Shown: piece after piece, positions 1 through 54,811 of the stretch
Numbering within the stretch: position 1 is the stretch's first letter
Layout: each line of letters begins with the position of its first letter
Assembly (NCBI GenBank): GCA_014728175.1
Contig: WJMA01000004.1
Span: forward strand, 1 to 54,811
Origin: Candidatus Fermentibacterota bacterium
GTDB lineage: Bacteria; Fermentibacterota; Fermentibacteria; Fermentibacterales; JCC-6
Direction of reading: 5' to 3'
Length of the DNA: 54,811 nt
Notes under the pieces: model-generated
What the model was told of the DNA's origin: nothing
The model's database searches: none
Seen by the model: the letters and a program-made list of their open reading frames with translations, nothing else
Made by a program: the position numbers and the translations under genes

Positions 1-2
1 TC

Positions 3-185
3 CATATGCTTGAGGTGGACGAGAAGACCAAGACCGTCGAGATGACCATCGAGGGCAGGGACCTGTCGCTGGATGCGATAAGAAGCGTGATAGAGGAGCT
101 GGGAGGATCGGTTCACTCCGTGGACCGGGTTTCGGCCGGATCCAGAATCGTAGATTCCAAGGCCGTCGGTGACGAGGAAGGATGA
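3..185 (+). CDS. DUF211 family protein, C-terminal part (5' end outside window)
   Basis: The frame is open from the window edge and gives 60 residues before TGA. The visible part reads like the second half of the small DUF211 domain (about 95 aa, ferredoxin-like fold, known mostly from archaea): an acidic-rich strand, then IEELGGSVHSVDRV and a short acidic tail. The function of the family is not known. The stop overlaps the next start codon (ATGA, 182-185), so the two genes are probably translationally coupled. The N-terminus lies upstream of the window. Family assignment is by recall of the motif, moderately sure. Confidence 0.65.
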   Translation, partial: HMLEVDEKTKTVEMTIEGRDLSLDAIRSVIEELGGSVHSVDRVSAGSRIVDSKAVGDEEG

Positions 186-706
186 CCGGCAAGTTCGTTC
201 GGGGATACATCGACGGCTCGCTTTCCACGCTGGGCATACTGGTCGGGGCTTCGTCCGCCTCGGCACCGGTGATCGTGGCCGCGGCGGTGGGGGGAACCCT
301 GGCCAACGGAGTCTCCAACCTCCTCAGCGCCTATTCCGCCGAAGGAATCGAGCTTTACAAGGACCTCCGTAGAACCGAGAACGCAATGGTAGCCAAGGAG
401 TTAAAAGGCTCTCTCCCCGAGCGTCGGGTATCTAGGCTTACCGTGAGAATGGGCCTGGTCGACGGGCTGGCAACGATCATCGGTGGAGGCATCCTGGTTC
501 TGCCCTACCTGTTTCTGCCTTCCTTCCAGGCCATGCTGGTAGCCGTCGGATTGGTGCTGGTGTCGATATCCTCAATAGGCGTTTACTTGGGCAAGCTTTC
601 CAAGAGGAACATGTTGCTGTCGGCCATCAAGATGGCTTTGTACTGCATTGTGGTCGCCGGGCTGGTTTACCTCATCCAGATGCTCATCGTCTCCGGGCAA
701 CGCTAA
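182..706 (+). CDS. TIGR00267/VIT-like integral membrane protein
   Basis: 174 aa with four to five hydrophobic segments (about 18-45, 100-125, 118-135, 148-170). The GYIDGSLSTLGILVGAS start and the internal LVDGLATIIGGGILVLPY repeat are typical of the TIGR00267 family, distant relatives of the VIT1/CCC1 iron/manganese transporters; the two D-G-containing segments look like the internal duplication seen in that superfamily. Metal transport is inferred from family only. It overlaps the DUF211 gene by 4 bp and lies 30 bp before the archease start, so it belongs to the first operon. Confidence 0.7.
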   Translation: MTGKFVRGYIDGSLSTLGILVGASSASAPVIVAAAVGGTLANGVSNLLSAYSAEGIELYKDLRRTENAMVAKELKGSLPERRVSRLTVRMGLVDGLATIIGGGILVLPYLFLPSFQAMLVAVGLVLVSISSIGVYLGKLSKRNMLLSAIKMALYCIVVAGLVYLIQMLIVSGQR

Positions 707-736
707 TCTATCACGTCCATGGAGGAGGATATACCG

Positions 737-1159
737 GTGAGTAGTTACAAATTCCTCGAGCATACGGCCGACGCCAAGTTCCGGGCTTTCGGCGACAGCC
801 TGGAGGAAGCGTTCGGCAACGCCGCTCTGGCCCTGGTCTCCCTGATGTGGAAATGGCAGCGGACGAAAAAGAAAACCTCTAAAAGGATTGAGGTGGCCGG
901 CAGAGACCTGCATCAGCTTCTCTCGGTGTATCTGGAGGAGGTGCTTTTCCTGTTCGAGTCGGAGGGATTTCTACTGGCGGCCGTGGAAAGGCTGGAGATA
1001 GAAGAAGGGGATGAAGGCTACTCCCTGCGGGCCTGGCTGCAGGGTGACCTGGACGACGGGGAGTACGAAGTCTATGGTGATGTCAAGGCAATAACTTACA
1101 ATGAGATGAGAGTGGAGATGAACGACTCGTGTTTCGTTCAGGTAGTGGTCGATATCTGA
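737..1159 (+). CDS. Archease, activator of RtcB RNA ligase
   Basis: 140 aa. The protein begins SSYKFLEHTADAKFRAFG and ends with the EVYGDVKAITYNEM segment, both hallmarks of archease, which promotes guanylylation and turnover of RtcB and contains conserved metal-binding acidic residues (the Asp of HTADAK among them). I chose the GTG at 737 because a strong GGAGGAGG lies at 721-728; the in-frame ATG at 719 would put that ribosome site inside the coding region. RtcB follows 9 bp downstream, the usual gene pair. Confidence 0.93.
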   Translation: MSSYKFLEHTADAKFRAFGDSLEEAFGNAALALVSLMWKWQRTKKKTSKRIEVAGRDLHQLLSVYLEEVLFLFESEGFLLAAVERLEIEEGDEGYSLRAWLQGDLDDGEYEVYGDVKAITYNEMRVEMNDSCFVQVVVDI

Positions 1160-1168
1160 GGAGGTTGG

Positions 1169-2590
1169 ATGGAGCTTAAACGGATCAATAGCTACACTTA
1201 TGAATTTCCGAAGTGCGGAGATATGAATATTCCATTTCGGATATACGCATCGGCCGAGCTTCTGGAGAAGATAAGGCAGGACAAAACGCTCCAGCAGGCC
1301 AGGAACATGACCTGTCTTCCCGGAATACTGCAGACCGCCTACGTTATGCCCGACGCTCATCAGGGATACGGCTTTCCCATAGGTGGGGTGGCCGCCTTCG
1401 ACGCAAAGCGGGGCATAATCTCTCCGGGAGGTGTAGGCTACGACATCAACTGTGGGGTCAGGCTGCTCAAGACTGAGTACACGGTAGAGGATATCGGGCC
1501 GCACCGTAAGAAGCTCTTGGAGACCATCTTCGGTACCGTACCCGCCGGAGTGGGAAGGGGCGGGGCCACTCCTATGAAGAAGGGGGATTTCCTGGAGGTC
1601 TGCGCAAGGGGAGGGCAGTGGGCCGTGGAAAACGGTTACGCGACGGAAGAGGACCTGGAGCGGACCGAGGAGAACGGACGTATGCCCGAGGCCGACCCCG
1701 ACAGCCTTTCTTCCCGGGCGATAGAGAGAGGCATTCCCCAGCTGGGTACTCTGGGCGCCGGCAACCATTTCCTGGAGATTCAGAGAGTGGAGCGGATATA
1801 CGACCGGGATGTGGCCCTGGCGTTCGGTATGCACGACGAGGGACAGGTGATGGTCATGATCCACTGTGGAAGCCGTGGATTCGGCCATCAGGTCGCCTCC
1901 GACTACATCCACTGGATGGAGAACGAGTTGGGACATAAGGGATTGCCGGATAGAGAGCTGATTAACGCCCCCATCGAGTCCAAGTTGGGTAAGAGGTACT
2001 ATGGAGCCATGTGCGCGGCGGTCAACTACGCCTTCACCAACCGCCAGATAATTGCTCATCGGGTCCGGGAGGCCTTCGGGAAGGTTATGGGAAGTTCTGA
2101 GGGCATGAGTCAGGTCTACGATGTCTGTCACAACGTGGCAAAGATGGAGCGGCACCGTATCGGGGGTGGTACCAGGCAGGTCTGCGTCCACAGGAAGGGA
2201 GCCACCCGCAGCTTCGGTCCGGGACGGGAGGAGATTCCCGAGGTTTACCGACGGGTGGGCCAGCCCGTGCTGATCCCGGGGAGCATGGGTACCGCCTCCT
2301 ACGTTCTGGTGGGAACGCCGGAGGCCGAGAAACTCAGTTTCGGATCCACCGCCCATGGAGCGGGCAGAGTAATGTCCCGAAATCAGGCCCGCAAGAGATT
2401 CAAGGCGGAGAAGATCGCCCGCGAGCTCGATCACCGGGGAATAGACCTGATGTCCGCCAGCCGCAAGTGCGTGTCCGAAGAGGCCTCCGGAGCCTACAAG
2501 GACGTGGAAGAGGTGGTAAGGGTCTCCCACGAGGTGGGTATTGGAAGGATGGTGGCCCGGCTGCGCCCCGAGGGGGTCATCAAGGGCTGA
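1169..2590 (+). CDS. rtcB: RNA-splicing ligase RtcB (3'-phosphate/5'-OH RNA ligase)
   Basis: 473 aa, the usual length. RtcB joins RNA 3'-phosphate (or 2',3'-cyclic phosphate) to 5'-OH ends with GTP and Mn2+. Visible motifs: HQGYGFPIGG (64-73), the metal-binding Cys in GGVGYDINCGVR (C95), IHCGSRGFGHQ in the middle, and STAHGAGR near the end, whose His (about H396) is the residue that becomes guanylylated in known RtcBs. All catalytic motifs look intact. A GAGGAGG site lies just before the ATG, overlapping the end of archease. With archease it forms an RNA repair or tRNA splicing module; which RNA it serves here is unknown. Confidence 0.97.
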   Translation: MELKRINSYTYEFPKCGDMNIPFRIYASAELLEKIRQDKTLQQARNMTCLPGILQTAYVMPDAHQGYGFPIGGVAAFDAKRGIISPGGVGYDINCGVRLLKTEYTVEDIGPHRKKLLETIFGTVPAGVGRGGATPMKKGDFLEVCARGGQWAVENGYATEEDLERTEENGRMPEADPDSLSSRAIERGIPQLGTLGAGNHFLEIQRVERIYDRDVALAFGMHDEGQVMVMIHCGSRGFGHQVASDYIHWMENELGHKGLPDRELINAPIESKLGKRYYGAMCAAVNYAFTNRQIIAHRVREAFGKVMGSSEGMSQVYDVCHNVAKMERHRIGGGTRQVCVHRKGATRSFGPGREEIPEVYRRVGQPVLIPGSMGTASYVLVGTPEAEKLSFGSTAHGAGRVMSRNQARKRFKAEKIARELDHRGIDLMSASRKCVSEEASGAYKDVEEVVRVSHEVGIGRMVARLRPEGVIKG

Positions 2591-2885
2591 GACGCGATTC
2601 GGCCGGAGGCCATGTGCCGCCTGATTGACAGGGTGGGAGTTCGTTCCGATATCATAAATGGGAGGGGGCGAATGGGTACCGTATCCTACGATAGGGCGAT
2701 AAGGACCCGGCCGGGGCGATCGAACGAATCGAGCTCCGATCCGCACTGGTTATTCAGGGCTTTCTTCCTTCTCTTCGCCCTGATACCTGCAGGAGTTATT
2801 CCGGAGATTTACGATCCGTCGAGCGCTTCCATTCCCAGGTTGTCCTACCGGCCTTTCCAGCCCCCCGATACCGACCGGCCGAACC
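2591..2885. other. Intergenic region without recognised genes
   Basis: About 295 bp between rtcB and the hybrid kinase. A 93-codon open frame exists on the + strand but has no ribosome site and no recognisable family, so I do not call it. No clear terminator or promoter was seen. Confidence 0.5.
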
Positions 2886-5800
2886 ATGTCTGAGGCACTG
2901 ATCGACCTGTTCGAATCCAGCCTGGTTCCCATGGCAGTAGTCTCTTCACCGAATGGATGCATCGAACCGAACGATGGCTTCGCGTTCCTACTGGGACACA
3001 CCAGGGAGGAGCTGTCGGGCATACTACTGCGGGATCTGCTGGTTAGCGCGGAAGACGCGGGGGCATTCGGGATTCCCGGTCTGGATGCGGAGGTTCCATC
3101 GGAGCCTTGCCGGCTGAAGGCCCGGCTGGTGCACAAGGAAGGCCGGTTCGTAAAGGCACGGCTGGTTGTGGTTCCCCTTCCGCCCCGGGAGGAAACGTCC
3201 CGCTTCGCTCTACTTGCTCTGGGTAGTCGAAGCCCTGAAGGTGCCCTGGATGCTTTTTCGGAAGCCGACCTGGAGTCATCGAGCCTGGCTTCGGCTCGAG
3301 GTACGTCGGTCAGGGATTTCCTGGCGGAGGCCAGGGAGAAGCTGGGTGAGGCATTCGACACCACCAATTTCTACGTGGCCGTCTACGACGAAGGCACCAA
3401 GACGTACTTGTTTCCCTACTCGGTCGATGCCTACGACACCATCACCGACTTCACCCAGAAGGACCTCAGCAGGGGTCTTACCGACTACGTCAGGCGCAAG
3501 GGCGAATCCCTGCTGGCCGATGAGAAGACCCTCGAAGGTCTCATCGAGCAGGGTGAGGTAGAGCAGGTGGGAGCGCGGTCGAAGGTCTGGATGGGCGTGC
3601 CGCTGGTGGTCTCCGACAGATGCATAGGAGTGGTTGCTACTCAGAGCTACGATGATCCACAGGCTTTTGGAGATTCCGATCTGGAGCTTATGGAGCGTAC
3701 CGCCGAAAGGCTCGCCGTGGTTCTGGAGAGGAAACTGTGGGCCGAATCCATTCGGGAGAGCGAGGAGGAGTACAAGACCCTTACCGAGAACATCCCGGTG
3801 GGGCTGTTCAGAACCACCGGTGATCCATCCGGACGGATGGTCTCGGCCAATCCGGCCCTGGCAAGGATGTTCAGATACCCGATGAGCGAGCTGCTGCAGA
3901 TGAGCGTTTCCGACCTATACGCGGATAAGTCGGCGAGGAAGGGATTCCTGGAAGCGATGAGGTCCTCCGGCGAGATCTCACGGTACGAGGTGGAGTTCGA
4001 GAGGGCCGACGGTACCAGGTTCACCGGGGCCCTGAGCGCGAGAGCGACCCTGAACGACGTGGGCGAGGTCGAGTACATGGACGGCATCCTGGAGGACTTC
4101 ACCGAGCTAAAGGAAGCCCAGGAGGAGATGCGAAAGAGCGAGGAGAAATACAGGCAGCTGGTCGAACAGTCGCAGGGAATAGTTGTCATTCAGGATGGCT
4201 CGATAGCTTTCGTCAACAAGGCATTCGCCGACATATCCGGGTACCCCGTAGAGGAGCTTTTGGCCATGTCTCCCCAGCAAGTCAGGGAATTGGTGGTGCC
4301 CGAGGATAGAGAGATGGTGTGGAGCAGGTTGCAGGCCAGGATCCAGGGAAAAGATGTTCCCGCCAGCTACGAGCTCAGAGGAAGGAGGAAGAACGGAGAG
4401 ATCAGGTGGCTGCAAATCTTCTCCCGATCCATCCAGCACGAGGGAGCTCCGGCAGTCCAGGGCGTGTTCATAGACATTACGGACAGAAAACGGGCCGAGG
4501 ATGCGCTAAAGAGCTCGGAGCGGGAGAAGGAGACGATTCTGAGCAGCCTGGTGGAGCACGTGGTGCACGAGGACCCGAACATGAAGATACTCTGGGCGAA
4601 CCAGGCCGCATGCGAATCTGTCGATATGGACCGTGACGAGCTCATTGGGCGTTACTGCTACCAGATATGGGCGGACCGGGACGATCTCTGCCCCGATTGC
4701 CCGGTGCAGAAAGCCATGAGAACCAACCGGCCGCAGAACACCGAGAAGACCACCCCCGACGGCAGGGCCTGGTACATCCGGGGATATCCGGTCGAAGATG
4801 AAGACGGCGAGGTGGTCGGCGGCATAGAGGTCGCCCTGGAGATAACCGAGCAGAAGAAGGCCGAGGAGGCCTACGAGACCGAAAGGACCCACCTGAAGAG
4901 CCTGTTCGAAAGCGCGCCGGAGGCCATAGCGATGGCCGACAGCCAGAGCAGGATGATACGCGCCAATCCCGAGTTCCTCAGGCTCTTTGGTTACACCGAA
5001 GAGGAGGTGGAGGACAAGGCGATCGACGATTTGATAGTTCCCCCTGACCGGGTGGGAGAAGCCCGGGGCCTCACCAGAACCGCTGCCAGCGGCGAGCTGG
5101 TGCAATTGGAGACCGTTCGCATGACCAAGGAGGGCGAGTTGATCAACGTCTCCCTCCTGGGCGCACCCGTGTTCTTGGGGAGTGAGCAGGTGGGTGTTTA
5201 TGCGATCTACCGGGACGTAACCGACAGCAAGCGGGCGGAGAGGGCCTTGCGTGAGAGCGAGGAACGCTACAGGGCCCTGACCGAGGAGGCACTGGCTGGT
5301 GTCTACATACTGCATGGTAGCCGTTTTCTGTTCGTAAACCAAGAGATGACGAGGATTACCGGGTACTCCAGGGAAGAGCTTCTGGCCATGGATGACGTAG
5401 GGCATTTGGTACACCCCGACGACCTGCCCATGACCACGGAACGAGGCACGGCCCGGCAAAGAGGTGAAGAGGTCTCGCCCAGGTACGAGATGAGATTGAT
5501 TCGCAAGGACGGTAAGGCCCGTACCCTCATGGTAGCAACCAGACAGGTGCCCTACAAGGGCAAGGCAGTGATACTGGGAAACCTGTTCGATATCACGGAC
5601 AAGGTCAGGGCGGAGAGGGAGAGAAGGGAGATCGAAACCAAGCTATGGCAGGCCCAGAAGCTGGAGAGTCTGGGCGTTCTGGCCGGGGGGATAGCCCACG
5701 ATTTCAACAACCTCCTCATGGCCATCCTGGGCAACGTCGATCTGGCGATGGACTCTATTCCAGACGACTCCGAAGCCGTCGCAAACATCAGGGAGATCGG

Positions 5801-6797
5801 TACGGCGGCCCAGAGCGCCGCCGCTCTATGCTCGCAGATGCTGGCCTATTCGGGCAAGGGGACCATCGATAAGGGCATGGTGGATCTCAACCAGCTGGTG
5901 ATCGAGATGGGAAGCCTTCTGGAAGTATCCATCTACAAGGACGTAAGACTGAAGTTCGATCTGTCCGACCGCTGCAGGCAGATGCAGGCCGACTCTTCGC
6001 AGATGCGCCAGGTGGTGATGAACCTGATAATAAACGCATCGGAGGCCATAGGGGAGCAGTTGGGGCTGATAGAGATCAGCACCGGCTGTCGGCATTGTTC
6101 CGAGGAGTTCCTTAGGGGAACCCTTCTGGGCAAGGGTCTAGAGCCGGGCAGGTACGTGTACCTGGAGGTATCCGATTCAGGTGGGGGAATGGACGACGAG
6201 ACTATCAAGAGGATGTTCGATCCCTTCTTCACGACCAAGTTCGCAGGCCGCGGCCTGGGTCTGGCGGCCGTACTGGGAATAGTGCGTAAGCACGGGGGGA
6301 CCATAAACGTCTCCAGCGAACCGGGAAGCGGAACCACATTCACCGTGTTCTTCCCACCCGGAGAGGAGGGTGCAGCTACCGAGCCCGAGAAGGTGAAAAT
6401 CGACGAGTCCTGGTCGGGGGAAGGCAAGACCATCCTCCTGGTCGACGACGAAGAGCTGGTGCTGAGCGTAGGGAAGAGGATCCTCCAGAGGGCGGGATTC
6501 GAGGTGGAAGCGGCCTCGGACGGCCTGGAGGCCCTGGATATATTCCGCCGCCGCAGCAAGGACATCTCCGGGGTGATACTGGACCTTACCATGCCCCGAA
6601 TGGCCGGCAACGAGACCTACGTGGAGATGAAGCAGATCGATCCCGACGTTCCCATAATCCTCTCCACCGGCCACAGCGACGAGGACGTCTACCAGCGCTT
6701 CGACCATCGGGAGGACATCGCGGGCATTCTGCACAAGCCCTACACCGTCCCCCAGCTCCTGGAACTCCTCAGAAAAGTCCTGGAGGGACGTTCCTAG
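2886..6797 (+). CDS. Multi-PAS/GAF hybrid sensor histidine kinase with C-terminal receiver
   Basis: 1303 aa, no membrane segment seen, so probably cytoplasmic. Order: PAS-like (about 1-115), GAF (135-290), five further PAS/PAC units starting near 290, 417, 542, 662 and 790, HisKA with the H-box GGIAHDFNNL (phospho-His H938), HATPase_c (about 1036-1160; N-box MNLIINASEAIG, SDSGGGM, GRGLGLAAV), and a receiver (about 1180-1303) with VDDEE and the phospho-Asp in ILDLTMP (D1233). The fourth PAS holds a short Cys cluster (LCPDCPV) that could bind a cofactor; this is inference. No output regulator is adjacent, so it is an orphan. The last codons and the TAG stop fall inside a family A repeat (GGGACGTTCCTAG). 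Confidence 0.92.
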   Translation: MSEALIDLFESSLVPMAVVSSPNGCIEPNDGFAFLLGHTREELSGILLRDLLVSAEDAGAFGIPGLDAEVPSEPCRLKARLVHKEGRFVKARLVVVPLPPREETSRFALLALGSRSPEGALDAFSEADLESSSLASARGTSVRDFLAEAREKLGEAFDTTNFYVAVYDEGTKTYLFPYSVDAYDTITDFTQKDLSRGLTDYVRRKGESLLADEKTLEGLIEQGEVEQVGARSKVWMGVPLVVSDRCIGVVATQSYDDPQAFGDSDLELMERTAERLAVVLERKLWAESIRESEEEYKTLTENIPVGLFRTTGDPSGRMVSANPALARMFRYPMSELLQMSVSDLYADKSARKGFLEAMRSSGEISRYEVEFERADGTRFTGALSARATLNDVGEVEYMDGILEDFTELKEAQEEMRKSEEKYRQLVEQSQGIVVIQDGSIAFVNKAFADISGYPVEELLAMSPQQVRELVVPEDREMVWSRLQARIQGKDVPASYELRGRRKNGEIRWLQIFSRSIQHEGAPAVQGVFIDITDRKRAEDALKSSEREKETILSSLVEHVVHEDPNMKILWANQAACESVDMDRDELIGRYCYQIWADRDDLCPDCPVQKAMRTNRPQNTEKTTPDGRAWYIRGYPVEDEDGEVVGGIEVALEITEQKKAEEAYETERTHLKSLFESAPEAIAMADSQSRMIRANPEFLRLFGYTEEEVEDKAIDDLIVPPDRVGEARGLTRTAASGELVQLETVRMTKEGELINVSLLGAPVFLGSEQVGVYAIYRDVTDSKRAERALRESEERYRALTEEALAGVYILHGSRFLFVNQEMTRITGYSREELLAMDDVGHLVHPDDLPMTTERGTARQRGEEVSPRYEMRLIRKDGKARTLMVATRQVPYKGKAVILGNLFDITDKVRAERERREIETKLWQAQKLESLGVLAGGIAHDFNNLLMAILGNVDLAMDSIPDDSEAVANIREIGTAAQSAAALCSQMLAYSGKGTIDKGMVDLNQLVIEMGSLLEVSIYKDVRLKFDLSDRCRQMQADSSQMRQVVMNLIINASEAIGEQLGLIEISTGCRHCSEEFLRGTLLGKGLEPGRYVYLEVSDSGGGMDDETIKRMFDPFFTTKFAGRGLGLAAVLGIVRKHGGTINVSSEPGSGTTFTVFFPPGEEGAATEPEKVKIDESWSGEGKTILLVDDEELVLSVGKRILQRAGFEVEAASDGLEALDIFRRRSKDISGVILDLTMPRMAGNETYVEMKQIDPDVPIILSTGHSDEDVYQRFDHREDIAGILHKPYTVPQLLELLRKVLEGRS

Positions 6798-6814
6798 CTT
6801 CTTTGGCTTTTTTC
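6785..6814 (+). repeat. Dispersed repeat family A, copy 1
   Basis: GGGACGTTCCTA followed by a T-rich stretch (GCTTCTTTGGCTTTTTT). The TAG inside the repeat is the stop codon of the hybrid kinase, so the last residues (GRS) come from the repeat. Other copies start at 8629, 12733 and 15090. Confidence 0.75.
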
Positions 6815-6851
6815 TAAGTTCTCAGCCTCGCCTTTTGGATACCTGTCCGGC

Positions 6852-7904
6852 TCAGGCGATCGTTACCTCCTCGCATAGGTATACGTCCTGCACGGCATTC
6901 AATACTTCTACCCCTTCGGACCGAGGTTTCTGGAAGGCCTTGCGTCCGGTGATCATTCCCATGCCTCCGGCCCGTTTGTTTATCACCGATGCCCGGACCA
7001 CGTCCTCCAGGTCTCCCTTGCCCGACGAGGCTCCACCAGAGTTGATCAGCCCGGTTCGTCCCATGTAGCAGTTCGCCACCTGATACCGGGTCCATTCGAT
7101 GGGATGGTCGGGAGCCAGCTCGGAATAGACCTTGTCGTGGGTACGACCGAAATCCAGGTCCACGAATCCACGGTTGCACTCCGGTTGCTTTTGCTTCACT
7201 ATGTCGGCCTGGATGGTAACCCCAATATGGTTCGCCTGACCGGTGAGATCGGCCGCCTTGTGGTAATCATGGTCCTCCGTCTTGAAGGCGGAGTTCCGCA
7301 GGTAGCACCAAAGCACCGTGAACAGACCCAGGCTGTGGGCGTACTCGAACACTTCGGATATCTCCACGATCTGACGGCGAGACTCCTGGGACCCGAAGTA
7401 TATAGTCGCCCCGACACCTGCTGCGCCCATATCGAAGGCCTGGTCGACGCTGGCGAAGAGAACCTGATCGTAGGAATTGGGATATGACAGCAATTCGTTG
7501 TGGTTCAGCTTTACTATGAACGGTATCCGGTGGGCGTACTTCCTGGCCACCGCCCCCAGGATCCCGTTGGTCGAGGCCACCGCGTTGCATCCTCCCTCGA
7601 TGGCCAGCTCCAGGATGTTCTCCGGGTCGAAGTAGTCCGGATTGGGCGCGAATGCCGACCCTCCGGAGTGCTCCAAGCCCTGATCGACCGGCAGCACCGA
7701 GAGGTAGCCGGTCCCGGCCAGTCGTCCGTGGTCGAATACCGATCTCAGATTGCGCAGCACGCCTACTGGGCGGTCGGAATCCATTACCACCTTCTCCAGG
7801 AAGTCGTTACCCGGAAGGTGCAAGCGCTTGTTGGATATGCCCCGGCAGTCGTACTCCAGAAACCCGGCGTCGTCACCGAGCAGCTTTCTAATGCGTTCTA
7901 TCAT
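6852..7904 (-). CDS. fbaB: Class I fructose-bisphosphate aldolase (FbaB/DhnA type)
   Basis: 350 aa from the chosen ATG at 7904, which has a GGGGAG ribosome site; an upstream in-frame ATG at 7937 lacks one. The sequence matches the long bacterial/archaeal class I aldolase: [15 protein letters not shown] near residue 70, [11 protein letters not shown], and the C-terminal [15 protein letters not shown] and [17 protein letters not shown] phosphate-binding region, ending [11 protein letters not shown]. It cleaves or forms fructose 1,6-bisphosphate through a Lys Schiff base in glycolysis/gluconeogenesis. It stands alone, facing the hybrid kinase, and lies downstream of hsp20 on the same strand with a 118 bp gap. 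Confidence 0.95.
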
Positions 7905-8022
7905 ACTAAACTCTCCCCTAAAGCTTGAGTCTGTCACATAGGACGAAACCTCTGGCGGTACGTCCTTACTGTCGATTTACCCATACGGGCAGGCGGCCCA
8001 CCCGCAGGAGGGTATTCTGTGG

Positions 8023-8520
8023 TTATTCCGAAGAGACCTCGATCTTGCGGCGGGAGGTTTTCTCTTCTTCGAGCTTGGGTAGGGTCACCTGCAAGACACC
8101 GTTCTTGAACGATGCCCTGGCATTGTCCACCTCAATGGAGGAGGGAAGGGGTATCTGCCTTAGGAAGCTTCCGTAGGAGGACTCCCTCCAGTACCGGCCA
8201 CCCTCTTCCTCTTCGGTTTGCTGCATTTTCTCGCCGCTTATGGTAACCTTCTCCTCGTCTACCTCGACATCGATGTCATCTTCCGTCATGCCGGGCAGCT
8301 CGGCGGACACCTTGACCTCTCCATCGGTCTCCGCAACGTCTACGTTGGGGCGAAAGTCGCGTCCCCAGGCGACCTCCCTCGAGGGACTGGACCTCTGCCC
8401 GAATCCGTATAGGAAGTTGTCGAAAAGACGGTTCATCTCCTCTCGGAGTGAAAGCATCCTGGGTGACTCGGTCGTCGACTTGGGGAATAGCTCTCTCCGT
8501 CGTTTCCTCTGTATGGCCAT
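8023..8520 (-). CDS. Hsp20 small heat shock protein (alpha-crystallin domain)
   Basis: 165 aa. The N-terminal arm carries EEMNRLFDNFLYGFG; the alpha-crystallin domain (about 55-150) has the usual SAELPGMTEDDIDVEV, GERYWRESSYGSFLRQIPLP-like region and FKNGVLQVTLPK; a short tail follows. It acts as an ATP-independent holdase for unfolding proteins. The start at 8520 is preceded by AAGGAGAG; the open frame extends further upstream but without support. No CIRCE element was seen upstream. A family A repeat pair lies 110-230 bp upstream of the start. Confidence 0.93.
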   Translation of the reverse strand: MAIQRKRRRELFPKSTTESPRMLSLREEMNRLFDNFLYGFGQRSSPSREVAWGRDFRPNVDVAETDGEVKVSAELPGMTEDDIDVEVDEEKVTISGEKMQQTEEEEGGRYWRESSYGSFLRQIPLPSSIEVDNARASFKNGVLQVTLPKLEEEKTSRRKIEVSSE

Positions 8521-8628
8521 ATTTTCTTCTCTCCTTTCTGGCCTGTCTTGCACGGTTCTGCGAAGCACAGAAAGAAAAGAACCATCGACGGGACTCCGAG
8601 TAATCGGGCGAACTCCCATAAAGTCAGC

Positions 8629-8751
8629 GGGGACGTTCCTAAACTATTTGTCCTTTTCGGATATGGAAGGACACCAGCCATCATGCTGCATGCGAAATAT
8701 GAAGCTGGGCAGATAGTTAGTTAGTTTCTTTAGTTTTTTGAAAAACGTCCC
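8629..8751. repeat. Family A repeat unit with inverted ends (MITE-like)
   Basis: The left end begins GGGGACGTTCCTAAAC and continues T-rich; the right end finishes AAAAAACGTCCC on the + strand, the inverse of GGGACGTT. The 123-bp interval therefore has short terminal inverted repeats with no gene inside. It fills most of the gap between hsp20 and the GGDEF gene. It could also be two independent insertions in opposite orientation. Confidence 0.6.
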
Positions 8752-8770
8752 ACTAAACGCTCGCTAGACG

Positions 8771-11700
8771 CTAGAGCTCCACGGTGGAGTAGCTGCCGCG
8801 GTTGTCGCTCTTGCTTTTGTACAGGCCCCGGTCGGCTCTGGAAATGGCCAGTGACAGGTGCTCGTCAGGGTGGACGATGGTCGCATAGCCCACGCTTATG
8901 CTAAGAGGCCTGTCCGGAAGGACCTTCTTGGAGCCGATGCCGACGATCACGTCCTTCAGTAGCTCTTTTAGTCTTTCCTTCTTAGTTGTAGGCAAGAAGA
9001 TAACAAACTCGTCGCCACCGTACCTTCCAACCAGATCCGAACTCCTGACGTTAAGCGACAGGTGGTCGGCTACCGCCGAGATGGCTCGGTCACCCCAGTC
9101 GTGACCCAATGAGTCGTTAATTTCCTTCAACCCATCCAAGTCCACCATGACTATCACCGCCGGAAGGTTCTTCTTCCACGAGAGCTGACTTTCCACGGTC
9201 TCCATCCAGCTCTTTCTGGTAAGCAATCCCGTTAGCTCATCGTAGCGAAGAGCGGTCTCTCTGCGGCGCAGCATGGCCACCGTGACCAAAAAGCCTGATA
9301 ATTCGAACAACTCATCCAGCAATCTTGCCGGTAATGCTTTGCCCGGGCCGATTCTCTCCACCGAAAAGAAGGTCTCACCGGGGCTGACCTCTTTCATTAC
9401 GTCTCCGGTGCGAATGGGGGCGACGATGATCCCCGGGCGGGGGCATCCCTTGCGCCAACCCGAGCCGGGCAACTGGACCACACCTCCAGATTCCCTCGCC
9501 CTAACCAGAGCGTTTCTCAACCAGCTGGTTCCTACCGGCGAGCCATCGCCGCCGTATCCGTCGACCTCTCTGAACTCCCCCATCTCTCTGGATATCACGC
9601 GCACTATGTCCAGGTCCATCTGCTCCGCCAGGGATTCCGACAGCTCTCCGCAGGACAGCATCTGCAAGAGCTTCTGGGAGCGGCCGCGCTTTATTGGGTA
9701 GTTCAGTTTGGAGTATTCATCTGTTGCCAGTTGGAGGGGAGTATTGCCCTCCGGGCTCAAAACGAGGCCGGCCTTTCTATATCGCTTGTCTATAGCCTTC
9801 AGCAGTGGTTCACGGTGGTATATTCTTCCAGTTGGCTCATCCGCTCTGCACCAGGCAGCGGTTAGATAAATGTATCCGTCGAGGAGGTCACCTTTTCGTA
9901 GTAGGTTGACCGCTGATTCCAACGGTAAGTCGTTGTACACGTTTCGGTAAACGTCCAGCCACTGGTCTCGGGAAATGTGTCCGTCCGCCAAAAGAGCGTT
10001 GACGATTAGCGCGATGGGGATGATCTCTTCGTTCTGGTCTAAGGGTTCTTCCGGAGTTGCGTAGGTGCCCTTCTGCAGCATCTGGAGACGCTCGAAGTAT
10101 GGTTGAATCACATCCTCGGAGGCGTGGGAAGCGATTGCCCGAAGGGCTGCTTCGGCCTCGTCCAACTTTCCCTGGGAGACGAACATGCGCATGGCGTTCG
10201 TAGCGGCGTTATTTGGCATCCTCGAGTAACCCAGCCCGGTGTCGGATAGAACGCTGGAGAGCCACTGCTCAGCCTTTCGCATGCGCATCAGATGCACCGA
10301 GGAGCTAATGGTATTCAGTTTCCAGGTGATGTTGAGCTTGTAAGCAATGCCCATGTTCTCCGGGAGCATTGAACGAACCTTCTCCCCAATATCCCGCATA
10401 GCATCGATAGACTCGCTGTAAGTAAGCGATCCTTCCCTCAATCCCGATATCGCCTTGTTGTTCATGAGGTTCAATACCGTACCCCTGTCGTCGATCAGCC
10501 TGGCCAGGTACATCGCGTGATCGAGCATGTCCATTTTCGATTCGGGTGAAGGCTGATTGACCACCGCGTCCTCCAGGGACATGAGCCACCAATACCTGAT
10601 GCCCAATACCTGGTCGGAGTCATCCGGAGGGGTGATCTCTTCCAGAAGCTTCCAGTACTCGGGGCGCACCTCCTTTCTAAGAAGAAGTATCACCTTCTCA
10701 ATGAGCAAGTGCTGCAGAAGCTTCTCATCACCGATTTCCTCGGCGATCTCCTGCAGTCTTCCCATTAGGGGCTCGGATAGAGAAGCTTCAGCGCTGGTAG
10801 CTGAGATCAGGCAAAGCAGCCTGGAGCAGAGACGAAGCTTCTCGGCGTCCAGCCTTTCGGGATTATCCAGAATCCTCTCCAGGACGCTCCGGGCCTCGGT
10901 CCGCCTATCCGAGGAGTAGAGGGACCACCCCGCGGCCAGCAAAGAGACCAGATCGTTCTCCGGTCGGTCTTCCAGTGCTTTCGACAGATGGTATCCGGCG
11001 TTCCAGACACCGTCAGAGCATCCCTGGTAGAGCAGGTCGACGATCAAGCGTCTTTTCCCTTCTTCCGGCATATGCTTGGCTAGAGAAAGGGCACAGTCGG
11101 AGATTCGAAGCCAATCCTCCTGAGGATAAAGGCGCTTGTAGTCATTCCACATCTCCAGAAGACGGTTTGCGGAACGGGCTTTGTCGTCGGCATGGCGGGC
11201 GAGAAACTCCAACTCGTGTATACGTCTTACTTCCCTCTGTGAGAGGATATTCGCGATCGTGGATGCAGCCTTGGCAGAGCCCTGGCGGGAATAGTCCGTA
11301 GCCCACAATCTCTTCCCGGACCTGCTTCTCGTCGAATAGCAGCAATTTCCGGTTTCCAAGGCATCGAGGTTGCCCAATCGGGCGCTGTCGGCTACATCTC
11401 TCGGTACTCCGGGCAAGATTCCGGCCACCAATCGAAGGGAGGAATCGCTGACTGCGCGGTTATCTCCAGTCCCGTTCCTGGAGGATTTGAGAAGCTGATA
11501 GACTTCGAAGGCCGAAGCTTCGGGAGGAAGCTTCGATGTTTCGGATCCGCTGATTCCCGGCCAGATCCTCTCGGATACTCCGTTCGGGTCTCCCCTCAAC
11601 CTTAGAGGAATCTTATAGCAGTCTCCGATGTCGAGTATCTCCTCGGAGGCAACCAGGAGCCTTATCCTGCCGACATCGGCAAGCTCTATGAGATTTTGGA

Positions 11701-12646
11701 GAAACCCATCGGGGCTAGTCGCAAGAGGATCATGCCTGTAGTGGACCTCCAGAGGGCCTAGTAGGGATCGATCTCTCAGCCGGTCGAGGAACTCAACCCG
11801 GTGCCCTTTTACCGACCATCTTTCGTTTTTGGAATCGATCGGTAGAACCGTTGACCCGTTTATCTGTCTGATAGCCACGGATTCGTCTAGTACGACATAC
11901 AGCCCATGGTCCCAGAAGCCCATTGTATGCGCTACAGACTTGCCCGCCGTGGCCGCGTAGTTAATGCCCTTCAGCAGAATACTACGGGGCTCTTCCAGTC
12001 CCAGATGGTAAACGGAGGGATTAGAGTACAATTCGAAGTCCGATCCGGCTCTGGGTCGCCTGTCTTCCTCCAATAGTTTGCGGGGGCCGTGGAGGATCTT
12101 CTCGGGTATCTCGGTTTTTTTCCGAAGGGATTCGACAAGGTCTTCCAGCTCTGTTGCTGCAGTACTTGACTTACAGTCCATCTGGCCGAGGGATGACACC
12201 AGCATCACCCCATCACTGCTCAGCAGGACGTTGTCCGGCCTTAGGTCGCCATGGGTTGCGGAATGAGCGGCAAGCTCTCTCAGAGCGACCGCAGTCTCGA
12301 AAAGGATCCTCCGCAGTTTTCCGGTATAGCTCGGGAGCATCTTTGCAAGGGAGGGGGAGTCGTCCCATGCTGATACCAGAAAATAGTCACCGCCGATGAC
12401 CGGTTGACCGTCGATCCAGAGCACTTTGCCGGCATCGATGTATCTGTCAATCCTTTTCACCGAGGGCCTGCGTGAAGCAAAGTAGGCGTCCAGGATCTCG
12501 ATCCGTCCGAATCTCTCGCTTGGCTCTATGATTCTCATCCGGACTTCCCGGTCTAACTGGCGGTCGTAGACTCGGTAAACCCGCTGATCCTCTGCGCCAA
12601 CGTCATTGCCGATACAATAGCGGAGGTTTATCTCCTGCATCTCCAT
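8771..12646 (-). CDS. Pseudokinase-TPR-diguanylate cyclase fusion protein
   Basis: 1291 aa, probably cytoplasmic. The N-terminal 200 residues follow a Ser/Thr protein kinase fold: catalytic-loop motif HGDLRPDN (132-139) is present, but the VAIK Lys position reads EVRMRI (Arg38) and the DFG motif is replaced by SLG (152-154), so it is probably a pseudokinase. Next is a region with a weak Walker-A-like TAGKS (233-237), then about 550 residues of helical TPR-like repeats, a GAF-like segment (about 1000-1130), and a C-terminal GGDEF domain with an intact GGDEF signature (1210-1214) and an RSSD inhibitory I-site (1201-1204). The only output activity that looks intact is c-di-GMP synthesis. It is monocistronic, flanked on both sides by family A repeats. 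Confidence 0.85.
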   Translation of the reverse strand: MEMQEINLRYCIGNDVGAEDQRVYRVYDRQLDREVRMRIIEPSERFGRIEILDAYFASRRPSVKRIDRYIDAGKVLWIDGQPVIGGDYFLVSAWDDSPSLAKMLPSYTGKLRRILFETAVALRELAAHSATHGDLRPDNVLLSSDGVMLVSSLGQMDCKSSTAATELEDLVESLRKKTEIPEKILHGPRKLLEEDRRPRAGSDFELYSNPSVYHLGLEEPRSILLKGINYAATAGKSVAHTMGFWDHGLYVVLDESVAIRQINGSTVLPIDSKNERWSVKGHRVEFLDRLRDRSLLGPLEVHYRHDPLATSPDGFLQNLIELADVGRIRLLVASEEILDIGDCYKIPLRLRGDPNGVSERIWPGISGSETSKLPPEASAFEVYQLLKSSRNGTGDNRAVSDSSLRLVAGILPGVPRDVADSARLGNLDALETGNCCYSTRSRSGKRLWATDYSRQGSAKAASTIANILSQREVRRIHELEFLARHADDKARSANRLLEMWNDYKRLYPQEDWLRISDCALSLAKHMPEEGKRRLIVDLLYQGCSDGVWNAGYHLSKALEDRPENDLVSLLAAGWSLYSSDRRTEARSVLERILDNPERLDAEKLRLCSRLLCLISATSAEASLSEPLMGRLQEIAEEIGDEKLLQHLLIEKVILLLRKEVRPEYWKLLEEITPPDDSDQVLGIRYWWLMSLEDAVVNQPSPESKMDMLDHAMYLARLIDDRGTVLNLMNNKAISGLREGSLTYSESIDAMRDIGEKVRSMLPENMGIAYKLNITWKLNTISSSVHLMRMRKAEQWLSSVLSDTGLGYSRMPNNAATNAMRMFVSQGKLDEAEAALRAIASHASEDVIQPYFERLQMLQKGTYATPEEPLDQNEEIIPIALIVNALLADGHISRDQWLDVYRNVYNDLPLESAVNLLRKGDLLDGYIYLTAAWCRADEPTGRIYHREPLLKAIDKRYRKAGLVLSPEGNTPLQLATDEYSKLNYPIKRGRSQKLLQMLSCGELSESLAEQMDLDIVRVISREMGEFREVDGYGGDGSPVGTSWLRNALVRARESGGVVQLPGSGWRKGCPRPGIIVAPIRTGDVMKEVSPGETFFSVERIGPGKALPARLLDELFELSGFLVTVAMLRRRETALRYDELTGLLTRKSWMETVESQLSWKKNLPAVIVMVDLDGLKEINDSLGHDWGDRAISAVADHLSLNVRSSDLVGRYGGDEFVIFLPTTKKERLKELLKDVIVGIGSKKVLPDRPLSISVGYATIVHPDEHLSLAISRADRGLYKSKSDNRGSYSTVEL

Positions 12647-12732
12647 CCCCCGAGTCAGATGCCGGGCAATCGAGCGTATGCTCGCATTTTAGTATAGGAA
12701 GACACCTTCCCCTCGTCGAGCAACCACTCTTC

Positions 12733-12764
12733 GGGGACGTTCCTAACCTTTTTGACCTTTTATC
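12733..12764 (+). repeat. Dispersed repeat family A, copy at 12.7 kb
   Basis: GGGGACGTTCCTAACC followed by TTTTTGACCTTTTATC. It lies between the GGDEF gene start and the convergent end of the ASST-like gene, in the same orientation as the copies at 6785, 8629 and 15090. Confidence 0.75.
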
Positions 12765-12796
12765 AACTACAATACCGATAATATGACAGCAGGTCT

Positions 12797-12830
12797 AAAA
12801 GCGATTGGATTTGCCGAAGGCAATCGCTCT
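12797..12830 (-). terminator. Putative intrinsic terminator of the ASST-like gene
   Basis: Inverted repeat AGCGATTG (12800-12807) / CAATCGCT (12821-12828) with a 13-nt loop. Read on the minus strand the stem is followed by a short T run. It lies about 55 bp beyond the stop codon of the minus-strand gene ending at 12883. Confidence 0.5.
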
Positions 12831-12882
12831 TAATGCAACTTGTAATAGATTGTAACTGATTTATACGTGACTATATTGCATT

Positions 12883-14232
12883 TTATAAAGGTCCTGGAGG
12901 GTCGGCGTTGAGCCAGGCGTTGACTCGCTCTGGGGGTACTCTTAACACCGGGAAGAGCTGGGCGATCAACTCCCGGTTCTCTCCGGCCCGGAAGGGGCTT
13001 ACGTACTCCCACACGATCTCCTTGTCGGGAGTGACCTCGAATACCCGGCCCTGGTTGGACTCCGTTATCAACGTGTTGCCGTTGGGCAATCTCTGGCATG
13101 AGCCGTGGCTGAGGGAGAAGAAGGGCTCCTCCTCGGTGCCCCTGTAGAACCACTCCACCCGCCTGGTGGACGGGTCGAACTCCAGCACCGTGGATTGGTG
13201 GGGCCGGCCGCAGTTGTCGAAGACTAGAATGTTGCCGTTACGAAGCAGGGTGGGTTGATGTTGCTTGGCCCACAAGTCCGACTCCGCCCAGTAGATGTTC
13301 TCCGTCTGTGGATCCAGCGCGCATACCAGGTCCGGGGTTCTGAATGAGAGAAGAAGCGTTCCCTCCCTCAACGGAGCGATCCTGTCCCGATCGCCCCGGA
13401 TGTACTCCACCGTGTTGCCGTGGAGAATGTCCCCTGCCGGGGGCAGCCTGGTGAGGATCGGAGCGTAGGGGGAAGAGGCCAGAGCATCCCTTATGCTGAT
13501 GGTGCGGATGAGGTTGCCTGTAGGCCCTAGTATACGGACGAAGTTGTCGGCTATTGGCTGGTAGGGATTGTAATCGTCGTCTATGTAGACGTCCGAGCAC
13601 ATTGCGTAGATCCGTCCGTCGGGGCCCACGTCGAAGTCGTGGTGGGACTCGATGTGCCCGCTGGTCCAGAGGATGTTGGAGTCCTTGTCCAATCCGAAGA
13701 TACCCAGCCTCTCGCAGAGCACTATCACGTCTCCGTTGTCGAAGAGCGTGGCCCTGGTCCAGTACTGCATGTCCATGTTGGATTCGCGTGGATGGGGCCA
13801 GGGGGCCATCCTGTACACGTCGGTGTACCACTCGTGGACTACGTTTCCCTCCATGTCCACCAGCATGACTCCCGGCGCATGCCCCGAGGTAATGAGGTTG
13901 TATCCCTCGAAGGCCCGTTCCGGATCGTAGATGGTCACCCCTTCGACGACCGGGGCTTCCTCGCTTCCGCTCAGATAGCCCAGGGATCTTAGGTTCTCCA
14001 GCTCGTCATCGCCTGGTCGGGCTCCACCGTCCCTGGCTGGCGACCAGTCTCCGGGAGGATGGGGGGGATGGCTCTCTGTACGTACTGCCGAGGTACCGCT
14101 GTTACCGTACAGGTGGTTCAACACCGGCAGCGGATGCTCCCCTGCGTCGAAGCCCTCTCCCCGGTGCAGATAGAACATGACCAACCCCAGAATGACCAAA
14201 GTCAGATAAACGACAACCAGTAACGACCTCAT
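12883..14232 (-). CDS. Arylsulfotransferase (ASST)-family beta-propeller protein, secreted or membrane anchored
   Basis: 449 aa from the ATG at 14232 (ribosome site AAAGGA). An N-terminal hydrophobic segment (about 3-22) acts as signal or anchor. The rest matches the ASST_2-type propeller: GVTIYDPERAFEGYNLITSGHAPGV split by an opening strand, EWYTD, an SHHDFDVGPDGRIYA blade, HQPTLLRNGNILVFDN and GSCQRLPNGNTLITES. Characterised ASSTs transfer sulfate between phenols through an active-site His; the conserved His residues here (HHDFD, HGNTVEY, HQPTLL, SHGSC) fit the fold, but activity is not shown. A family B repeat ends up only 10 bp upstream of the start codon, so the promoter must be in or beyond it. 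Confidence 0.8.
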   Translation of the reverse strand: MRSLLVVVYLTLVILGLVMFYLHRGEGFDAGEHPLPVLNHLYGNSGTSAVRTESHPPHPPGDWSPARDGGARPGDDELENLRSLGYLSGSEEAPVVEGVTIYDPERAFEGYNLITSGHAPGVMLVDMEGNVVHEWYTDVYRMAPWPHPRESNMDMQYWTRATLFDNGDVIVLCERLGIFGLDKDSNILWTSGHIESHHDFDVGPDGRIYAMCSDVYIDDDYNPYQPIADNFVRILGPTGNLIRTISIRDALASSPYAPILTRLPPAGDILHGNTVEYIRGDRDRIAPLREGTLLLSFRTPDLVCALDPQTENIYWAESDLWAKQHQPTLLRNGNILVFDNCGRPHQSTVLEFDPSTRRVEWFYRGTEEEPFFSLSHGSCQRLPNGNTLITESNQGRVFEVTPDKEIVWEYVSPFRAGENRELIAQLFPVLRVPPERVNAWLNADPPGPL

Positions 14233-14242
14233 GCAATCCTTT

Positions 14243-14273
14243 GGGGACGGGGGAATGATAAACACCTACTAAA
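14243..14273 (+). repeat. Dispersed repeat family B, copy 1
   Basis: GGGGACGGGGGAATGATAAA followed by a diverged AT-rich tail (CACCTACTAAA). It abuts the 5' end of the minus-strand ASST-like gene, leaving only its ribosome site between repeat and coding start. Confidence 0.85.
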
Positions 14274-14320
14274 ACGTACAATACTAACGGATGGGATATT
14301 CACACAAACCCGAGACGAAG

Positions 14321-14358
14321 ATCGGGTTCCGCCCCGAACGACGCAAGCGGAACCCGAT
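14321..14358 (-). terminator. Strong hairpin downstream of the 14383-14991 gene
   Basis: Perfect 12-bp inverted repeat ATCGGGTTCCGC (14321-14332) / GCGGAACCCGAT (14347-14358) with a 14-nt loop, 25 bp beyond the stop of the minus-strand membrane protein gene. No long T run follows on the minus strand, so it may stabilise the mRNA end as much as terminate. Confidence 0.5.
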
Positions 14359-14382
14359 AGCCTTCTTCTAACGCTTCTTTCT

Positions 14383-14991
14383 CTACTCGTAGCTTCTGGT
14401 GTCGTCCTCCTCTTCTTCCTCCGCATCCGACTCGGACTCTTCCCCTTGCTCACGGGGTTTGGGTTCAGGCGGGGGAGGAGAAGAGGGAGTTTCTTTGGGG
14501 GTCGTAGTGGGGCGCTCGGGCCGGGGAGCCGTGCCCGGTGCGGGGGCGGCAGGCTCGGCCGGCTGTTCGGGGGTTGCGGAAGGCTCTGGCCTGGCCGGTT
14601 GGGCCTGCGGTCTAACAGCTTCCTCCGCGCCCTCCCGATCCTTCATCAGGAAGGCCACCAGCACCTGCGCAATTGCGGCCAAGACAACCAGAATCAGCCC
14701 GAAGCCGACGCTGGCCGGGCTACCCGATACATCGAAGAAGTCGATTATCCCCACGACGAACGCAATCACCGCGGTGATCCATACGCCGGTAAGCGCGCCC
14801 TTGCTTATAGGGGTCGATCTGTCTCCTAGGAAGAAGGCAATAGCGCCGCCGATGGCAAAGAGCACGAAGGTGTACCAGCCGTCGGCACCCGTCCCGCTGG
14901 CAGTGACGGGCCCTATCTTAGCCCACGGCAGGAATGTCCCCAACATTCCCACGAGTGCAATGACAAATATCGTCAACCGCTTCTTCTCCAT
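14383..14991 (-). CDS. Four-helix membrane protein with Pro-rich acidic tail
   Basis: 202 aa. Four hydrophobic segments (about 5-24, 38-56, 67-85, 93-114) are followed by a low-complexity C-terminal tail of about 85 residues, first Pro/Ala/Glu-rich, then Ser/Pro, ending in a run of acidic residues and DDTRSYE. No family is recognised with certainty; the membrane part resembles small membrane proteins of unknown function. A clear AAGGAGGGG ribosome site precedes the ATG. The tail is probably cytoplasmic and disordered; this is inference. Confidence 0.7.
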   Translation of the reverse strand: MEKKRLTIFVIALVGMLGTFLPWAKIGPVTASGTGADGWYTFVLFAIGGAIAFFLGDRSTPISKGALTGVWITAVIAFVVGIIDFFDVSGSPASVGFGLILVVLAAIAQVLVAFLMKDREGAEEAVRPQAQPARPEPSATPEQPAEPAAPAPGTAPRPERPTTTPKETPSSPPPPEPKPREQGEESESDAEEEEEDDTRSYE

Positions 14992-15330
14992 AGCCGCCCC
15001 TCCTTAGGCTAGGCGTAAGTGTGCGTAAGTGTGTTTGATTAACCCTAAGATACAAACAGAACCATAACGGACCAGGTAGGATTAACCCAGGGACGTTCCT
15101 AGTGTTTTTGGCTTTTTCATGATGAAGGGCTATTGGGCCCGGAGAAGCAAGTTGCGGCCGTTTGGTTCATTTCCGACGCGTAGGCGGTGGGTAACAATCG
15201 GCTTCACGAGGATTCATATCCGGCTTTCTCCTATAAATCTTCCTGAGCATAGCGAACTCTCAGAACGGAGTAATCGTTGTTTGAAGAATAGCATTACCAA
15301 CGAGCAGGCAGGCGCTCCCGCGGGGGGGGA
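14992..15330. other. Gene-free region with a family A repeat
   Basis: 339 bp. It holds a short tandem (GCGTAAGTGT twice, about 15010-15030) and the family A repeat at 15090-15120. A 90-codon + strand frame here has no ribosome site and no recognisable protein, so it is not called. Confidence 0.5.
15090..15120 (+). repeat. Dispersed repeat family A, copy at 15.1 kb
   Basis: GGGACGTTCCTAGTG followed by TTTTTGGCTTTTTCAT, close to the copy at 6785. Confidence 0.75.
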
Positions 15331-15738
15331 TCAGACCCTGATCCAGGCCACCTTGCCGCGGCGCTTGATCGGCTTTTTTGGTATCAGGTAGTCACAGCCG
15401 TAGAGGATGCCTAGTACGAACCTGTTCACGAGGTACCCGATCCGGGTGTCGAGGCCGGTCGAGGTGGTCACCTTCATGCCCGAGAAGCCCAGGCCCCTGG
15501 CCTTTCTCAGTATCCGCAGACCGGAGAGCTGTGTCTCCATGGTTATATCGGTGATGAGGCACTGGAAGCTGCCGGCTCTCTTCTCCAGCACCAGCAAACC
15601 CTCTCGTGCCGACCTCGCCCGCTCCACCATCGCGCCGCGTCGCTCCAGGTGGGCCCGTATCACCTCGGCGTAGCGGTCGTTGTCGTCGACGAGCAGCACA
15701 CTGTCTACCCGCGGCGGCATTCTGGCTTCCCGGGGCAT
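15331..15738 (-). CDS. Single-domain response regulator (receiver)
   Basis: 135 aa; an internal ATG at 15720 is an equally good start. Receiver fold with the acidic pocket DDND, the phospho-acceptor Asp in CLITDITM, a TST stretch in beta4 and a Lys in LIPKKPIKR at beta5. The insert GYLVNRFVLGILYGCDY before the Lys is longer than usual. No output domain. It could take phosphate from the orphan hybrid kinase at 2.9 kb or another kinase, but the window does not show a partner next to it. Confidence 0.8.
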   Translation of the reverse strand: MPREARMPPRVDSVLLVDDNDRYAEVIRAHLERRGAMVERARSAREGLLVLEKRAGSFQCLITDITMETQLSGLRILRKARGLGFSGMKVTTSTGLDTRIGYLVNRFVLGILYGCDYLIPKKPIKRRGKVAWIRV

Positions 15739-15929
15739 TGGCCTCCGTTCCGAGTTTTGTAAGGAGGGAATATAGCCTAAGGGGCGCTATGGGTCAGACC
15801 GTTCGCTGGCGGTAGCCCAAAAGGTTCGTGGCTTGTTTTGGCCTTTTTGGTCGGTACCCTTATTTATCCGGGGATATGAGCTAAAGGTCTTTTGTTTCGT
15901 ACTGCTGCAAAACTAAGCGAGGAGATAGC

Positions 15930-16040
15930 GTGAAGAAGATCGGTATAATAATCTGCGATCGATACCGAACCTGCGCCGGCGGTAAGTGCTTCAGGTCCCT
16001 GCGGGCAGGAGAGGGTGCATTCGAAAGGTACGGCGACTAA
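15930..16040 (+). pseudogene. CGGC-domain protein, N-terminal fragment only
   Basis: A GTG at 15930 with a GAGGAG ribosome site opens a 36-codon frame beginning KKIGIIICDRYRTCAGGKC, the typical start of CGGC-domain proteins (normally about 110-130 aa, putative metal- or redox-binding cysteines). The frame stops at TAA after FERYGD, before the CGGC motif itself, and I could not find the remainder in any frame downstream. Either a truncated remnant or, less likely, a functional 36-aa peptide with three Cys (C9, C15, C20). Confidence 0.6.
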
Positions 16041-16161
16041 CCGGAGAAAAGCTTACAGTTTTGCTGACCGAGTTCCTTATTTGATACTATATAGTGAGTT
16101 ACCGGCGTCCTTGTTTTAAAAAGCGTCCTGGCTGGCATGCGGAGAGATGGATGATGTAATG

Positions 16162-16992
16162 TCAGCTGTCGCGAAGGCTTTCCAGTACGTCACGCACCTC
16201 GGTCGACATCTCCTCATTACCGGCATCCTCGAACAGCTGCGCCAGCGAGGAAAGCATTCTAACGTATTCCGGTAAATCCACGTCGACCAGCTCTGGGTAG
16301 TCCTCTGGATCGACTATTGCCCTGTGCAACGGACCGTTGGTCAGGTCGTACGGTATATCGTAGAGGTCCTCGAACCACTCCAGTGCTTCTTCCGGCGGAA
16401 CTCCGGATGCGACCAGCGGCTCCACGTGCTCTAAACCGGCCTTCAGCAGCACCACGCACATTTCCTTGGCGTAGGGATTGGCGTGCGGATAGATCAACGA
16501 CCATGCACGTTCTGCGATGGCCCTTATATCGCCCGAGTCGGCTGCCGCCCTCATGTCCTCCAGGGCTTCGAAGTAGTAGTCGTGCACCGCGGCCCGAAGC
16601 AGGCACAGCGAGCCGTTGGCGTCCACCTGGTAGACTCCTAGGTAGTGGTTGGCGGTGGCCGGATACTGCGAGTACACCGATAGCTCTCCGGTCTCAAGGT
16701 CCAGAGCGCATGGACCTTGGCTCTGTTGAACATGTCCGGGTAGTCAACGAACTCGCCCAAGGGACGATCTCACCTTCGCGGTCTGCCCCGAAGGCTATCA
16801 TGTCTGCGGTATCGGCCCGTTCGTACAGCAGGAAATAGCTGCTTTCCGTTTCGAGCAGTTCACCGCCGGCGGAGTCGTACCACAGCGGGGAAGGAGCGCT
16901 GTCTGAATCCGAGACCGGATCGAGCAGGTCGACGCGAATGTAGTGGACGTCTGAGGCGAGTAAACACAGGAGAATCGCAAGCGTTCAGTCAC
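16162..16992 (-). pseudogene. Frameshifted gene for a secreted protein of unknown function
   Basis: Reading the minus strand in three frames gives one continuous-looking protein: a hydrophobic signal-like start (AILLCLLASDVHYIRVDLLD), WYDSAGGELLETESSYFLLYE, then a shift near 16755-16765 into GEFVDYPDMFNRAKVHAL, a second shift near 16697-16712 into DLETGELSVYSQYPATANH, and an intact 170-aa C-terminal part ending RDVLESLRDS at 16162. A further slip near 16975 would be needed to join the likely GTG start that overlaps the stop of the FMN-binding gene. No family recognised. Either a decayed gene or several assembly errors. Confidence 0.6.
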
Positions 16993-17386
16993 CACCCTTC
17001 AGCGCCCGGTAGGTGGCCACCATTATGCACTGACTGCTGATGGTCGCTCCGCTTAGCGCGTCGACCTCAGGGCTCTGCGCGGCGATAATTCGATCGATGG
17101 TTTCCAGAGCCTCATATCCAGGGCCGCTGTGCTGATCTATCACCTCGATGTCCGTGATCGCATTATTCTGCACCGTTACCTCCAACTCGACCGACACGAG
17201 GAATTCCCCAAAGGATCCCTTGTACGTTCCGTCATCTATTTCCGTAAGGTCCACGTTGCCGACCTCGGCGGTTGCGAATACCTGTGACATTCGGTCGTAG
17301 CGGATCTTGAACCAGACGGCGACGGCAAGAAGAACAATTGCAATCGAGATAACTACGGTAAGGATCCTTCTGGTCCTTTTCTTCAT
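16985..17386 (-). CDS. FMN-binding domain protein, membrane anchored, putative covalent flavin carrier
   Basis: 133 aa. One N-terminal membrane segment (about 8-26) exports the rest to the periplasm. The FMN-binding domain (about 45-130) has DDGTYKGSFGEF, ITDIEVIDQHSGPGYEA and the attachment motif DALSGATISS; Thr115 of SGAT is the residue to which ApbE-type flavin transferases attach FMN in related proteins. No apbE is in the window. Good ribosome site AAGGGT. Upstream of the broken gene with which its stop overlaps. Role is probably extracytoplasmic electron transfer; the partner is unknown, though a flavocytochrome is encoded at 35.1 kb. Confidence 0.85.
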   Translation of the reverse strand: MKKRTRRILTVVISIAIVLLAVAVWFKIRYDRMSQVFATAEVGNVDLTEIDDGTYKGSFGEFLVSVELEVTVQNNAITDIEVIDQHSGPGYEALETIDRIIAAQSPEVDALSGATISSQCIMVATYRALKGGD

Positions 17387-17463
17387 CCGTGAACCCTTCG
17401 ATGGGGATGGAACAAACGCTTATGAATTGTTTGTATCTACTTGCAAAACATTGCATTACAAGG

Positions 17464-17491
17464 TTTCGTTAGTTTTTTTGATAAACGTCCC
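17464..17491 (-). repeat. Family A-like repeat end in inverse orientation
   Basis: Read on the minus strand it begins GGGACGTTTATCAAAAAAAC, closely like the right end of the 8629-8751 unit (GGGACGTTTTTCAAAAAAC). It lies 11 bp beyond the stop of the gene ending at 17503. Confidence 0.6.
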
Positions 17492-17502
17492 GGTCAGACC
17501 GA

Positions 17503-18051
17503 TCAGACCTTGAGGTCGGAGAGGTCCCGCACGCAGGCCTCCATGCAGCTCTGGAATAGCCTGGTACCGAGCTCCCTCACCTGCGAGAACTCGCTATCGT
17601 CGGCTTCGGACAAGTTGGCGAACCGTTTGCCCACCTTCTCGCTGTGGATCGCACCACCCAACTGCATGCTCAAACCGGATTGTACGAACTGGTCGTAGGA
17701 GCTGCGGTGATCCTGGGTCTTCTGTAGTATGTCGATCTTCTTGTCCGGCGTGATTCCCGGAAAGGCTTCCTCCAGTAGATCGGAGTACCTGCTTACGTAC
17801 ATTCGACCGAGCTGCCGGGAAAGCTCCTCCGAGTTTCTGCGCGATAGCTTCGGGGAAAGGCCAACGATGGTCAGATAAGAGGCGTACCATTGCAGGGCCA
17901 GTAGCGGCACTTGCACTTTCTTCTTGGTCTGCTCGGATATGTTGACGGCGTTCATGGCGTCCTGCCTGTAGCTGGGATCCAGGGCGTGCCTGGCCAGGAT
18001 CTCAGCGATTTCCTCCGGCTCGACCTTCTTCTTCCTCTTGAACAACCCCAA
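17503..18051 (-). CDS. Conserved soluble protein of unknown function
   Basis: 182 aa from a TTG at 18051 preceded by GGAGGAGG, giving the natural start GLFKRKKKVEPEEIAEIL; the longer frame up to 18189 runs through the ribosome site and is unlikely. Mostly helical and charged: a basic N-terminus, an amphipathic helical middle (VPLLALQWYASYLTIVGLSPKLS) and KKIDILQKTQDHRSSYDQFVQSGLSMQLGG split later. No signal peptide or membrane segment, and no family recognised. Its neighbours give no clear hint of function. Confidence 0.65.
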   Translation of the reverse strand: MGLFKRKKKVEPEEIAEILARHALDPSYRQDAMNAVNISEQTKKKVQVPLLALQWYASYLTIVGLSPKLSRRNSEELSRQLGRMYVSRYSDLLEEAFPGITPDKKIDILQKTQDHRSSYDQFVQSGLSMQLGGAIHSEKVGKRFANLSEADDSEFSQVRELGTRLFQSCMEACVRDLSDLKV

Positions 18052-18219
18052 TCTCTCCTCCTCCGGCTGAGCTGGGCCAACCGTCGCTCCGATTCGGGCA
18101 AACCCATACGTAAACATATATGAATTAAAAACGACCGTGGGTCGATATCTTCCCATGACCGGTGCTGGACGGCGTTGAAAAAACCTCAAGAACGGAGCAC
18201 AAGCGGTCGTTGGCCCAAG

Positions 18220-18684
18220 CTAGAGGAAGCTCTCACCCAGCTTCCAGACTTCCTCCTCAAGGACCATAAGTAGTGGGAACTCTTCCTCCGCTTCGGATAC
18301 GCTCAGGTAAACCGTGGCGGAATCTCCGGAGGTCTCGCACCTGACCACCAAGACGTCGGACCTGGCCGGAAGATTGCCCCGTAGCTGTTGCGAGTTGAGG
18401 ATGAGCTCAACCAGGTCCAAAGAGGTCCACTGCTCAATCTCTTCCGGAGGGAGTTCCTGACCCAACTGCGAGGATAATTGCTCCGCCGCCTCCTGGGGCG
18501 AGAGCCTGATCATCATGACCAGCATGTCCAGCTGGTCGCGATTACCCTGGGAGAGGCAGGACAAGAACGCTTCGGTATCGCCATCGTACACCGCGTCCAG
18601 AAATGTTTCAAAGCCCTCCTCGGGAGACGCGGCCAGGCCGAGGACGGGCAGCACGAGAAGGGCAAGCAGGTTTAGGGGCCTCAT
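18220..18684 (-). CDS. Small secreted protein of unknown function
   Basis: 154 aa with a signal peptide (RPLNLLALLVLPVLGLAAS). The mature part starts PEEGFETFLDAVYDGDTEAFLSCLS, which resembles NTF2-like/DUF4878-type domains that begin with a short helix and a solvent-exposed pocket; the assignment is tentative. Clear AAGGAG ribosome site. It lies between the 17503-18051 gene and the phosphoesterase lipoprotein on the same strand, gap 95 bp to the latter. Confidence 0.65.
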   Translation of the reverse strand: MRPLNLLALLVLPVLGLAASPEEGFETFLDAVYDGDTEAFLSCLSQGNRDQLDMLVMMIRLSPQEAAEQLSSQLGQELPPEEIEQWTSLDLVELILNSQQLRGNLPARSDVLVVRCETSGDSATVYLSVSEAEEEFPLLMVLEEEVWKLGESFL

Positions 18685-18779
18685 GTTGCTCCTTTCGGTG
18701 GGTTCGCTTTTGAGGTCTCAGCCGACTGTATACCGGTCCGCTGCTGCGGTTCCAGAGCCCTGCCGCCGTCCTCCGGCCG

Positions 18780-20855
18780 TCAACGTCCTTCCGACTGCGG
18801 TCGCTTAGCCTCCATCAGATCGTGCACTCCGTCGAAGCGCTCGCCCCAAGAGTTGTATACGTCCAGCGAGATGCCGTCGCTATCGGCACGGAATACGAGG
18901 ACGTTCTCCTGGGAGGAGAAGTAGTAGTTGTCGGGGTTCACCCTCTTCCAGTACGAGTTCCAGGGGGTATCCTCCTCGGCGTAGTAGGGTGCGCCCGCCC
19001 CACCCGAGGTTACGTACCAGGTGGGGTGCGCAAGAGGCAGGGGAGAGACTTCCTCTTCGGTCTCCCCGATTATGCCGTCTCCGTCGGCGTCGTCGGCCAT
19101 CAGGCCGGTCGGAACCGAGTCATTGATGAGTATGCGGTAGTAGGCGTGCTCGTCCGAGCCCAGCACCGCGGCGACCTTGCTGGACGCCGAGATTATCCGT
19201 GCCAGCTCGTTGCGCATCTCTATTATGCCCTTGGGCTCGGGCGACGGCTCCCCGTTTCGGGCCACGTAGGCCCTTACGTTGTTGTTACCGTGGTACCACA
19301 TGGCGTCGCTTATGTGCCCTCCGCAGGGAAAGACGGGCTCCTGAGCCATAAGCAGAACGTACTTGACGGTCTCGTCCTCCTCCGCGGCTTCCAGCTGTCC
19401 TTTGATCCAGTCCAGCTGCTCGGCGAAGACGTAGCCCTCCGGGCAGCCGCCCAATCTGGTCGGATCACTGGCGTACCAGTAATTGTCGTTGTAGGCGATT
19501 ATCAGCACCGGCCCCCACTGCCAGCTGAAGACGTTCTCGCTGTACGTCGGTCGCTGGGGATCGGAAGGCTGAGGCCCGTTGGTAGGCTGGACGAGCTCGT
19601 CGGCGAACACCGCCTCGGCGCTCTCAGTCCGGTAAGGCCAGCGGTCCATCTCCAGCGGATCGCCATCCTCCACGGAGAAGGCTCTCAGCAGAGCCTCGTG
19701 GTTGCCCATGGCGGTGAGAACCGGAGCCTGGTGCCAGAAGCCGCCTACGGTGTACTTCCATGCCCACAGCTGGGTTCGGAAATCCTCGGGGACGGTCGTG
19801 TAGCCGTTGACCAGGTCGCCGCCCTGAAGGAAGAAGCTAGCCCCGTGTGACCGAGCCAGGGAGACCAGCCGGGACAGGCTCTGATGGTTGAGGCCCATCA
19901 GGGTCATCTCGCCGCCGCCGACACCCTCCCTGCTATCGCCGACGTACGCGAATACCACCTCGCCTTCTCCGGCCGCAGGAGGGGTTCGGAAACGATGGTT
20001 ATCGCTTTCTAGCTCACCGGCCCGTACGTGGTACTCGTACTCCGTATCGGCCTGCAAGGCCTTTAACTGCACGTAGTGGCGCCTGGCCGGAGCGCTGCCC
20101 ACGATGCTCTCCCCGTCGTTCAGCACCACGGCCGCCGCCGACTCCCTGTCCAGAGTGAACCAGATGGTAACCGAACCGGGGTCGGTGCTTCCGGCCATGC
20201 TGACGAAGGGTCCCTCGACCAGAGAGTGAGCCTTCTCGAAACCGTCGTTGGTCCTGAGGAAGCCTGCCAGCAGGTCGTACGTCCCCAGCCGGGCGTCTCT
20301 ACCTGGTGATTCCACGAAGAGGTCCGCCCTTACCATCAGCCGTCCTCGGTCGGTCCATTCCTCGGCGTTGTACTTGTCCGATAGAAGCGAGGCGATGTTC
20401 AAGCGTGTCCGGCCGCCGTCCACCACCGCACTCTTCCGCATCCGACCGTGCGAGAAATCCGTCTCCTCGGCCTCGAACGGATATGGCCCGAAGTAGATCC
20501 TGCCGTAAACGGAAGATGCATCGATAACCTCACCATTCGCATCGGTCAGTTCCAGGCCCGTCAGGTCGAAGAGCAACCCGTTCTCGTAGCCTTCGCTGAG
20601 AGCCGCGTGAAGATCTTCCACGTGCAGGGCGTTACGAACCCCGCGGTGGGTTATCTCCCGCAGTCCCTCTTCGGAGGGGTCAGCCAGCACTTCGGGTGAG
20701 GGAGGGCCGGTTACCTCGAGCTCCTCGGCGCCCGCTTCGACCACAGGCTCTGGTAGTTCGACCGCCGGTTCCTCCGGCTCGCGCTGCCGGCCGCAGGAAA
20801 CCACCAGCATTAGTACTACGGTTACCAAAAGAGAGAGTGAGTAACGCACATTCAT
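18780..20855 (-). CDS. Metallophosphoesterase lipoprotein with fibronectin-III-like domain
   Basis: 691 aa. Lipobox LMLVVSC gives a lipidated Cys21, followed by a Pro/Glu-rich linker. A fibronectin-III-like domain (about 210-300) precedes the calcineurin-type phosphoesterase core: YVGDSREG, LQGGDLVNG, MGNHEALLR and, late, VLGSDEHAYYR in the place of the usual GHTH. This order is that of purple acid phosphatase-like enzymes. Most metal ligands are present, with Arg in the DxH position. Substrate unknown; the enzyme would act at the cell surface or periplasm. GGAGGT ribosome site. The reverse-strand neighbour starts 246 bp away. Confidence 0.85.
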   Translation of the reverse strand: MNVRYSLSLLVTVVLMLVVSCGRQREPEEPAVELPEPVVEAGAEELEVTGPPSPEVLADPSEEGLREITHRGVRNALHVEDLHAALSEGYENGLLFDLTGLELTDANGEVIDASSVYGRIYFGPYPFEAEETDFSHGRMRKSAVVDGGRTRLNIASLLSDKYNAEEWTDRGRLMVRADLFVESPGRDARLGTYDLLAGFLRTNDGFEKAHSLVEGPFVSMAGSTDPGSVTIWFTLDRESAAAVVLNDGESIVGSAPARRHYVQLKALQADTEYEYHVRAGELESDNHRFRTPPAAGEGEVVFAYVGDSREGVGGGEMTLMGLNHQSLSRLVSLARSHGASFFLQGGDLVNGYTTVPEDFRTQLWAWKYTVGGFWHQAPVLTAMGNHEALLRAFSVEDGDPLEMDRWPYRTESAEAVFADELVQPTNGPQPSDPQRPTYSENVFSWQWGPVLIIAYNDNYWYASDPTRLGGCPEGYVFAEQLDWIKGQLEAAEEDETVKYVLLMAQEPVFPCGGHISDAMWYHGNNNVRAYVARNGEPSPEPKGIIEMRNELARIISASSKVAAVLGSDEHAYYRILINDSVPTGLMADDADGDGIIGETEEEVSPLPLAHPTWYVTSGGAGAPYYAEEDTPWNSYWKRVNPDNYYFSSQENVLVFRADSDGISLDVYNSWGERFDGVHDLMEAKRPQSEGR

Positions 20856-21101
20856 CGAATAACCTCCAGGATGATGAGCTTTTCGTACATATCAAAGCGG
20901 CATTCGCCGGAAATACCGGCCGGAAAGTATTGCACGAAACCGTTCCAGCACTACTCAAAGACTATTAGGGATTGGTTAAGCGCTCCCTTACGATACCTCG
21001 ACCCTCATTGGCATAGGCCAGCGCTCTTCGTATCCTCTCTCCGGCCAGAAGATAATCAGGATCACCCGCGGAAAGAGTACTCGAAGCGTAAGGGACCTGC
21101 G

Positions 21102-22055
21102 GTGAGCATTGCCCAGCCAACAAGAAGCGAGCAAAGGCACGTCCTGGTTACAGGTATCCACCGCAGTGGAACCACTTTCGTGGGCGCGGTGCTGGCCAAT
21201 GTGCCGGGTATGGGGTACGTACAGGAACCCTTCAATCCCGATTTGGGCATGCAAGGCATCGAGACCTGGTACCCGTACGTAAGAAGCGGAATGCCCGGGG
21301 AAGGACGTTACGCCAGGCTGGTGGAAAGGTTACTCGCCGGCAAGGCTCGTTACAAGAAAAGGCCGGGCAGACATGGAGGTATTCTGAGGTGGGTGGGGAG
21401 GAAGCTCTTCGGCAGCCGAGATTACCTCCAGTATCTGATGTCGACCAGGTTCTTCGGCTCGAAGAGGCTGGTGCTGAAGGATCCCATCGTCTCTCTGGCC
21501 TCGGAGTGGCTCCATCGGAGATTCGGGATGAAGGTTCTCGTACTGATGCGTCATCCGGCCGGTTTCGCCGCCAGCACCGCCAGACTGGGATGGGATTTCG
21601 ATTTCTCGAACCTGACCTCTCAGAGGCCGCTGATGGACGATTACCTGGGGGAGATACTTCGCCCTCTGGATGCGAAGTCCATGGCTCATCACGAAAGGGC
21701 CGGGCTACTCTGGAGATGCATCTACACCATCCTGGAGGAATTCATCCGGCGCAATCCGGAGATGAAGATGATGAAGCTGGAGGAGATCTCAAAGCAGCCG
21801 CTCTCCGCGTTCGAAGAGATACACCGATTCCTCGGCCTTCCCCTTACCGACAGCACGAAGAAGCTCATCGCGGACTCCACCAGCCCCAAGAATCCTCCGG
21901 ACGCTCCCGACGGCCAGCCTCACAGCCTGAAACGGAACAGCCGGAGCCTGGTCGAATCTTGGAAGAGGAGCCTCGATCCGCAGAATATAGAAAGGATAAT
22001 GGAGCTGGCCGGGCCCCTGGCACGGAAGTATTACCCTCGGGGGACGGGGGAATGA
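21102..22055 (+). CDS. Sulfotransferase family protein
   Basis: 317 aa from a GTG at 21102 with AAGGGA upstream; the longer frame from 20871 has no supporting site. The PAPS 5'-phosphosulfate loop is TGIHRSGTTFVG (about 17-28) and the 3'-phosphate strand is LVLMRHPAGFAAS. It would transfer sulfate from PAPS to a glycan or lipid; acceptor unknown. It lies apart from the sulfotransferase/glycosyltransferase cluster that begins 2.2 kb downstream. The last residues (GTGE) and the TGA stop lie inside a family B repeat, so the original C-terminus may have been replaced. Confidence 0.85.
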   Translation: MSIAQPTRSEQRHVLVTGIHRSGTTFVGAVLANVPGMGYVQEPFNPDLGMQGIETWYPYVRSGMPGEGRYARLVERLLAGKARYKKRPGRHGGILRWVGRKLFGSRDYLQYLMSTRFFGSKRLVLKDPIVSLASEWLHRRFGMKVLVLMRHPAGFAASTARLGWDFDFSNLTSQRPLMDDYLGEILRPLDAKSMAHHERAGLLWRCIYTILEEFIRRNPEMKMMKLEEISKQPLSAFEEIHRFLGLPLTDSTKKLIADSTSPKNPPDAPDGQPHSLKRNSRSLVESWKRSLDPQNIERIMELAGPLARKYYPRGTGE

Positions 22056-22070
22056 TAAACACTAAATAAA
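22040..22070 (+). repeat. Dispersed repeat family B, copy 2
   Basis: GGGGACGGGGGAATGATAAA plus CACTAAATAAA. The TGA within it is the stop codon of the sulfotransferase gene. Confidence 0.9.
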
Positions 22071-22075
22071 AGGTA

Positions 22076-22753
22076 TCAGTACATCAGGGAATAATCGACC
22101 AGAAGCGAGTCGTCCTCCACCCACCTGATCCAGGCCCTATCGAACGCCGCGTCCTCGGTGGCGGGGCTTACCGGCCTCACCGCGAGCCAGTTACAGTGCC
22201 AGCCTACCGCCTCCAGCTCGGCCCAGTTTTCCGCCAGACCGGGATCTATGCCCATGGTAGAAGCGCCTTCGTCCGGGGCGGCCCGGGGCGCGTTGGAGGT
22301 GAGGTCCGCCGTGATGAGACAACCGCACAGGAACTCCGGCCAGGGCATTATCCTGATTACCGCATCATCGTGGTCCAGCCACAGGGTGCTGTCGGAATCT
22401 TCCTCTACCATGACCTCGTAGCGGTAGACGGTGGTGCCGGCTTCCTCCTCGGTAGTCAGCAGATGCCGGTAGGCTTGCCTCCGGACCTGCATCGCCCCCA
22501 CACATACCAGAAAAAGCTGCCCGTACTCGTCGCGCATCGCCCCGGTGACCCAAAGCGGCTCGGCGAACAGGCCGTAAGGCTCGGTCCTGGTCAGGCTGCG
22601 GAGGGGAACCGAGTCCCGGGGACTTTCGTAGAAGTGACAGGTTGAATCCATCGGGCATACTACCTCTACGATTCTGTCCTTTGGATCGAACCTGGGTATA
22701 GGATAGCCAGTTAGCATAAGAACACAGAAACAACCCACTAACGTGTACAGCAT
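22076..22753 (-). CDS. Secreted protein of unknown function
   Basis: 225 aa from the ATG at 22753, which has GGAGGG four bases upstream; the ATG at 22765 lacks a site. A signal-peptide-like start (LYTLVGCFCVLMLTG) is followed by a soluble, Trp- and acid-rich domain (WLDHDDAVIRIMPWPEFLCG, WAELEAVGWHCNWLAVRP). No family recognised. It converges with the sulfotransferase, with the family B repeat between the two 3' ends. Confidence 0.65.
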   Translation of the reverse strand: MLYTLVGCFCVLMLTGYPIPRFDPKDRIVEVVCPMDSTCHFYESPRDSVPLRSLTRTEPYGLFAEPLWVTGAMRDEYGQLFLVCVGAMQVRRQAYRHLLTTEEEAGTTVYRYEVMVEEDSDSTLWLDHDDAVIRIMPWPEFLCGCLITADLTSNAPRAAPDEGASTMGIDPGLAENWAELEAVGWHCNWLAVRPVSPATEDAAFDRAWIRWVEDDSLLVDYSLMY

Positions 22754-22904
22754 GATTCCCTCCATAGGTTTTGATCATTTGCCAGCAGTCATTGATGATG
22801 CAGGCGATTCCTCTCGCAGTCCATACGGAGCTTTACTTCTTCGCCCCGAATGCAACCTCTTGACCGAATGCTATATTTCGTAAATCACATTACGGGAGGC
22901 TGGA

Positions 22905-23336
22905 ATGACCAAAGACGAACGCGCAAAAAAGGCTCGAGAGAAGATAGACATGAAGTACATAGAGGACGGTGCAGGCAAAATAGACGGTGACGACATGGAG
23001 AAGGTCGTCAGGAAGGCGGACGAGATCAAGTACAAGTTCGAGTCCAAGGGCCCCCTTCACAGGTTCCTCAAGGACTTCAGACTGCTGATCCAGCTGGTTC
23101 GGGACTACTGGTCTAACCGGTATCGGGCCATTCCCTGGTGGGCCATATCCGGAATAGTCTTCGCGCTGCTGTACGTGCTCAATCCCGCAGACCTTCTGCC
23201 CGACTTCATCCCCGGCCTGGGCTACATGGACGATGCCATGGTGGTGTCGCTGTGCCTGATGATGATCGAGCGGGAGCTGGAAAAGTACAACGACTGGAAG
23301 CGGGAAACGAGGCGCAGCTCGTCGGAGAACGGCTAA
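22905..23336 (+). CDS. YkvA-type DUF1232 membrane protein
   Basis: 143 aa. Charged N-terminal half, then the DUF1232 core AIPWWAISGIVFALLYVLNP followed by ADLLPDFIPGLGYMDDAMVV, which is diagnostic of the family. One or two membrane segments (about 75-95, 105-123). Function of the family is unknown. A GGGAGG ribosome site precedes the ATG. The next + strand gene starts 39 bp on, so the two are probably cotranscribed. Confidence 0.85.
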   Translation: MTKDERAKKAREKIDMKYIEDGAGKIDGDDMEKVVRKADEIKYKFESKGPLHRFLKDFRLLIQLVRDYWSNRYRAIPWWAISGIVFALLYVLNPADLLPDFIPGLGYMDDAMVVSLCLMMIERELEKYNDWKRETRRSSSENG

Positions 23337-23374
23337 ATCTCCTCTGGAAGCGGGTATGGACCGTGAGTAGCTGC

Positions 23375-23761
23375 ATGCGGACGCTATATTGGGCGCCCCG
23401 AATCCTGGGCATAGCCTTCGCCGTGTTCATCAGCCTGTTCGCCCTGGACGTGTTCGGTGAGGGCAACGGTTTCCGGGAGGCGATGCTAGGCTTCGCCATA
23501 CATATGATTCCCACCGCCCTGTTCGTCGTTCTGCTCGTCCTCGCCTGGCACTGGGAATGGATAGGGGCTACCGCTTTCCTGGCCCTGGGCGCGTACTACC
23601 TGGTCTCTACGTGGGGGAGGATGCATTGGGCCGCCTACGCGACCATCTCCGGTCCTCTGTTCCTCCTGTCGGTCCTGTTCCTCCTCAATTGGCTCCAACG
23701 CTCACGGCTAGACCGGACCGGGACGGACCCTGACCACCGCTCCCACCGCCTAGATACCTGA
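23375..23761 (+). CDS. Small four-helix membrane protein (DUF7670-like)
   Basis: 128 aa beginning RTLYWAPRILGIAFAVFISL; this start and the later HWEWIGATAFLALGAYY and SGPLFLLSVLFLLNWLQ are characteristic of a widespread small membrane protein of unknown function (DUF7670 by recall). Four hydrophobic helices. A GTG at 23363 is an alternative start. Overlaps nothing and follows the YkvA gene closely. Confidence 0.75.
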   Translation: MRTLYWAPRILGIAFAVFISLFALDVFGEGNGFREAMLGFAIHMIPTALFVVLLVLAWHWEWIGATAFLALGAYYLVSTWGRMHWAAYATISGPLFLLSVLFLLNWLQRSRLDRTGTDPDHRSHRLDT

Positions 23762-23871
23762 CCGATCTGCCGCTGCCGGACTTACGCCTTCAACCCGGCC
23801 TCCATATATTGCCCGAAACTTGCGATCATCGACCACGGGCAGGGATCTATGCCATCCTGGGGGGGACAGTC

Positions 23872-24216
23872 ATGGACCGGATAGTCGAGCTCATCAGAGA
23901 GGTAAACAGCGCCGTGAACGGCGTCGTATGGGGCGTGCTCATGCTCATACTCCTGGTCGGAGCCGGCATCTACCTGAGCGTCAGAACCGGGTCCGTACAG
24001 TTCAGACGCTTCTGCCTGATGCTCAAGGAGACAGCGGGCAAGATTTTCCAGCGCGGCCCCAGGGCCGAGGGAGACATCACCCCCTTCCAGGCCCCCAACG
24101 TCACCATGGGCGGAACGATGGGCGTGCTGGCCAGACAGTTCCTCCGGGGCAAGCCGTACACCCCGCCCCCCCGGATGAGCGGTACGTCGGCCGGCCGAGC
24201 GCTCGCTGACCGGTAG
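23872..24216 (+). pseudogene. AGCS-type Na+/alanine symporter, truncated N-terminal fragment
   Basis: 114 codons. The first 75 residues match the start of AGCS (sodium:alanine) symporters: NSAVNGVVWGVLMLILLVGAGIYL split around TM1, SVRTGSVQFRRF, KIFQRGPRAEGDITPFQA. A complete protein is about 450 aa with 10-11 helices. After ITPFQAPNV the family resemblance ends and the frame runs into unrelated sequence and a stop; the expected GTGNIAG region is absent and the next gene begins 96 bp later. A GGGGG ribosome site is still present. It looks like a 5' remnant of a deleted symporter gene. Confidence 0.7.
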
Positions 24217-24312
24217 CCGCTGGACAGTGAGGGTGGTTCTGGTGCCTGCCGGCGTGATGGCTCTTCGGTAGGGCCGGGCGAACCTCTGGGGGCGGAGATC
24301 CGGATCGAGGAT

Positions 24313-25119
24313 ATGGTCAAGAACAGGCTGAGGTCCGTGCTCGGAGGTCTTTCCGCCCGGTTGAAAATGGTTCCGTCGTTCCTGGTGATAGGAGCGCAGA
24401 AGTGCGGCACCACCTCGCTATACGCCGCTCTAAGGCAGCATCCTTCCTGCCGGATGCCCCGCAAGAAGGAGCTGCATTTCTTCGACACCCGCTTCCACCT
24501 GGGGATGAGCTGGTACCTGAGTTACTTCCCCTTCCGCCACGGCGACGGAGCGATAACCGGCGAGGTCTCCCCCTACTACCTCTTCCATCCGGCCGTGCCC
24601 GGCCGGGTGCGGGCCACTCTTCCCGAGGCCGGATTCATCGTGATGCTGCGAAACCCGGTGGACCGGGCCTACTCGCACTACAGCATGCAAAGGCAGCGGG
24701 GAATTGAGGACGCCGAAAGCTTCGAGGAGGCCGTCCGGAGGGAGAAGGACAGGATTGGAGGCGAGGAGGAGAAACTGCTTCAGGACTCGGGTTACCGTAG
24801 CTTCCCACACCAGAAGCTGAGCTACCTCGCCCGCGGCGAGTACTTGACCCAGATCGAACGCTGGCTTCGGTTCTTCCCGCTCGACCGCTTCCACTTTATA
24901 CGCAGCGAGGACTTCTTCGCCGACGCGACGGTGGAGCTGAAGAAGGCCTGCGGCTTCCTGGGGCTGGAAGAGTTCCGCCCGCCCGACCTTCGGCCGCGGT
25001 TCACGGCCAGCTACCCGGAGATGGACCCTGATCTGCGCCGAAGGCTGCTGGACTACTACGCCGAGGAGATCGACGGCCTGCAAGAGCTTCTGGGAAGGGA
25101 CCTGGAATGGACCAGGTGA
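24313..25119 (+). CDS. Sulfotransferase (heparan-type sulfotransferase domain)
   Basis: 268 aa. PAPS-binding loop FLVIGAQKCGTTSLYAAL (about 22-39), then KELHFFD, GEVSPYYLFHP and the 3'-phosphate-binding IVMLRNPVDRAYSHY, the order seen in NodH/heparan N-sulfotransferase-like enzymes. Acceptor presumably a sugar made by the glycosyltransferases that follow. First gene of the cluster; its last 13 bp overlap the start of the next open frame. Confidence 0.92.
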   Translation: MVKNRLRSVLGGLSARLKMVPSFLVIGAQKCGTTSLYAALRQHPSCRMPRKKELHFFDTRFHLGMSWYLSYFPFRHGDGAITGEVSPYYLFHPAVPGRVRATLPEAGFIVMLRNPVDRAYSHYSMQRQRGIEDAESFEEAVRREKDRIGGEEEKLLQDSGYRSFPHQKLSYLARGEYLTQIERWLRFFPLDRFHFIRSEDFFADATVELKKACGFLGLEEFRPPDLRPRFTASYPEMDPDLRRRLLDYYAEEIDGLQELLGRDLEWTR

Positions 25120-26393
25120 CGACGCAGGGAGCCTCCCAACGGCCACAGCGGAGAGACCGGGCGATGAGAGACGTGCTGCTGGTCTCCTATCACTTCCCGC
25201 CCCACGGAGGGAAGGCCGTGCAACGGGCTTCCAAGCTCGCCAAGTACCTTCCCGAGTTCGGCTGGAGGCCGGTAGTTTTCGCCCTCCCGGAGAAGCAGAG
25301 AAAGGTACCCATGGATCCCACCCTCCTTGACGAGCTGCCCGGAGGGTTGGAGGTCCACCGGCCTTCCTACTTCGACTACAGGAGGGTGCTTCCGGGAGAG
25401 ATACGGAAACTGCTTCCCCGGCAGTTTCCCGACAGGTACCGGCCCTGGTCCGAGAAGAGCGCGCCCAAGCTGGCCTCGCTCGTACGCAGCAGTGAGATTC
25501 AAGCCATGGTCACCACCTCACCCACCCATTCCACTCAGTTGCTCGGGCTGCGGGTGAAACGGGCCACCGGCATACCATGGGCCGCCGATTTCAGGGATCC
25601 CTGGTCGTCCGATCTACGCTTCGGCGACCGGCCCGGGGAGGAGGTGATGCGTTCGCTGGAGACGGACGTGCTGGAGGAGGCCGACGCCGTAGTGGGTGTC
25701 TTTCCCAGGATACTGCGGGATTTCGAGGACCGGGCCGAGCCGGAGCGGCTCTACCTGATAGAGAACGGCTACGACGAGGATGACTTCGAGGCCGTGGATT
25801 GGGGCGCTCCTCCTCTGGAGCAAGACGTGCTCACCCTGGGCCACAACGGTACGGTAAGCGACAATCGCGATCCGGCTCCCGTGCTGAATGCCCTGCGCAG
25901 ACTGCTCGCCTCCGAGAGCATAGAACCCGGCTCGATTAGGGCGGTATTCACCACCGCCCCGGCGGGAAGGAAGCGCTTCGCCGGTTTCGAGGACCTGCTG
26001 GAGGCTGGAATGCTGGAGGTGCGGGGCTATCGCCCCCACTCCCCGAGCATAGCCGAGCTGGCCCGGCTGGACGTATCGCTTCTCCTCCTTACCCAGGGGG
26101 AGGCGATATATCCGGCCAAACTATTCGAGTACATGAGGCTGGGCAATCCGATCCTCTCGGTAAGCAAGCCCGGCGACGACCTGCACGAGCTGATAGCGTC
26201 CCACGACGTGGGAATGGTGGTCGACAGGAGCGACGAACCTGCGATCGCCGAGGCGCTTCTGGAGCTCTTGGAGAGCAAGAGTTCCGGAAACCTTCCCCAT
26301 CTGCGGCCGGACCTCGAAGGTATTCGAAGATTCTCCAGAAGGGACATCGCCCGCAGGTACGCAGAGCTTCTGGACTCGATCTCGTCGGGGTAG
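25107..26393 (+). CDS. Glycosyltransferase, GT4-like (GT-B fold)
   Basis: 428 aa. Starts at an ATG overlapping the sulfotransferase stop, or at an internal ATG at 25164 (RDVLLVSYHFPPHGGKAVQR), which is the conserved beginning of this family. The N-terminal domain has the glycine-rich PPHGGKAVQRASKLAKYL loop and AADFRDPWSSD; the C-terminal domain has the donor-binding YPAKLFEYMRLGNPILS. Transfers a sugar from a nucleotide donor; linkage cannot be read from sequence. Part of the sulfated-glycan cluster. Confidence 0.88.
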   Translation: MDQVTTQGASQRPQRRDRAMRDVLLVSYHFPPHGGKAVQRASKLAKYLPEFGWRPVVFALPEKQRKVPMDPTLLDELPGGLEVHRPSYFDYRRVLPGEIRKLLPRQFPDRYRPWSEKSAPKLASLVRSSEIQAMVTTSPTHSTQLLGLRVKRATGIPWAADFRDPWSSDLRFGDRPGEEVMRSLETDVLEEADAVVGVFPRILRDFEDRAEPERLYLIENGYDEDDFEAVDWGAPPLEQDVLTLGHNGTVSDNRDPAPVLNALRRLLASESIEPGSIRAVFTTAPAGRKRFAGFEDLLEAGMLEVRGYRPHSPSIAELARLDVSLLLLTQGEAIYPAKLFEYMRLGNPILSVSKPGDDLHELIASHDVGMVVDRSDEPAIAEALLELLESKSSGNLPHLRPDLEGIRRFSRRDIARRYAELLDSISSG

Positions 26394-26402
26394 ACGGCTG
26401 GC

Positions 26403-26443
26403 ACCGGGCCGCCCCTCCTAGCTTGGCGGGACCGGCCGGTTTT
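26403..26443 (+). terminator. Possible intrinsic terminator inside the glycan cluster
   Basis: An imperfect GC-rich hairpin (ACCGGGCCGCC pairing with GGCGGGACCGG region) followed by TTTT, just after the glycosyltransferase stop and in the only larger gap (141 bp) of the cluster. It may split the cluster into two transcripts. Confidence 0.4.
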
Positions 26444-26534
26444 GCTATGCTGATTGCCCTCGAACGGTCCTTGCCGGGTTCTTTGGGTTCGGTATACCAC
26501 CTATGGGGGTTGCATCGTGCAAAACGGCGATGAG

Positions 26535-27488
26535 ATGAAGATCAGCGGCTTCTCCATGGTGCGCGACGGAGTGAAGCTGTACTACCCGGTCGTGCCCATG
26601 ATCAGGTCGATCCTCCCCCTGGTGGACGAGTTCGTGATCGCCATCGGCAGAGGAGACCCGGACGACACCACCCGGGAGGACGTCGCCGCCATAGGGGACC
26701 CGAAGATCCGCATAATAGACACCGAGTGGAACCTGGAGCGCTACCCCCGGGGCATGGAGAACGCCCACCAGACGGATATGGCGAAGGAAGCCTGCACCGG
26801 CGACTGGCTGTTCTACCTGCAGGCCGACGAGGTGGTGCACGAGCGCGACCTTCCGGTCATACGCCGTCGCTGCCGGGAGCTGCTGGACGACCGGAGGGTG
26901 GAGGGGCTGCTGTTCGACTACCTCCACTTCTGGGGCGATTACAGCCACTACCACGTAGGCCATGGCTGGTACCCCTACGAGATACGCGTAATCCGCAACG
27001 ACCCCGAGATCCACTCCTGGGAGTCGGCGCAGTCCTTTCGGCGGATACCGGACTTCGACGGCCTGAGCTACCGCCGCAAGGAGGGAACCCGCAAGCTGCG
27101 GGTGGCCAAGGCTCACGCCACGATATACCACTACGGGTGGGTAAGGCCGCCCCGGCTGATGCGCAGGAAGAAGCGCTCCCTGGATACCATCCACAAGGGA
27201 TCGGAGGGGGCGATGAAGGTCCGGGGCAACGAGCTGGAACACTTCGACTACGGCCCTTTGGACAGGTTAAAGGTGTTCCGGGGCTCGCATCCGGCCGTGA
27301 TGCGGAAGACCATCGAGAGGATGGATTGGTCGGACAGCCTGCAGGCCTCCGGCAAGCCCGACCCCTCCCGGCCGCCGCACAAGCACGAGAGGTTGAAGTA
27401 CCGCCTGCTTACCTGGATAGAGCAGCATCTCCTGGGGGGAAGACACGTGGGGGACTTCAGGAACTACGTACTCCTGAAGGACGTATAA
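26535..27488 (+). CDS. Glycosyltransferase, GT2-like (GT-A fold)
   Basis: 317 aa from ATG 26535, giving the family start KISGFSMVRDGVKLYYPVV; a GTG at 26517 is possible. GT-A features: PLVDEFVIAIGRGDPDDTT, and the DxD-like metal site in WLFYLQADEVVHE. The C-terminal third is basic (RRKKRS, HKHERLKYR) and probably peripheral to the membrane. Similar proteins are usually annotated as family 2 glycosyltransferases. Next gene starts 3 bp after its stop. Confidence 0.85.
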   Translation: MKISGFSMVRDGVKLYYPVVPMIRSILPLVDEFVIAIGRGDPDDTTREDVAAIGDPKIRIIDTEWNLERYPRGMENAHQTDMAKEACTGDWLFYLQADEVVHERDLPVIRRRCRELLDDRRVEGLLFDYLHFWGDYSHYHVGHGWYPYEIRVIRNDPEIHSWESAQSFRRIPDFDGLSYRRKEGTRKLRVAKAHATIYHYGWVRPPRLMRRKKRSLDTIHKGSEGAMKVRGNELEHFDYGPLDRLKVFRGSHPAVMRKTIERMDWSDSLQASGKPDPSRPPHKHERLKYRLLTWIEQHLLGGRHVGDFRNYVLLKDV

Positions 27489-27491
27489 GGC

Positions 27492-28634
27492 ATGAGACTG
27501 GCCTACGTTCACACCGGCCTCTGGCCCTCGGACTCGCCCAGCACCACCTTCACCACCTACAACGCGGCAGCCCTGGCAGAAGAGTGCGACCGATTCTGGC
27601 TCTTCAACAAGAGGAATTACGAAGGCTCCGTAAAGGAGGTACTAAACAACCGCTTCGGGATGGAGATGCCCCCCGACCTGGAGCTCCGCTCCCTGCGCTG
27701 GCTCCTGAGGTTCACCAACCGACTGTATTACCGCCGCGTTCTGCGCCAGCTGCGCAGCATTCACCGGAGGCTCGGGCTGGACGCGGTAATCTCTAGGAAC
27801 GTAACCTTCCTTTCCCATCTCGCGGGGCTGCGCGAAGAGCTTGGAGTTCCAGCCGTGTTCGAATCGCACGACTTCTACGCCGACCTCTCCGAGCGGAGCG
27901 ACGCCGGCCGGGGGGCGGTCAGAAGGAGCCGGCTGGAGAGGCGGTACCTGCCCCAGGTATCCTGTCTGGTCTGCCTCCAGGAATCACAGCGGAAGCTCTA
28001 CCGGGAAGCCTTCCCCGATCTGAGGATCGAGTTAGCCCGGACCGGCATACACCGGGTTCATCCCCGCACCGAACCGGGGCGGTTCGTCACCTACGTGGGC
28101 TCGCTGGAGGACCGCAAGGGCATCGAGGTGCTGCTTCGGGCCGCCCGGGCCTCCCAGAGCAAACCCCCGCTTCTGATAGTTGGCGGCAGGAGCGCCGACG
28201 AAGTGGAAAACGTGCGCCAGGCCGCCGCCGGGCTGGCTCCCGACGTCTCCATCGAGCTTACCGGTTGGGTGGGCAAGCCGGAGCTCTCCCGTCTTCTCGG
28301 ACGGACGGCCATCGGTTTGCTGCCCCTCAGGGACACCTTTTTCAACCGTCATGTCACCTCTCCATTGAAGCTGTTCGACTACCTGGCCCACGGAGTTCCC
28401 GTGATAGCCTCCGACCTGCCCACCCTGAGAGAGCTGATAGTGGAGGGAAGCACCGGGCTCTTCTACCGGCCGGAGGACTCCGACCAACTGGCTGGGAGGA
28501 TCGACGAGCTGTGGGAAGACCCCGAGCGCAGGGCGGGGATGACGGAGAGCATATACGAGGAATGTCCCAAATACCTGTGGAGCAACAGGGCCAAGAAGCT
28601 GGTGGGGGTCGTAAGGGAGCTGGGGAAGCGGTGA
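27492..28634 (+). CDS. Glycosyltransferase, GT4-like
   Basis: 380 aa, GT-B fold. N-terminal LAYVHTGLWPSDSPSTTFTT acceptor domain; FVTYVGSLEDRKGIEVLLRA at the start of the donor domain; then SPLKLFDYLAHGVPVIASDLP, the conserved E/F-x-x-A region. Overlaps the next gene by 4 bp (GTGA). Confidence 0.88.
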   Translation: MRLAYVHTGLWPSDSPSTTFTTYNAAALAEECDRFWLFNKRNYEGSVKEVLNNRFGMEMPPDLELRSLRWLLRFTNRLYYRRVLRQLRSIHRRLGLDAVISRNVTFLSHLAGLREELGVPAVFESHDFYADLSERSDAGRGAVRRSRLERRYLPQVSCLVCLQESQRKLYREAFPDLRIELARTGIHRVHPRTEPGRFVTYVGSLEDRKGIEVLLRAARASQSKPPLLIVGGRSADEVENVRQAAAGLAPDVSIELTGWVGKPELSRLLGRTAIGLLPLRDTFFNRHVTSPLKLFDYLAHGVPVIASDLPTLRELIVEGSTGLFYRPEDSDQLAGRIDELWEDPERRAGMTESIYEECPKYLWSNRAKKLVGVVRELGKR

Positions 28635-29728
28635 GCGGCCCGCCGTCCGTTCTGCACCTGGATACGGGAAAAGGCTGGCGCGGAGGCCAGAGGCAGGCGG
28701 TGGAGCTGTTCGAGAGGATGCTGGAGGCCGGCTGCCGCTGCCACTTCGTATGCAGAAGAGGCTCACCTCTGCAGGACTACCTGGAGGAAAGGGATCTGCC
28801 GTTCCATACCGATTCCCTTCGGGGCGAGCTGGACCTGCCGTCGGCTTTTCGAATAGCCAACTTCTGCCGCCGGAGGGGCTACCAGATCCTGTACATGCAC
28901 ACCGCCCACGCCCTTGCCATAGGCCTTATGGCAGCCCTTCTTAACCGCCGGCTGCGCACGGTAGCGGTGCGGAGGGTCGATTTTCCTGTAAGGCGCAATC
29001 CCTTCAGCCGGATCAAGTACCGCACCCGGATGCTCCACCGCATCGTCGCCATCTCGGAGAACGTCCGCCGCGTTCTGCTTGCCGACGGGATACCGCCGGA
29101 GAAGATAACCGTGATCCGCAGCGGTATAGACATCCACCGCTTCGACGAAGCCCGGCCGGACCCCGGGCTGCGGGCCTCTCTGGGGATGGGGGAGGGGGAC
29201 GTACTGGTGGGCACCGCCGCGGCCATGGTGGGCCATAAGGACTACCCGAACCTTCTGAGGGCGGCGGAGATTTTGGTCGCAGGCGAGCCGGGTGTCCATT
29301 TCGTAGCAGCGGGTACCGGACCTCTGGAGAACCGCATCCATCGGCTGGCCGAAGATCTGGACCTAGAAGACAGGTTCCACTTCCTGGGCCGGCGGGAGGA
29401 CATGGGCGGGTTTCTACGCTCCCTGGACGTGTTCGTCCTGGCCTCTCGCATGGAAGGGCTGGGCACCGCAACCTTGGAGGCGATGGCGGTGGGCCTTCCG
29501 GTGGTGGGCACCGACGCCGGAGGCATCCCGGAGATCATTGAAGACGGGGTCTGCGGGCTGGTGGTCCCCCGGGAGGATCCGGCCGGCCTCGCCCGGGCGA
29601 TCCAAAGGCTCTGCCGCGACTCCGGGCTGAGGAAGCGTTTCGGGGAGGCGTCGCTGCGGCGGGTCGGGCAGTTCGACATAGGCACAACCGTCGAAAAGAC
29701 CGTAGATCTGTGCAGGTCGCTGGTATGA
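28631..29728 (+). CDS. Glycosyltransferase, GT4 family
   Basis: 365 aa from a GTG overlapping the previous stop. N-terminal LHLDTGKGWRGGQRQAVEL is the typical glycine-rich acceptor loop of heptosyl/LPS-type GT4 enzymes; the middle has VIRSGIDIHRF, and the donor site is SRMEGLGTATLEAMAVGLP with VVGTDAGGIPEI. All expected GT4 motifs are intact. Sits in the middle of the cluster; next gene begins 67 bp later. Confidence 0.92.
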   Translation: MSGPPSVLHLDTGKGWRGGQRQAVELFERMLEAGCRCHFVCRRGSPLQDYLEERDLPFHTDSLRGELDLPSAFRIANFCRRRGYQILYMHTAHALAIGLMAALLNRRLRTVAVRRVDFPVRRNPFSRIKYRTRMLHRIVAISENVRRVLLADGIPPEKITVIRSGIDIHRFDEARPDPGLRASLGMGEGDVLVGTAAAMVGHKDYPNLLRAAEILVAGEPGVHFVAAGTGPLENRIHRLAEDLDLEDRFHFLGRREDMGGFLRSLDVFVLASRMEGLGTATLEAMAVGLPVVGTDAGGIPEIIEDGVCGLVVPREDPAGLARAIQRLCRDSGLRKRFGEASLRRVGQFDIGTTVEKTVDLCRSLV

Positions 29729-29795
29729 CTCTCTACGGGATTGCGGCAAAGCCGACGCCGAACCCATTCTCGGTCGAGGAGGGGGGAGCGGGCCG

Positions 29796-30707
29796 ATGCA
29801 GGTAGGGCGCATGGTAAGGCAGTTCCTGATGAAGCCTTGGGAGCTTCACAAGGCGGGGGAGATCGACGTCTCTGGAATCGAGACCGTGGGCATCCTGCTC
29901 GGCCCCTACCGGAACCTCACCACCCTCACCGCCGGCATGCTGGCGCTCCACCCCCACTGCCAGGTGCTCAACCACGCGGGAATGCGCATACTTCCCTGGC
30001 GGATGCTGAACATCTTCAGGGATTGGACGCCCGAGAAGATGGAGCGCTTCAAGCGCTACGCGGTCTACATCTCCGGACGGGGCCAGCGCGGCGACTACGG
30101 CGGGTCCATAACCTACTCCCACGCCTTCACCCGGGAGCCGCTGGCCGGTCTGTGCCGCGAGCGCTACGGCGACCGTCTGGTCAAGCGGGAGATCCGGTCC
30201 CTGGTCTGGAAGGAGTCGCTTCGAGTGGCCAACGCCATGCGCAGATGGAATGTGGACATAGACCGACTGCTTTCCGACGCTCCGGAGCTGCGATTCATCC
30301 TTCCCGTGCGCAATCCCCTGGACACCGCCAGGTCGAACCTGCGGACGGGGAAGACCGCGGCCTTCCAGGGCCTGGAAGACGCCCCCGGTCTGGAGCAAAC
30401 TGTGACCGCCGTGCTGGAGGAACTGCTGTGGTTCGCAAGGCTGGCCCGGGGTCGGGAGAAGAACTTCTTCCACTATTTCCAGCACTCCTGGAGCGGCGAC
30501 ACGGCCGAAAGGCTGGCCAGCTTCCTGGGGCTGAAACCCGACCCGCGGTGGGTGGATGACTCCCGGAAAGCCTTCCGGGTGGGAGGCGGATACGAATACA
30601 CCCGGGCCCAGCTGGAGCATTACCTGCATGAGGTCGACCGCTTGTTCGACCGGTTCCCGGACTTTCGCAAGAACCTCCGCGCCTTCACCGGAGAGGGGCA
30701 GCGATGA
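29796..30707 (+). CDS. Divergent sulfotransferase-like protein
   Basis: 303 aa. The 5'-PAPS-loop position reads ILLGPYRNLTTLTAGMLALH rather than the classical G-x-x-R/K-S/C-G-T/S-T, and the 3'-phosphate strand reads FILPVRNPLDTARSNL, which is normal. So the fold is likely that of a sulfotransferase, with an altered loop that may change or abolish PAPS binding. A GAGGAGGGGGGAG site precedes the ATG. It overlaps the next sulfotransferase by 4 bp (ATGA), which suggests a working pair. Confidence 0.6.
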   Translation: MQVGRMVRQFLMKPWELHKAGEIDVSGIETVGILLGPYRNLTTLTAGMLALHPHCQVLNHAGMRILPWRMLNIFRDWTPEKMERFKRYAVYISGRGQRGDYGGSITYSHAFTREPLAGLCRERYGDRLVKREIRSLVWKESLRVANAMRRWNVDIDRLLSDAPELRFILPVRNPLDTARSNLRTGKTAAFQGLEDAPGLEQTVTAVLEELLWFARLARGREKNFFHYFQHSWSGDTAERLASFLGLKPDPRWVDDSRKAFRVGGGYEYTRAQLEHYLHEVDRLFDRFPDFRKNLRAFTGEGQR

Positions 30708-31405
30708 GCTTCAGCAGGCCCCTGATGAGGTTGCGGCTGCGGGCGAAGCAGCTCTTGGGGTGGAGGCTCCGCCGCAACCGCGACAATCCCCGCATCAGGC
30801 ACGACCTGGGGGTGATATTCATCCACATTCCCAAGACCGGGGGCAACAGCGTCACCCGGGCCCTGACCGGGATACCTAAGCGGGGCGAGAGCCTCTCCCC
30901 GCAGATAGGCAAGCACGCCAAGGCCGAGGAGGTGCGCTTCCTGCTGGGACGGAAGGCCTGGGACCGGTGCTTCTCATTCGCCTTGGTGCGCAATCCCTGG
31001 GATCTGATGGTGTCCTGCTACCACTGGTGGATACAGAAGGCGCCCCAACTGCCCTACCACCGGAGGCATTCCCGACGGATCGCGCGCATGGGGAGCTTCG
31101 ACCGCTTCATCCGCTCCCGCTACGGCACCGGCATGATAAACGAGCGTCCGGGCGATCTCTTCGACTGGTACACCGACGGCAGGCGGACCATAGTGGATTA
31201 CGTGGGCCGTCTGGAGAACATCGAGGAGGACTGGCGGGAGATATGCGGTCGCGCCGGCATCCCCCACGTAGAGATGCCCCACATCAATCCCAGCCGGAGA
31301 GGATCCTACGTGGAGTACTACGACTCTGGTACCAAAGAGCTCGTCGCCCGCCGCTTCGCCCGGACCATCGAGACCTTCGGATACGAGTTCGGAGACGGGG
31401 AATGA
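30704..31405 (+). CDS. Sulfotransferase, family 2 type
   Basis: 233 aa. FIHIPKTGGNSVTRAL is the P-loop-like PAPS site of the Sulfotransfer_2 family (chondroitin/heparan 2-O type), and FSFALVRNPWDLMVSCYHW is the 3'-phosphate-binding strand. GRLENIEEDW follows, also typical. The N-terminal 35 residues are basic. Overlaps both neighbours by 4 bp, so translation is coupled with the divergent sulfotransferase before it and the glycosyltransferase after it. Confidence 0.92.
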   Translation: MSFSRPLMRLRLRAKQLLGWRLRRNRDNPRIRHDLGVIFIHIPKTGGNSVTRALTGIPKRGESLSPQIGKHAKAEEVRFLLGRKAWDRCFSFALVRNPWDLMVSCYHWWIQKAPQLPYHRRHSRRIARMGSFDRFIRSRYGTGMINERPGDLFDWYTDGRRTIVDYVGRLENIEEDWREICGRAGIPHVEMPHINPSRRGSYVEYYDSGTKELVARRFARTIETFGYEFGDGE

Positions 31406-32490
31406 GAATACTCCTGGTCTCCTACCAGAGCGTGCTTGCCGGCTCCACCTTCTCCACCGCTTACCTCGCCGCCGGGCTGGCCACCCGCGGCCATCGGGTA
31501 TGGCTGGCCTGCCGCCGGGGCTCGATGTACCAAAAGCTGCTGCGGGATTCGGGAGTGGAGTTGGTCGAGCTTCCACTCAAGGGCCGGCTGGACCTGCGGT
31601 CGGCGATCCGCATCGCCGGGCTGGTGCGGCAGGAAGGCATCGGGATCGTCAACTCCCAGGCCAGCATCGACCGCTACCTGACCATCTGGGCCCGCAGGCT
31701 GCTGGGCATGCCGGCCAGACTGGTGCACACCAGGAGGCAAAGCCCGAAACCCAGCCTGGCCAGGCTGCAGGGAGCCTTCTACCACTGGGGCACCGACCGC
31801 CTGGTGGCGGTGAGTCGGGGGCTGAAGGACGAGCTGGTGCGCCGAATGGGCATTCCGCCCGGGCACATCGAGGTGATACACAACGGTACTCCGGAGGAGA
31901 AGTACGAGGCCGTCCGGGAAGCCGACCCGTCCGCCCTCCGCCGGCGCCTGGGCCTGACCGGGGAGGAGTTCGTCATCGGCTGCGTGTCCAGGCACAAGAT
32001 GCAGGAGCAGCTGCTGCTCTCGCTGCGCGAGATAGACACCTTCCAAACAAAGGTCCTGCTGGTGGGCATCCGCGAGGAAGAGCTAAGGCTGAATCGATCC
32101 GAATGGCCCTCCGGCCACGACGTGATCTGCACCGGGGGCCGGGTGCCCCCGGACGAGGCCCTCCTCTACTACCGGCTCTTCGACGTACACGTTCTGCCCT
32201 CCGTGACGGAGGGGCTCTCCCAGTCTCTGCTGGAGGCCATGTCTCTGGGAGTGCCGGTTATAGCCACCGACGCCGGTGGCAACCCGGACCTGGTAGAGAA
32301 CGGCCGGACCGGCTATCTATTTCCCCCCAACGACCTCTCGGTGCTGGCGGACAGAATAACGCTGCTGCACGACCAGCCCTCCAAAGGCCGGGAGCTGGCC
32401 GAGGCGGCTCGGGCCATGGTCTTGGAGGAGTTCACCATGGAGCGGGTGTTGGACCGCTACGAGGAGTTCTTCCAGGCCCTCTCCACGTAA
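31402..32490 (+). CDS. Glycosyltransferase, GT4 family
   Basis: 362 aa. Starts RILLVSYQSVLAGSTFSTAYLA with the ATG overlapping the previous stop. VEVIHNGTPEEKY-like hinge (IEVIHNGT), then the donor site LPSVTEGLSQSLLEAMSLGVP and VIATDAGGNPDLV. Last gene of the glycan cluster; it converges with the LpxL-like gene 11 bp away. Confidence 0.92.
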   Translation: MRILLVSYQSVLAGSTFSTAYLAAGLATRGHRVWLACRRGSMYQKLLRDSGVELVELPLKGRLDLRSAIRIAGLVRQEGIGIVNSQASIDRYLTIWARRLLGMPARLVHTRRQSPKPSLARLQGAFYHWGTDRLVAVSRGLKDELVRRMGIPPGHIEVIHNGTPEEKYEAVREADPSALRRRLGLTGEEFVIGCVSRHKMQEQLLLSLREIDTFQTKVLLVGIREEELRLNRSEWPSGHDVICTGGRVPPDEALLYYRLFDVHVLPSVTEGLSQSLLEAMSLGVPVIATDAGGNPDLVENGRTGYLFPPNDLSVLADRITLLHDQPSKGRELAEAARAMVLEEFTMERVLDRYEEFFQALST

Positions 32491-32501
32491 AGCTGAGAAG
32501 G

Positions 32502-33548
32502 CTAAGGCGGGTATTCGAATCCCGGGGTCTTCTTGTAGCGGCGGTGGAACCAGATCCACTGGCGGGGGTCCTCCTCGATCCAGGTTTCGATTCGGCGGTT
32601 GAGCTCCCGGGTCAGGTCGGCTACCGCCGTCTCCCCCTGGTAGCTGACGGGATCGATGGGCTCCTCGATGCGGAGCAGATAGGTGGAGTCGGGCAGACGG
32701 CGTATGTGCAGCGGCACCACCGGGACGCCCATCCTTAGAGCGATGCCCGAAGGGCCGGTGGGAGTCCTGGCCGGTCGCCCGAGGAACTCCACGTAGTCGT
32801 GCTGCACCGCCCCTGTGTCCTGGTCGATAAGCACCCCGAGCGCCGCGTTTTCGCGCAGCTGCCTGACTATGGGCATGATTCCGGCCGAACGGTCCACTAC
32901 GGTTACCCCGGGTTTCTCCCGCAGCCGGTTGAGTATTCGGTTCGGACCGCTCTGCCATAGCTTCCGGCCCACCACCGCGGTCTTGCAGCCCAGAAGAACC
33001 GGGACCCGGGGCATGAGTTCCCAGGCGCCGTAGTGAGCGGTTACCACTATCGCGCCCTTCTTCTTCTTCAGGGAATCGGTCAGCCTGTGCCCGCCTTCAA
33101 CGCGGACCACCTCCAGGAACCTATCGTCACTGCGGTAGGAAAGGTGCAGGAAGTCCAGCACTCCTCCCAGGATGTAGCGGTATACGTCGCGGGTGCGGAC
33201 GGTCATTCCCCGGGGCTCCATTACTGCCCGGCGGTGCCTGCGGATGATGCGGTTGGAGCGTACCGGCGGTAGTGAGGCCAGGAATCCCAACAGGCCGGCC
33301 AGCTTCCACAAGAGCCACCGGGGGCAGATCACCGCCAGGCCGATGCCGGCCTTGAGGAGGGGCACCGCCAGGGCGTGCCTGAGCCCCCTCAACGGCAAAC
33401 GTCTACCAGCCAGCCGGGTCTCCCTTCCGCCTCTGAACCGTTTTCTCGTCGGGCTTACAACATACACGAACACGTCTGCGTGGAGCCATGCAGGAACCGA
33501 CGGGAACGATTCGCATGCGACGTGCCGTATAATAGCAACGTACGTCAC
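32502..33548 (-). CDS. LpxL/HtrB-type lipid A acyltransferase
   Basis: 348 aa by the longest frame; the true start may be downstream, as the first 50 residues are not typical. Hydrophobic segment at about 62-92, then the acyltransferase signature VVTAHYGAWELMP with the catalytic H-x4-E (H172, E177), IDQDTG, and WIWFHRRYKKTPG near the end. These enzymes add a secondary acyl chain to lipid A at the inner membrane, which supports a Gram-negative envelope. It converges with the glycan cluster. Confidence 0.88.
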   Translation of the reverse strand: MTYVAIIRHVACESFPSVPAWLHADVFVYVVSPTRKRFRGGRETRLAGRRLPLRGLRHALAVPLLKAGIGLAVICPRWLLWKLAGLLGFLASLPPVRSNRIIRRHRRAVMEPRGMTVRTRDVYRYILGGVLDFLHLSYRSDDRFLEVVRVEGGHRLTDSLKKKKGAIVVTAHYGAWELMPRVPVLLGCKTAVVGRKLWQSGPNRILNRLREKPGVTVVDRSAGIMPIVRQLRENAALGVLIDQDTGAVQHDYVEFLGRPARTPTGPSGIALRMGVPVVPLHIRRLPDSTYLLRIEEPIDPVSYQGETAVADLTRELNRRIETWIEEDPRQWIWFHRRYKKTPGFEYPP

Positions 33549-33580
33549 CTTGCCCGAGGGGCCTCGGAGTCGCCACCATC

Positions 33581-33611
33581 GGGGACGGGGGAATGATAAA
33601 CCCTAAATAAA
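33581..33611 (+). repeat. Dispersed repeat family B, copy 3
   Basis: GGGGACGGGGGAATGATAAA plus CCCTAAATAAA, about 30 bp upstream of the longest frame of the LpxL-like gene and beyond the stop of the next minus-strand gene. Confidence 0.9.
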
Positions 33612-33718
33612 TCTACATTCCGGGTCAGTACCGCCGGTTGAATATTCGTTGATCGATCCGTACCTACGATAAGGTAATTTCTCTAAAGCGTTGTCGAATA
33701 AGGCGCTAAAGCCTTACG

Positions 33719-34807
33719 CTACCAGCCCCGGGCCTCAGTCTCGGCCAGCACCTGCAGCCAGGCGTACTTGTCGGTGTGGTCGTAGTTCCTAAGCCCCAGT
33801 GTGGACAGGTACTCCACGAAACCCGGGTCTGAAGAGCCGTAGTACTCCAGCCACTGCTCGATGATCTCCGGTGACTGGTCGTGCAGCCAATCGACCAGAA
33901 CGAACGTGATCCGGTCCCGATTGTCGTCCCAGGCGGTGAACATCTCGTGGTAGAACTCGGCCTGCTGGGTCTCCGAGCTGCCGCAGTAATCCGAACCCGA
34001 CTGGTAGCCCAGTTCCGTGAACCAGATATCTTTCGATGGGAAGTAGGATACCACGTCGGCGAAGTCGTCATGAACGGTGGTCGGGCTGTAGACCTGGAAC
34101 TGAGAGTCCTGGGGGTAGTAGTTGACCATGATCACGTCGCTGTACTGGTTGATCGTTTGCACCTGCGAGAGCTCACCGCCGAACAGACCGTTCTCCACGG
34201 TGGTCTTAACACCGACTTTCACGGCCGGGTAGCTCTGCTTAACGTATTCGGCCGTAGCCTGGTAGAAGCCCGTGTAGTCGTCCCAGTCGCTTCCGTCCAG
34301 AACCAGATCGACCTCGTTGCCTATGGCTAGGTAAGCGATGGTGACGTTGGAAGGAACCTGATCCATTACCCAGTCCACCATGCTCTCGAAGGCCGTAATC
34401 ACTTCGGGCGAGTCGTACGGGTACCCGTCGAGGTAATCGGGCGTGGTTCTCTCGACCGTGTTGATCACGCTAAGGCACAGCCCGACGTCGATCCCGTAGT
34501 ATCCGTAGAACGTTATTGCGGAGAGCACTCCTCCAGGGTCCTGATACTGCCCCTCCGAGGTCTCGACCGAGTCCCAGGGAAGGTTCAGCTCTATCCTTTG
34601 GATGCCCGCCTGCTGGGCCACCTCGAACGAGGCCTCGAAACCCTGATCGCTCTCCGAGACGTTGATGCCGAAGACCCTGTCGCCCCGCGGTTGGGGATTC
34701 TCGGGAGGGAAGACCTCGAATTCCTCCTCACCCTCGGGATTCGAGCCGCATGCAAGGAGCATTGACACCACGGCTAACATTGAAACTTTCAACAATTTAA
34801 GACGCAT
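33719..34807 (-). CDS. Lipoprotein with a clan GH-A-like TIM barrel (glycoside hydrolase-like)
   Basis: 362 aa. Lipobox SMLLAC (Cys20), an acidic linker, then a barrel starting DRVFGINVSESDQGFEASFEVAQQAG split at strand 1. Two Glu positions fit a retaining GH-A hydrolase: AIGNEVDL (N164-E165, acid/base) and WFTELGY (E265, nucleophile), 100 residues apart, with NYYPQDSQ between them. The family could be galactanase/GH53-like or an uncharacterised one; substrate unknown. Clear GGAGGA ribosome site. Confidence 0.72.
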   Translation of the reverse strand: MRLKLLKVSMLAVVSMLLACGSNPEGEEEFEVFPPENPQPRGDRVFGINVSESDQGFEASFEVAQQAGIQRIELNLPWDSVETSEGQYQDPGGVLSAITFYGYYGIDVGLCLSVINTVERTTPDYLDGYPYDSPEVITAFESMVDWVMDQVPSNVTIAYLAIGNEVDLVLDGSDWDDYTGFYQATAEYVKQSYPAVKVGVKTTVENGLFGGELSQVQTINQYSDVIMVNYYPQDSQFQVYSPTTVHDDFADVVSYFPSKDIWFTELGYQSGSDYCGSSETQQAEFYHEMFTAWDDNRDRITFVLVDWLHDQSPEIIEQWLEYYGSSDPGFVEYLSTLGLRNYDHTDKYAWLQVLAETEARGW

Positions 34808-34951
34808 ATCGGTCCTCCAAGCAGGATTTCGTTCGGATCGTCCGGATCAATATACAAGCGGCTCTGCCGAGGGAAACCTTCGCAGTCGCGGGATTCCAGA
34901 AACCACGCTTCTATTGCATATTGTGAAAGCCCCGAGAGGAGGGAAACCAAC

Positions 34952-35026
34952 ATGAAGGGCTTTTTCGAACGTCTCGCTTCCTCTGTAATCCATCCGATCC
35001 GGGGACGGGGGAATGATAAACACTAA
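34952..35026 (+). pseudogene. 5' gene fragment ended by a family B repeat
   Basis: ATG with an ideal GAGGAGG site 8-9 bp upstream opens KGFFERLASSVIHP and then enters the repeat (IRGRGNDKH, stop). The first 15 residues look like a natural protein start (amphipathic), but the family cannot be told. It may be a gene whose remainder was lost at the repeat, or a chance frame. Confidence 0.35.
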
Positions 35027-35031
35027 ATAAA
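35001..35031 (+). repeat. Dispersed repeat family B, copy 4
   Basis: GGGGACGGGGGAATGATAAA plus CACTAAATAAA; follows the 5' gene fragment at 34952. Confidence 0.9.
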
Positions 35032-35136
35032 CCGCAAAAACTGCGTAGCAGCTCTGGTCCATCATGCCCATGCAGTCGTCACCGCGATGACCGCGGAAGC
35101 CGGAAGGAGAATCCCATCGACACGGCAACCGAACGC

Positions 35137-36480
35137 ATGACAATACGCGGCACCGCACGGCACGCCCGGGCGGTGATACTGAGGATACTGCTATACCTGA
35201 TCCTGGTTCTATCGCCGGTAATCGTAAGGTTTCTCTCGGGAGGGTGGAGCCCTGGGGGCCTGCCTCGGGCGTTGGCGTACATCGCCGGGCTTGTCGGTTT
35301 TGCCATGCTTACCATGCAACCGGTTCTTTCCTCCAGAATCAGATGGATATGCAGGCCGTTCGGGCTGGACCGGGTCTTCACCTTCCACCGGAAGACGGGC
35401 ATTTTGGCAATCCTCCTGGTGATCCTTCATCCCGTGCTTCTTGCATTTTCCTCCGGCAGCCTAAGGCTCCTTTTGAGCCTCGAGCTACCCTTGTTTCTGC
35501 TCGTGGCAAGAGCCACCCTTGTGCTTCTGATCCTCTACGGCCTGGCTGCGATGTTCCATTCCGGGCTCCGGATTCCCTTCCAGTGGTGGCTGAGAGGGCA
35601 CGGAGCGCTGGCGCCCGTAATACTGGGCGGGATCTTCGCCCACAGCTACTTCACGAATATCAGGTTCCAGGGCGATGCGATGAGGGTCATGTGGTTCGTA
35701 CTGCTCGGTGTCGGTGTCTTGGGCTACCTCCACCTGAATCTCCTGGGAAGGTTGGGAGGCAGGCTGAGGTCGTGGACCGTGAAGCGCGTCGACCAGGAAG
35801 CCCACAACGTCTGGACCATCGAGCTTAAACCGCCCGCCCGAAGAAAGACCTTCGACTACCTGCCCGGTCAGTTCCTTTTCATAACACTGTTCAGGGAAAG
35901 AGGCCTGCCCCGAGAGGAGCACCCTTTCACGATATCCTCGAGCCCTACCCGAAAGGGCTCGATAACGATTACGCCCAAGGAGGTGGGCGACTTCACCAGC
36001 ACCATCGGCAAATCCGAGCCGGGGCACCGTGCCGCCCTGATGGCTCCCTACGGCCGGTTCTCCTACCTTCTGAACCCGCCCACGCCAAAGCTGGTCTTCG
36101 TAGCCGGCGGAATAGGCATTACGCCCCTGATGAGCATGCTCCGTTACATGCGCGACACTGGCTCTGACAAGGAAGTCCTCCTGGTGCAAGCGAATAGGAC
36201 CGAGGCGGACATTGTCTTCAGGGAGGAGCTGGAGGAGATGGAGAGGGCGAAAACCGGCCCCCACCTTCAGGTGGTGCACGTTCTGGAAAACCCCGAGCCA
36301 TCCTGGCAGGGGAGGAGGGGGCGTGTGGATGCGGAAATGCTGAGAGAGCTGGTTCTGAATACTAAAGACACCGGCTTCTACATCTGCGGCCCACCGGGGA
36401 TGATGGCCGCCATCGCATCTTTACTGCAGGGTATCGACGTACCCAAGCAGAGGATATACATGGAGTGGTTCTCGCTCTAG
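35137..36480 (+). CDS. Ferric reductase-like transmembrane flavocytochrome (FAD/NAD oxidoreductase)
   Basis: 447 aa. The first 210 residues form about six helices with two His pairs 14 residues apart (H84/H98 and H155/H169), as in heme b ferric reductase/NOX domains. The cytoplasmic half has the FAD site HPFTISSSP, the NAD(P) loop VAGGIGITPLMSML and FYICGPPGMM near the end. It would move electrons from NAD(P)H across the membrane to an outside acceptor (metal, oxygen or a flavoprotein). The ribosome site is weak (AAGGAGA 25 bp upstream), so the start is uncertain. Confidence 0.88.
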   Translation: MTIRGTARHARAVILRILLYLILVLSPVIVRFLSGGWSPGGLPRALAYIAGLVGFAMLTMQPVLSSRIRWICRPFGLDRVFTFHRKTGILAILLVILHPVLLAFSSGSLRLLLSLELPLFLLVARATLVLLILYGLAAMFHSGLRIPFQWWLRGHGALAPVILGGIFAHSYFTNIRFQGDAMRVMWFVLLGVGVLGYLHLNLLGRLGGRLRSWTVKRVDQEAHNVWTIELKPPARRKTFDYLPGQFLFITLFRERGLPREEHPFTISSSPTRKGSITITPKEVGDFTSTIGKSEPGHRAALMAPYGRFSYLLNPPTPKLVFVAGGIGITPLMSMLRYMRDTGSDKEVLLVQANRTEADIVFREELEEMERAKTGPHLQVVHVLENPEPSWQGRRGRVDAEMLRELVLNTKDTGFYICGPPGMMAAIASLLQGIDVPKQRIYMEWFSL

Positions 36481-36599
36481 CGCCGTCCGGTGAAACGAGG
36501 ACCGAAGGCCTGCCCCGCTCTCGGTTAACCGGTCGGAGAAATAGGGAGGACCCTAATACACCACCACTGAAAGCAAACGCAAAGCCTGCTGCGTAAGAG

Positions 36600-37007
36600 C
36601 TATTCGCCCTCCTCCGCCATCATCTCATCGGCAGAGCCCCTCGTGCAGTAGTAGCCCCACTCCAGTCCCATCTCCTCGGTGACGGGGCAGTCCGGGCAGA
36701 TGCACCCGACCTCGTCGACTATGCACTCGCTGACTCCAACCGCGCAGTAGCCGCCCTCGCCCTTCTCGGCGGCCTCGGGAACCCAGCTGGGGCACTGGGG
36801 ACAGATGCAGTTTTCCATCACGTAGACGAGCTTTTCCTCTTCGGTCATCTCGGGCTGGACATCCTCTTCGGGGTCGATGACCTCGGTTTCCTCGACCTCG
36901 GCCGTCTCTTCCTGCGTCTCTTCGACCTCGGCCTCCTCTCCGCCGCATGCGGCGAAGGCGATTATCGCCAGAACCGCGAGCATCGCTAGCAATTTTCTCA
37001 GGCGCAT
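36600..37007 (-). CDS. Cys-rich lipoprotein, DUF2769-like
   Basis: 135 aa. Lipobox AIIAFAAC (Cys21), a 30-residue Glu/Thr-rich linker, then a Cys-rich domain with two repeats of the type CICPxCP (about 67-72 and 103-108) and intervening GYCAVG and YYCTRG, as in DUF2769 proteins. The eight Cys could bind metal or form disulfides; function unknown. AAGGAGGGG ribosome site. Converges with the flavocytochrome gene 119 bp away. Confidence 0.75.
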   Translation of the reverse strand: MRLRKLLAMLAVLAIIAFAACGGEEAEVEETQEETAEVEETEVIDPEEDVQPEMTEEEKLVYVMENCICPQCPSWVPEAAEKGEGGYCAVGVSECIVDEVGCICPDCPVTEEMGLEWGYYCTRGSADEMMAEEGE

Positions 37008-37133
37008 ATGCCCCTCCTTGTTGACCGGAGCTGAATCTCCGGGAGAGCTCTGAAAAAATAACAGAGCCGATTGCTAGAATTTAGCATTCCACGCCCCCAT
37101 AAGCAACTTGCCGCAGTACACACTAAACGAAGA

Positions 37134-37523
37134 ATGAAACACCTGCCGTTGATCATATTCGCCGCTCGCTTCGCCCATGGCCCAAGCGAATCAGACGCAC
37201 CGCTTTTGCCGGAGAGCATCAACCGTATACTGAGCCGTATCACTCCGGAGATGTCCGAGGAAAAGCTTACCGATCTTGTACGGGAGTACTACCCCGATGC
37301 AGAGGCCACTATAGGCGTATGGTCGGGCCAAAATGGGTACGTGGAGTTCGAACTGACCGACCGTTACTCCATTTCCATAGCCGAATACAAAGACCTGCAG
37401 TATTTCGAGCTGCGTTTCGTCCACCCGGACCTGATCTACTACGTCTACGACCGGCGGCAGAAAAAGAGGATCGACATCTCGCTTTACGAGTACGGCGACC
37501 GAGGAACCACAGGCTCGCAATAA
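37134..37523 (+). CDS. Small protein of unknown function, probably secreted
   Basis: 129 aa from ATG 37134 (KHLPLIIFAARFAHG, a short possible signal). The mature part has EEKLTDLVREYYPDAEATIG and a beta-rich segment rich in Tyr (YSISIAEYKDLQYFELRF, LIYYVYDRRQKKRIDISLY). No family recognised. The open frame extends upstream to 37071 without a ribosome site. Moderate confidence that this is a real gene because both codon use and spacing to neighbours look normal. Confidence 0.5.
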   Translation: MKHLPLIIFAARFAHGPSESDAPLLPESINRILSRITPEMSEEKLTDLVREYYPDAEATIGVWSGQNGYVEFELTDRYSISIAEYKDLQYFELRFVHPDLIYYVYDRRQKKRIDISLYEYGDRGTTGSQ

Positions 37524-37694
37524 ACCATACCAATGCGGTAGCGTAACCTGAGCTCGATGAGCATGGCGGTTTCATGCCGTCTCCATTTGCCTCGGTCCAT
37601 GATCTTGACATAGTATACGTGAACAAAGGCTTCACATCCGGGCCTTAGGATCGCATTAAATCCCTGAGAAAACCGAGATTAGAAGGGACCAGAC

Positions 37695-38999
37695 TTGAAG
37701 CTCCTACTGGTTTCTCCCTGTCAGGATGAGCATTTACGTTCTCCACGTGCTCTTCGAATACCTCAGATCGCGCTGAACATCATCGCGGCCCTGACACCGC
37801 CACATTACGAAATAAAGATCGTCGAGGAGGAGCTCGAGGAGATCGATCTCGACGAGGAGTGCGACATAGTCGGCATCAGCACCATGACCTCGAACGCCCC
37901 CAGAGCCTACAGGATCGCAGAGCAGTTCAGGGACAGAGGGAGAACCGTTGTAATAGGAGGCGTCCATCCGACCGTCCGTCCCGAGGAGGCAGGCCGGTAC
38001 GCCGATGCGGTAGTGATCGGCGAGGCGGAGGACACCTGGAGAGACGTCATCGACGACTTCGAGCAAGGCGACCTCAAGAGGTTCTACAGGTCACAGCGGC
38101 CGGATGTGCGAGAATACCCGCTTCCACGCCGAGATCTCACACCCAGGTCCAGCGGGATCTTCAATGTGATGCCTGTGGTAACCACAAGAGGGTGCCCGTA
38201 CGACTGCGATTTCTGTTGCGTATCGACCCTTTTCGGAAGGAAGCTCAGGTCACTGCCCGTAGAGAAGGTGGTTACCGACATCAAGGCTTCCAAGGGCAAG
38301 ATATTCCTGTTCCTCGATGACAACGTAATCGGCAATCCGAATTACGCGAAGAAGCTGTTCAAGGCCATCGAGCCGCTTGGGATACGATGGGTGGGACAGG
38401 CATCGGTCTCGTTCGTCGACGACACCGAACTGATGAGACTCGCCGCTCGAAGCGGCTGCAGAGCTCTGTTCTTTGGGTTGGAAACAGTCTCCACGAGCGT
38501 GCTTCAGCGTATGAGGAAGTCCATCAAGGAGCTATCGGCCATTCACGATGCCATCGAGAAGGTGAGGGACTTCGGGATACACTTCCATGCGTCCATGGTA
38601 TTCGGCTTCGACGACGAGGAGAAATCCATATTCACCGACTCGCTGGACTTCCTCATGGAAAACAAGATCCCGACGGTATCGTTCAACATCCTGACACCCT
38701 ATCCAGGCACCAGGGTATACGACAGGCTCAAGGCCGAAGGCAGGCTACTCACCGAGGATTGGAAGCACTACGACCACAACACGGTCGTCTTCGAGCCCAA
38801 GAACATGACCCCCCAGGAGCTGATGGAAGGGCACCTCTGGGTCAGACGGGAGTTCTACAAGCTGAGCTCGGTCGCAAAGCGGTTCACCCGCGCCCTGTCC
38901 CACCCACTGCTCTTCGCAGCAATGAACTTCGCTTACCGCACGGGCATAAGGCACGACATCAGAAACCTGCCAACAGAGATAGCCAGGCTGAACCCGTAA
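37695..38999 (+). CDS. B12-binding-type radical SAM protein
   Basis: 434 aa, starting at a TTG with AGAAGGGA upstream. N-terminal cobalamin-binding-like Rossmann domain (about 1-130: LLLVSPCQDE, VIGGVHPTVRPEEAG, VIGEAED), though a DxHxxG motif is not seen. The radical SAM core has the CxxxCxxC cluster motif in TRGCPYDCDFC (C167, C171, C174), FLDDN, GLETVS and the NILTPYPGTRVYD strand. Similar proteins are methyltransferases or lipid/tetrapyrrole-modifying enzymes; substrate cannot be told here. Its stop lies 7 bp before a family B repeat. Confidence 0.88.
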   Translation: MKLLLVSPCQDEHLRSPRALRIPQIALNIIAALTPPHYEIKIVEEELEEIDLDEECDIVGISTMTSNAPRAYRIAEQFRDRGRTVVIGGVHPTVRPEEAGRYADAVVIGEAEDTWRDVIDDFEQGDLKRFYRSQRPDVREYPLPRRDLTPRSSGIFNVMPVVTTRGCPYDCDFCCVSTLFGRKLRSLPVEKVVTDIKASKGKIFLFLDDNVIGNPNYAKKLFKAIEPLGIRWVGQASVSFVDDTELMRLAARSGCRALFFGLETVSTSVLQRMRKSIKELSAIHDAIEKVRDFGIHFHASMVFGFDDEEKSIFTDSLDFLMENKIPTVSFNILTPYPGTRVYDRLKAEGRLLTEDWKHYDHNTVVFEPKNMTPQELMEGHLWVRREFYKLSSVAKRFTRALSHPLLFAAMNFAYRTGIRHDIRNLPTEIARLNP

Positions 39000-39006
39000 G
39001 TATCAC

Positions 39007-39037
39007 GGGGACGGGGGAATGATAGGAGTCGAATAGG
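39007..39037 (+). repeat. Dispersed repeat family B, copy 5 (diverged tail)
   Basis: The first 17 bases match (GGGGACGGGGGAATGAT), while the tail has changed to AGGAGTCGAATAGG. Directly after the radical SAM gene. Confidence 0.75.
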
Positions 39038-39099
39038 CCGCCTTTGATCAGGCTGGGTATCAGGCGGAGCAACGATACAATCACCGGGATACCCCCGGC

Positions 39100-39948
39100 T
39101 CAGCCATCGTCCTTGCCGGTTCCCAAGAGCCTCTCGATGTAATGGATGAACATCTCCTCGCTCCATCGCTCCACGGAGGTCCTTTCCTCTCCGCGGACGA
39201 AGGGGAGCACGTCCCGGGCGGCCCGGCTGATGTCGATCTCCGCGATCCTGTCCTTCAAAGCCCCCTCGAGCCATTCCGGTGTGGCGTCAATTCCCGTGTC
39301 CTCCCAGGGGCCGGTCTGGTCCAGAGCGGATGACAGCAATGGATAGTCCGGGCGTACATCCCGCGAGCAGAGCCAGAGAAGATCGAACCAGTCCCTGCCC
39401 TTCACCCATGATCGGCACAGCAGAGCGTGGCATTTGAGGGCAAAGGAAGAAGGGAGATCGGCTGAGGTCACCTCATGGGGGAGGGGAAAGTCCAGGAATG
39501 CAGGCCTCATGCCTGCACCCTCGGGTGGATTGGTGTCGATCTCGAGCCGGATCCTCGTATATCCGGGGCGGCCGGAAGCGGGACGGACGTAGTCGGATTC
39601 ATCCGTGAGTAAAATGGCTCGTACCGCTCCGCGTTCTCGAGCCCCGCGGCGGATCTCCGGCTTCAATCCGAAGCGCCGGCAGGTAGCCAACAGCCCGTCC
39701 TGGTATTCATCCCAGTCAAAGGAGTCATCCGGAGCCCTCAGCAGGAAATCAAGGTCCTCGGAGAAGCGCGGAAGGGCATGTACGATCCTCAGCTCTGTGC
39801 CACCATGGAAGATGGCTCTCTCGAAGAAGCCCTGTGCAGAGAGCGAATAGAGAGCGATCTCCTGGACGGCCTCGCGGAATCGCTGCTGACGATACTCTTC
39901 CGTCTCCGAAGAGACATCTCCGAGACGCTCCTCGATAATGCGGTTCAT
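39100..39948 (-). CDS. AbiEii-type nucleotidyltransferase toxin
   Basis: 282 aa. The nucleotidyltransferase signature FHGGTELRIVHALPRFSEDLDFLL (residues 47-70 region; GGTELR at 49-54, SEDLDF at 63-68) identifies AbiEii/AbiGii-type toxins, which modify RNA ends with nucleotides. Later conserved positions include DTNPPEG and SSFALKCHALLCRSWVKGRDWFDL, the family's C-terminal catalytic Lys/Asp region. It overlaps the upstream AbiEi-like gene by 4 bp (ATGA), the usual antitoxin-toxin order. Likely phage defence or maintenance module. Confidence 0.9.
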   Translation of the reverse strand: MNRIIEERLGDVSSETEEYRQQRFREAVQEIALYSLSAQGFFERAIFHGGTELRIVHALPRFSEDLDFLLRAPDDSFDWDEYQDGLLATCRRFGLKPEIRRGARERGAVRAILLTDESDYVRPASGRPGYTRIRLEIDTNPPEGAGMRPAFLDFPLPHEVTSADLPSSFALKCHALLCRSWVKGRDWFDLLWLCSRDVRPDYPLLSSALDQTGPWEDTGIDATPEWLEGALKDRIAEIDISRAARDVLPFVRGEERTSVERWSEEMFIHYIERLLGTGKDDG

Positions 39949-40598
39949 GACTCACCTCCCAGCGCCTTTCTGAGCTTGTCGAGCAGCTCGCGCACCTGTG
40001 GTGACCTGTATCCCCGAGTGAGTTCGCCCAGCAGTTCGAGGTCCAGACCCTCCAGCAGCTCCATATCGATGCGCAGCCTGGCACAAAGACCGGAGATCCC
40101 CTCCCAGCTAAGCCTTCTGGAGTATAGGGTATCCCCAAGAGCCCTCTCCGGGCCGGCAATAACAAACGCATCGCCCCCTGATGACTCCCCGCCAACTCCC
40201 AGGTAAAAATCCTCAAGCCGCCATGGCAGCCTTCTGTAGACGAATTCTCCGAACCGATTCTGGAAGCTCCGGCTGCGTTCTTCCGGAATGCAGCTGGAGA
40301 CGACGGCGGGACTCTCCTGCAGCCAGCCATGGAAATCCAAGGCTGACTCCATGGAGACGTAGCCCCCGGAGACCATCATGTTGGCGATGAGATAGACACT
40401 CGGCCCTTCCCTGGAGACAGAGGGGTTGACCACGTACAGCCCCCGCTTCAGACGGATCAGCTCTCCACTCTCGAAAGCCCTGTGCAAAAGCCCCCACCTG
40501 CGGCCCTGGCTTCCGTCGACCACGTTCCGGACGGTCGAATTGGAGATGACTTTCCCACCCAGGCCTCTTTCCAGAAGCATCTCGGTCAGTGTTTCCAT
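39945..40598 (-). CDS. AbiEi-type antitoxin (transcriptional regulator)
   Basis: 217 aa from ATG 40598, which has AGGAGA upstream; an ATG at 40631 is less likely. N-terminal winged-helix part (RRWGLLHRAFESGELIRLKRGLYVV) followed by the AbiEi domain (YLIANMMVSGGYVSMESALDFHGW, ALGDTLYSRRLSW). AbiEi proteins repress their own operon and neutralise the nucleotidyltransferase without direct binding (type IV system). Translationally coupled to the toxin. The family B repeat at 40713 lies about 115 bp upstream of the start. Confidence 0.85.
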   Translation of the reverse strand: METLTEMLLERGLGGKVISNSTVRNVVDGSQGRRWGLLHRAFESGELIRLKRGLYVVNPSVSREGPSVYLIANMMVSGGYVSMESALDFHGWLQESPAVVSSCIPEERSRSFQNRFGEFVYRRLPWRLEDFYLGVGGESSGGDAFVIAGPERALGDTLYSRRLSWEGISGLCARLRIDMELLEGLDLELLGELTRGYRSPQVRELLDKLRKALGGES

Positions 40599-40956
40599 TA
40601 TTCTCCTATCATCAGCGCAAGTAATATTCAAAAATCATTCAGTAATGGCAAATACCTGCAGGAAACTTCCGCATCATGAAAGTATCATGCATAATTAAAT
40701 GGGTTTGGTAACGGGGACGGGGGAATGATAAACGCTAAATAAACTGCCTTAACTTGCCCAACATCATTAGTAGACCTTCGAATATGCGTATCTTGGAGCC
40801 TTCTGTTCTCCGTTTGGAGGCCACTCCATGCGCAAAGGCTGAGAATAGCCGCTACCAGATAACCCTTCGCAGCGCAGCCAGTCAAAGGTTAAATTAGTGG
40901 CTGATTCTGACAGAGCCAGCTTGCGATCCTACCTGGGCGTTTATTGGAGGGATTGA
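40599..40956. other. Divergent intergenic region with family B repeat
   Basis: 358 bp, AT-rich near 40600-40710 where the antitoxin promoter should lie. The imperfect repeats TCATGCATAATT and ATCATGAAAGTATCATG could be an AbiEi operator; this is inference. The family B repeat is at 40713-40743. Nothing else recognised. Confidence 0.4.
40713..40743 (+). repeat. Dispersed repeat family B, copy 6
   Basis: GGGGACGGGGGAATGATAAA plus CGCTAAATAAA, with flanks (TAAC before, CTGCC after) nearly the same as those of copy 7 at 42878, which extends the repeat to about 38 bp. Confidence 0.9.
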
Positions 40957-42090
40957 ATGAAATCACTAGCAGTTGCGATTGTATTCCTGGTTCTTGCCGC
41001 GGGGTGCGGTGAGAGGGCCGGAGATGAATCGCCGAGCCAAAAGGCAGCAATTCAGATCGATACGCTCGAGGTAATCATGCAGATCGGAACCGACTTCAGC
41101 GACTCCACGACTTCATTCTGGCACATCACGGACGCCACGATCGATAACACGGGCAATATCCTGGTTCTCGACCGCTTTGGCGCGAATCTCAAGATGTTCG
41201 ACGGCAGCGGGGAATACGTCAGGCTAGTCGCCAGAGATGGCAACGGACCCGGGGAGCTGGTCATGCCCTGGGACATGTTCATGTTCAACGATGGAAGACT
41301 GATGGTGCTCGATCCGGGGAAGAGAGGATTCGTCGTCTTCGACGACTCTCTGCGGTTCGTTGAGGAGCTGGGCCTCTGGCAGCAGAATCAGCCCTTCCAG
41401 AGCTGTGCGGCATCGGACAGCCAGTTCGCCGCGTACAAGGGCAGCTACGATGCCACAGAAACCGAGTTGATTCTTCACAGAAGAGTGGCCCTCTATACCT
41501 ACGGGCATGAGGACTGGGACCGTTTGCTCTGGCAGGACTCTCTGGTTCTGCCCAAGATGGATGTAATAGAGAATAGATCATTACTCTACAATAACTTCGA
41601 AGAACCCCTGACCATATGCGGAGATGGAGCCGGAACGGTCTACTTCTCGCAGAAGAGCGGCAGCGATTATTCGATCACGGGATGGAGCGTCGATGGCGAG
41701 GAGCTGCTAGATATCTCCATGGACCTACCACCCGTGGAGAAGACCGCCGATGAGCTGAAAGCCGAAAGCACCTATGTGACCGACAACTGGGCCAGCAGGG
41801 GAAACGTCGGCCCCGAATGGGAGTACCAACCGGAGCCGTACAAGAACATGATTGTAGACATCGATATCGGCCCCGACGGCAATCTCTGGGCGAGAAGGGG
41901 AACCACCCCAACACCCTTCTTTGACATCTTCGCCCCGTCGACCGGTGAGTTGCTCGGTCGGGCGGTATTCCCCGACAGCGGCTGGAGCTGGAAGGTGGAA
42001 GTCTGCAGTAACGGGATACTCGCCTGGGAGGAGGACCCCGAGTCCGGCTATCAGGTCGTTTACGTTCTCGCCCCCAAAGGCTCATCCTGA
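40957..42090 (+). CDS. Six-bladed beta-propeller lipoprotein
   Basis: 377 aa. Lipobox LAAGC (Cys17), then repeated NHL/propeller blades: NTGNILVLDRFGANLKMFDGSGEY, NDGRLMVLDPGKRGFVVFD and, late, GPDGNLWARRGTTPTPFFDIF are each read as a blade core. Proteins of this type are usually called 6-bladed beta-propeller and are frequent in FCB-group genomes; function unknown. GGAGGG ribosome site. Followed by another lipoprotein 287 bp on. Confidence 0.8.
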   Translation: MKSLAVAIVFLVLAAGCGERAGDESPSQKAAIQIDTLEVIMQIGTDFSDSTTSFWHITDATIDNTGNILVLDRFGANLKMFDGSGEYVRLVARDGNGPGELVMPWDMFMFNDGRLMVLDPGKRGFVVFDDSLRFVEELGLWQQNQPFQSCAASDSQFAAYKGSYDATETELILHRRVALYTYGHEDWDRLLWQDSLVLPKMDVIENRSLLYNNFEEPLTICGDGAGTVYFSQKSGSDYSITGWSVDGEELLDISMDLPPVEKTADELKAESTYVTDNWASRGNVGPEWEYQPEPYKNMIVDIDIGPDGNLWARRGTTPTPFFDIFAPSTGELLGRAVFPDSGWSWKVEVCSNGILAWEEDPESGYQVVYVLAPKGSS

Positions 42091-42377
42091 CAACCAGGAA
42101 CCGGCCTGCAACCGGAACGTCGACAAATTCGACTAGAGTGACGGCTCCGCCCCTCCGACCCGGGCTCGGATCAGGCCATCTCCATCCGGTCCCAGATCCG
42201 TGAGTATTCATAATCGGGCGGAATGCTTTTCGAGACCAGCGCTGCACGGAGCGAGGCCATTGGAATCGTTGACCGACTAAGGCCGCCCGGATATGCTGAT
42301 TTGGACGGAGAATGTCATTCCATAGATGGATGGAAATAGGACCGTAGGGACCGGTTCGAACATGACAAGGAGAATAG

Positions 42378-42893
42378 ATGAACCAAACGATCCGCCTGTT
42401 CGTTGCAGCCGCTCTGGCAGCGGGAGCCGTGTCCTGCGGAAAGAGCCTGGTTCCCGATATCGAATTCCCCGAAGACTACACTTGGTTCTCGGACAGCGCC
42501 CTGGGATACAGAATCGCCTATCCCGCGCACTGGCGGAAGGAGAAGGACCCACCTTTGACAGAGGCTCCCGATGTGGTTTGGGGTGGGGCCAGCTTCAAGA
42601 CTGTGCTGCACGACTCCCTGGAGGCCCACCTGTGGATTACCGTGTTAGGCCCCACCGACGATTTCAGGAGGTTCGTGGAGGAGGGCGAAGCAGAGAGGGT
42701 GGTCGTGGGCGGCCGAAGGGGATACGAATCCAAAATGTACCTGTGGGGCAACATGAACCGTACCGTGGTCTTTCCCGGCAGTGACCGCTACTTCTTCGTC
42801 CAGTGCGCGGCCGACCCAGAGGTATTCGACGACTTCGATGACATTTTCGATGCCATTTTTGAATCGTTCGAAGTAACGGGGACGGGGGAATGA
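42378..42893 (+). CDS. Small lipoprotein of unknown function
   Basis: 171 aa. Lipobox AGAVSC (Cys20). The mature domain begins YTWFSDSALGYRIAYPAHWRKE, a PsbP/DUF1795-like opening (a start often seen in small lipoproteins with a PsbP-type fold), and has FRRFVEEGEAERVVVGGRRGYE split near the middle. The last residues (GTGE) and the TGA lie inside the family B repeat; FDDIFDAIFESFEV just before is a natural C-terminal helix, so little may be lost. AAGGAG ribosome site. Confidence 0.7.
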   Translation: MNQTIRLFVAAALAAGAVSCGKSLVPDIEFPEDYTWFSDSALGYRIAYPAHWRKEKDPPLTEAPDVVWGGASFKTVLHDSLEAHLWITVLGPTDDFRRFVEEGEAERVVVGGRRGYESKMYLWGNMNRTVVFPGSDRYFFVQCAADPEVFDDFDDIFDAIFESFEVTGTGE

Positions 42894-42908
42894 TAAACGC
42901 CAAATAAA
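42878..42908 (+). repeat. Dispersed repeat family B, copy 7
   Basis: GGGGACGGGGGAATGATAAA plus CGCCAAATAAA. Provides the stop codon of the lipoprotein gene before it. Confidence 0.9.
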
Positions 42909-43003
42909 CTGCACAATTCAAAGGAGCATCAGCTGCAGCGTAGTCGCGCTACCCGCCGAGATGGTTCAGTCGGGAGAGAGAAAGAGCTTTCGAGTTCGAC
43001 TCC

Positions 43004-43654
43004 TTAGAACACGTAACCTAGCAGAGCTATCTCCGACAATGCCGTGTCCTCGTACTCCTCGCCCGGGTAGGCACCCAAGAGCTCAAAGGTCAGCTCATCC
43101 CCGTCGTCCATGGGCATCACACGCCAACCCACCAGTTCGATCAGCCCGGTGAGATCCACCTCCTGAGGCTCCATGGTATTCTGCAGCACTATGTATGCCA
43201 TTACCCGCTCGTTGTAGATCAGAAGCAGGCTTTCCACCCTGGCGTTCGCGGCCCACAGCTTCGGGCTGGCCTGGTAGCCGTTGAGGAACAGCAACCGCTC
43301 CAGCTCGTATGGAGAGCTCTCGGGGCTCCCGTATGGCTCCTCATCCCCAAACGAAGGTGCACTGATGGTAATAGTAACTCCCAGGCCCAGGCTGTCCTCG
43401 CCCTCTACCCAGGCGGTTTCCGGCAGGCCGTCCAGCAAATTGTGACAGCCGTAATCCCGGCCGATCTTGCTCGGTAGGGTGGAGGAGGTAGAGATGTTCC
43501 AGAACAGCATGCCCCTGGTCGAACCTACGCCCTGTTCCAGGAAACTCTCAGCCTCCTCGGAGATATCGGTGGTTGCCTCCAGCCGGGGAATCTCCTCACC
43601 CAGGGCCAGAGCAATCGAGCAAACAGCTGCCACCATGATAAAAGCCTTGATCAT
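43004..43654 (-). CDS. Secreted protein with NADase-type glycan-binding-like domain
   Basis: 216 aa from ATG 43654 with GAGGAG upstream. Signal peptide (IKAFIMVAAVCSIALALG). The mature domain contains CHNLLDGLPETAWVEGEDSLGLGVTI split, the F5/8C-like signature of the NADase-type glycan-binding domain: N-x-x-D-G-x-x-x-T-x-W followed by a jelly-roll strand and LLFLNGYQ. It probably binds a surface glycan or cell-envelope component; ligand unknown. Confidence 0.75.
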   Translation of the reverse strand: MIKAFIMVAAVCSIALALGEEIPRLEATTDISEEAESFLEQGVGSTRGMLFWNISTSSTLPSKIGRDYGCHNLLDGLPETAWVEGEDSLGLGVTITISAPSFGDEEPYGSPESSPYELERLLFLNGYQASPKLWAANARVESLLLIYNERVMAYIVLQNTMEPQEVDLTGLIELVGWRVMPMDDGDELTFELLGAYPGEEYEDTALSEIALLGYVF

Positions 43655-43866
43655 TGCTGCTCCTCTCAGAACATCAGATGTCAATTCCTATGCTGCCGTA
43701 CGAAGATCGCTGATCCCCAGACCTTAACGCCGAAAGCCGAAAGTCTACCGTCCTCGACCGGTAGAACCCATTCGGCAGCGTACCTGCGTATTGAAAGCAA
43801 TTCCCCCACAACGATGAGTAAACCCCAGACCTCCCGCCGCCCGGGATTACTCTCTACCTGCTATGG

Positions 43867-45132
43867 CTACCCAACTGGATTCGCCACCCGGCCCATGAAC
43901 AGGATGGTTCCGGTTAGCTCGTCGCGGACCAGGAACAGAAACGGCCTGTCCAGGACCAGCTCGACCGGAGGCTCCGGTATCGAGACGCATTCTACGGCCA
44001 TAACCACGGCGGTTGCCGCGGCCGCCTCTGTTCCCGTCTCGTCCACCTTTACGAAAGCCTTGTGTATCACTGCCGATATGAACAGCTCGGGCCGTCCGAT
44101 GAACCCGCTGAAATCAGCAGCCGCCGACTCGAAGGCATCCGGCATGCCCATGCCGGCCAGCACCTCCGACAGACCGAACGAGCTGGTGAACTCGAACTTC
44201 GGCATCGTCAGATCCACGCTGCGGCGGGACAGACTTATCGTGATGGCCTCCAAAGCTTCCCTGTCCAGGTTCCGCTCGAACTCCAGGATGTCCTCGTCCG
44301 GCATCATTATCAGCATGCTGCTCATGTTGTCGCAGTAGGGCAGGCTGATCGCCCTGCAGCCCATCAGCTCCCCGTAGGCGAACTCCTCTACCTGATGCAT
44401 CATGGGGACCTCTACGATCCTTCCGTCCAGGGTGTTGAACTCCCCGTCGGCGGTCATCCCCTCATCGAACTCGTACAGCCAGGAGCCCTTGAAGTAGACC
44501 GCGTTGGTCAGAACGACCCTGGTCAGGGCGGTTATAACGCCCGGGGGTATCAGGTCCCGTATCCTGTCCCTGGTCTTCTCGGCCACCCATTCGTTGATCG
44601 TCTGCCTAGACCCCTCCGGGTTCATCGTGAAGTCCAGGTTGGTGGCGACCGCCCCGTACTTGGACTCCACGAGCTCGGTGTACTCCTGCAGGAGGGGATA
44701 GCTCTCCTCGACCCACAGGGCGTTGGCGACCTCCAACGTAAGCGCGTCACCCTCGCCGTAGACCAGGGAGGCCCGATACTCCTCGCTCAGCTTCTCCTGC
44801 AGTGAAGCGAAGGCGTCGTGCAGCCCGCTCTGCGGAAGCGTGAAGTGCAGAACGTCGGCCATCTGCGACTCGGTGCTCCCCCTGGCCCCGGCCCAGGTCA
44901 TCCCCAGAGCCGTGGAGATGCTGTAGGGAGAGAAGAAGAGGTTGCCCTCCGTCTCTTCGCCACAGAGCACACCGAAGATGTCCAGCGCGAACTCCGTGTT
45001 GCCCTCCACCAGCTCGGGCATGTCGTCGGTCTCGAAGCCCGAGGCCACCGCGCTGAACAGAAGCACCGCGGCCAGCACTCCCGCCGCAATGTTCCATCGA
45101 CCCCAAAAGCTGACTGCGCTAACCGATGTCAT
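43867..45132 (-). CDS. Serpin (serine protease inhibitor), secreted
   Basis: 421 aa from ATG 45132 (GGGAGGT upstream); the open frame further upstream is not supported. N-terminal membrane/signal segment (about 12-30). The serpin fold is complete: EGNLFFSPYSISTALGMTWAGA, LTNAVYFKGSWLYEF, MPKFEFTSSFGL, and KAFVKVDETGTEAAAAT, the small-residue hinge expected of inhibitory serpins, at about 367. The scissile region (AVVMAVECVSIP) suggests P1 as Glu, Cys or Val. It would trap a protease at the cell surface. A family B repeat lies 78 bp upstream of its start. Confidence 0.92.
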   Translation of the reverse strand: MTSVSAVSFWGRWNIAAGVLAAVLLFSAVASGFETDDMPELVEGNTEFALDIFGVLCGEETEGNLFFSPYSISTALGMTWAGARGSTESQMADVLHFTLPQSGLHDAFASLQEKLSEEYRASLVYGEGDALTLEVANALWVEESYPLLQEYTELVESKYGAVATNLDFTMNPEGSRQTINEWVAEKTRDRIRDLIPPGVITALTRVVLTNAVYFKGSWLYEFDEGMTADGEFNTLDGRIVEVPMMHQVEEFAYGELMGCRAISLPYCDNMSSMLIMMPDEDILEFERNLDREALEAITISLSRRSVDLTMPKFEFTSSFGLSEVLAGMGMPDAFESAAADFSGFIGRPELFISAVIHKAFVKVDETGTEAAAATAVVMAVECVSIPEPPVELVLDRPFLFLVRDELTGTILFMGRVANPVG

Positions 45133-45569
45133 CTCGAATACCTCCCGAAGCTTATGCATTTCCTTAGCCGGTGATTCTACTCCGATACCACTCGGATTAT
45201 TCCGTTCTACGGGGACGGGGGTATGATAAAACCCGAATAAACCCTTATATATCGTCTGGTCATGGGCCGGAGCGTACCCCGCGTTCCTTACATAGCGCAG
45301 GGCCTTCGAACCAGTCATGGGGGCGGCCGCCCTGTTGGGCTCAGTCGTCCTCGGCCTTTATCCTTTTCGGTCGTGACCATACGTGTCGTTTTGAAGAAGC
45401 AGTGCCCCCAGCGTTTCACCCGGTCGCTCCGAGCCAAGCCTGATTGGGATGAAAGATTGATAAAGAGCCGGCCAAAAGACATGTTTGATCCGATATTGCT
45501 GGTGGGGAAAACTACAACCTCCGGCTGGCGTCGCCTCATGTCCGTAGGCCTTCCGGCGAGGAGGTGGCC
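45133..45569. other. Intergenic region with family B repeat before the Mrp operon
   Basis: 437 bp between the divergent serpin and PII-like genes. It holds the repeat at 45211-45241. Several short open frames lack ribosome sites. The operon promoter must be here, but no convincing -35/-10 pair was seen. Confidence 0.45.
45211..45241 (+). repeat. Dispersed repeat family B, copy 8
   Basis: GGGGACGGGGGTATGATAAA plus ACCCGAATAAA; one base change in the core (A to T at position 12). Confidence 0.85.
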
Positions 45570-45911
45570 GTGAAGCTGATGGTCTTCGTTCTGAACGATG
45601 AGGAGCTGCTGGAGCGGGTGCTGGAGGCCTATACAGAGGTCGGCATTCCCGGCGGGACCATTCTCGACTCGGAGGGCATGGGGCGCTTCCTGACCTATGA
45701 GATCCCCCTCTTCGCCGGCTTTCAGAGGTTCATGAAGGGTAACAAGCCCTACAACAAGACCATATTCTCCGTGATCAGGGACGAGAGCCTCATTCCCAAG
45801 CTGCGCGAGCTGCTGAACGAGGTGGTCGGAGACCTGGAGGAACCCGGAACCGGAATACTCTTCACCGTCCCGGTGGACTGGACGGTTGGACTGGCTGAGG
45901 AGGAAAAGTAA
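45570..45911 (+). CDS. PII-like (GlnB-superfamily) small protein
   Basis: 113 aa from a GTG with GAGGAGG upstream. Ferredoxin-like pattern: KLMVFVLNDEELLERVLEAY, GIPGGTILDSEGMG, and a last strand TGILFTVPVDWTVG. This matches PII-like proteins found next to transporters rather than true GlnB (no Tyr51 T-loop motif). Such proteins sense small ligands and bind a membrane partner. Its stop overlaps the ATG of the EIIA gene by 1 bp; the antiporter genes follow. Confidence 0.65.
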   Translation: MKLMVFVLNDEELLERVLEAYTEVGIPGGTILDSEGMGRFLTYEIPLFAGFQRFMKGNKPYNKTIFSVIRDESLIPKLRELLNEVVGDLEEPGTGILFTVPVDWTVGLAEEEK

Positions 45912-46375
45912 TGGCTGTGGACCTGGGCGACCTTTTGGATCCGGCCTGCATCGAGCTCGAGCTGGAGGGGAAGCGGAAGCCCGACATAATCCGCGAGCTG
46001 GTCAACATAATATCCCGCTGCAGTGACCATATCGACCACGAGGAGCTCTACGATGCGCTGATGTGCAGGGAGAACATCAGCAGCACCGGGGTAGGGGACG
46101 GGATAGCCATTCCCCACTGCCTTATCCCGAAGGTTGAGAAAACGCAGATCGCCTTCGGCCGGAAACTCGACGGGGCCAAGTTCGACGCTGTGGACAACAA
46201 GCCGGTCTCCCTGTTCTTTCTGCTGGTGGGGCCGGAGGGCAACCCCACCCACCATCTGCAGGTCCTCAGTAAGCTCGCCCGGTACCTGCACGACCCGATC
46301 TTCTGCCAGAAGCTCCTGGACGCAGACAGTGTAGAGGAGGTAGTGGAAGCAGTCAGAAGCAAGGACCGCGGCTGA
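45911..46375 (+). CDS. PTS EIIA domain protein (fructose/Ntr type)
   Basis: 154 aa, a single EIIA type-2 domain. The phospho-acceptor His is in GIAIPHCLIP (H69), preceded by the usual RENISSTGVGDG. LLVGPEGNPTHHLQVLSKLARYLHD is also typical. No EIIB/EIIC is nearby, so it probably has a regulatory role (PtsN-like) rather than sugar uptake, here presumably on the antiporter encoded next; this is inference from context. Stop and next start share one base. Confidence 0.92.
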   Translation: MAVDLGDLLDPACIELELEGKRKPDIIRELVNIISRCSDHIDHEELYDALMCRENISSTGVGDGIAIPHCLIPKVEKTQIAFGRKLDGAKFDAVDNKPVSLFFLLVGPEGNPTHHLQVLSKLARYLHDPIFCQKLLDADSVEEVVEAVRSKDRG

Positions 46376-46887
46376 TGGATGTGCGAACCCGCTGGGCCGC
46401 GGTTAGGTTCACCATAACTTTTCTCTCCCTCCTCGGGGGATGGCTGCTCTTCACCTGGTCGCTGGACGTCGGATCCGTGCTGGCGGGAATCGCCTCCAGC
46501 CTGTTGGTCTCCGCCCTAACCTACTCCTTCTTCATCGACGAGACCGAAGCCGGCCGCAGGGCCCACTTGCCGCGGGTACACGTGTTCCTGCTCTTCGTCT
46601 GCCTGCTGGTCTTCAACATGTACGTGGCCAGCTTCCGGGTCCTCTGGAAGATCGTCAAAGGCGACATCAATCCCAGGGTGGTCCACTTCCGGACTCGTCT
46701 GAAGACCGATATAGCCAGAGTGGCCCTGACCAGCTCCATCACCCTTACCCCGGGTACCATCACCCTGGACCTGACCGAAGATCACCTGATTGTGCACTGG
46801 CTGGACGCGCAGACCACCCATTCCCGTTACGCCGGGGAGCTGATCAAGGGCATGTACGAGAAACTCCTGAAGCGGGTCTGGCTCTGA
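46375..46887 (+). CDS. mnhE: Na+/H+ antiporter subunit MnhE/MrpE
   Basis: 170 aa. Two to three N-terminal helices, then the conserved VALTSSITLTPGTITLDL and a cytoplasmic C-terminal domain (LIVHWLDAQT), typical of MrpE. Accessory subunit of the multisubunit monovalent cation/proton antiporter. Overlaps both neighbours by one base. Confidence 0.95.
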   Translation: MDVRTRWAAVRFTITFLSLLGGWLLFTWSLDVGSVLAGIASSLLVSALTYSFFIDETEAGRRAHLPRVHVFLLFVCLLVFNMYVASFRVLWKIVKGDINPRVVHFRTRLKTDIARVALTSSITLTPGTITLDLTEDHLIVHWLDAQTTHSRYAGELIKGMYEKLLKRVWL

Positions 46888-47144
46888 TGTTGGTCTACGC
46901 GATGTACTTCCTGGTGATCTCCATCCTGGTGAGCATGGCCAGGGTGGTAATCGGGCCCACCGTGGCCGACAGGATGGTCGGACTCAACCTGGTGACGGCC
47001 CAGACCCTGGCCTTGCTGGTGGTGATCTCGGTCTCCAAAGAGAGGCTGATTCTGCTGGACGTGGCCCTGGTCTACGACATCTTCGGCTTCGTGGGGATCC
47101 TGGTGATGACCCGCTACTTCTCCGGCCGTAGGGGGGAGCTGTGA
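46887..47144 (+). CDS. mnhF: Na+/H+ antiporter subunit MnhF/MrpF
   Basis: 85 aa, three helices. GPTVADRMVGLNLVTAQTLALL and DVALVYDIFGFVGILVMTRY are diagnostic for MrpF. ATG overlaps the previous stop. Confidence 0.94.
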   Translation: MLVYAMYFLVISILVSMARVVIGPTVADRMVGLNLVTAQTLALLVVISVSKERLILLDVALVYDIFGFVGILVMTRYFSGRRGEL

Positions 47145-47470
47145 ACGTCGCGGCGCTGGTTTTCCTGGTCCTGGGGGCGGTGTTCAACATAATGGGCAAC
47201 CTGGGCGTCCTGATCTTTCCCGACGTCTACACCAGGCTGCAGGCATCCTCCACATGCAGCACCACATCCGTGCTGTCTTTTTTCATAGGCTGCATGCTGA
47301 TCGCCGGTTGGGGCCCCATGACCGGAAGACTGTTGGTGATCACCATCTTCTTCTTCATAACCAACCCCATCGCGGCCCACATCATCGCCCGTTTTGCCCG
47401 GCAGACGGGCATCGTGCCCTGGCGGCAGAGCTTCAGGAAAGACCCGGAGAGCGGAGAGCAGGATGGTTGA
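47141..47470 (+). CDS. mnhG: Na+/H+ antiporter subunit MnhG/MrpG
   Basis: 109 aa from a GTG overlapping the MnhF stop. Three helices; GNLGVLIFPDVYTRLQASST and ITNPIAAHIIARFA are typical of MrpG. Confidence 0.94.
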   Translation: MNVAALVFLVLGAVFNIMGNLGVLIFPDVYTRLQASSTCSTTSVLSFFIGCMLIAGWGPMTGRLLVITIFFFITNPIAAHIIARFARQTGIVPWRQSFRKDPESGEQDG

Positions 47471-47696
47471 GGTCCTTCTGGCGCTGATGGTCGTGAACTC
47501 CATTCTGGCTCTCCAGATAAGGGACATGCTGGCCGCCGTCCTTCTGCTGGGGGCGTTCAGCCTTCTCAGCTGCCTGGTCTTCTTCCTGATGAACGCTCCC
47601 GACGTGGCCCTTACCGAGGCCGCCGTAGGCACGGGTGTGGGCACCGTGGTGCTGATCTGGATAGTCTACAAGACCGAGAGAAGGGATGAGGCGTGA
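47463..47696 (+). CDS. DUF4040/MbhD-like subunit (MrpA C-terminal-like)
   Basis: 77 aa with three helices. The conserved MNAPDVALTEAAVGTGVGTV segment is that of the MrpA C-terminal region, here a separate small protein as in archaeal Mbh/Mbx complexes (MbhD). Overlaps both neighbours (8 bp before, 4 bp after). Confidence 0.9.
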   Translation: MVEVLLALMVVNSILALQIRDMLAAVLLLGAFSLLSCLVFFLMNAPDVALTEAAVGTGVGTVVLIWIVYKTERRDEA

Positions 47697-47986
47697 AGAG
47701 CGGCCACCTGTTAACGGTGCTGGAGGTGGCTCTGCTTCTCCTCACCGCCCTCTTCCTGCTGCAGGCCCTGCAGGGGCCGCACCCCGAATCCTCGGACGTG
47801 CGGGGATATCTGGTGGAGAACGGAAGCCATGAGACGGGAGCCCTGAATCTGGTCACGGCCATCTATCTGGGATACAGGGCCTTCGATACCATGGGAGAGA
47901 TCGTAGTTCTTCTGGTGGCCGTTACCGGCGTGATCTACTTCGCCGCATCAAGGGAGAGGAAAGATGAAGAAGACCACGATTCTTGA
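47693..47986 (+). CDS. MbhE-like subunit (MrpA/MrpB-junction-like)
   Basis: 97 aa from a GTG. Two helices flanking a loop with NGSHETGALNLVTAIYLGYRAFDTMGE split, the region that in full MrpA lies at the very C-terminus and in Mbh complexes is the MbhE subunit. Overlaps MnhB by 23 bp. Confidence 0.85.
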   Translation: MKSGHLLTVLEVALLLLTALFLLQALQGPHPESSDVRGYLVENGSHETGALNLVTAIYLGYRAFDTMGEIVVLLVAVTGVIYFAASRERKDEEDHDS

Positions 47987-48383
47987 TCTGGTCTCCCGGA
48001 AGCTGGCTCCCTTCATGCTGCTGTTCGGCCTCTACCTGCTCTCCTACGGGCACATGTCGCCGGGGGGAGGTTTCCAGGGGGGAGTGGTTATAGCCTCCGG
48101 CGTCATACTGCTGTTCGTAGCCCAGGGGGTGGGGACTACGGCATCGCTATTTCCGTTCCGGACCCTCTCTCTGGTGGAGGCCGCCGCCTTCCTGCTGCTG
48201 TTGGCTGCGGGGCTGGCGGGTCTGGCGGCCGGTGCCGGCTTCCTGGGCAACCCCATGGCCGGCGTGGACGTCCGCGCCGTGCCCCGGGTGAGCATGATAC
48301 TGGTCTACAACGTGCTCATCGGCCTCAAGGTCGGCGCCGGAATCAGCTTCGTGTGCATGTACCTCTTCCGGGAGGGCCGATGA
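47964..48383 (+). CDS. mnhB: Na+/H+ antiporter subunit MnhB/MrpB
   Basis: 139 aa with four helices. YGHMSPGGGFQGGVVIASG is the MrpB signature; LVYNVLIGLKVGAGISF follows. Overlaps the next gene by 4 bp. Confidence 0.95.
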   Translation: MKKTTILDLVSRKLAPFMLLFGLYLLSYGHMSPGGGFQGGVVIASGVILLFVAQGVGTTASLFPFRTLSLVEAAAFLLLLAAGLAGLAAGAGFLGNPMAGVDVRAVPRVSMILVYNVLIGLKVGAGISFVCMYLFREGR

Positions 48384-48718
48384 CCTGGATTCTGATCTGC
48401 GCGATCTTCGTAGTGGGCCTGTGGGGAATCACCCACCAGGCCAACATGGTGAAGAAGGTGATGGGCCTGAGCATCGCCAACAGCGCCATCATCCTGCTCT
48501 TCGTCTACTACGGCTCGCTGTCGGGAACCACGGCGCCCATAGAGGGCAGCGGGGACCCGATGGTGGATCCGCTCCCCCAGGCCCTGATGCTCACTGCGAT
48601 AGTGGTGGCGGTCTGCGTGATGTCCCTGGCCCTGGTAATCGTCTACCGGCTCTACCAGAGGTTCGGAACCCTGGACATCCGCGGGGTCGAGCGGGGGGCA
48701 TGGAAGCTGAATGACTGA
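48380..48718 (+). CDS. mnhC: Na+/H+ antiporter subunit MnhC/MrpC (NuoK-like)
   Basis: 112 aa with three helices. GLSIANSAIILLFVYYG holds the place of the NuoK glutamate helix, and DPLPQALMLTAIVVAVCVMS is typical of MrpC. Overlaps MnhD by 8 bp. Confidence 0.94.
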   Translation: MTWILICAIFVVGLWGITHQANMVKKVMGLSIANSAIILLFVYYGSLSGTTAPIEGSGDPMVDPLPQALMLTAIVVAVCVMSLALVIVYRLYQRFGTLDIRGVERGAWKLND

Positions 48719-50375
48719 GGGCCTCGTCGTCTGGGTTATGCTAGCCCCCCTGCTGGGTGCCGTTACCGCCCTCTTGGGCAAGCTCCTGAGACCGCTGCAG
48801 AGACCGCTCTCCATCCTGGGAACGGCATCGCTGGCGGTTCCAGCGGTCATTCTGACGTTGCTGTTGGGCCCAGTGATGTCGGGGGAGAGCCTCCGGTACG
48901 CCCTGGGCGGGTGGCCCGAGCCCTACGGAATCTCCCTGGTGCTGGACGGAATCTCCTGGTTCTCCTGCGCCATCACCACGGTCATAGCCGCCGCCGTAGC
49001 CCTCTTCTCCCTGGGCCGCAGAAGGTACGAAGCGGGCTACTTCTTCTTCTTGCTGATCATGGTGGCGGGCATGTACGGCGTCGCCCTCACCGGCGACCTG
49101 TTCACCCTGTTCGTCAGCTTCGAGGTGGTGGCGGTCACCGTGTACGTGCTCATCGCCTGGGAGGAGACGGACACCGGGCTGGCGGCCAGCTACAAGTACC
49201 TGATCCTAAGCACGGTGGGCATCCTGTTCTTCCTCTTCGGGATCTTTCTGGTCTACCGCGACCTGGGCGTCCTCTCCATCTCCCTTATATCCCGGGCCCT
49301 GGCCGAAGCCGGGGGGGTGCGCAACACCCGGTTCATGCATCTGGCCCTGGCCTTCCTGTGCGGCGGCATCGGAGTCCGGACGGCATTCATACCCTTCCAT
49401 ACCTGGCTGCCCGAGGCCCACGCCTACGCGCCTCACCCCATATCCGCCATGCTGTCCGGGGCCATGATAAAGGTGTCCTTCTTCGCCCTGGTCAGGGTAG
49501 TTCTGGAGTTCGGAGGAACCTATCTTTTCGAGCTTCTCATGTGGATCGGGGCCGTAACCGCCTTGGCGGCCGTCTTGAGCGCCCTGGCCCAGAGCGACGT
49601 CAAGAGGCTTCTGGCCTATCACTCCATCTCCCAGCTGGGCTACGTGCTGGCCGTCTTCGGGGCCGGCTCCGCCCTGGCCCTGACCGCCTCCTTCTCCCAT
49701 GCCCTCAACCACGCTCTCTTCAAGAGCCTTCTCTTCCTGACGGTGGGCGCCGCGGTCAGCTTCACCGGGCACAGGAACATCCACAGGATACCGCCCCTGG
49801 GACGCACGATGCCGCTCTTCTCCGCCGCCTTCTTCGCGGGGGCCCTCTCCATTTCCGGGATACCGCCTTTCAACGGCTTCGCGAGCAAGGGCCTCATAAC
49901 CACCGGTATGGAGGGCTCGGCCGCCTACCCGCTGCTGTGGGTCACGAGCTTTCTGACCATCGCCAGCTTCATCAAGCTGAGCCGCATCTTCCTTCCCGGT
50001 CCCCGCCGGGCCGGCACCACGCCAAGCAGCGGCAATTCCAACCAAGGCAGCGTTCCGGGGATTCTGCAGACCTCCGTAGTCACCGTTCTGGCCATCCTCT
50101 GCCTGGGCACCGGTATGTTCGGAGGATCCATGGCCCACGGCCTGTACCGGATCATTCACGGCACCGCCCCGGACGCCATCCCCCGGCTGTTCTCCGCCAA
50201 AAAGCTTCTGGGAGTGCTGCCGGCGGTCCTGCTGGGCACCGCCGCGTTCGTAGGCGTCTCCACCCAATGGGGACGGCAGATCGCGGGCAGGATCAGACGG
50301 ATGGCCCCGGAGCTCCGCACCGTTCTCCTCTTCTTCTTCGTCGGCCTTCTGGTTTTCGCCGTCGTTGCCTACTGA
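48711..50375 (+). CDS. mnhD: Na+/H+ antiporter subunit MnhD/MrpD (NuoN/M-like)
   Basis: 554 aa, about 14 helices, the single large antiporter-type subunit of this operon. Expected motifs: FVSFEVVAVTVYVLIAWEE (TM5 Glu), AFIPFHTWLPEAHAYAP (TM7-8 Lys/His region), LAYHSISQLGYV and HALNHALFKSLLFL. Last gene of the operon. A full-length MrpA (about 800 aa) is missing upstream; its C-terminal parts are the two small subunits before mnhB. Confidence 0.95.
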   Translation: MTEGLVVWVMLAPLLGAVTALLGKLLRPLQRPLSILGTASLAVPAVILTLLLGPVMSGESLRYALGGWPEPYGISLVLDGISWFSCAITTVIAAAVALFSLGRRRYEAGYFFFLLIMVAGMYGVALTGDLFTLFVSFEVVAVTVYVLIAWEETDTGLAASYKYLILSTVGILFFLFGIFLVYRDLGVLSISLISRALAEAGGVRNTRFMHLALAFLCGGIGVRTAFIPFHTWLPEAHAYAPHPISAMLSGAMIKVSFFALVRVVLEFGGTYLFELLMWIGAVTALAAVLSALAQSDVKRLLAYHSISQLGYVLAVFGAGSALALTASFSHALNHALFKSLLFLTVGAAVSFTGHRNIHRIPPLGRTMPLFSAAFFAGALSISGIPPFNGFASKGLITTGMEGSAAYPLLWVTSFLTIASFIKLSRIFLPGPRRAGTTPSSGNSNQGSVPGILQTSVVTVLAILCLGTGMFGGSMAHGLYRIIHGTAPDAIPRLFSAKKLLGVLPAVLLGTAAFVGVSTQWGRQIAGRIRRMAPELRTVLLFFFVGLLVFAVVAY

Positions 50376-50530
50376 CGACCGAGAGAAGCCCGCAGACCGA
50401 GGAAGCATTCCAGCCACGGCCCGGAGGGCACTCCCCGGACATGCCCCCTCAAGCCCTTCGGAGATCAACCCATTATTATCTTGAACGAGGCGAATGCTGG
50501 ATCAGTACAACACCGATGGGGATGACAGCG

Positions 50531-51091
50531 ATGAGCAAGATGGATACGGAGTACCTGGAGTACCTCTGGCCCATGCGGCACTACCTGGTAACGTGTGGAG
50601 ACGAACAGCAACCCAACATTATAGCCGTGGGTTTCTGCATGCCCATCTCCAGAGAGCCTCCCATGGTCGCCTGCGCGATAGGCAAGCAGGCCCATTCGAC
50701 CCAGCTCATCCGACAAACGGAGGAATTCGTCATCAACGTTCCCACACAGGACCTGGAACGCCAGGTCTACTACTGCGGCTACCATTCCGGAAGAGACGTA
50801 GACAAGTTCGAACAGACGGGGCTGACACCCAAGCCTGCCCGCCACCTGGCCACACCGATAATCGAAGAGTGCGTAGCGCACCTGGAGTGCCGTCTCGAAA
50901 GGGAAGTCGACACCGGCGACAAGGTCCTGTTCATAGCCACCGTGCTGGACGCTTACGCAGACGCCGATGTCGTTCGCGGAGAAAGGAAGCCCGAATACGC
51001 ACTAGGCAGCTTCCCCGAGAAGGTGTACGGAGGGAGATTCCAGCACCCGAACAACGAGAACAAAGAGCGATCGACCGAAGGTGACGAATGA
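50531..51091 (+). CDS. Flavin reductase-like FMN-binding protein
   Basis: 186 aa; ATGs at 50522 and 50531 are both possible. Split-barrel flavoprotein of the flavin reductase/flavoredoxin family: PMRHYLVTCGDEQQPNIIAVGFCMPIS, EFVINVPTQDLERQVYYCGYHSGRDVDKF split, IEECVAHLECRLE. Such proteins reduce flavin with NAD(P)H or transfer electrons through bound FMN. Its stop overlaps the start of the next gene. Confidence 0.88.
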   Translation: MSKMDTEYLEYLWPMRHYLVTCGDEQQPNIIAVGFCMPISREPPMVACAIGKQAHSTQLIRQTEEFVINVPTQDLERQVYYCGYHSGRDVDKFEQTGLTPKPARHLATPIIEECVAHLECRLEREVDTGDKVLFIATVLDAYADADVVRGERKPEYALGSFPEKVYGGRFQHPNNENKERSTEGDE

Positions 51092-51510
51092 CAATGGGAA
51101 ACGAGCTGTCTTCCGGGCCCCAGCAGCCCAAAGCAGCCGAAAACACGAATGCATTGCTGACCCGCCAGGAGTTCTAAGAAGCATCACGCGCCCAACGAAA
51201 ACGCGAAAACAAGCTCGGCCTGCTCGTCGTCTGCATCTGCATAGCTCCACTGCTGGCCGGCATGTTAGTCGAGGGATCGATCGAATCTCTGGGCTCCATC
51301 GTAAGACGCATAGCCATTGCCTTGCTCTTCGCTCCGGGCGTAATCGCAATAGTGATGTACCTGCGTTTCGTCTTCAGAAGCAGAAAAGAGATGGGCCTGA
51401 ACTGTCCTCACTGCGGCAAGAGCCTCCTGGCGGCAAACGGGAGGGATTCGGTCACCCTGGGGAAGTGTGAGAGATGCGGCGGGGTGCTGTTTAGGGAGGA
51501 TGGTGACTAG
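51088..51510 (+). pseudogene. Two-helix zinc-ribbon membrane protein with an in-frame stop
   Basis: An ATG overlapping the flavin reductase stop (ATGA, 51088) opens TMGNELSSGPQQP and reaches TAA at 51175-51177 after LLTRQEF. In the same frame the sequence continues uninterrupted: EASRAQRKRENKLGLLVVCICIAPLLAG (TM1), a second helix, and a zinc ribbon with CPHCGK and CERCGG, ending at 51510. The frame, charge pattern before TM1 and translational coupling suggest one 140-aa gene broken by a single nonsense codon. Alternatives: restart at ATG 51262 (82 aa, one helix) or a sequencing error. Confidence 0.65.
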
Positions 51511-51705
51511 CAGTTCCCTTAGGATGTTGCACATCTGAGTCTACATCAACTGGCGGATCAGTCGAAAGGAACTCTAGAAATCACTTCCTAATCGTTGACG
51601 GAGGTTACTGGACGAGAATATCTTGAATTAAGCCGGTATTTCATCGAAGAGAAAATGCACAGTAGGGGGAATTACATAAAGGCTTTGGCTTGGAAGGAGC
51701 CATTG

Positions 51706-52920
51706 ATGTCCAACACTAGTAGAATAATCTGTCTCCTATTTCCTATACTTGCTTTTGCATCAATTGCCATGACTGTTGGTGAGTGGGAGGAGCAATACAG
51801 TCCTACTACATACAATCTCCTCGGTGTTCACTTCCCAGATTCACAAAACGGTTGGATCGCGGGAGATGGAGAGATTATCCTGCATACCGGGGATGGTGGC
51901 TCAAGCTGGATAATCCAATATGTACAAGGACAGGACAAGTACTACTCCTCCATCTTCTTCGCTGATAGTCTAAATGGTTGGGTATGTGGAACCCACTATA
52001 CAATGCGTCATACAGAAGATGGTGGGTGGAACTGGGATCTCCAATTAGAAGGAGGATCAGTTCTTCCCCGCTTTCATGATGTATGGTTCCTTGATGCGCT
52101 CGATGGGTGGGCCGTAGCCGACGACGGAATTATCCTGCATACACCTAACGGGGGCTCTGACTGGGCGCAAAAGACAAGTGGTACCACTCAGTACCTTTTT
52201 GGAGTTTGCTTTGGAAGTGCTGACACCGGTTATGTGGTTGGCGGTGAAGGCATAATCTTGAGGACGATAGATGGTGACACTTGGGAGTCGTGCACAACGC
52301 CAACGGATGAGTATTTCTACGGTGTTGGATGTTACGGCACTGACGAAATCTGGGCTGTCGGTAGCAACGGGACCATTGTACATAGCGGCAACGCAGGGGA
52401 ATCATGGGCGTCGCAGACATCTGGTTCAATGAATACCCTCTTTGATGTCGGAGTGGTTGATCAGGAAAAGGTGTGGATCTGCGGTGATGAGGGAACATTT
52501 CTATATACAAGCAACGGCGGCGCAACTTGGGAGAATTACAGCGTTGGCGGCCCAGGATATATCTACAGTATAAGCATGATTGATGAATGGAACGGGTGGG
52601 CTGTTGGGGAATATGGCAGATTATTTCGTTATACAGACTCAACGGCTGTTGAATCGCCGAAACTTACCGAGATTAACAGCAATATATCTGTCGAGATAGA
52701 CGGCAATCCGATCTCAAACGCGCTTCACCTTGATATCAACATGTCCTCAGGTTCTGCGACGTTACGCTTATTCGATTTGACTGGTAGATGCAATCTTGAA
52801 GCTGAGATACCTGAATCCGGCATGTACTCATATCCTTTGGATTGTACAGATGGCGCTTATCTTCTGGTGTTGGACTCTGGAAGCAGAAGGTATGCTTGCA
52901 AGGTGATGGTGATAAATTAG
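51706..52920 (+). CDS. Secreted YCF48-like beta-propeller with C-terminal sorting-like tail
   Basis: 404 aa from ATG 51706 (AAGGAG six bases upstream). Signal peptide (SRIICLLFPILAFASIAM). Seven or so YCF48/BNR-type repeats of the form GWIAGDGEIILHTGDGGSSW, NGWVCG, DGWAVADDGIILHT, GYVVGGEGIILRT, EIWAVGSNGTIVHS. The last 75 residues (NPISNALHLDINMSSGSATL then RLFDLTGR and YLLVLDSGSR) resemble the type A sorting/FlgD-like tail of proteins exported by type IX or similar systems. The gene is visibly more AT-rich than its neighbours (ata, ttt, gtt codons), which suggests separate origin. Confidence 0.82.
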   Translation: MSNTSRIICLLFPILAFASIAMTVGEWEEQYSPTTYNLLGVHFPDSQNGWIAGDGEIILHTGDGGSSWIIQYVQGQDKYYSSIFFADSLNGWVCGTHYTMRHTEDGGWNWDLQLEGGSVLPRFHDVWFLDALDGWAVADDGIILHTPNGGSDWAQKTSGTTQYLFGVCFGSADTGYVVGGEGIILRTIDGDTWESCTTPTDEYFYGVGCYGTDEIWAVGSNGTIVHSGNAGESWASQTSGSMNTLFDVGVVDQEKVWICGDEGTFLYTSNGGATWENYSVGGPGYIYSISMIDEWNGWAVGEYGRLFRYTDSTAVESPKLTEINSNISVEIDGNPISNALHLDINMSSGSATLRLFDLTGRCNLEAEIPESGMYSYPLDCTDGAYLLVLDSGSRRYACKVMVIN

Positions 52921-53264
52921 TAAATACCCAAGATGGCCGACTCATTAGCAAGACTTGGCAATAAGGTACACCGTTTAAGCTTGTGGACTTTCTATCTGGT
53001 GGTTACTCATCTGTAATCACGGTCCCCATGTGGTGTGTAGGTATTGAATAGGCTCCTCACGAGTGGCAGCAACGGAATTGTTGCCGGCCTGCGGGATGAG
53101 CTGGCGCAATCCGCTAAGCATTAGTGATGCAGTCTGAGCGCCTGGGAAGCAGAAGCTGGGGTTCCCAACCGTTCAGCCCGAAGAGTTTGCCGTAACGTAC
53201 GCCCTTTCAAAATCGTTCATTTGCTTGCCCTAAATAGCTGAACCAGTTATATTTCTGTTGCATC

Positions 53265-53392
53265 AGGAAGCTCCGCAGGGTGCGGAGCTGACAACCGAGG
53301 CGGGCAGGCCCACGGTGGCTGGCCGAAAGGCCGATGCGCGGATGGAATCCGAAAGAAACCTGCGCCTGCACCGCTCCGTTCGGAGCGGTTTT
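53265..53392 (+). ncRNA. Structured RNA with terminator, HEARO/omega-RNA-like
   Basis: A chain of hairpins is visible on the + strand: a perfect 9-bp stem AGCTCCGCA/TGCGGAGCT with GGG loop (53269-53289); ACCG/CGGT enclosing GGGCAGGCCC; GGCC-GAAA-GGCC with a GNRA tetraloop (about 53321-53332); CGGAT-GGA-ATCCG; and a GC-rich terminator. No protein frame fits. The order, the GAAA hairpin and the GGATGGAATCC segment recall HEARO RNAs (the omega RNAs of IscB nucleases), but this is from memory and no IscB gene is in the window. Could equally be an unnamed small RNA. Confidence 0.5.
53371..53392 (+). terminator. Intrinsic terminator of the structured RNA
   Basis: CCGCTCC GTTC GGAGCGG followed by TTTT: a 7-bp GC stem with a tetraloop and U-tract, the strongest terminator seen in the window. 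It lies 50 bp from the 3' end of the convergent HEPN gene. Confidence 0.8.
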
Positions 53393-53442
53393 CCCGTTTC
53401 AAGGTTGCCTGCTGCAATGCTGTATGCCTGGTTCCGTCCAGT

Positions 53443-53886
53443 TCATTCGGCGCTGTCCTCATCAAGCGTTTCCAGCCACTGCCTCGTAATGCGCAGTACA
53501 TCCGAAGCCCTGGAGATAACCTCACGGGACTGCTCGCTCGAGATCAGCTGGTTACCCTCGTATACGGCCCTGTTTCGTATCATCCTTATCCTGTCCAGAA
53601 ATTCAATCGTCTTACTGCTCAGCCCGACAGTCAAGGCAAGACTCCGAATCTCCCTGTAATGTCCCCCGCCGCTCCTGGGAACCCTGTATCCACATCTGAA
53701 CAGAGCTGCGCGAGCGCAGTTGAGAGCGGCCTCGTAACCCATTCTCAATCTCCAGGGCGGATCGAGCCCGGCAAGGCGTGCCTGGCGGAGATGGCCCTCG
53801 GCAGCATCCAAGAGGGTCTGAATCTCATGCATTGATATGTGCTGTTCTTCAATCCAGTGGTTGGCCAGCCAATCTCTCAAGCTCAT
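53443..53886 (-). CDS. HEPN-domain toxin
   Basis: 147 aa, all helical. The HEPN motif is RMIRNRAVYEG (R104-N105 to Y109), a R-N-x-x-x-Y variant of the Rx4-6H RNase motif; GYEAALNCARAALFRCGYRV is the conserved first helix pair. It overlaps the upstream nucleotidyltransferase gene by 38 bp. In HEPN/MNT systems the HEPN protein is an RNase or target whose activity is silenced by AMP addition from the MNT protein at the conserved Tyr. Confidence 0.85.
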   Translation of the reverse strand: MSLRDWLANHWIEEQHISMHEIQTLLDAAEGHLRQARLAGLDPPWRLRMGYEAALNCARAALFRCGYRVPRSGGGHYREIRSLALTVGLSSKTIEFLDRIRMIRNRAVYEGNQLISSEQSREVISRASDVLRITRQWLETLDEDSAE

Positions 53887-54445
53887 GCTCGTCCCCTACG
53901 ATGAAAACCTTGTCACCTCTTGCCACCCTCCACAGGAAGCCTCTCTTCTTGAGTTTACCCGCGAATTCGCGTGGTTTCAAGATAGATGGATTTACCTGCC
54001 TGCCCAGGTATTCTTCGGCCTCCGCAAGAAGCGGCGAAAGCTCCTCCAGCCCCATATCTCCGACCAGAAGCAGGTCGATGTCACTGGAGGGTTCAAATCG
54101 ACCCGAGGCGAAAGAACCGTATATGAACGCCAAGTCAATATCGTCTATGAGCGGACCGAGCGCATCCAGGAATACCCCTTTCGGCAGACCCAATCGCACT
54201 ACCAGATTCTTTAGATCCTCGAATACGGGGCTTTCGGGATTCGCCGAAAAGTGCTTCTGATTGCCGGAGGTGCGCAGCGACACGATTCCGAGATTGTGCA
54301 GGCGGCCCAGTTCCCTTGCGACGTTGGTCGAGTCCAAGGCCAGTATCTTCCCCAGCTGCCGTACATAGAACCATTCGGAAGGATGGGTGTACAGCCATTC
54401 CAAGAGCTTGGCCCTGCATACTGAACCAAACAAGACCTCTAGCAT
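53849..54445 (-). CDS. MNT nucleotidyltransferase antitoxin with N-terminal winged helix
   Basis: 198 aa. Residues 1-75 form a winged helix (FYVRQLGKILALDSTNVARE, LHNLGIVSLRTSGNQKHF). The minimal nucleotidyltransferase domain has the catalytic GSFASG (110-115) and SDIDLLLVG (121-129). The fused DNA-binding domain suggests it also represses its own promoter. A GAGG site lies six bases before the ATG. Start overlap with the HEPN gene gives the usual antitoxin-first order. Confidence 0.9.
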   Translation of the reverse strand: MLEVLFGSVCRAKLLEWLYTHPSEWFYVRQLGKILALDSTNVARELGRLHNLGIVSLRTSGNQKHFSANPESPVFEDLKNLVVRLGLPKGVFLDALGPLIDDIDLAFIYGSFASGRFEPSSDIDLLLVGDMGLEELSPLLAEAEEYLGRQVNPSILKPREFAGKLKKRGFLWRVARGDKVFIVGDEHELERLAGQPLD

Positions 54446-54494
54446 ATTTAACCTCGCAGCAGTTTTGCAGTATCATTCACTTCATTCGTAGCAT

Positions 54495-54523
54495 ATATTA
54501 CTACGATATTGCATTTGACGCAA
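54495..54523 (-). promoter_or_regulatory. Putative promoter of the HEPN/MNT pair
   Basis: On the minus strand TTGCGT (54523-54518) and TAATAT (54500-54495) are separated by 17 bp, about 50 bp upstream of the MNT start. The region is AT-rich compared with its surroundings. Assignment by resemblance to sigma-70 elements only. Confidence 0.35.
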
Positions 54524-54666
54524 GTATTTCAGTGAGCATTCACCTGTCCAATCAGGCCTTAGCTTTCAGAAAGCTTCCCGGCGACCATACCCAGAACGAT
54601 ATGGGCGGTTGATAGGCCAGGTTCGGCGAACCCCGACCTTAGGCGGACGGTCCGCATCGCCCCTGC

Positions 54667-54717
54667 CTAACTGAGGAACTTCCTGATCTCCGACTCCACC
54701 TTGTCCCAGGACAGATT
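54667..54717 (-). pseudogene. C-terminal gene fragment next to a family B repeat
   Basis: Reading out of the repeat on the minus strand gives PNLSWDKVESEIRKFLS and a TAG stop. WDKVESEIRKFL has the look of a true C-terminal helix, as found at the end of nucleotidyltransferase/AbiEii-like proteins. Only 17 codons remain; upstream of them is the repeat, so the rest of the gene seems to have been replaced. Could be chance. Confidence 0.3.
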
Positions 54718-54718
54718 C

Positions 54719-54749
54719 GGGGACGGGGGAATGATAAACCTCAAATAAT
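54719..54749 (+). repeat. Dispersed repeat family B, copy 9
   Basis: GGGGACGGGGGAATGATAAA plus CCTCAAATAAT, followed by CTGCA as in copies 6 and 7. Confidence 0.9.
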
Positions 54750-54811
54750 CTGCAGCAATGCTACACTAGCCAGAATTCTTCCAGTGAATTGCATGTTGAA
54801 GCGGTTGCTCA

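Follow-up and report, generated by a model that had tools for sequence, protein, structure and literature searches.

The window, by which we mean the whole 54,811-bp stretch of DNA analysed, is contig C7 in full, from a 2.6-Mb genome in 67 contigs. It carries nine copies of a repeat of ~35 bp (hereafter family 1), all on the + strand, where 0.02 would be expected by chance on both strands. Over 20 bases, seven of these copies are exact, that at 45211 has one mismatch and that at 39007 has two; the first-pass annotation had placed nine copies at these positions and on this strand, and correctly so. It had overlooked three units of a second, related family, also on the + strand, at 8629, 12733 and 15089. 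The units in the window are as follows.

8629..8657, + strand: single unit, second family, the end type (GGGGACGTTCCTAAAC...) that goes with the Y1 gene of contig C65
12733..12761, + strand: single unit, second family
14243..14277, + strand: single TIR-type unit, family 1 (sequence match, consensus)
15089..15117, + strand: single unit, second family, diverged (4 mismatches)
22040..22074, + strand: single unit, family 1, providing the TGA stop of ORF 21180-22055 (sulfotransferase domain)
33581..33615, + strand: single unit, family 1 (sequence match, consensus)
35001..35035, + strand: single unit, family 1, in a divergent gap (sequence match, consensus)
39007..39041, + strand: single unit, family 1, with a degenerate tail, 8 bp past a radical-SAM/B12-binding gene
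40713..40747, + strand: single unit, family 1, in a divergent gap (sequence match, consensus)
42878..42912, + strand: single unit, family 1, providing the TGA stop of ORF 42378-42893
45211..45245, + strand: single unit, family 1, upstream of a serpin gene and with one mismatch in the core
54719..54753, + strand: single unit, family 1, 93 bp off the contig end

The information per position defines a family 1 consensus of about 35 bp, GGGGACGGGGGAA[T/C]nnTAAAcnnnnAATAAAyyGy, with conserved TAA triplets at positions 17-19 and 28-30. Outside the unit it drops to noise, bar one pyrimidine immediately 5', which is present in 44 of the 49 units found genome-wide, and flank comparison revealed nothing longer in common among the window copies past the unit. 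The AT-rich tail that had been ascribed to every copy is degenerate in the copy at 39007. There is no hairpin within a single unit, as had been noted before (0.0 kcal/mol on either strand, two units folded). The further claim that the repeat stops all three reading frames stood for two of them: every window copy stops one frame at position 14 and a second at position 28, and two frames are stopped in 49/49 units genome-wide, but the third is stopped as well in only four window copies (22040, 33581, 35001 and 40713) and in 15/49 units genome-wide, being open in 34/49.

Among the genes of the window, two units in direct orientation (39007-40747) flank an AbiEii-type nucleotidyltransferase toxin gene (39100-39948) together with the neighbour that overlaps it (39945-40598), and the serpin gene (43867-45159) is complete (1e-114) and matches diverged DNA of contigs C32 and C63.

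Genome-wide inventory and transposase genes

The 49 family 1 units of the genome comprise 31 single units and 18 units in nine inverted pairs. Eight of the pairs span 88-134 bp and, being short and noncoding with inverted ends, resemble MITEs in these respects, which the 31 single units do not; the three pairs that were folded form long hairpins. The ninth pair spans 761 bp and encloses a single-copy Y1/HUH transposase gene (contig C61, 85978-86604, 208 aa). The inverted ends of this element, at 85882(+) and 86642(-), read GGGGACGGGGGAAynnTAAACnnnnAATAAA, and no tnpB lies between them. The first-pass annotation had linked the repeat to Y1/HUH transposases of the RAYT type, had proposed searching for a Y1 gene flanked by the same ends and had stated that no such enzyme was present. 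The search located exactly such a gene on a different contig of this genome, which bears out the link and leaves the stated absence true of the window but not of the genome.

The C61 protein matches Y1_Tnp (PF01797) at 2e-13, above the cut-off, and the NCBIfam model REP_Tyr_transpos (NF047646) at 7e-18, under its curated 80-bit cut-off. Its HUH motif is NHVH and its tyrosine motif is YVERNP (Y---NP), the latter pattern being tabulated as a class 2 signature (PMC6006769). We also found a second Y1 gene (C65:108362-109507, 333 aa), which adjoins an rpsD-like gene (assigned by reading the translation) and lies between inverted ends AGGGACGTTCCTAAACCTTTT that recur at 23 places genome-wide, mostly singly. 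The gene upstream of it has a TAA stop that falls inside the left end of the element. The genome has two TIRYTs, each with its own repeats and with mostly solitary, well-conserved ends.

Gene calls came from a home-made hexamer model, not a standard caller, and the predicted coding share is 92% of the sequence in the unit-bearing contigs, the contigs loaded. Just 1/49 units is wholly contained in a predicted gene, the rest being intergenic or reaching past a gene end; convergent, divergent and unidirectional gaps hold units alike, and 12 genes terminate inside a unit, on its stop codons. No copy was detected in viral contigs. Elsewhere, two copies on contig C26 have 90 bp in common, and at C26:3467 a tRNA-23S-5S cluster is followed, 44 bp past its 5S rRNA gene, by a single unit. 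Contigs C25, C26, C43, C53 and C63 share a dispersed repeat some 200-440 bp long, with copies about 70-90% identical, and its C53 copy is truncated exactly at the start of a family 1 unit. No clean empty site was found within the genome for this unit (C53:2075), the repeated element stopping exactly at the unit without resuming behind it.

Known systems and the origin of the units

TIRYT elements are widespread and little studied, and we know of no TIRYT with demonstrated activity. The names TIRYT (terminal-inverted-repeat tyrosine transposase, one branch within the RAYTs) and TIRtron refer to a transposase with terminal inverted repeats in place of GTAG REPs, and TIR elements have been published as single, dimeric and grouped (Di Nocera et al. 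2013, PMC3733652). Some TIRs, but not all, carry the end motif GGGG[AT][CG]A[CG] (GGGGWSAS; Quentin et al. 2018, PMC6006769). The elements described here resemble TIRtrons in having a Y1/HUH gene between inverted GGGGAC-headed repeats without a GTAG hairpin, and in the dispersal of the same repeats as singles and dimers (here 31 singles and 8 short pairs). They differ in that position 7 of the end is G where GGGGWSAS has A (the family 1 end GGGGACGG fits at 7/8 positions, and many TIRYT-type loci likewise have G), in that singles outnumber pairs and form a dense one-way cluster, and in an AT-rich tail that is long and conserved, with TAAA at 17 and 28. The anatomy is already known as TIRtron/TIRYT, and the repeat is not a new system; what is unusual is that most ends are single and well kept, and that the orientation of units is locally coherent.

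Two other known systems fit less well. Short non-autonomous intergenic repeats tied to a single-copy Y1 enzyme, with inverted pairs that fold into long hairpins as REPINs do, are also the hallmark of REP/REPIN sequences and their RAYTs (PMC3116915), but the GT[AG]G foot of a classic REP/REPIN is missing (no GTAG in the consensus), as is the unit hairpin in the two units folded; moreover, singles here are not more diverged than pairs. The Y1_Tnp domain and the single-strand chemistry expected of it are shared with IS200/IS605, from which the element is set apart by the Y---NP motif of class 2, whereas class 1 TnpA has Y---Q, and by ends that are inverted repeats and not subterminal hairpins, the folded single units being unstructured. 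The gene is also single-copy, in an element that lacks tnpB.

We regard the repeat, with considerable confidence, as the terminal recognition unit of a TIRtron, seeded genome-wide by the C61 Y1/HUH transposase, whose activity is predicted. The enzyme would cut and join single-stranded DNA at the GGGGAC end and would seed the genome with hairpin-forming pairs as well as single ends, the eight short inverted pairs resembling non-autonomous miniatures. Insertions within genes would be lost to selection and those in gaps and at gene 3' ends would remain, which may explain why almost all units lie between genes or at gene 3' ends. The TAA (17-19, 28-30) or TGA (14-16) of a unit, on becoming the stop of a neighbouring gene, may make an insertion tolerable. 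The 35-nt unit, as top or bottom strand, offers a concrete substrate on which the cutting preference of the enzyme could be assayed.

Single units could instead be remnants of decayed inverted pairs and not single-end insertions, in line with what has been published on REP singlets, which show greater divergence and have been interpreted as defunct remnants (Bertels and Rainey 2011, PMC3116915). One single unit, C51:103130, does retain a recognisable degenerate inverted partner. However, no remnant of a partner lies within 300 bp of the other 30/31, and conservation does not differ between single and paired units (permutation p 0.95), which makes decay a rather unlikely origin. We infer that single units arise in their own right, perhaps through single-end insertion by the TIRtron enzyme; solitary conserved ends are at odds with the REP-derived view that only paired units replicate.

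Clustering and strand orientation

The window holds 9 family 1 single units in 55 kb where 0.65 would be expected (P 3e-8 by length; 9e-6 with a rough intergenic weighting). TGA occupies positions 14-16 in 9/9 window units versus 6/22 single units elsewhere, and nearest-neighbour similarity within the contig is above chance (p 0.003 for all units, 0.012 for single units); the mean pairwise distance among window copies is marginally low (p 0.05). Together, the enrichment, the shared TGA and the nearest-neighbour similarity point to local spread of one sub-lineage, and the dense one-way set is most likely the outcome of local re-insertion of that sub-lineage on the same strand.

Replication direction was judged by GC skew, strand-balanced third-position skew and gene strand, and 141-bp overlaps of contig ends (C14-C51 and C26-C25) partly check the skew signs, the C14-C51 join being consistent. 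Family 1 single units were called as 6 leading, 9 lagging and 16 uncallable, the last including all those in the window. Callable single units of the second family with <=3 mismatches were 9 leading and 1 lagging, and 4-mismatch copies add three lagging. All 12 window units of both families are on one strand (+), and they keep this orientation while the third-position skew flips sign within the window. The skew itself runs from about +0.04 on the left to -0.10 near the right contig end, as at a replication terminus. On contig C51, both families switch orientation together, without a matching change of skew. Where single units of either family have neighbours within <=15 kb, orientation agrees in 20/23 cases (p 0.0002), or in 9/12 with the window excluded (p 0.07). 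Orientation may be coherent regionally, not replichore-wide, a result we grade as no more than suggestive, since the window was chosen for its uniformity.

The two TIRYT enzymes might insert solitary ends in preference to pairs, favouring one strand consistently across tens of kilobases regardless of family, a tentative idea with the chances against it; if true, orientation domains would be a record of the locally exposed strand. Likewise, the coherence, if upheld in finished genomes, would report local single-strand exposure. That the units insert at replication forks into the template of the lagging strand, as had been suggested from the one-strand bias, would produce a strand bias genome-wide and is quite improbable. 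It would suit an HUH/Y1 enzyme, some relatives of which target this template (PMC6006769), as well as the single strand occupied by both families in the window and the leading-strand excess of the better-conserved second-family singles. Yet family 1 singles show no replication-strand bias, the two families lean in opposite directions and flip together on C51 with no matching change of skew, and the 4-mismatch copies dilute the second-family bias. The first-pass annotation had named random orientation genome-wide as evidence against its proposal; this is what family 1 displays, with the regional agreement persisting.

Relatives and distribution

The family 1 repeat was absent from the 59 other genomes searched, which gave two weak 3-mismatch hits without the GGGGAC core. 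That the unit acts on nearby genes as a regulator or terminator, such as a universal stop or an operator, is highly improbable: genes do end in units and nearly all units are extragenic, but the repeat is missing from these 59 genomes, with no sign of the conserved sites in distant relatives by which it was to be recognised as regulatory, its orientation relative to genes is inconsistent, the two single units folded form no hairpin, most units leave the third frame open, and the unit also bounds the C61 transposase gene.

A scan of bacterial genomes revealed relatives of the enzyme at 79 loci in many phyla. GGGGAC-headed inverted ends, often GGGGACGCTACCC, were present at 15/31 of the loci examined, in several phyla, and these ends recur through those genomes as singles, pairs and groups. 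Other genomes of the same taxonomic family lack the repeat itself but have orthologues 51-56% identical to the C61 transposase, and the seven examined have ends of the GGGACGGAGG type with an AT-rich tail, often with AAATAAA. In the genomes searched, copies of the GGGACGGAGG type are mostly pairs of about 41 or 102 bp. A 41-bp pair is present in the 3' flank of a tRNA-Leu gene in genomes G017 and G023 and absent there in G021. This presence and absence, together with the orthologues that have their own ends, indicates on sequence comparison that elements of this kind have been gained and lost, and that ends and enzyme have diverged together. For a single unit on contig C51, a search through the adjoining protein for an empty site in relatives returned no usable homologue. 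At one tRNA flank, a pair of the 102-bp type is found in three relatives (G017:C14, G010:C64 and G021:C394), and a 41-bp palindrome in a changed context in a fourth (G023:C37), a difference that may reflect either a central deletion or a re-insertion at one site.

Follow-up and report, generated by a model that had tools for sequence, protein, structure and literature searches.

In a 54,811-nucleotide stretch of DNA from a Candidatus Fermentibacterota bacterium (contig WJMA01000004.1; the window hereafter), a group 3 Mrp-type antiporter, most likely Na+/H+, appears to be encoded together with a dedicated two-input regulator, which would consist of an EIIA protein of the phosphotransferase system (PTS) and a PII-like protein. 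This reading was drawn from sequence comparison and is given a probability of about 0.68. The regulators are apparently the new part: the antiporter class is known and so are the regulator families, and their combination appears to be undescribed. The original prediction for this DNA treated the arrangement as not known to be described. For the regulator pair this stood, as no description of PII-like, EIIA and Mrp genes together was found in the open literature searched (subscription literature was outside the scope), PII and the phosphotransferase system were not mentioned in the Mrp review searched, and neither that review nor full-text searches yielded a dedicated soluble Mrp regulator. It did not stand for the single large subunit, which is not new because the absence of MrpA is the defining trait of 'group 3' Mrp (PMC8415708).

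Structure of the operon

Ten genes, tightly packed or overlapping, occupy 45570-50375 on the + strand of the window and run PII-like, EIIA, MrpE, F, G, MbhD-like, MbhE-like, MrpB, C, D in the list of open reading frames (ORFs), exactly the set and order predicted; nine of them were named by Pfam, the exception being the PII-like gene. The latter (45570..45911, 113 aa) was assigned from PF00543 matches in its relatives, its PII fold, and a ribosome-binding site with start codon: a GGAGG box lies directly 5' of the GTG at 45570, in agreement with the operon start claimed earlier. Its TAA stop and the ATG of the EIIA gene (45911..46375; PF00359, EIIA_2, 6e-31) overlap as TAATG. The antiporter genes that follow encode MrpE (MbhA-like; 46375..46887; PF01899, MNHE, 1e-32), MrpF (MbhB-like; 46884..47144, start codon approximate; PF04066, 4e-13, with matches to MbsB, MbhB and MrpF chains), MrpG (MbhC-like; 47141..47470; PF03334, 3e-22), an MbhD-like protein (47463..47696, start approximate; PF13244, 2e-20) and an MbhE-like protein (47693..47986; PF20501, 1e-8, aligning with MbsE, MbhE and the MrpA C-terminus), both corresponding to C-terminal parts of MrpA, MrpB (MbhF-like; 47964..48383; PF04039, MnhB, 1e-24), MrpC (MbhG-like; 48380..48718, start approximate; PF00420, Oxidored_q2, 9e-23), and MrpD (MbhH-like; 48711..50375; PF00361, Proton_antipo_M, 4e-57), the sole large antiporter subunit. 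Promoter and terminator scans of the operon gave scores no better than those of shuffles. A divergent serpin-like gene before the PII-like gene and a flavin-reductase-like ORF 3' of MrpD were left out of the operon.

The antiporter complex

Mrp antiporters are related by descent to the membrane arm of complex I. In the operon, the small subunits E, F, G, B and C and an MrpD homologue were identified by Pfam, which is the composition of group 3 Mrp and points to a cation/proton antiporter of the CPA3 class, most likely Na+/H+. Alignment to the Mbh, Mbs and Mrp structures placed MbhH and MbsH as the nearest solved chains of MrpD, followed by Bacillus MrpD. Its key residues TM5 Glu138, TM8 Lys254 and TM12 Lys393 are retained, and Arg223 replaces the TM7 lysine, which, with its glutamate partner, was described as strictly conserved (PMC9568556). 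The same arginine was found in 49/53 MrpD proteins of this operon type, the other four having lysine. The glutamate of the DTxGE motif is retained in the MbhE-like protein, where it aligns with the MrpA C-terminus, and the conserved aspartate of the GPTxxDR motif is retained in MrpF. It has been reported that deletion of the stand-alone mrp genes of Pyrococcus furiosus caused greater sensitivity to acidification and that Na+ is the likely coupling ion there (PMC8415708); by analogy, Na+ is probably the transported ion of the window operon as well.

The absence of MrpA claimed earlier was borne out. Its only traces in the operon are the C-terminal pieces represented by the MbhD/MbhE-like proteins, and a free-standing mrpA that would complete a standard antiporter, which had been named as a refutation, was not found in the genome (96% complete, with a missed gene possible). 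The Mbh-like subunit order was also correctly predicted, as was the lack of hydrogenase genes downstream: no hydrogenase-like large or small subunit genes were found among the ORFs after 50375. Four other PF00361 genes are present in the genome, two each in two hydrogenase-like operons. As read from the sequence, a large subunit of one (L006) has CxxC motifs in pairs, which is the pattern of NiFe hydrogenases, and that of the other (L007) is without them, as in Mbs/Mbx.

The PII-like protein

By profile comparison and predicted structure, the product of the first gene is a real though distant PII protein. Taken alone, it matched the Pfam P-II family with an E value of 0.0011, under the cut-off, whereas PF00543 (P-II) was matched in 40/40 of its aligned relatives (best 4.6e-8), and PII proteins dominated the matches of its profile to the PDB. 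Its AlphaFold model (pLDDT 82, with low confidence in the T-loop region) agrees with solved PII and PII-like proteins; Foldseek returned GlnK1 (E 2.7e-5), and VIA comparison gave Z scores of 10.9 for PotN, 10.7 for SbtB and about 10 for GlnK1. Like other PII proteins, it is probably a trimer.

Neither Q39 nor GDGKIF, by which canonical GlnB/GlnK proteins are recognised for ATP/2-oxoglutarate, was found in the alignment. The B-loop GDGKIF of canonical nitrogen PII proteins (GlnB/GlnK) is represented by GTGILF, and the sequence reads GxGRF... where the canonical proteins have GxGQQK... (the Q39 site). The canonical residues for ATP and 2-oxoglutarate have thus presumably been lost, and because of this, ligand sensing by the PII-like protein was argued from its fold and conservation. 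Almost no variation is seen in a new block, FMKGNKPYNKTI, and the protein is the best-conserved member of the operon (median identity 67%, vs 38-52% for the other members), with a dN/dS of 0.12 against the copy in locus L065. A likeness to the c-di-AMP receptor PstA appeared as a weak match (E 0.7) with a 12-row alignment and was gone with 40 rows; c-di-AMP was therefore not argued as the ligand.

EIIA and the phosphotransferase system

The nearest solved relatives of the operon EIIA are EIIA-Ntr/PtsN proteins. Against the NCBIfam PtsN equivalog TIGR01419 it scored 98 bits (cut-off 138.7), and on these sequence grounds it is classed as a relative of PtsN, not PtsN proper. Its predicted phospho-acceptor, His69, aligns with the GIAIPH site of PtsN, and this histidine is kept in 95/96 aligned EIIAs. 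A motif count had put half of the EIIAs without the histidine; the pattern was too strict, and the alignment value replaced it. The check for ptsI and ptsH that had been proposed was positive, as both are present side by side in the genome, and the gene beside them reads as an HPr kinase. EI was found in 19/19 further carrier genomes vs 7/14 control genomes. Besides the operon copy, the genome encodes five more EIIAs; the three EIIAs with a PII domain are all linked to antiporters, and the other three are not.

Recurrence with Mrp operons

To cover other genomes, 84,980 species were scanned with three close PII-like proteins as queries, and 79 loci were obtained, of which 73 could be counted, their PII gene being readable and their sequence long enough. 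Antiporters were not used as bait in any recurrence search. In 71 of these 73 loci, the PII gene leads into Mrp genes that are arranged as in the window from MrpE onward, with EIIA in between in nearly all of them. The loci belong mostly to Spirochaetota, the rest to Aerophobota, Fibrobacterota and Fermentibacterota relatives of the window. Chance association of the regulators with Mrp is excluded by this recurrence, and non-recurrence, named beforehand as a refutation, did not occur. The idea that an ordinary sugar-PTS EIIA came to lie in an Mrp operon by accident, beside an unrelated small protein, draws on the commonness of the EIIA domain, of which the genome has five further examples; it is contradicted by the 71/73 loci and by the gene fusions described below, and can hardly be credited. 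When a tree was built from PII, MrpE, C, D and B, the window operon and its relative were nested among spirochaetes (SH-aLRT 99), which suggests that it was acquired by transfer from Spirochaetota.

Variants of the arrangement were also found. In a spirochaete (L071), PII and EIIA are joined in that order in one ORF before MrpE, the reverse of the fusions beside CPA antiporters, and L116 is without EIIA between PII and Mrp and ends in a CPA antiporter fused to EIIA. The PII gene was found in 8/17 Aerophobota genomes, with Mrp, and in one of this phylum (L217) a PII-like gene lies within the Mrp operon. EIIA is not indispensable, because PII and Mrp occur without it in L106 and in L209 and L210 (Aerophobota).

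Recurrence with CPA antiporters

The PII-like query from the window also matched the C-terminal half of proteins of ~275 residues, the N-terminal half of which is EIIA. In the CPA-linked fusion proteins tested, the PII domain is hidden from Pfam, which recognises the EIIA part only. The EIIA-PII fusion adjoins an Na_H_Exchanger gene (PF00999) in 31/31 Fermentibacterota loci long enough to tell, two of these loci being in the window's own genome, and the same neighbourhood was found in Spirochaetota (8/8 loci) and Fibrobacterota (3/3 loci). Unfused PII or EIIA and PII stand beside CPA genes in the Aerophobota loci L211-L213, with no EIIA in L211 and L213. These CPA antiporters are single-gene and unrelated to Mrp. 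It is rather probable that EIIA and a non-canonical PII form a general two-input cassette for cation/proton antiporters, both Mrp and CPA, fused or split, in Spirochaetota, Fermentibacterota, Fibrobacterota and Aerophobota.

Three further explanations were weighed against these data. Since the stand-alone group 3 Mrp is without a known energy-input module (PMC8415708), the pair might replace MrpA in this role, with phosphoryl transfer driving ion transport. However, the same pair stands beside CPA antiporters, which need no extra drive, and the P. furiosus Mrp is active in vivo with no such genes reported in its operon (PMC8415708), so this proposal is highly implausible. The pair might instead control carbon, nitrogen or phosphate metabolism, with Mrp or CPA merely co-transcribed as salt and energy state covary. 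PII+EIIA genes with no adjoining antiporter do exist (L132, L133, L168, L169 and L177), those of L132 and L133 being second copies in genomes that also have the Mrp version. Two unrelated antiporter classes, four phyla, fusions and gene overlap are nevertheless hard to explain via co-transcription alone, and this control of another target is very unlikely. Finally, the PII-like protein alone might gate the antiporter, with EIIA in the cytosol as a partner by which it is modified or titrated (or the reverse) and the PTS acting indirectly. Conservation is by far the highest in PII and among the lowest in EIIA, and L106, L209, L210, L211 and L213 keep PII with Mrp or CPA and no EIIA; on the other side, the EIIA histidine is kept almost throughout, and fusions in both orders fit a joint regulator equally well. 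Gating by PII alone is considered unlikely, though not negligible. Linkage, fusion in either order and a presence with two unrelated antiporter classes make a joint action of the EIIA and PII domains on the antiporter most likely.

Proposed mechanism and its significance

In the two-input model favoured here, EIIA would be phosphorylated from HPr, and its state would report PEP/PTS activity, while the PII-like protein would sense a small ligand. Together they would attach to the antiporter on its cytoplasmic side and set it open or closed, the docking of the PII-like protein being proposed by analogy with GlnK-AmtB and SbtB-SbtA, and the input from EIIA by analogy with the binding of unphosphorylated PtsN to YcgO (PMC11808508). 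We infer the physical complex, the ligand, the ion and the direction of control. The adjustment of ion transport by PTS flux and a PII-like sensor, as originally predicted, is supported by genomic evidence, namely the recurrence with Mrp, ptsH/ptsI and the conserved EIIA histidine.

Because the pairing recurs beside ion pumps in at least four phyla, salt and pH balance is probably tied to metabolic state in these organisms. The operon offers a candidate dedicated soluble regulator of Mrp, in cultivable anaerobes such as the carriers Sphaerochaeta halotolerans and Breznakiella homolactica, and would provide a direct route from carbon and energy status to ion homeostasis. If the model is true, the cassette joins PTS phosphorylation and a new PII ligand in setting the Na+/H+ balance, and a search can be made for the ligand of the new PII group that the PII-like protein represents.

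Comparison with known systems

The closest described system is the stand-alone mrpEFGBB'CD of P. furiosus (PF1147-53), a group 3 Mrp without MrpA (PMC8415708). The window operon resembles it in subunit order, in the single MrpD and in having neither MrpA nor hydrogenase genes, and the Mbh-like, Mbs/Mbx-like and stand-alone Mrp operons of this genome are the same trio as described for P. furiosus (PMC8415708). In P. furiosus, however, the Mrp genes have no described PII-like or EIIA companion, and MrpB there combines MbhD and MbhE in one protein, whereas they are separate genes in the window, and most MrpD proteins of the window operon type have arginine for the TM7 lysine (49/53). The eight subunits also follow the MbhA-H order of the Mbh/Mbs membrane arm, but hydrogenase or sulfane reductase genes do not follow them, two such complexes being encoded elsewhere in the genome (L006, L007).

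For the regulators, the pairing of an EIIA-Ntr-like protein with a cation/proton antiporter has a parallel in E. coli PtsN-YcgO (K+/H+), in which unphosphorylated PtsN binds and inhibits the antiporter (PMC11808508). Unlike the window antiporter, YcgO is a CPA1 protein with its own RCK/CorC domains. PtsN is not known to be encoded with YcgO, and PtsN-YcgO has no known PII partner. PII-type proteins plug or gate transporters in GlnK-AmtB and SbtB-SbtA, and the window operon shares with these the PII fold and a gene adjoining that of the transporter. It differs from them in the transporter class, in the non-canonical T-loop and nucleotide-loop residues, and in the presence of an EIIA partner.

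PII-like and EIIA genes beside other transporters

In the genome of the window (G000), an EIIA-PII fusion adjoining a single-gene PF00999 antiporter, a CPA-type exchanger unrelated to the multi-subunit Mrp class, was found at L044:5971-8053 on contig 65 and at L045:4291-6384 on contig 17; the PII half of both fusions was not recognized by Pfam. Among the loci of other genomes, a CPA antiporter with a C-terminal EIIA fusion (L116:12760-14595) directly follows a PII-Mrp operon, which has no EIIA of its own. The operons of L098, L100, L104 and L112 end with two tandem MrpD-like genes instead of one.

A pair of EIIA and PII-like genes in reversed order was flanked by unrelated genes, with no antiporter nearby, in L168 (2065-2930) and L169 (6360-7222). 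In spirochaetes (L174:6402-8527 and L176:3990-6093), the gene for a protein of 215-221 residues with PII similarity adjoins one for a large, presumably DUF1538-like integral membrane protein, and the two are possibly a further PII-transporter pair.

Genomic surroundings and the MrpD subunit

The genome of the window also encodes two hydrogenase-like complexes, each of which has Mrp subunits of its own, at L006:3139-14362 and L007:1461-12159, the latter preceded by a Rex-like repressor gene. Upstream of the PII-like/EIIA/Mrp operon, a serpin-like protease inhibitor gene is encoded divergently on the minus strand (43867-45318).

Residue 223 of the window MrpD (48711-50375) is an arginine, not a lysine, in TM7, as in 49 of the 53 MrpD proteins of this operon family. 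The TM7 lysine of MrpD has been reported as strictly conserved (PMC9568556), and its replacement by arginine may alter the proton-transfer step.
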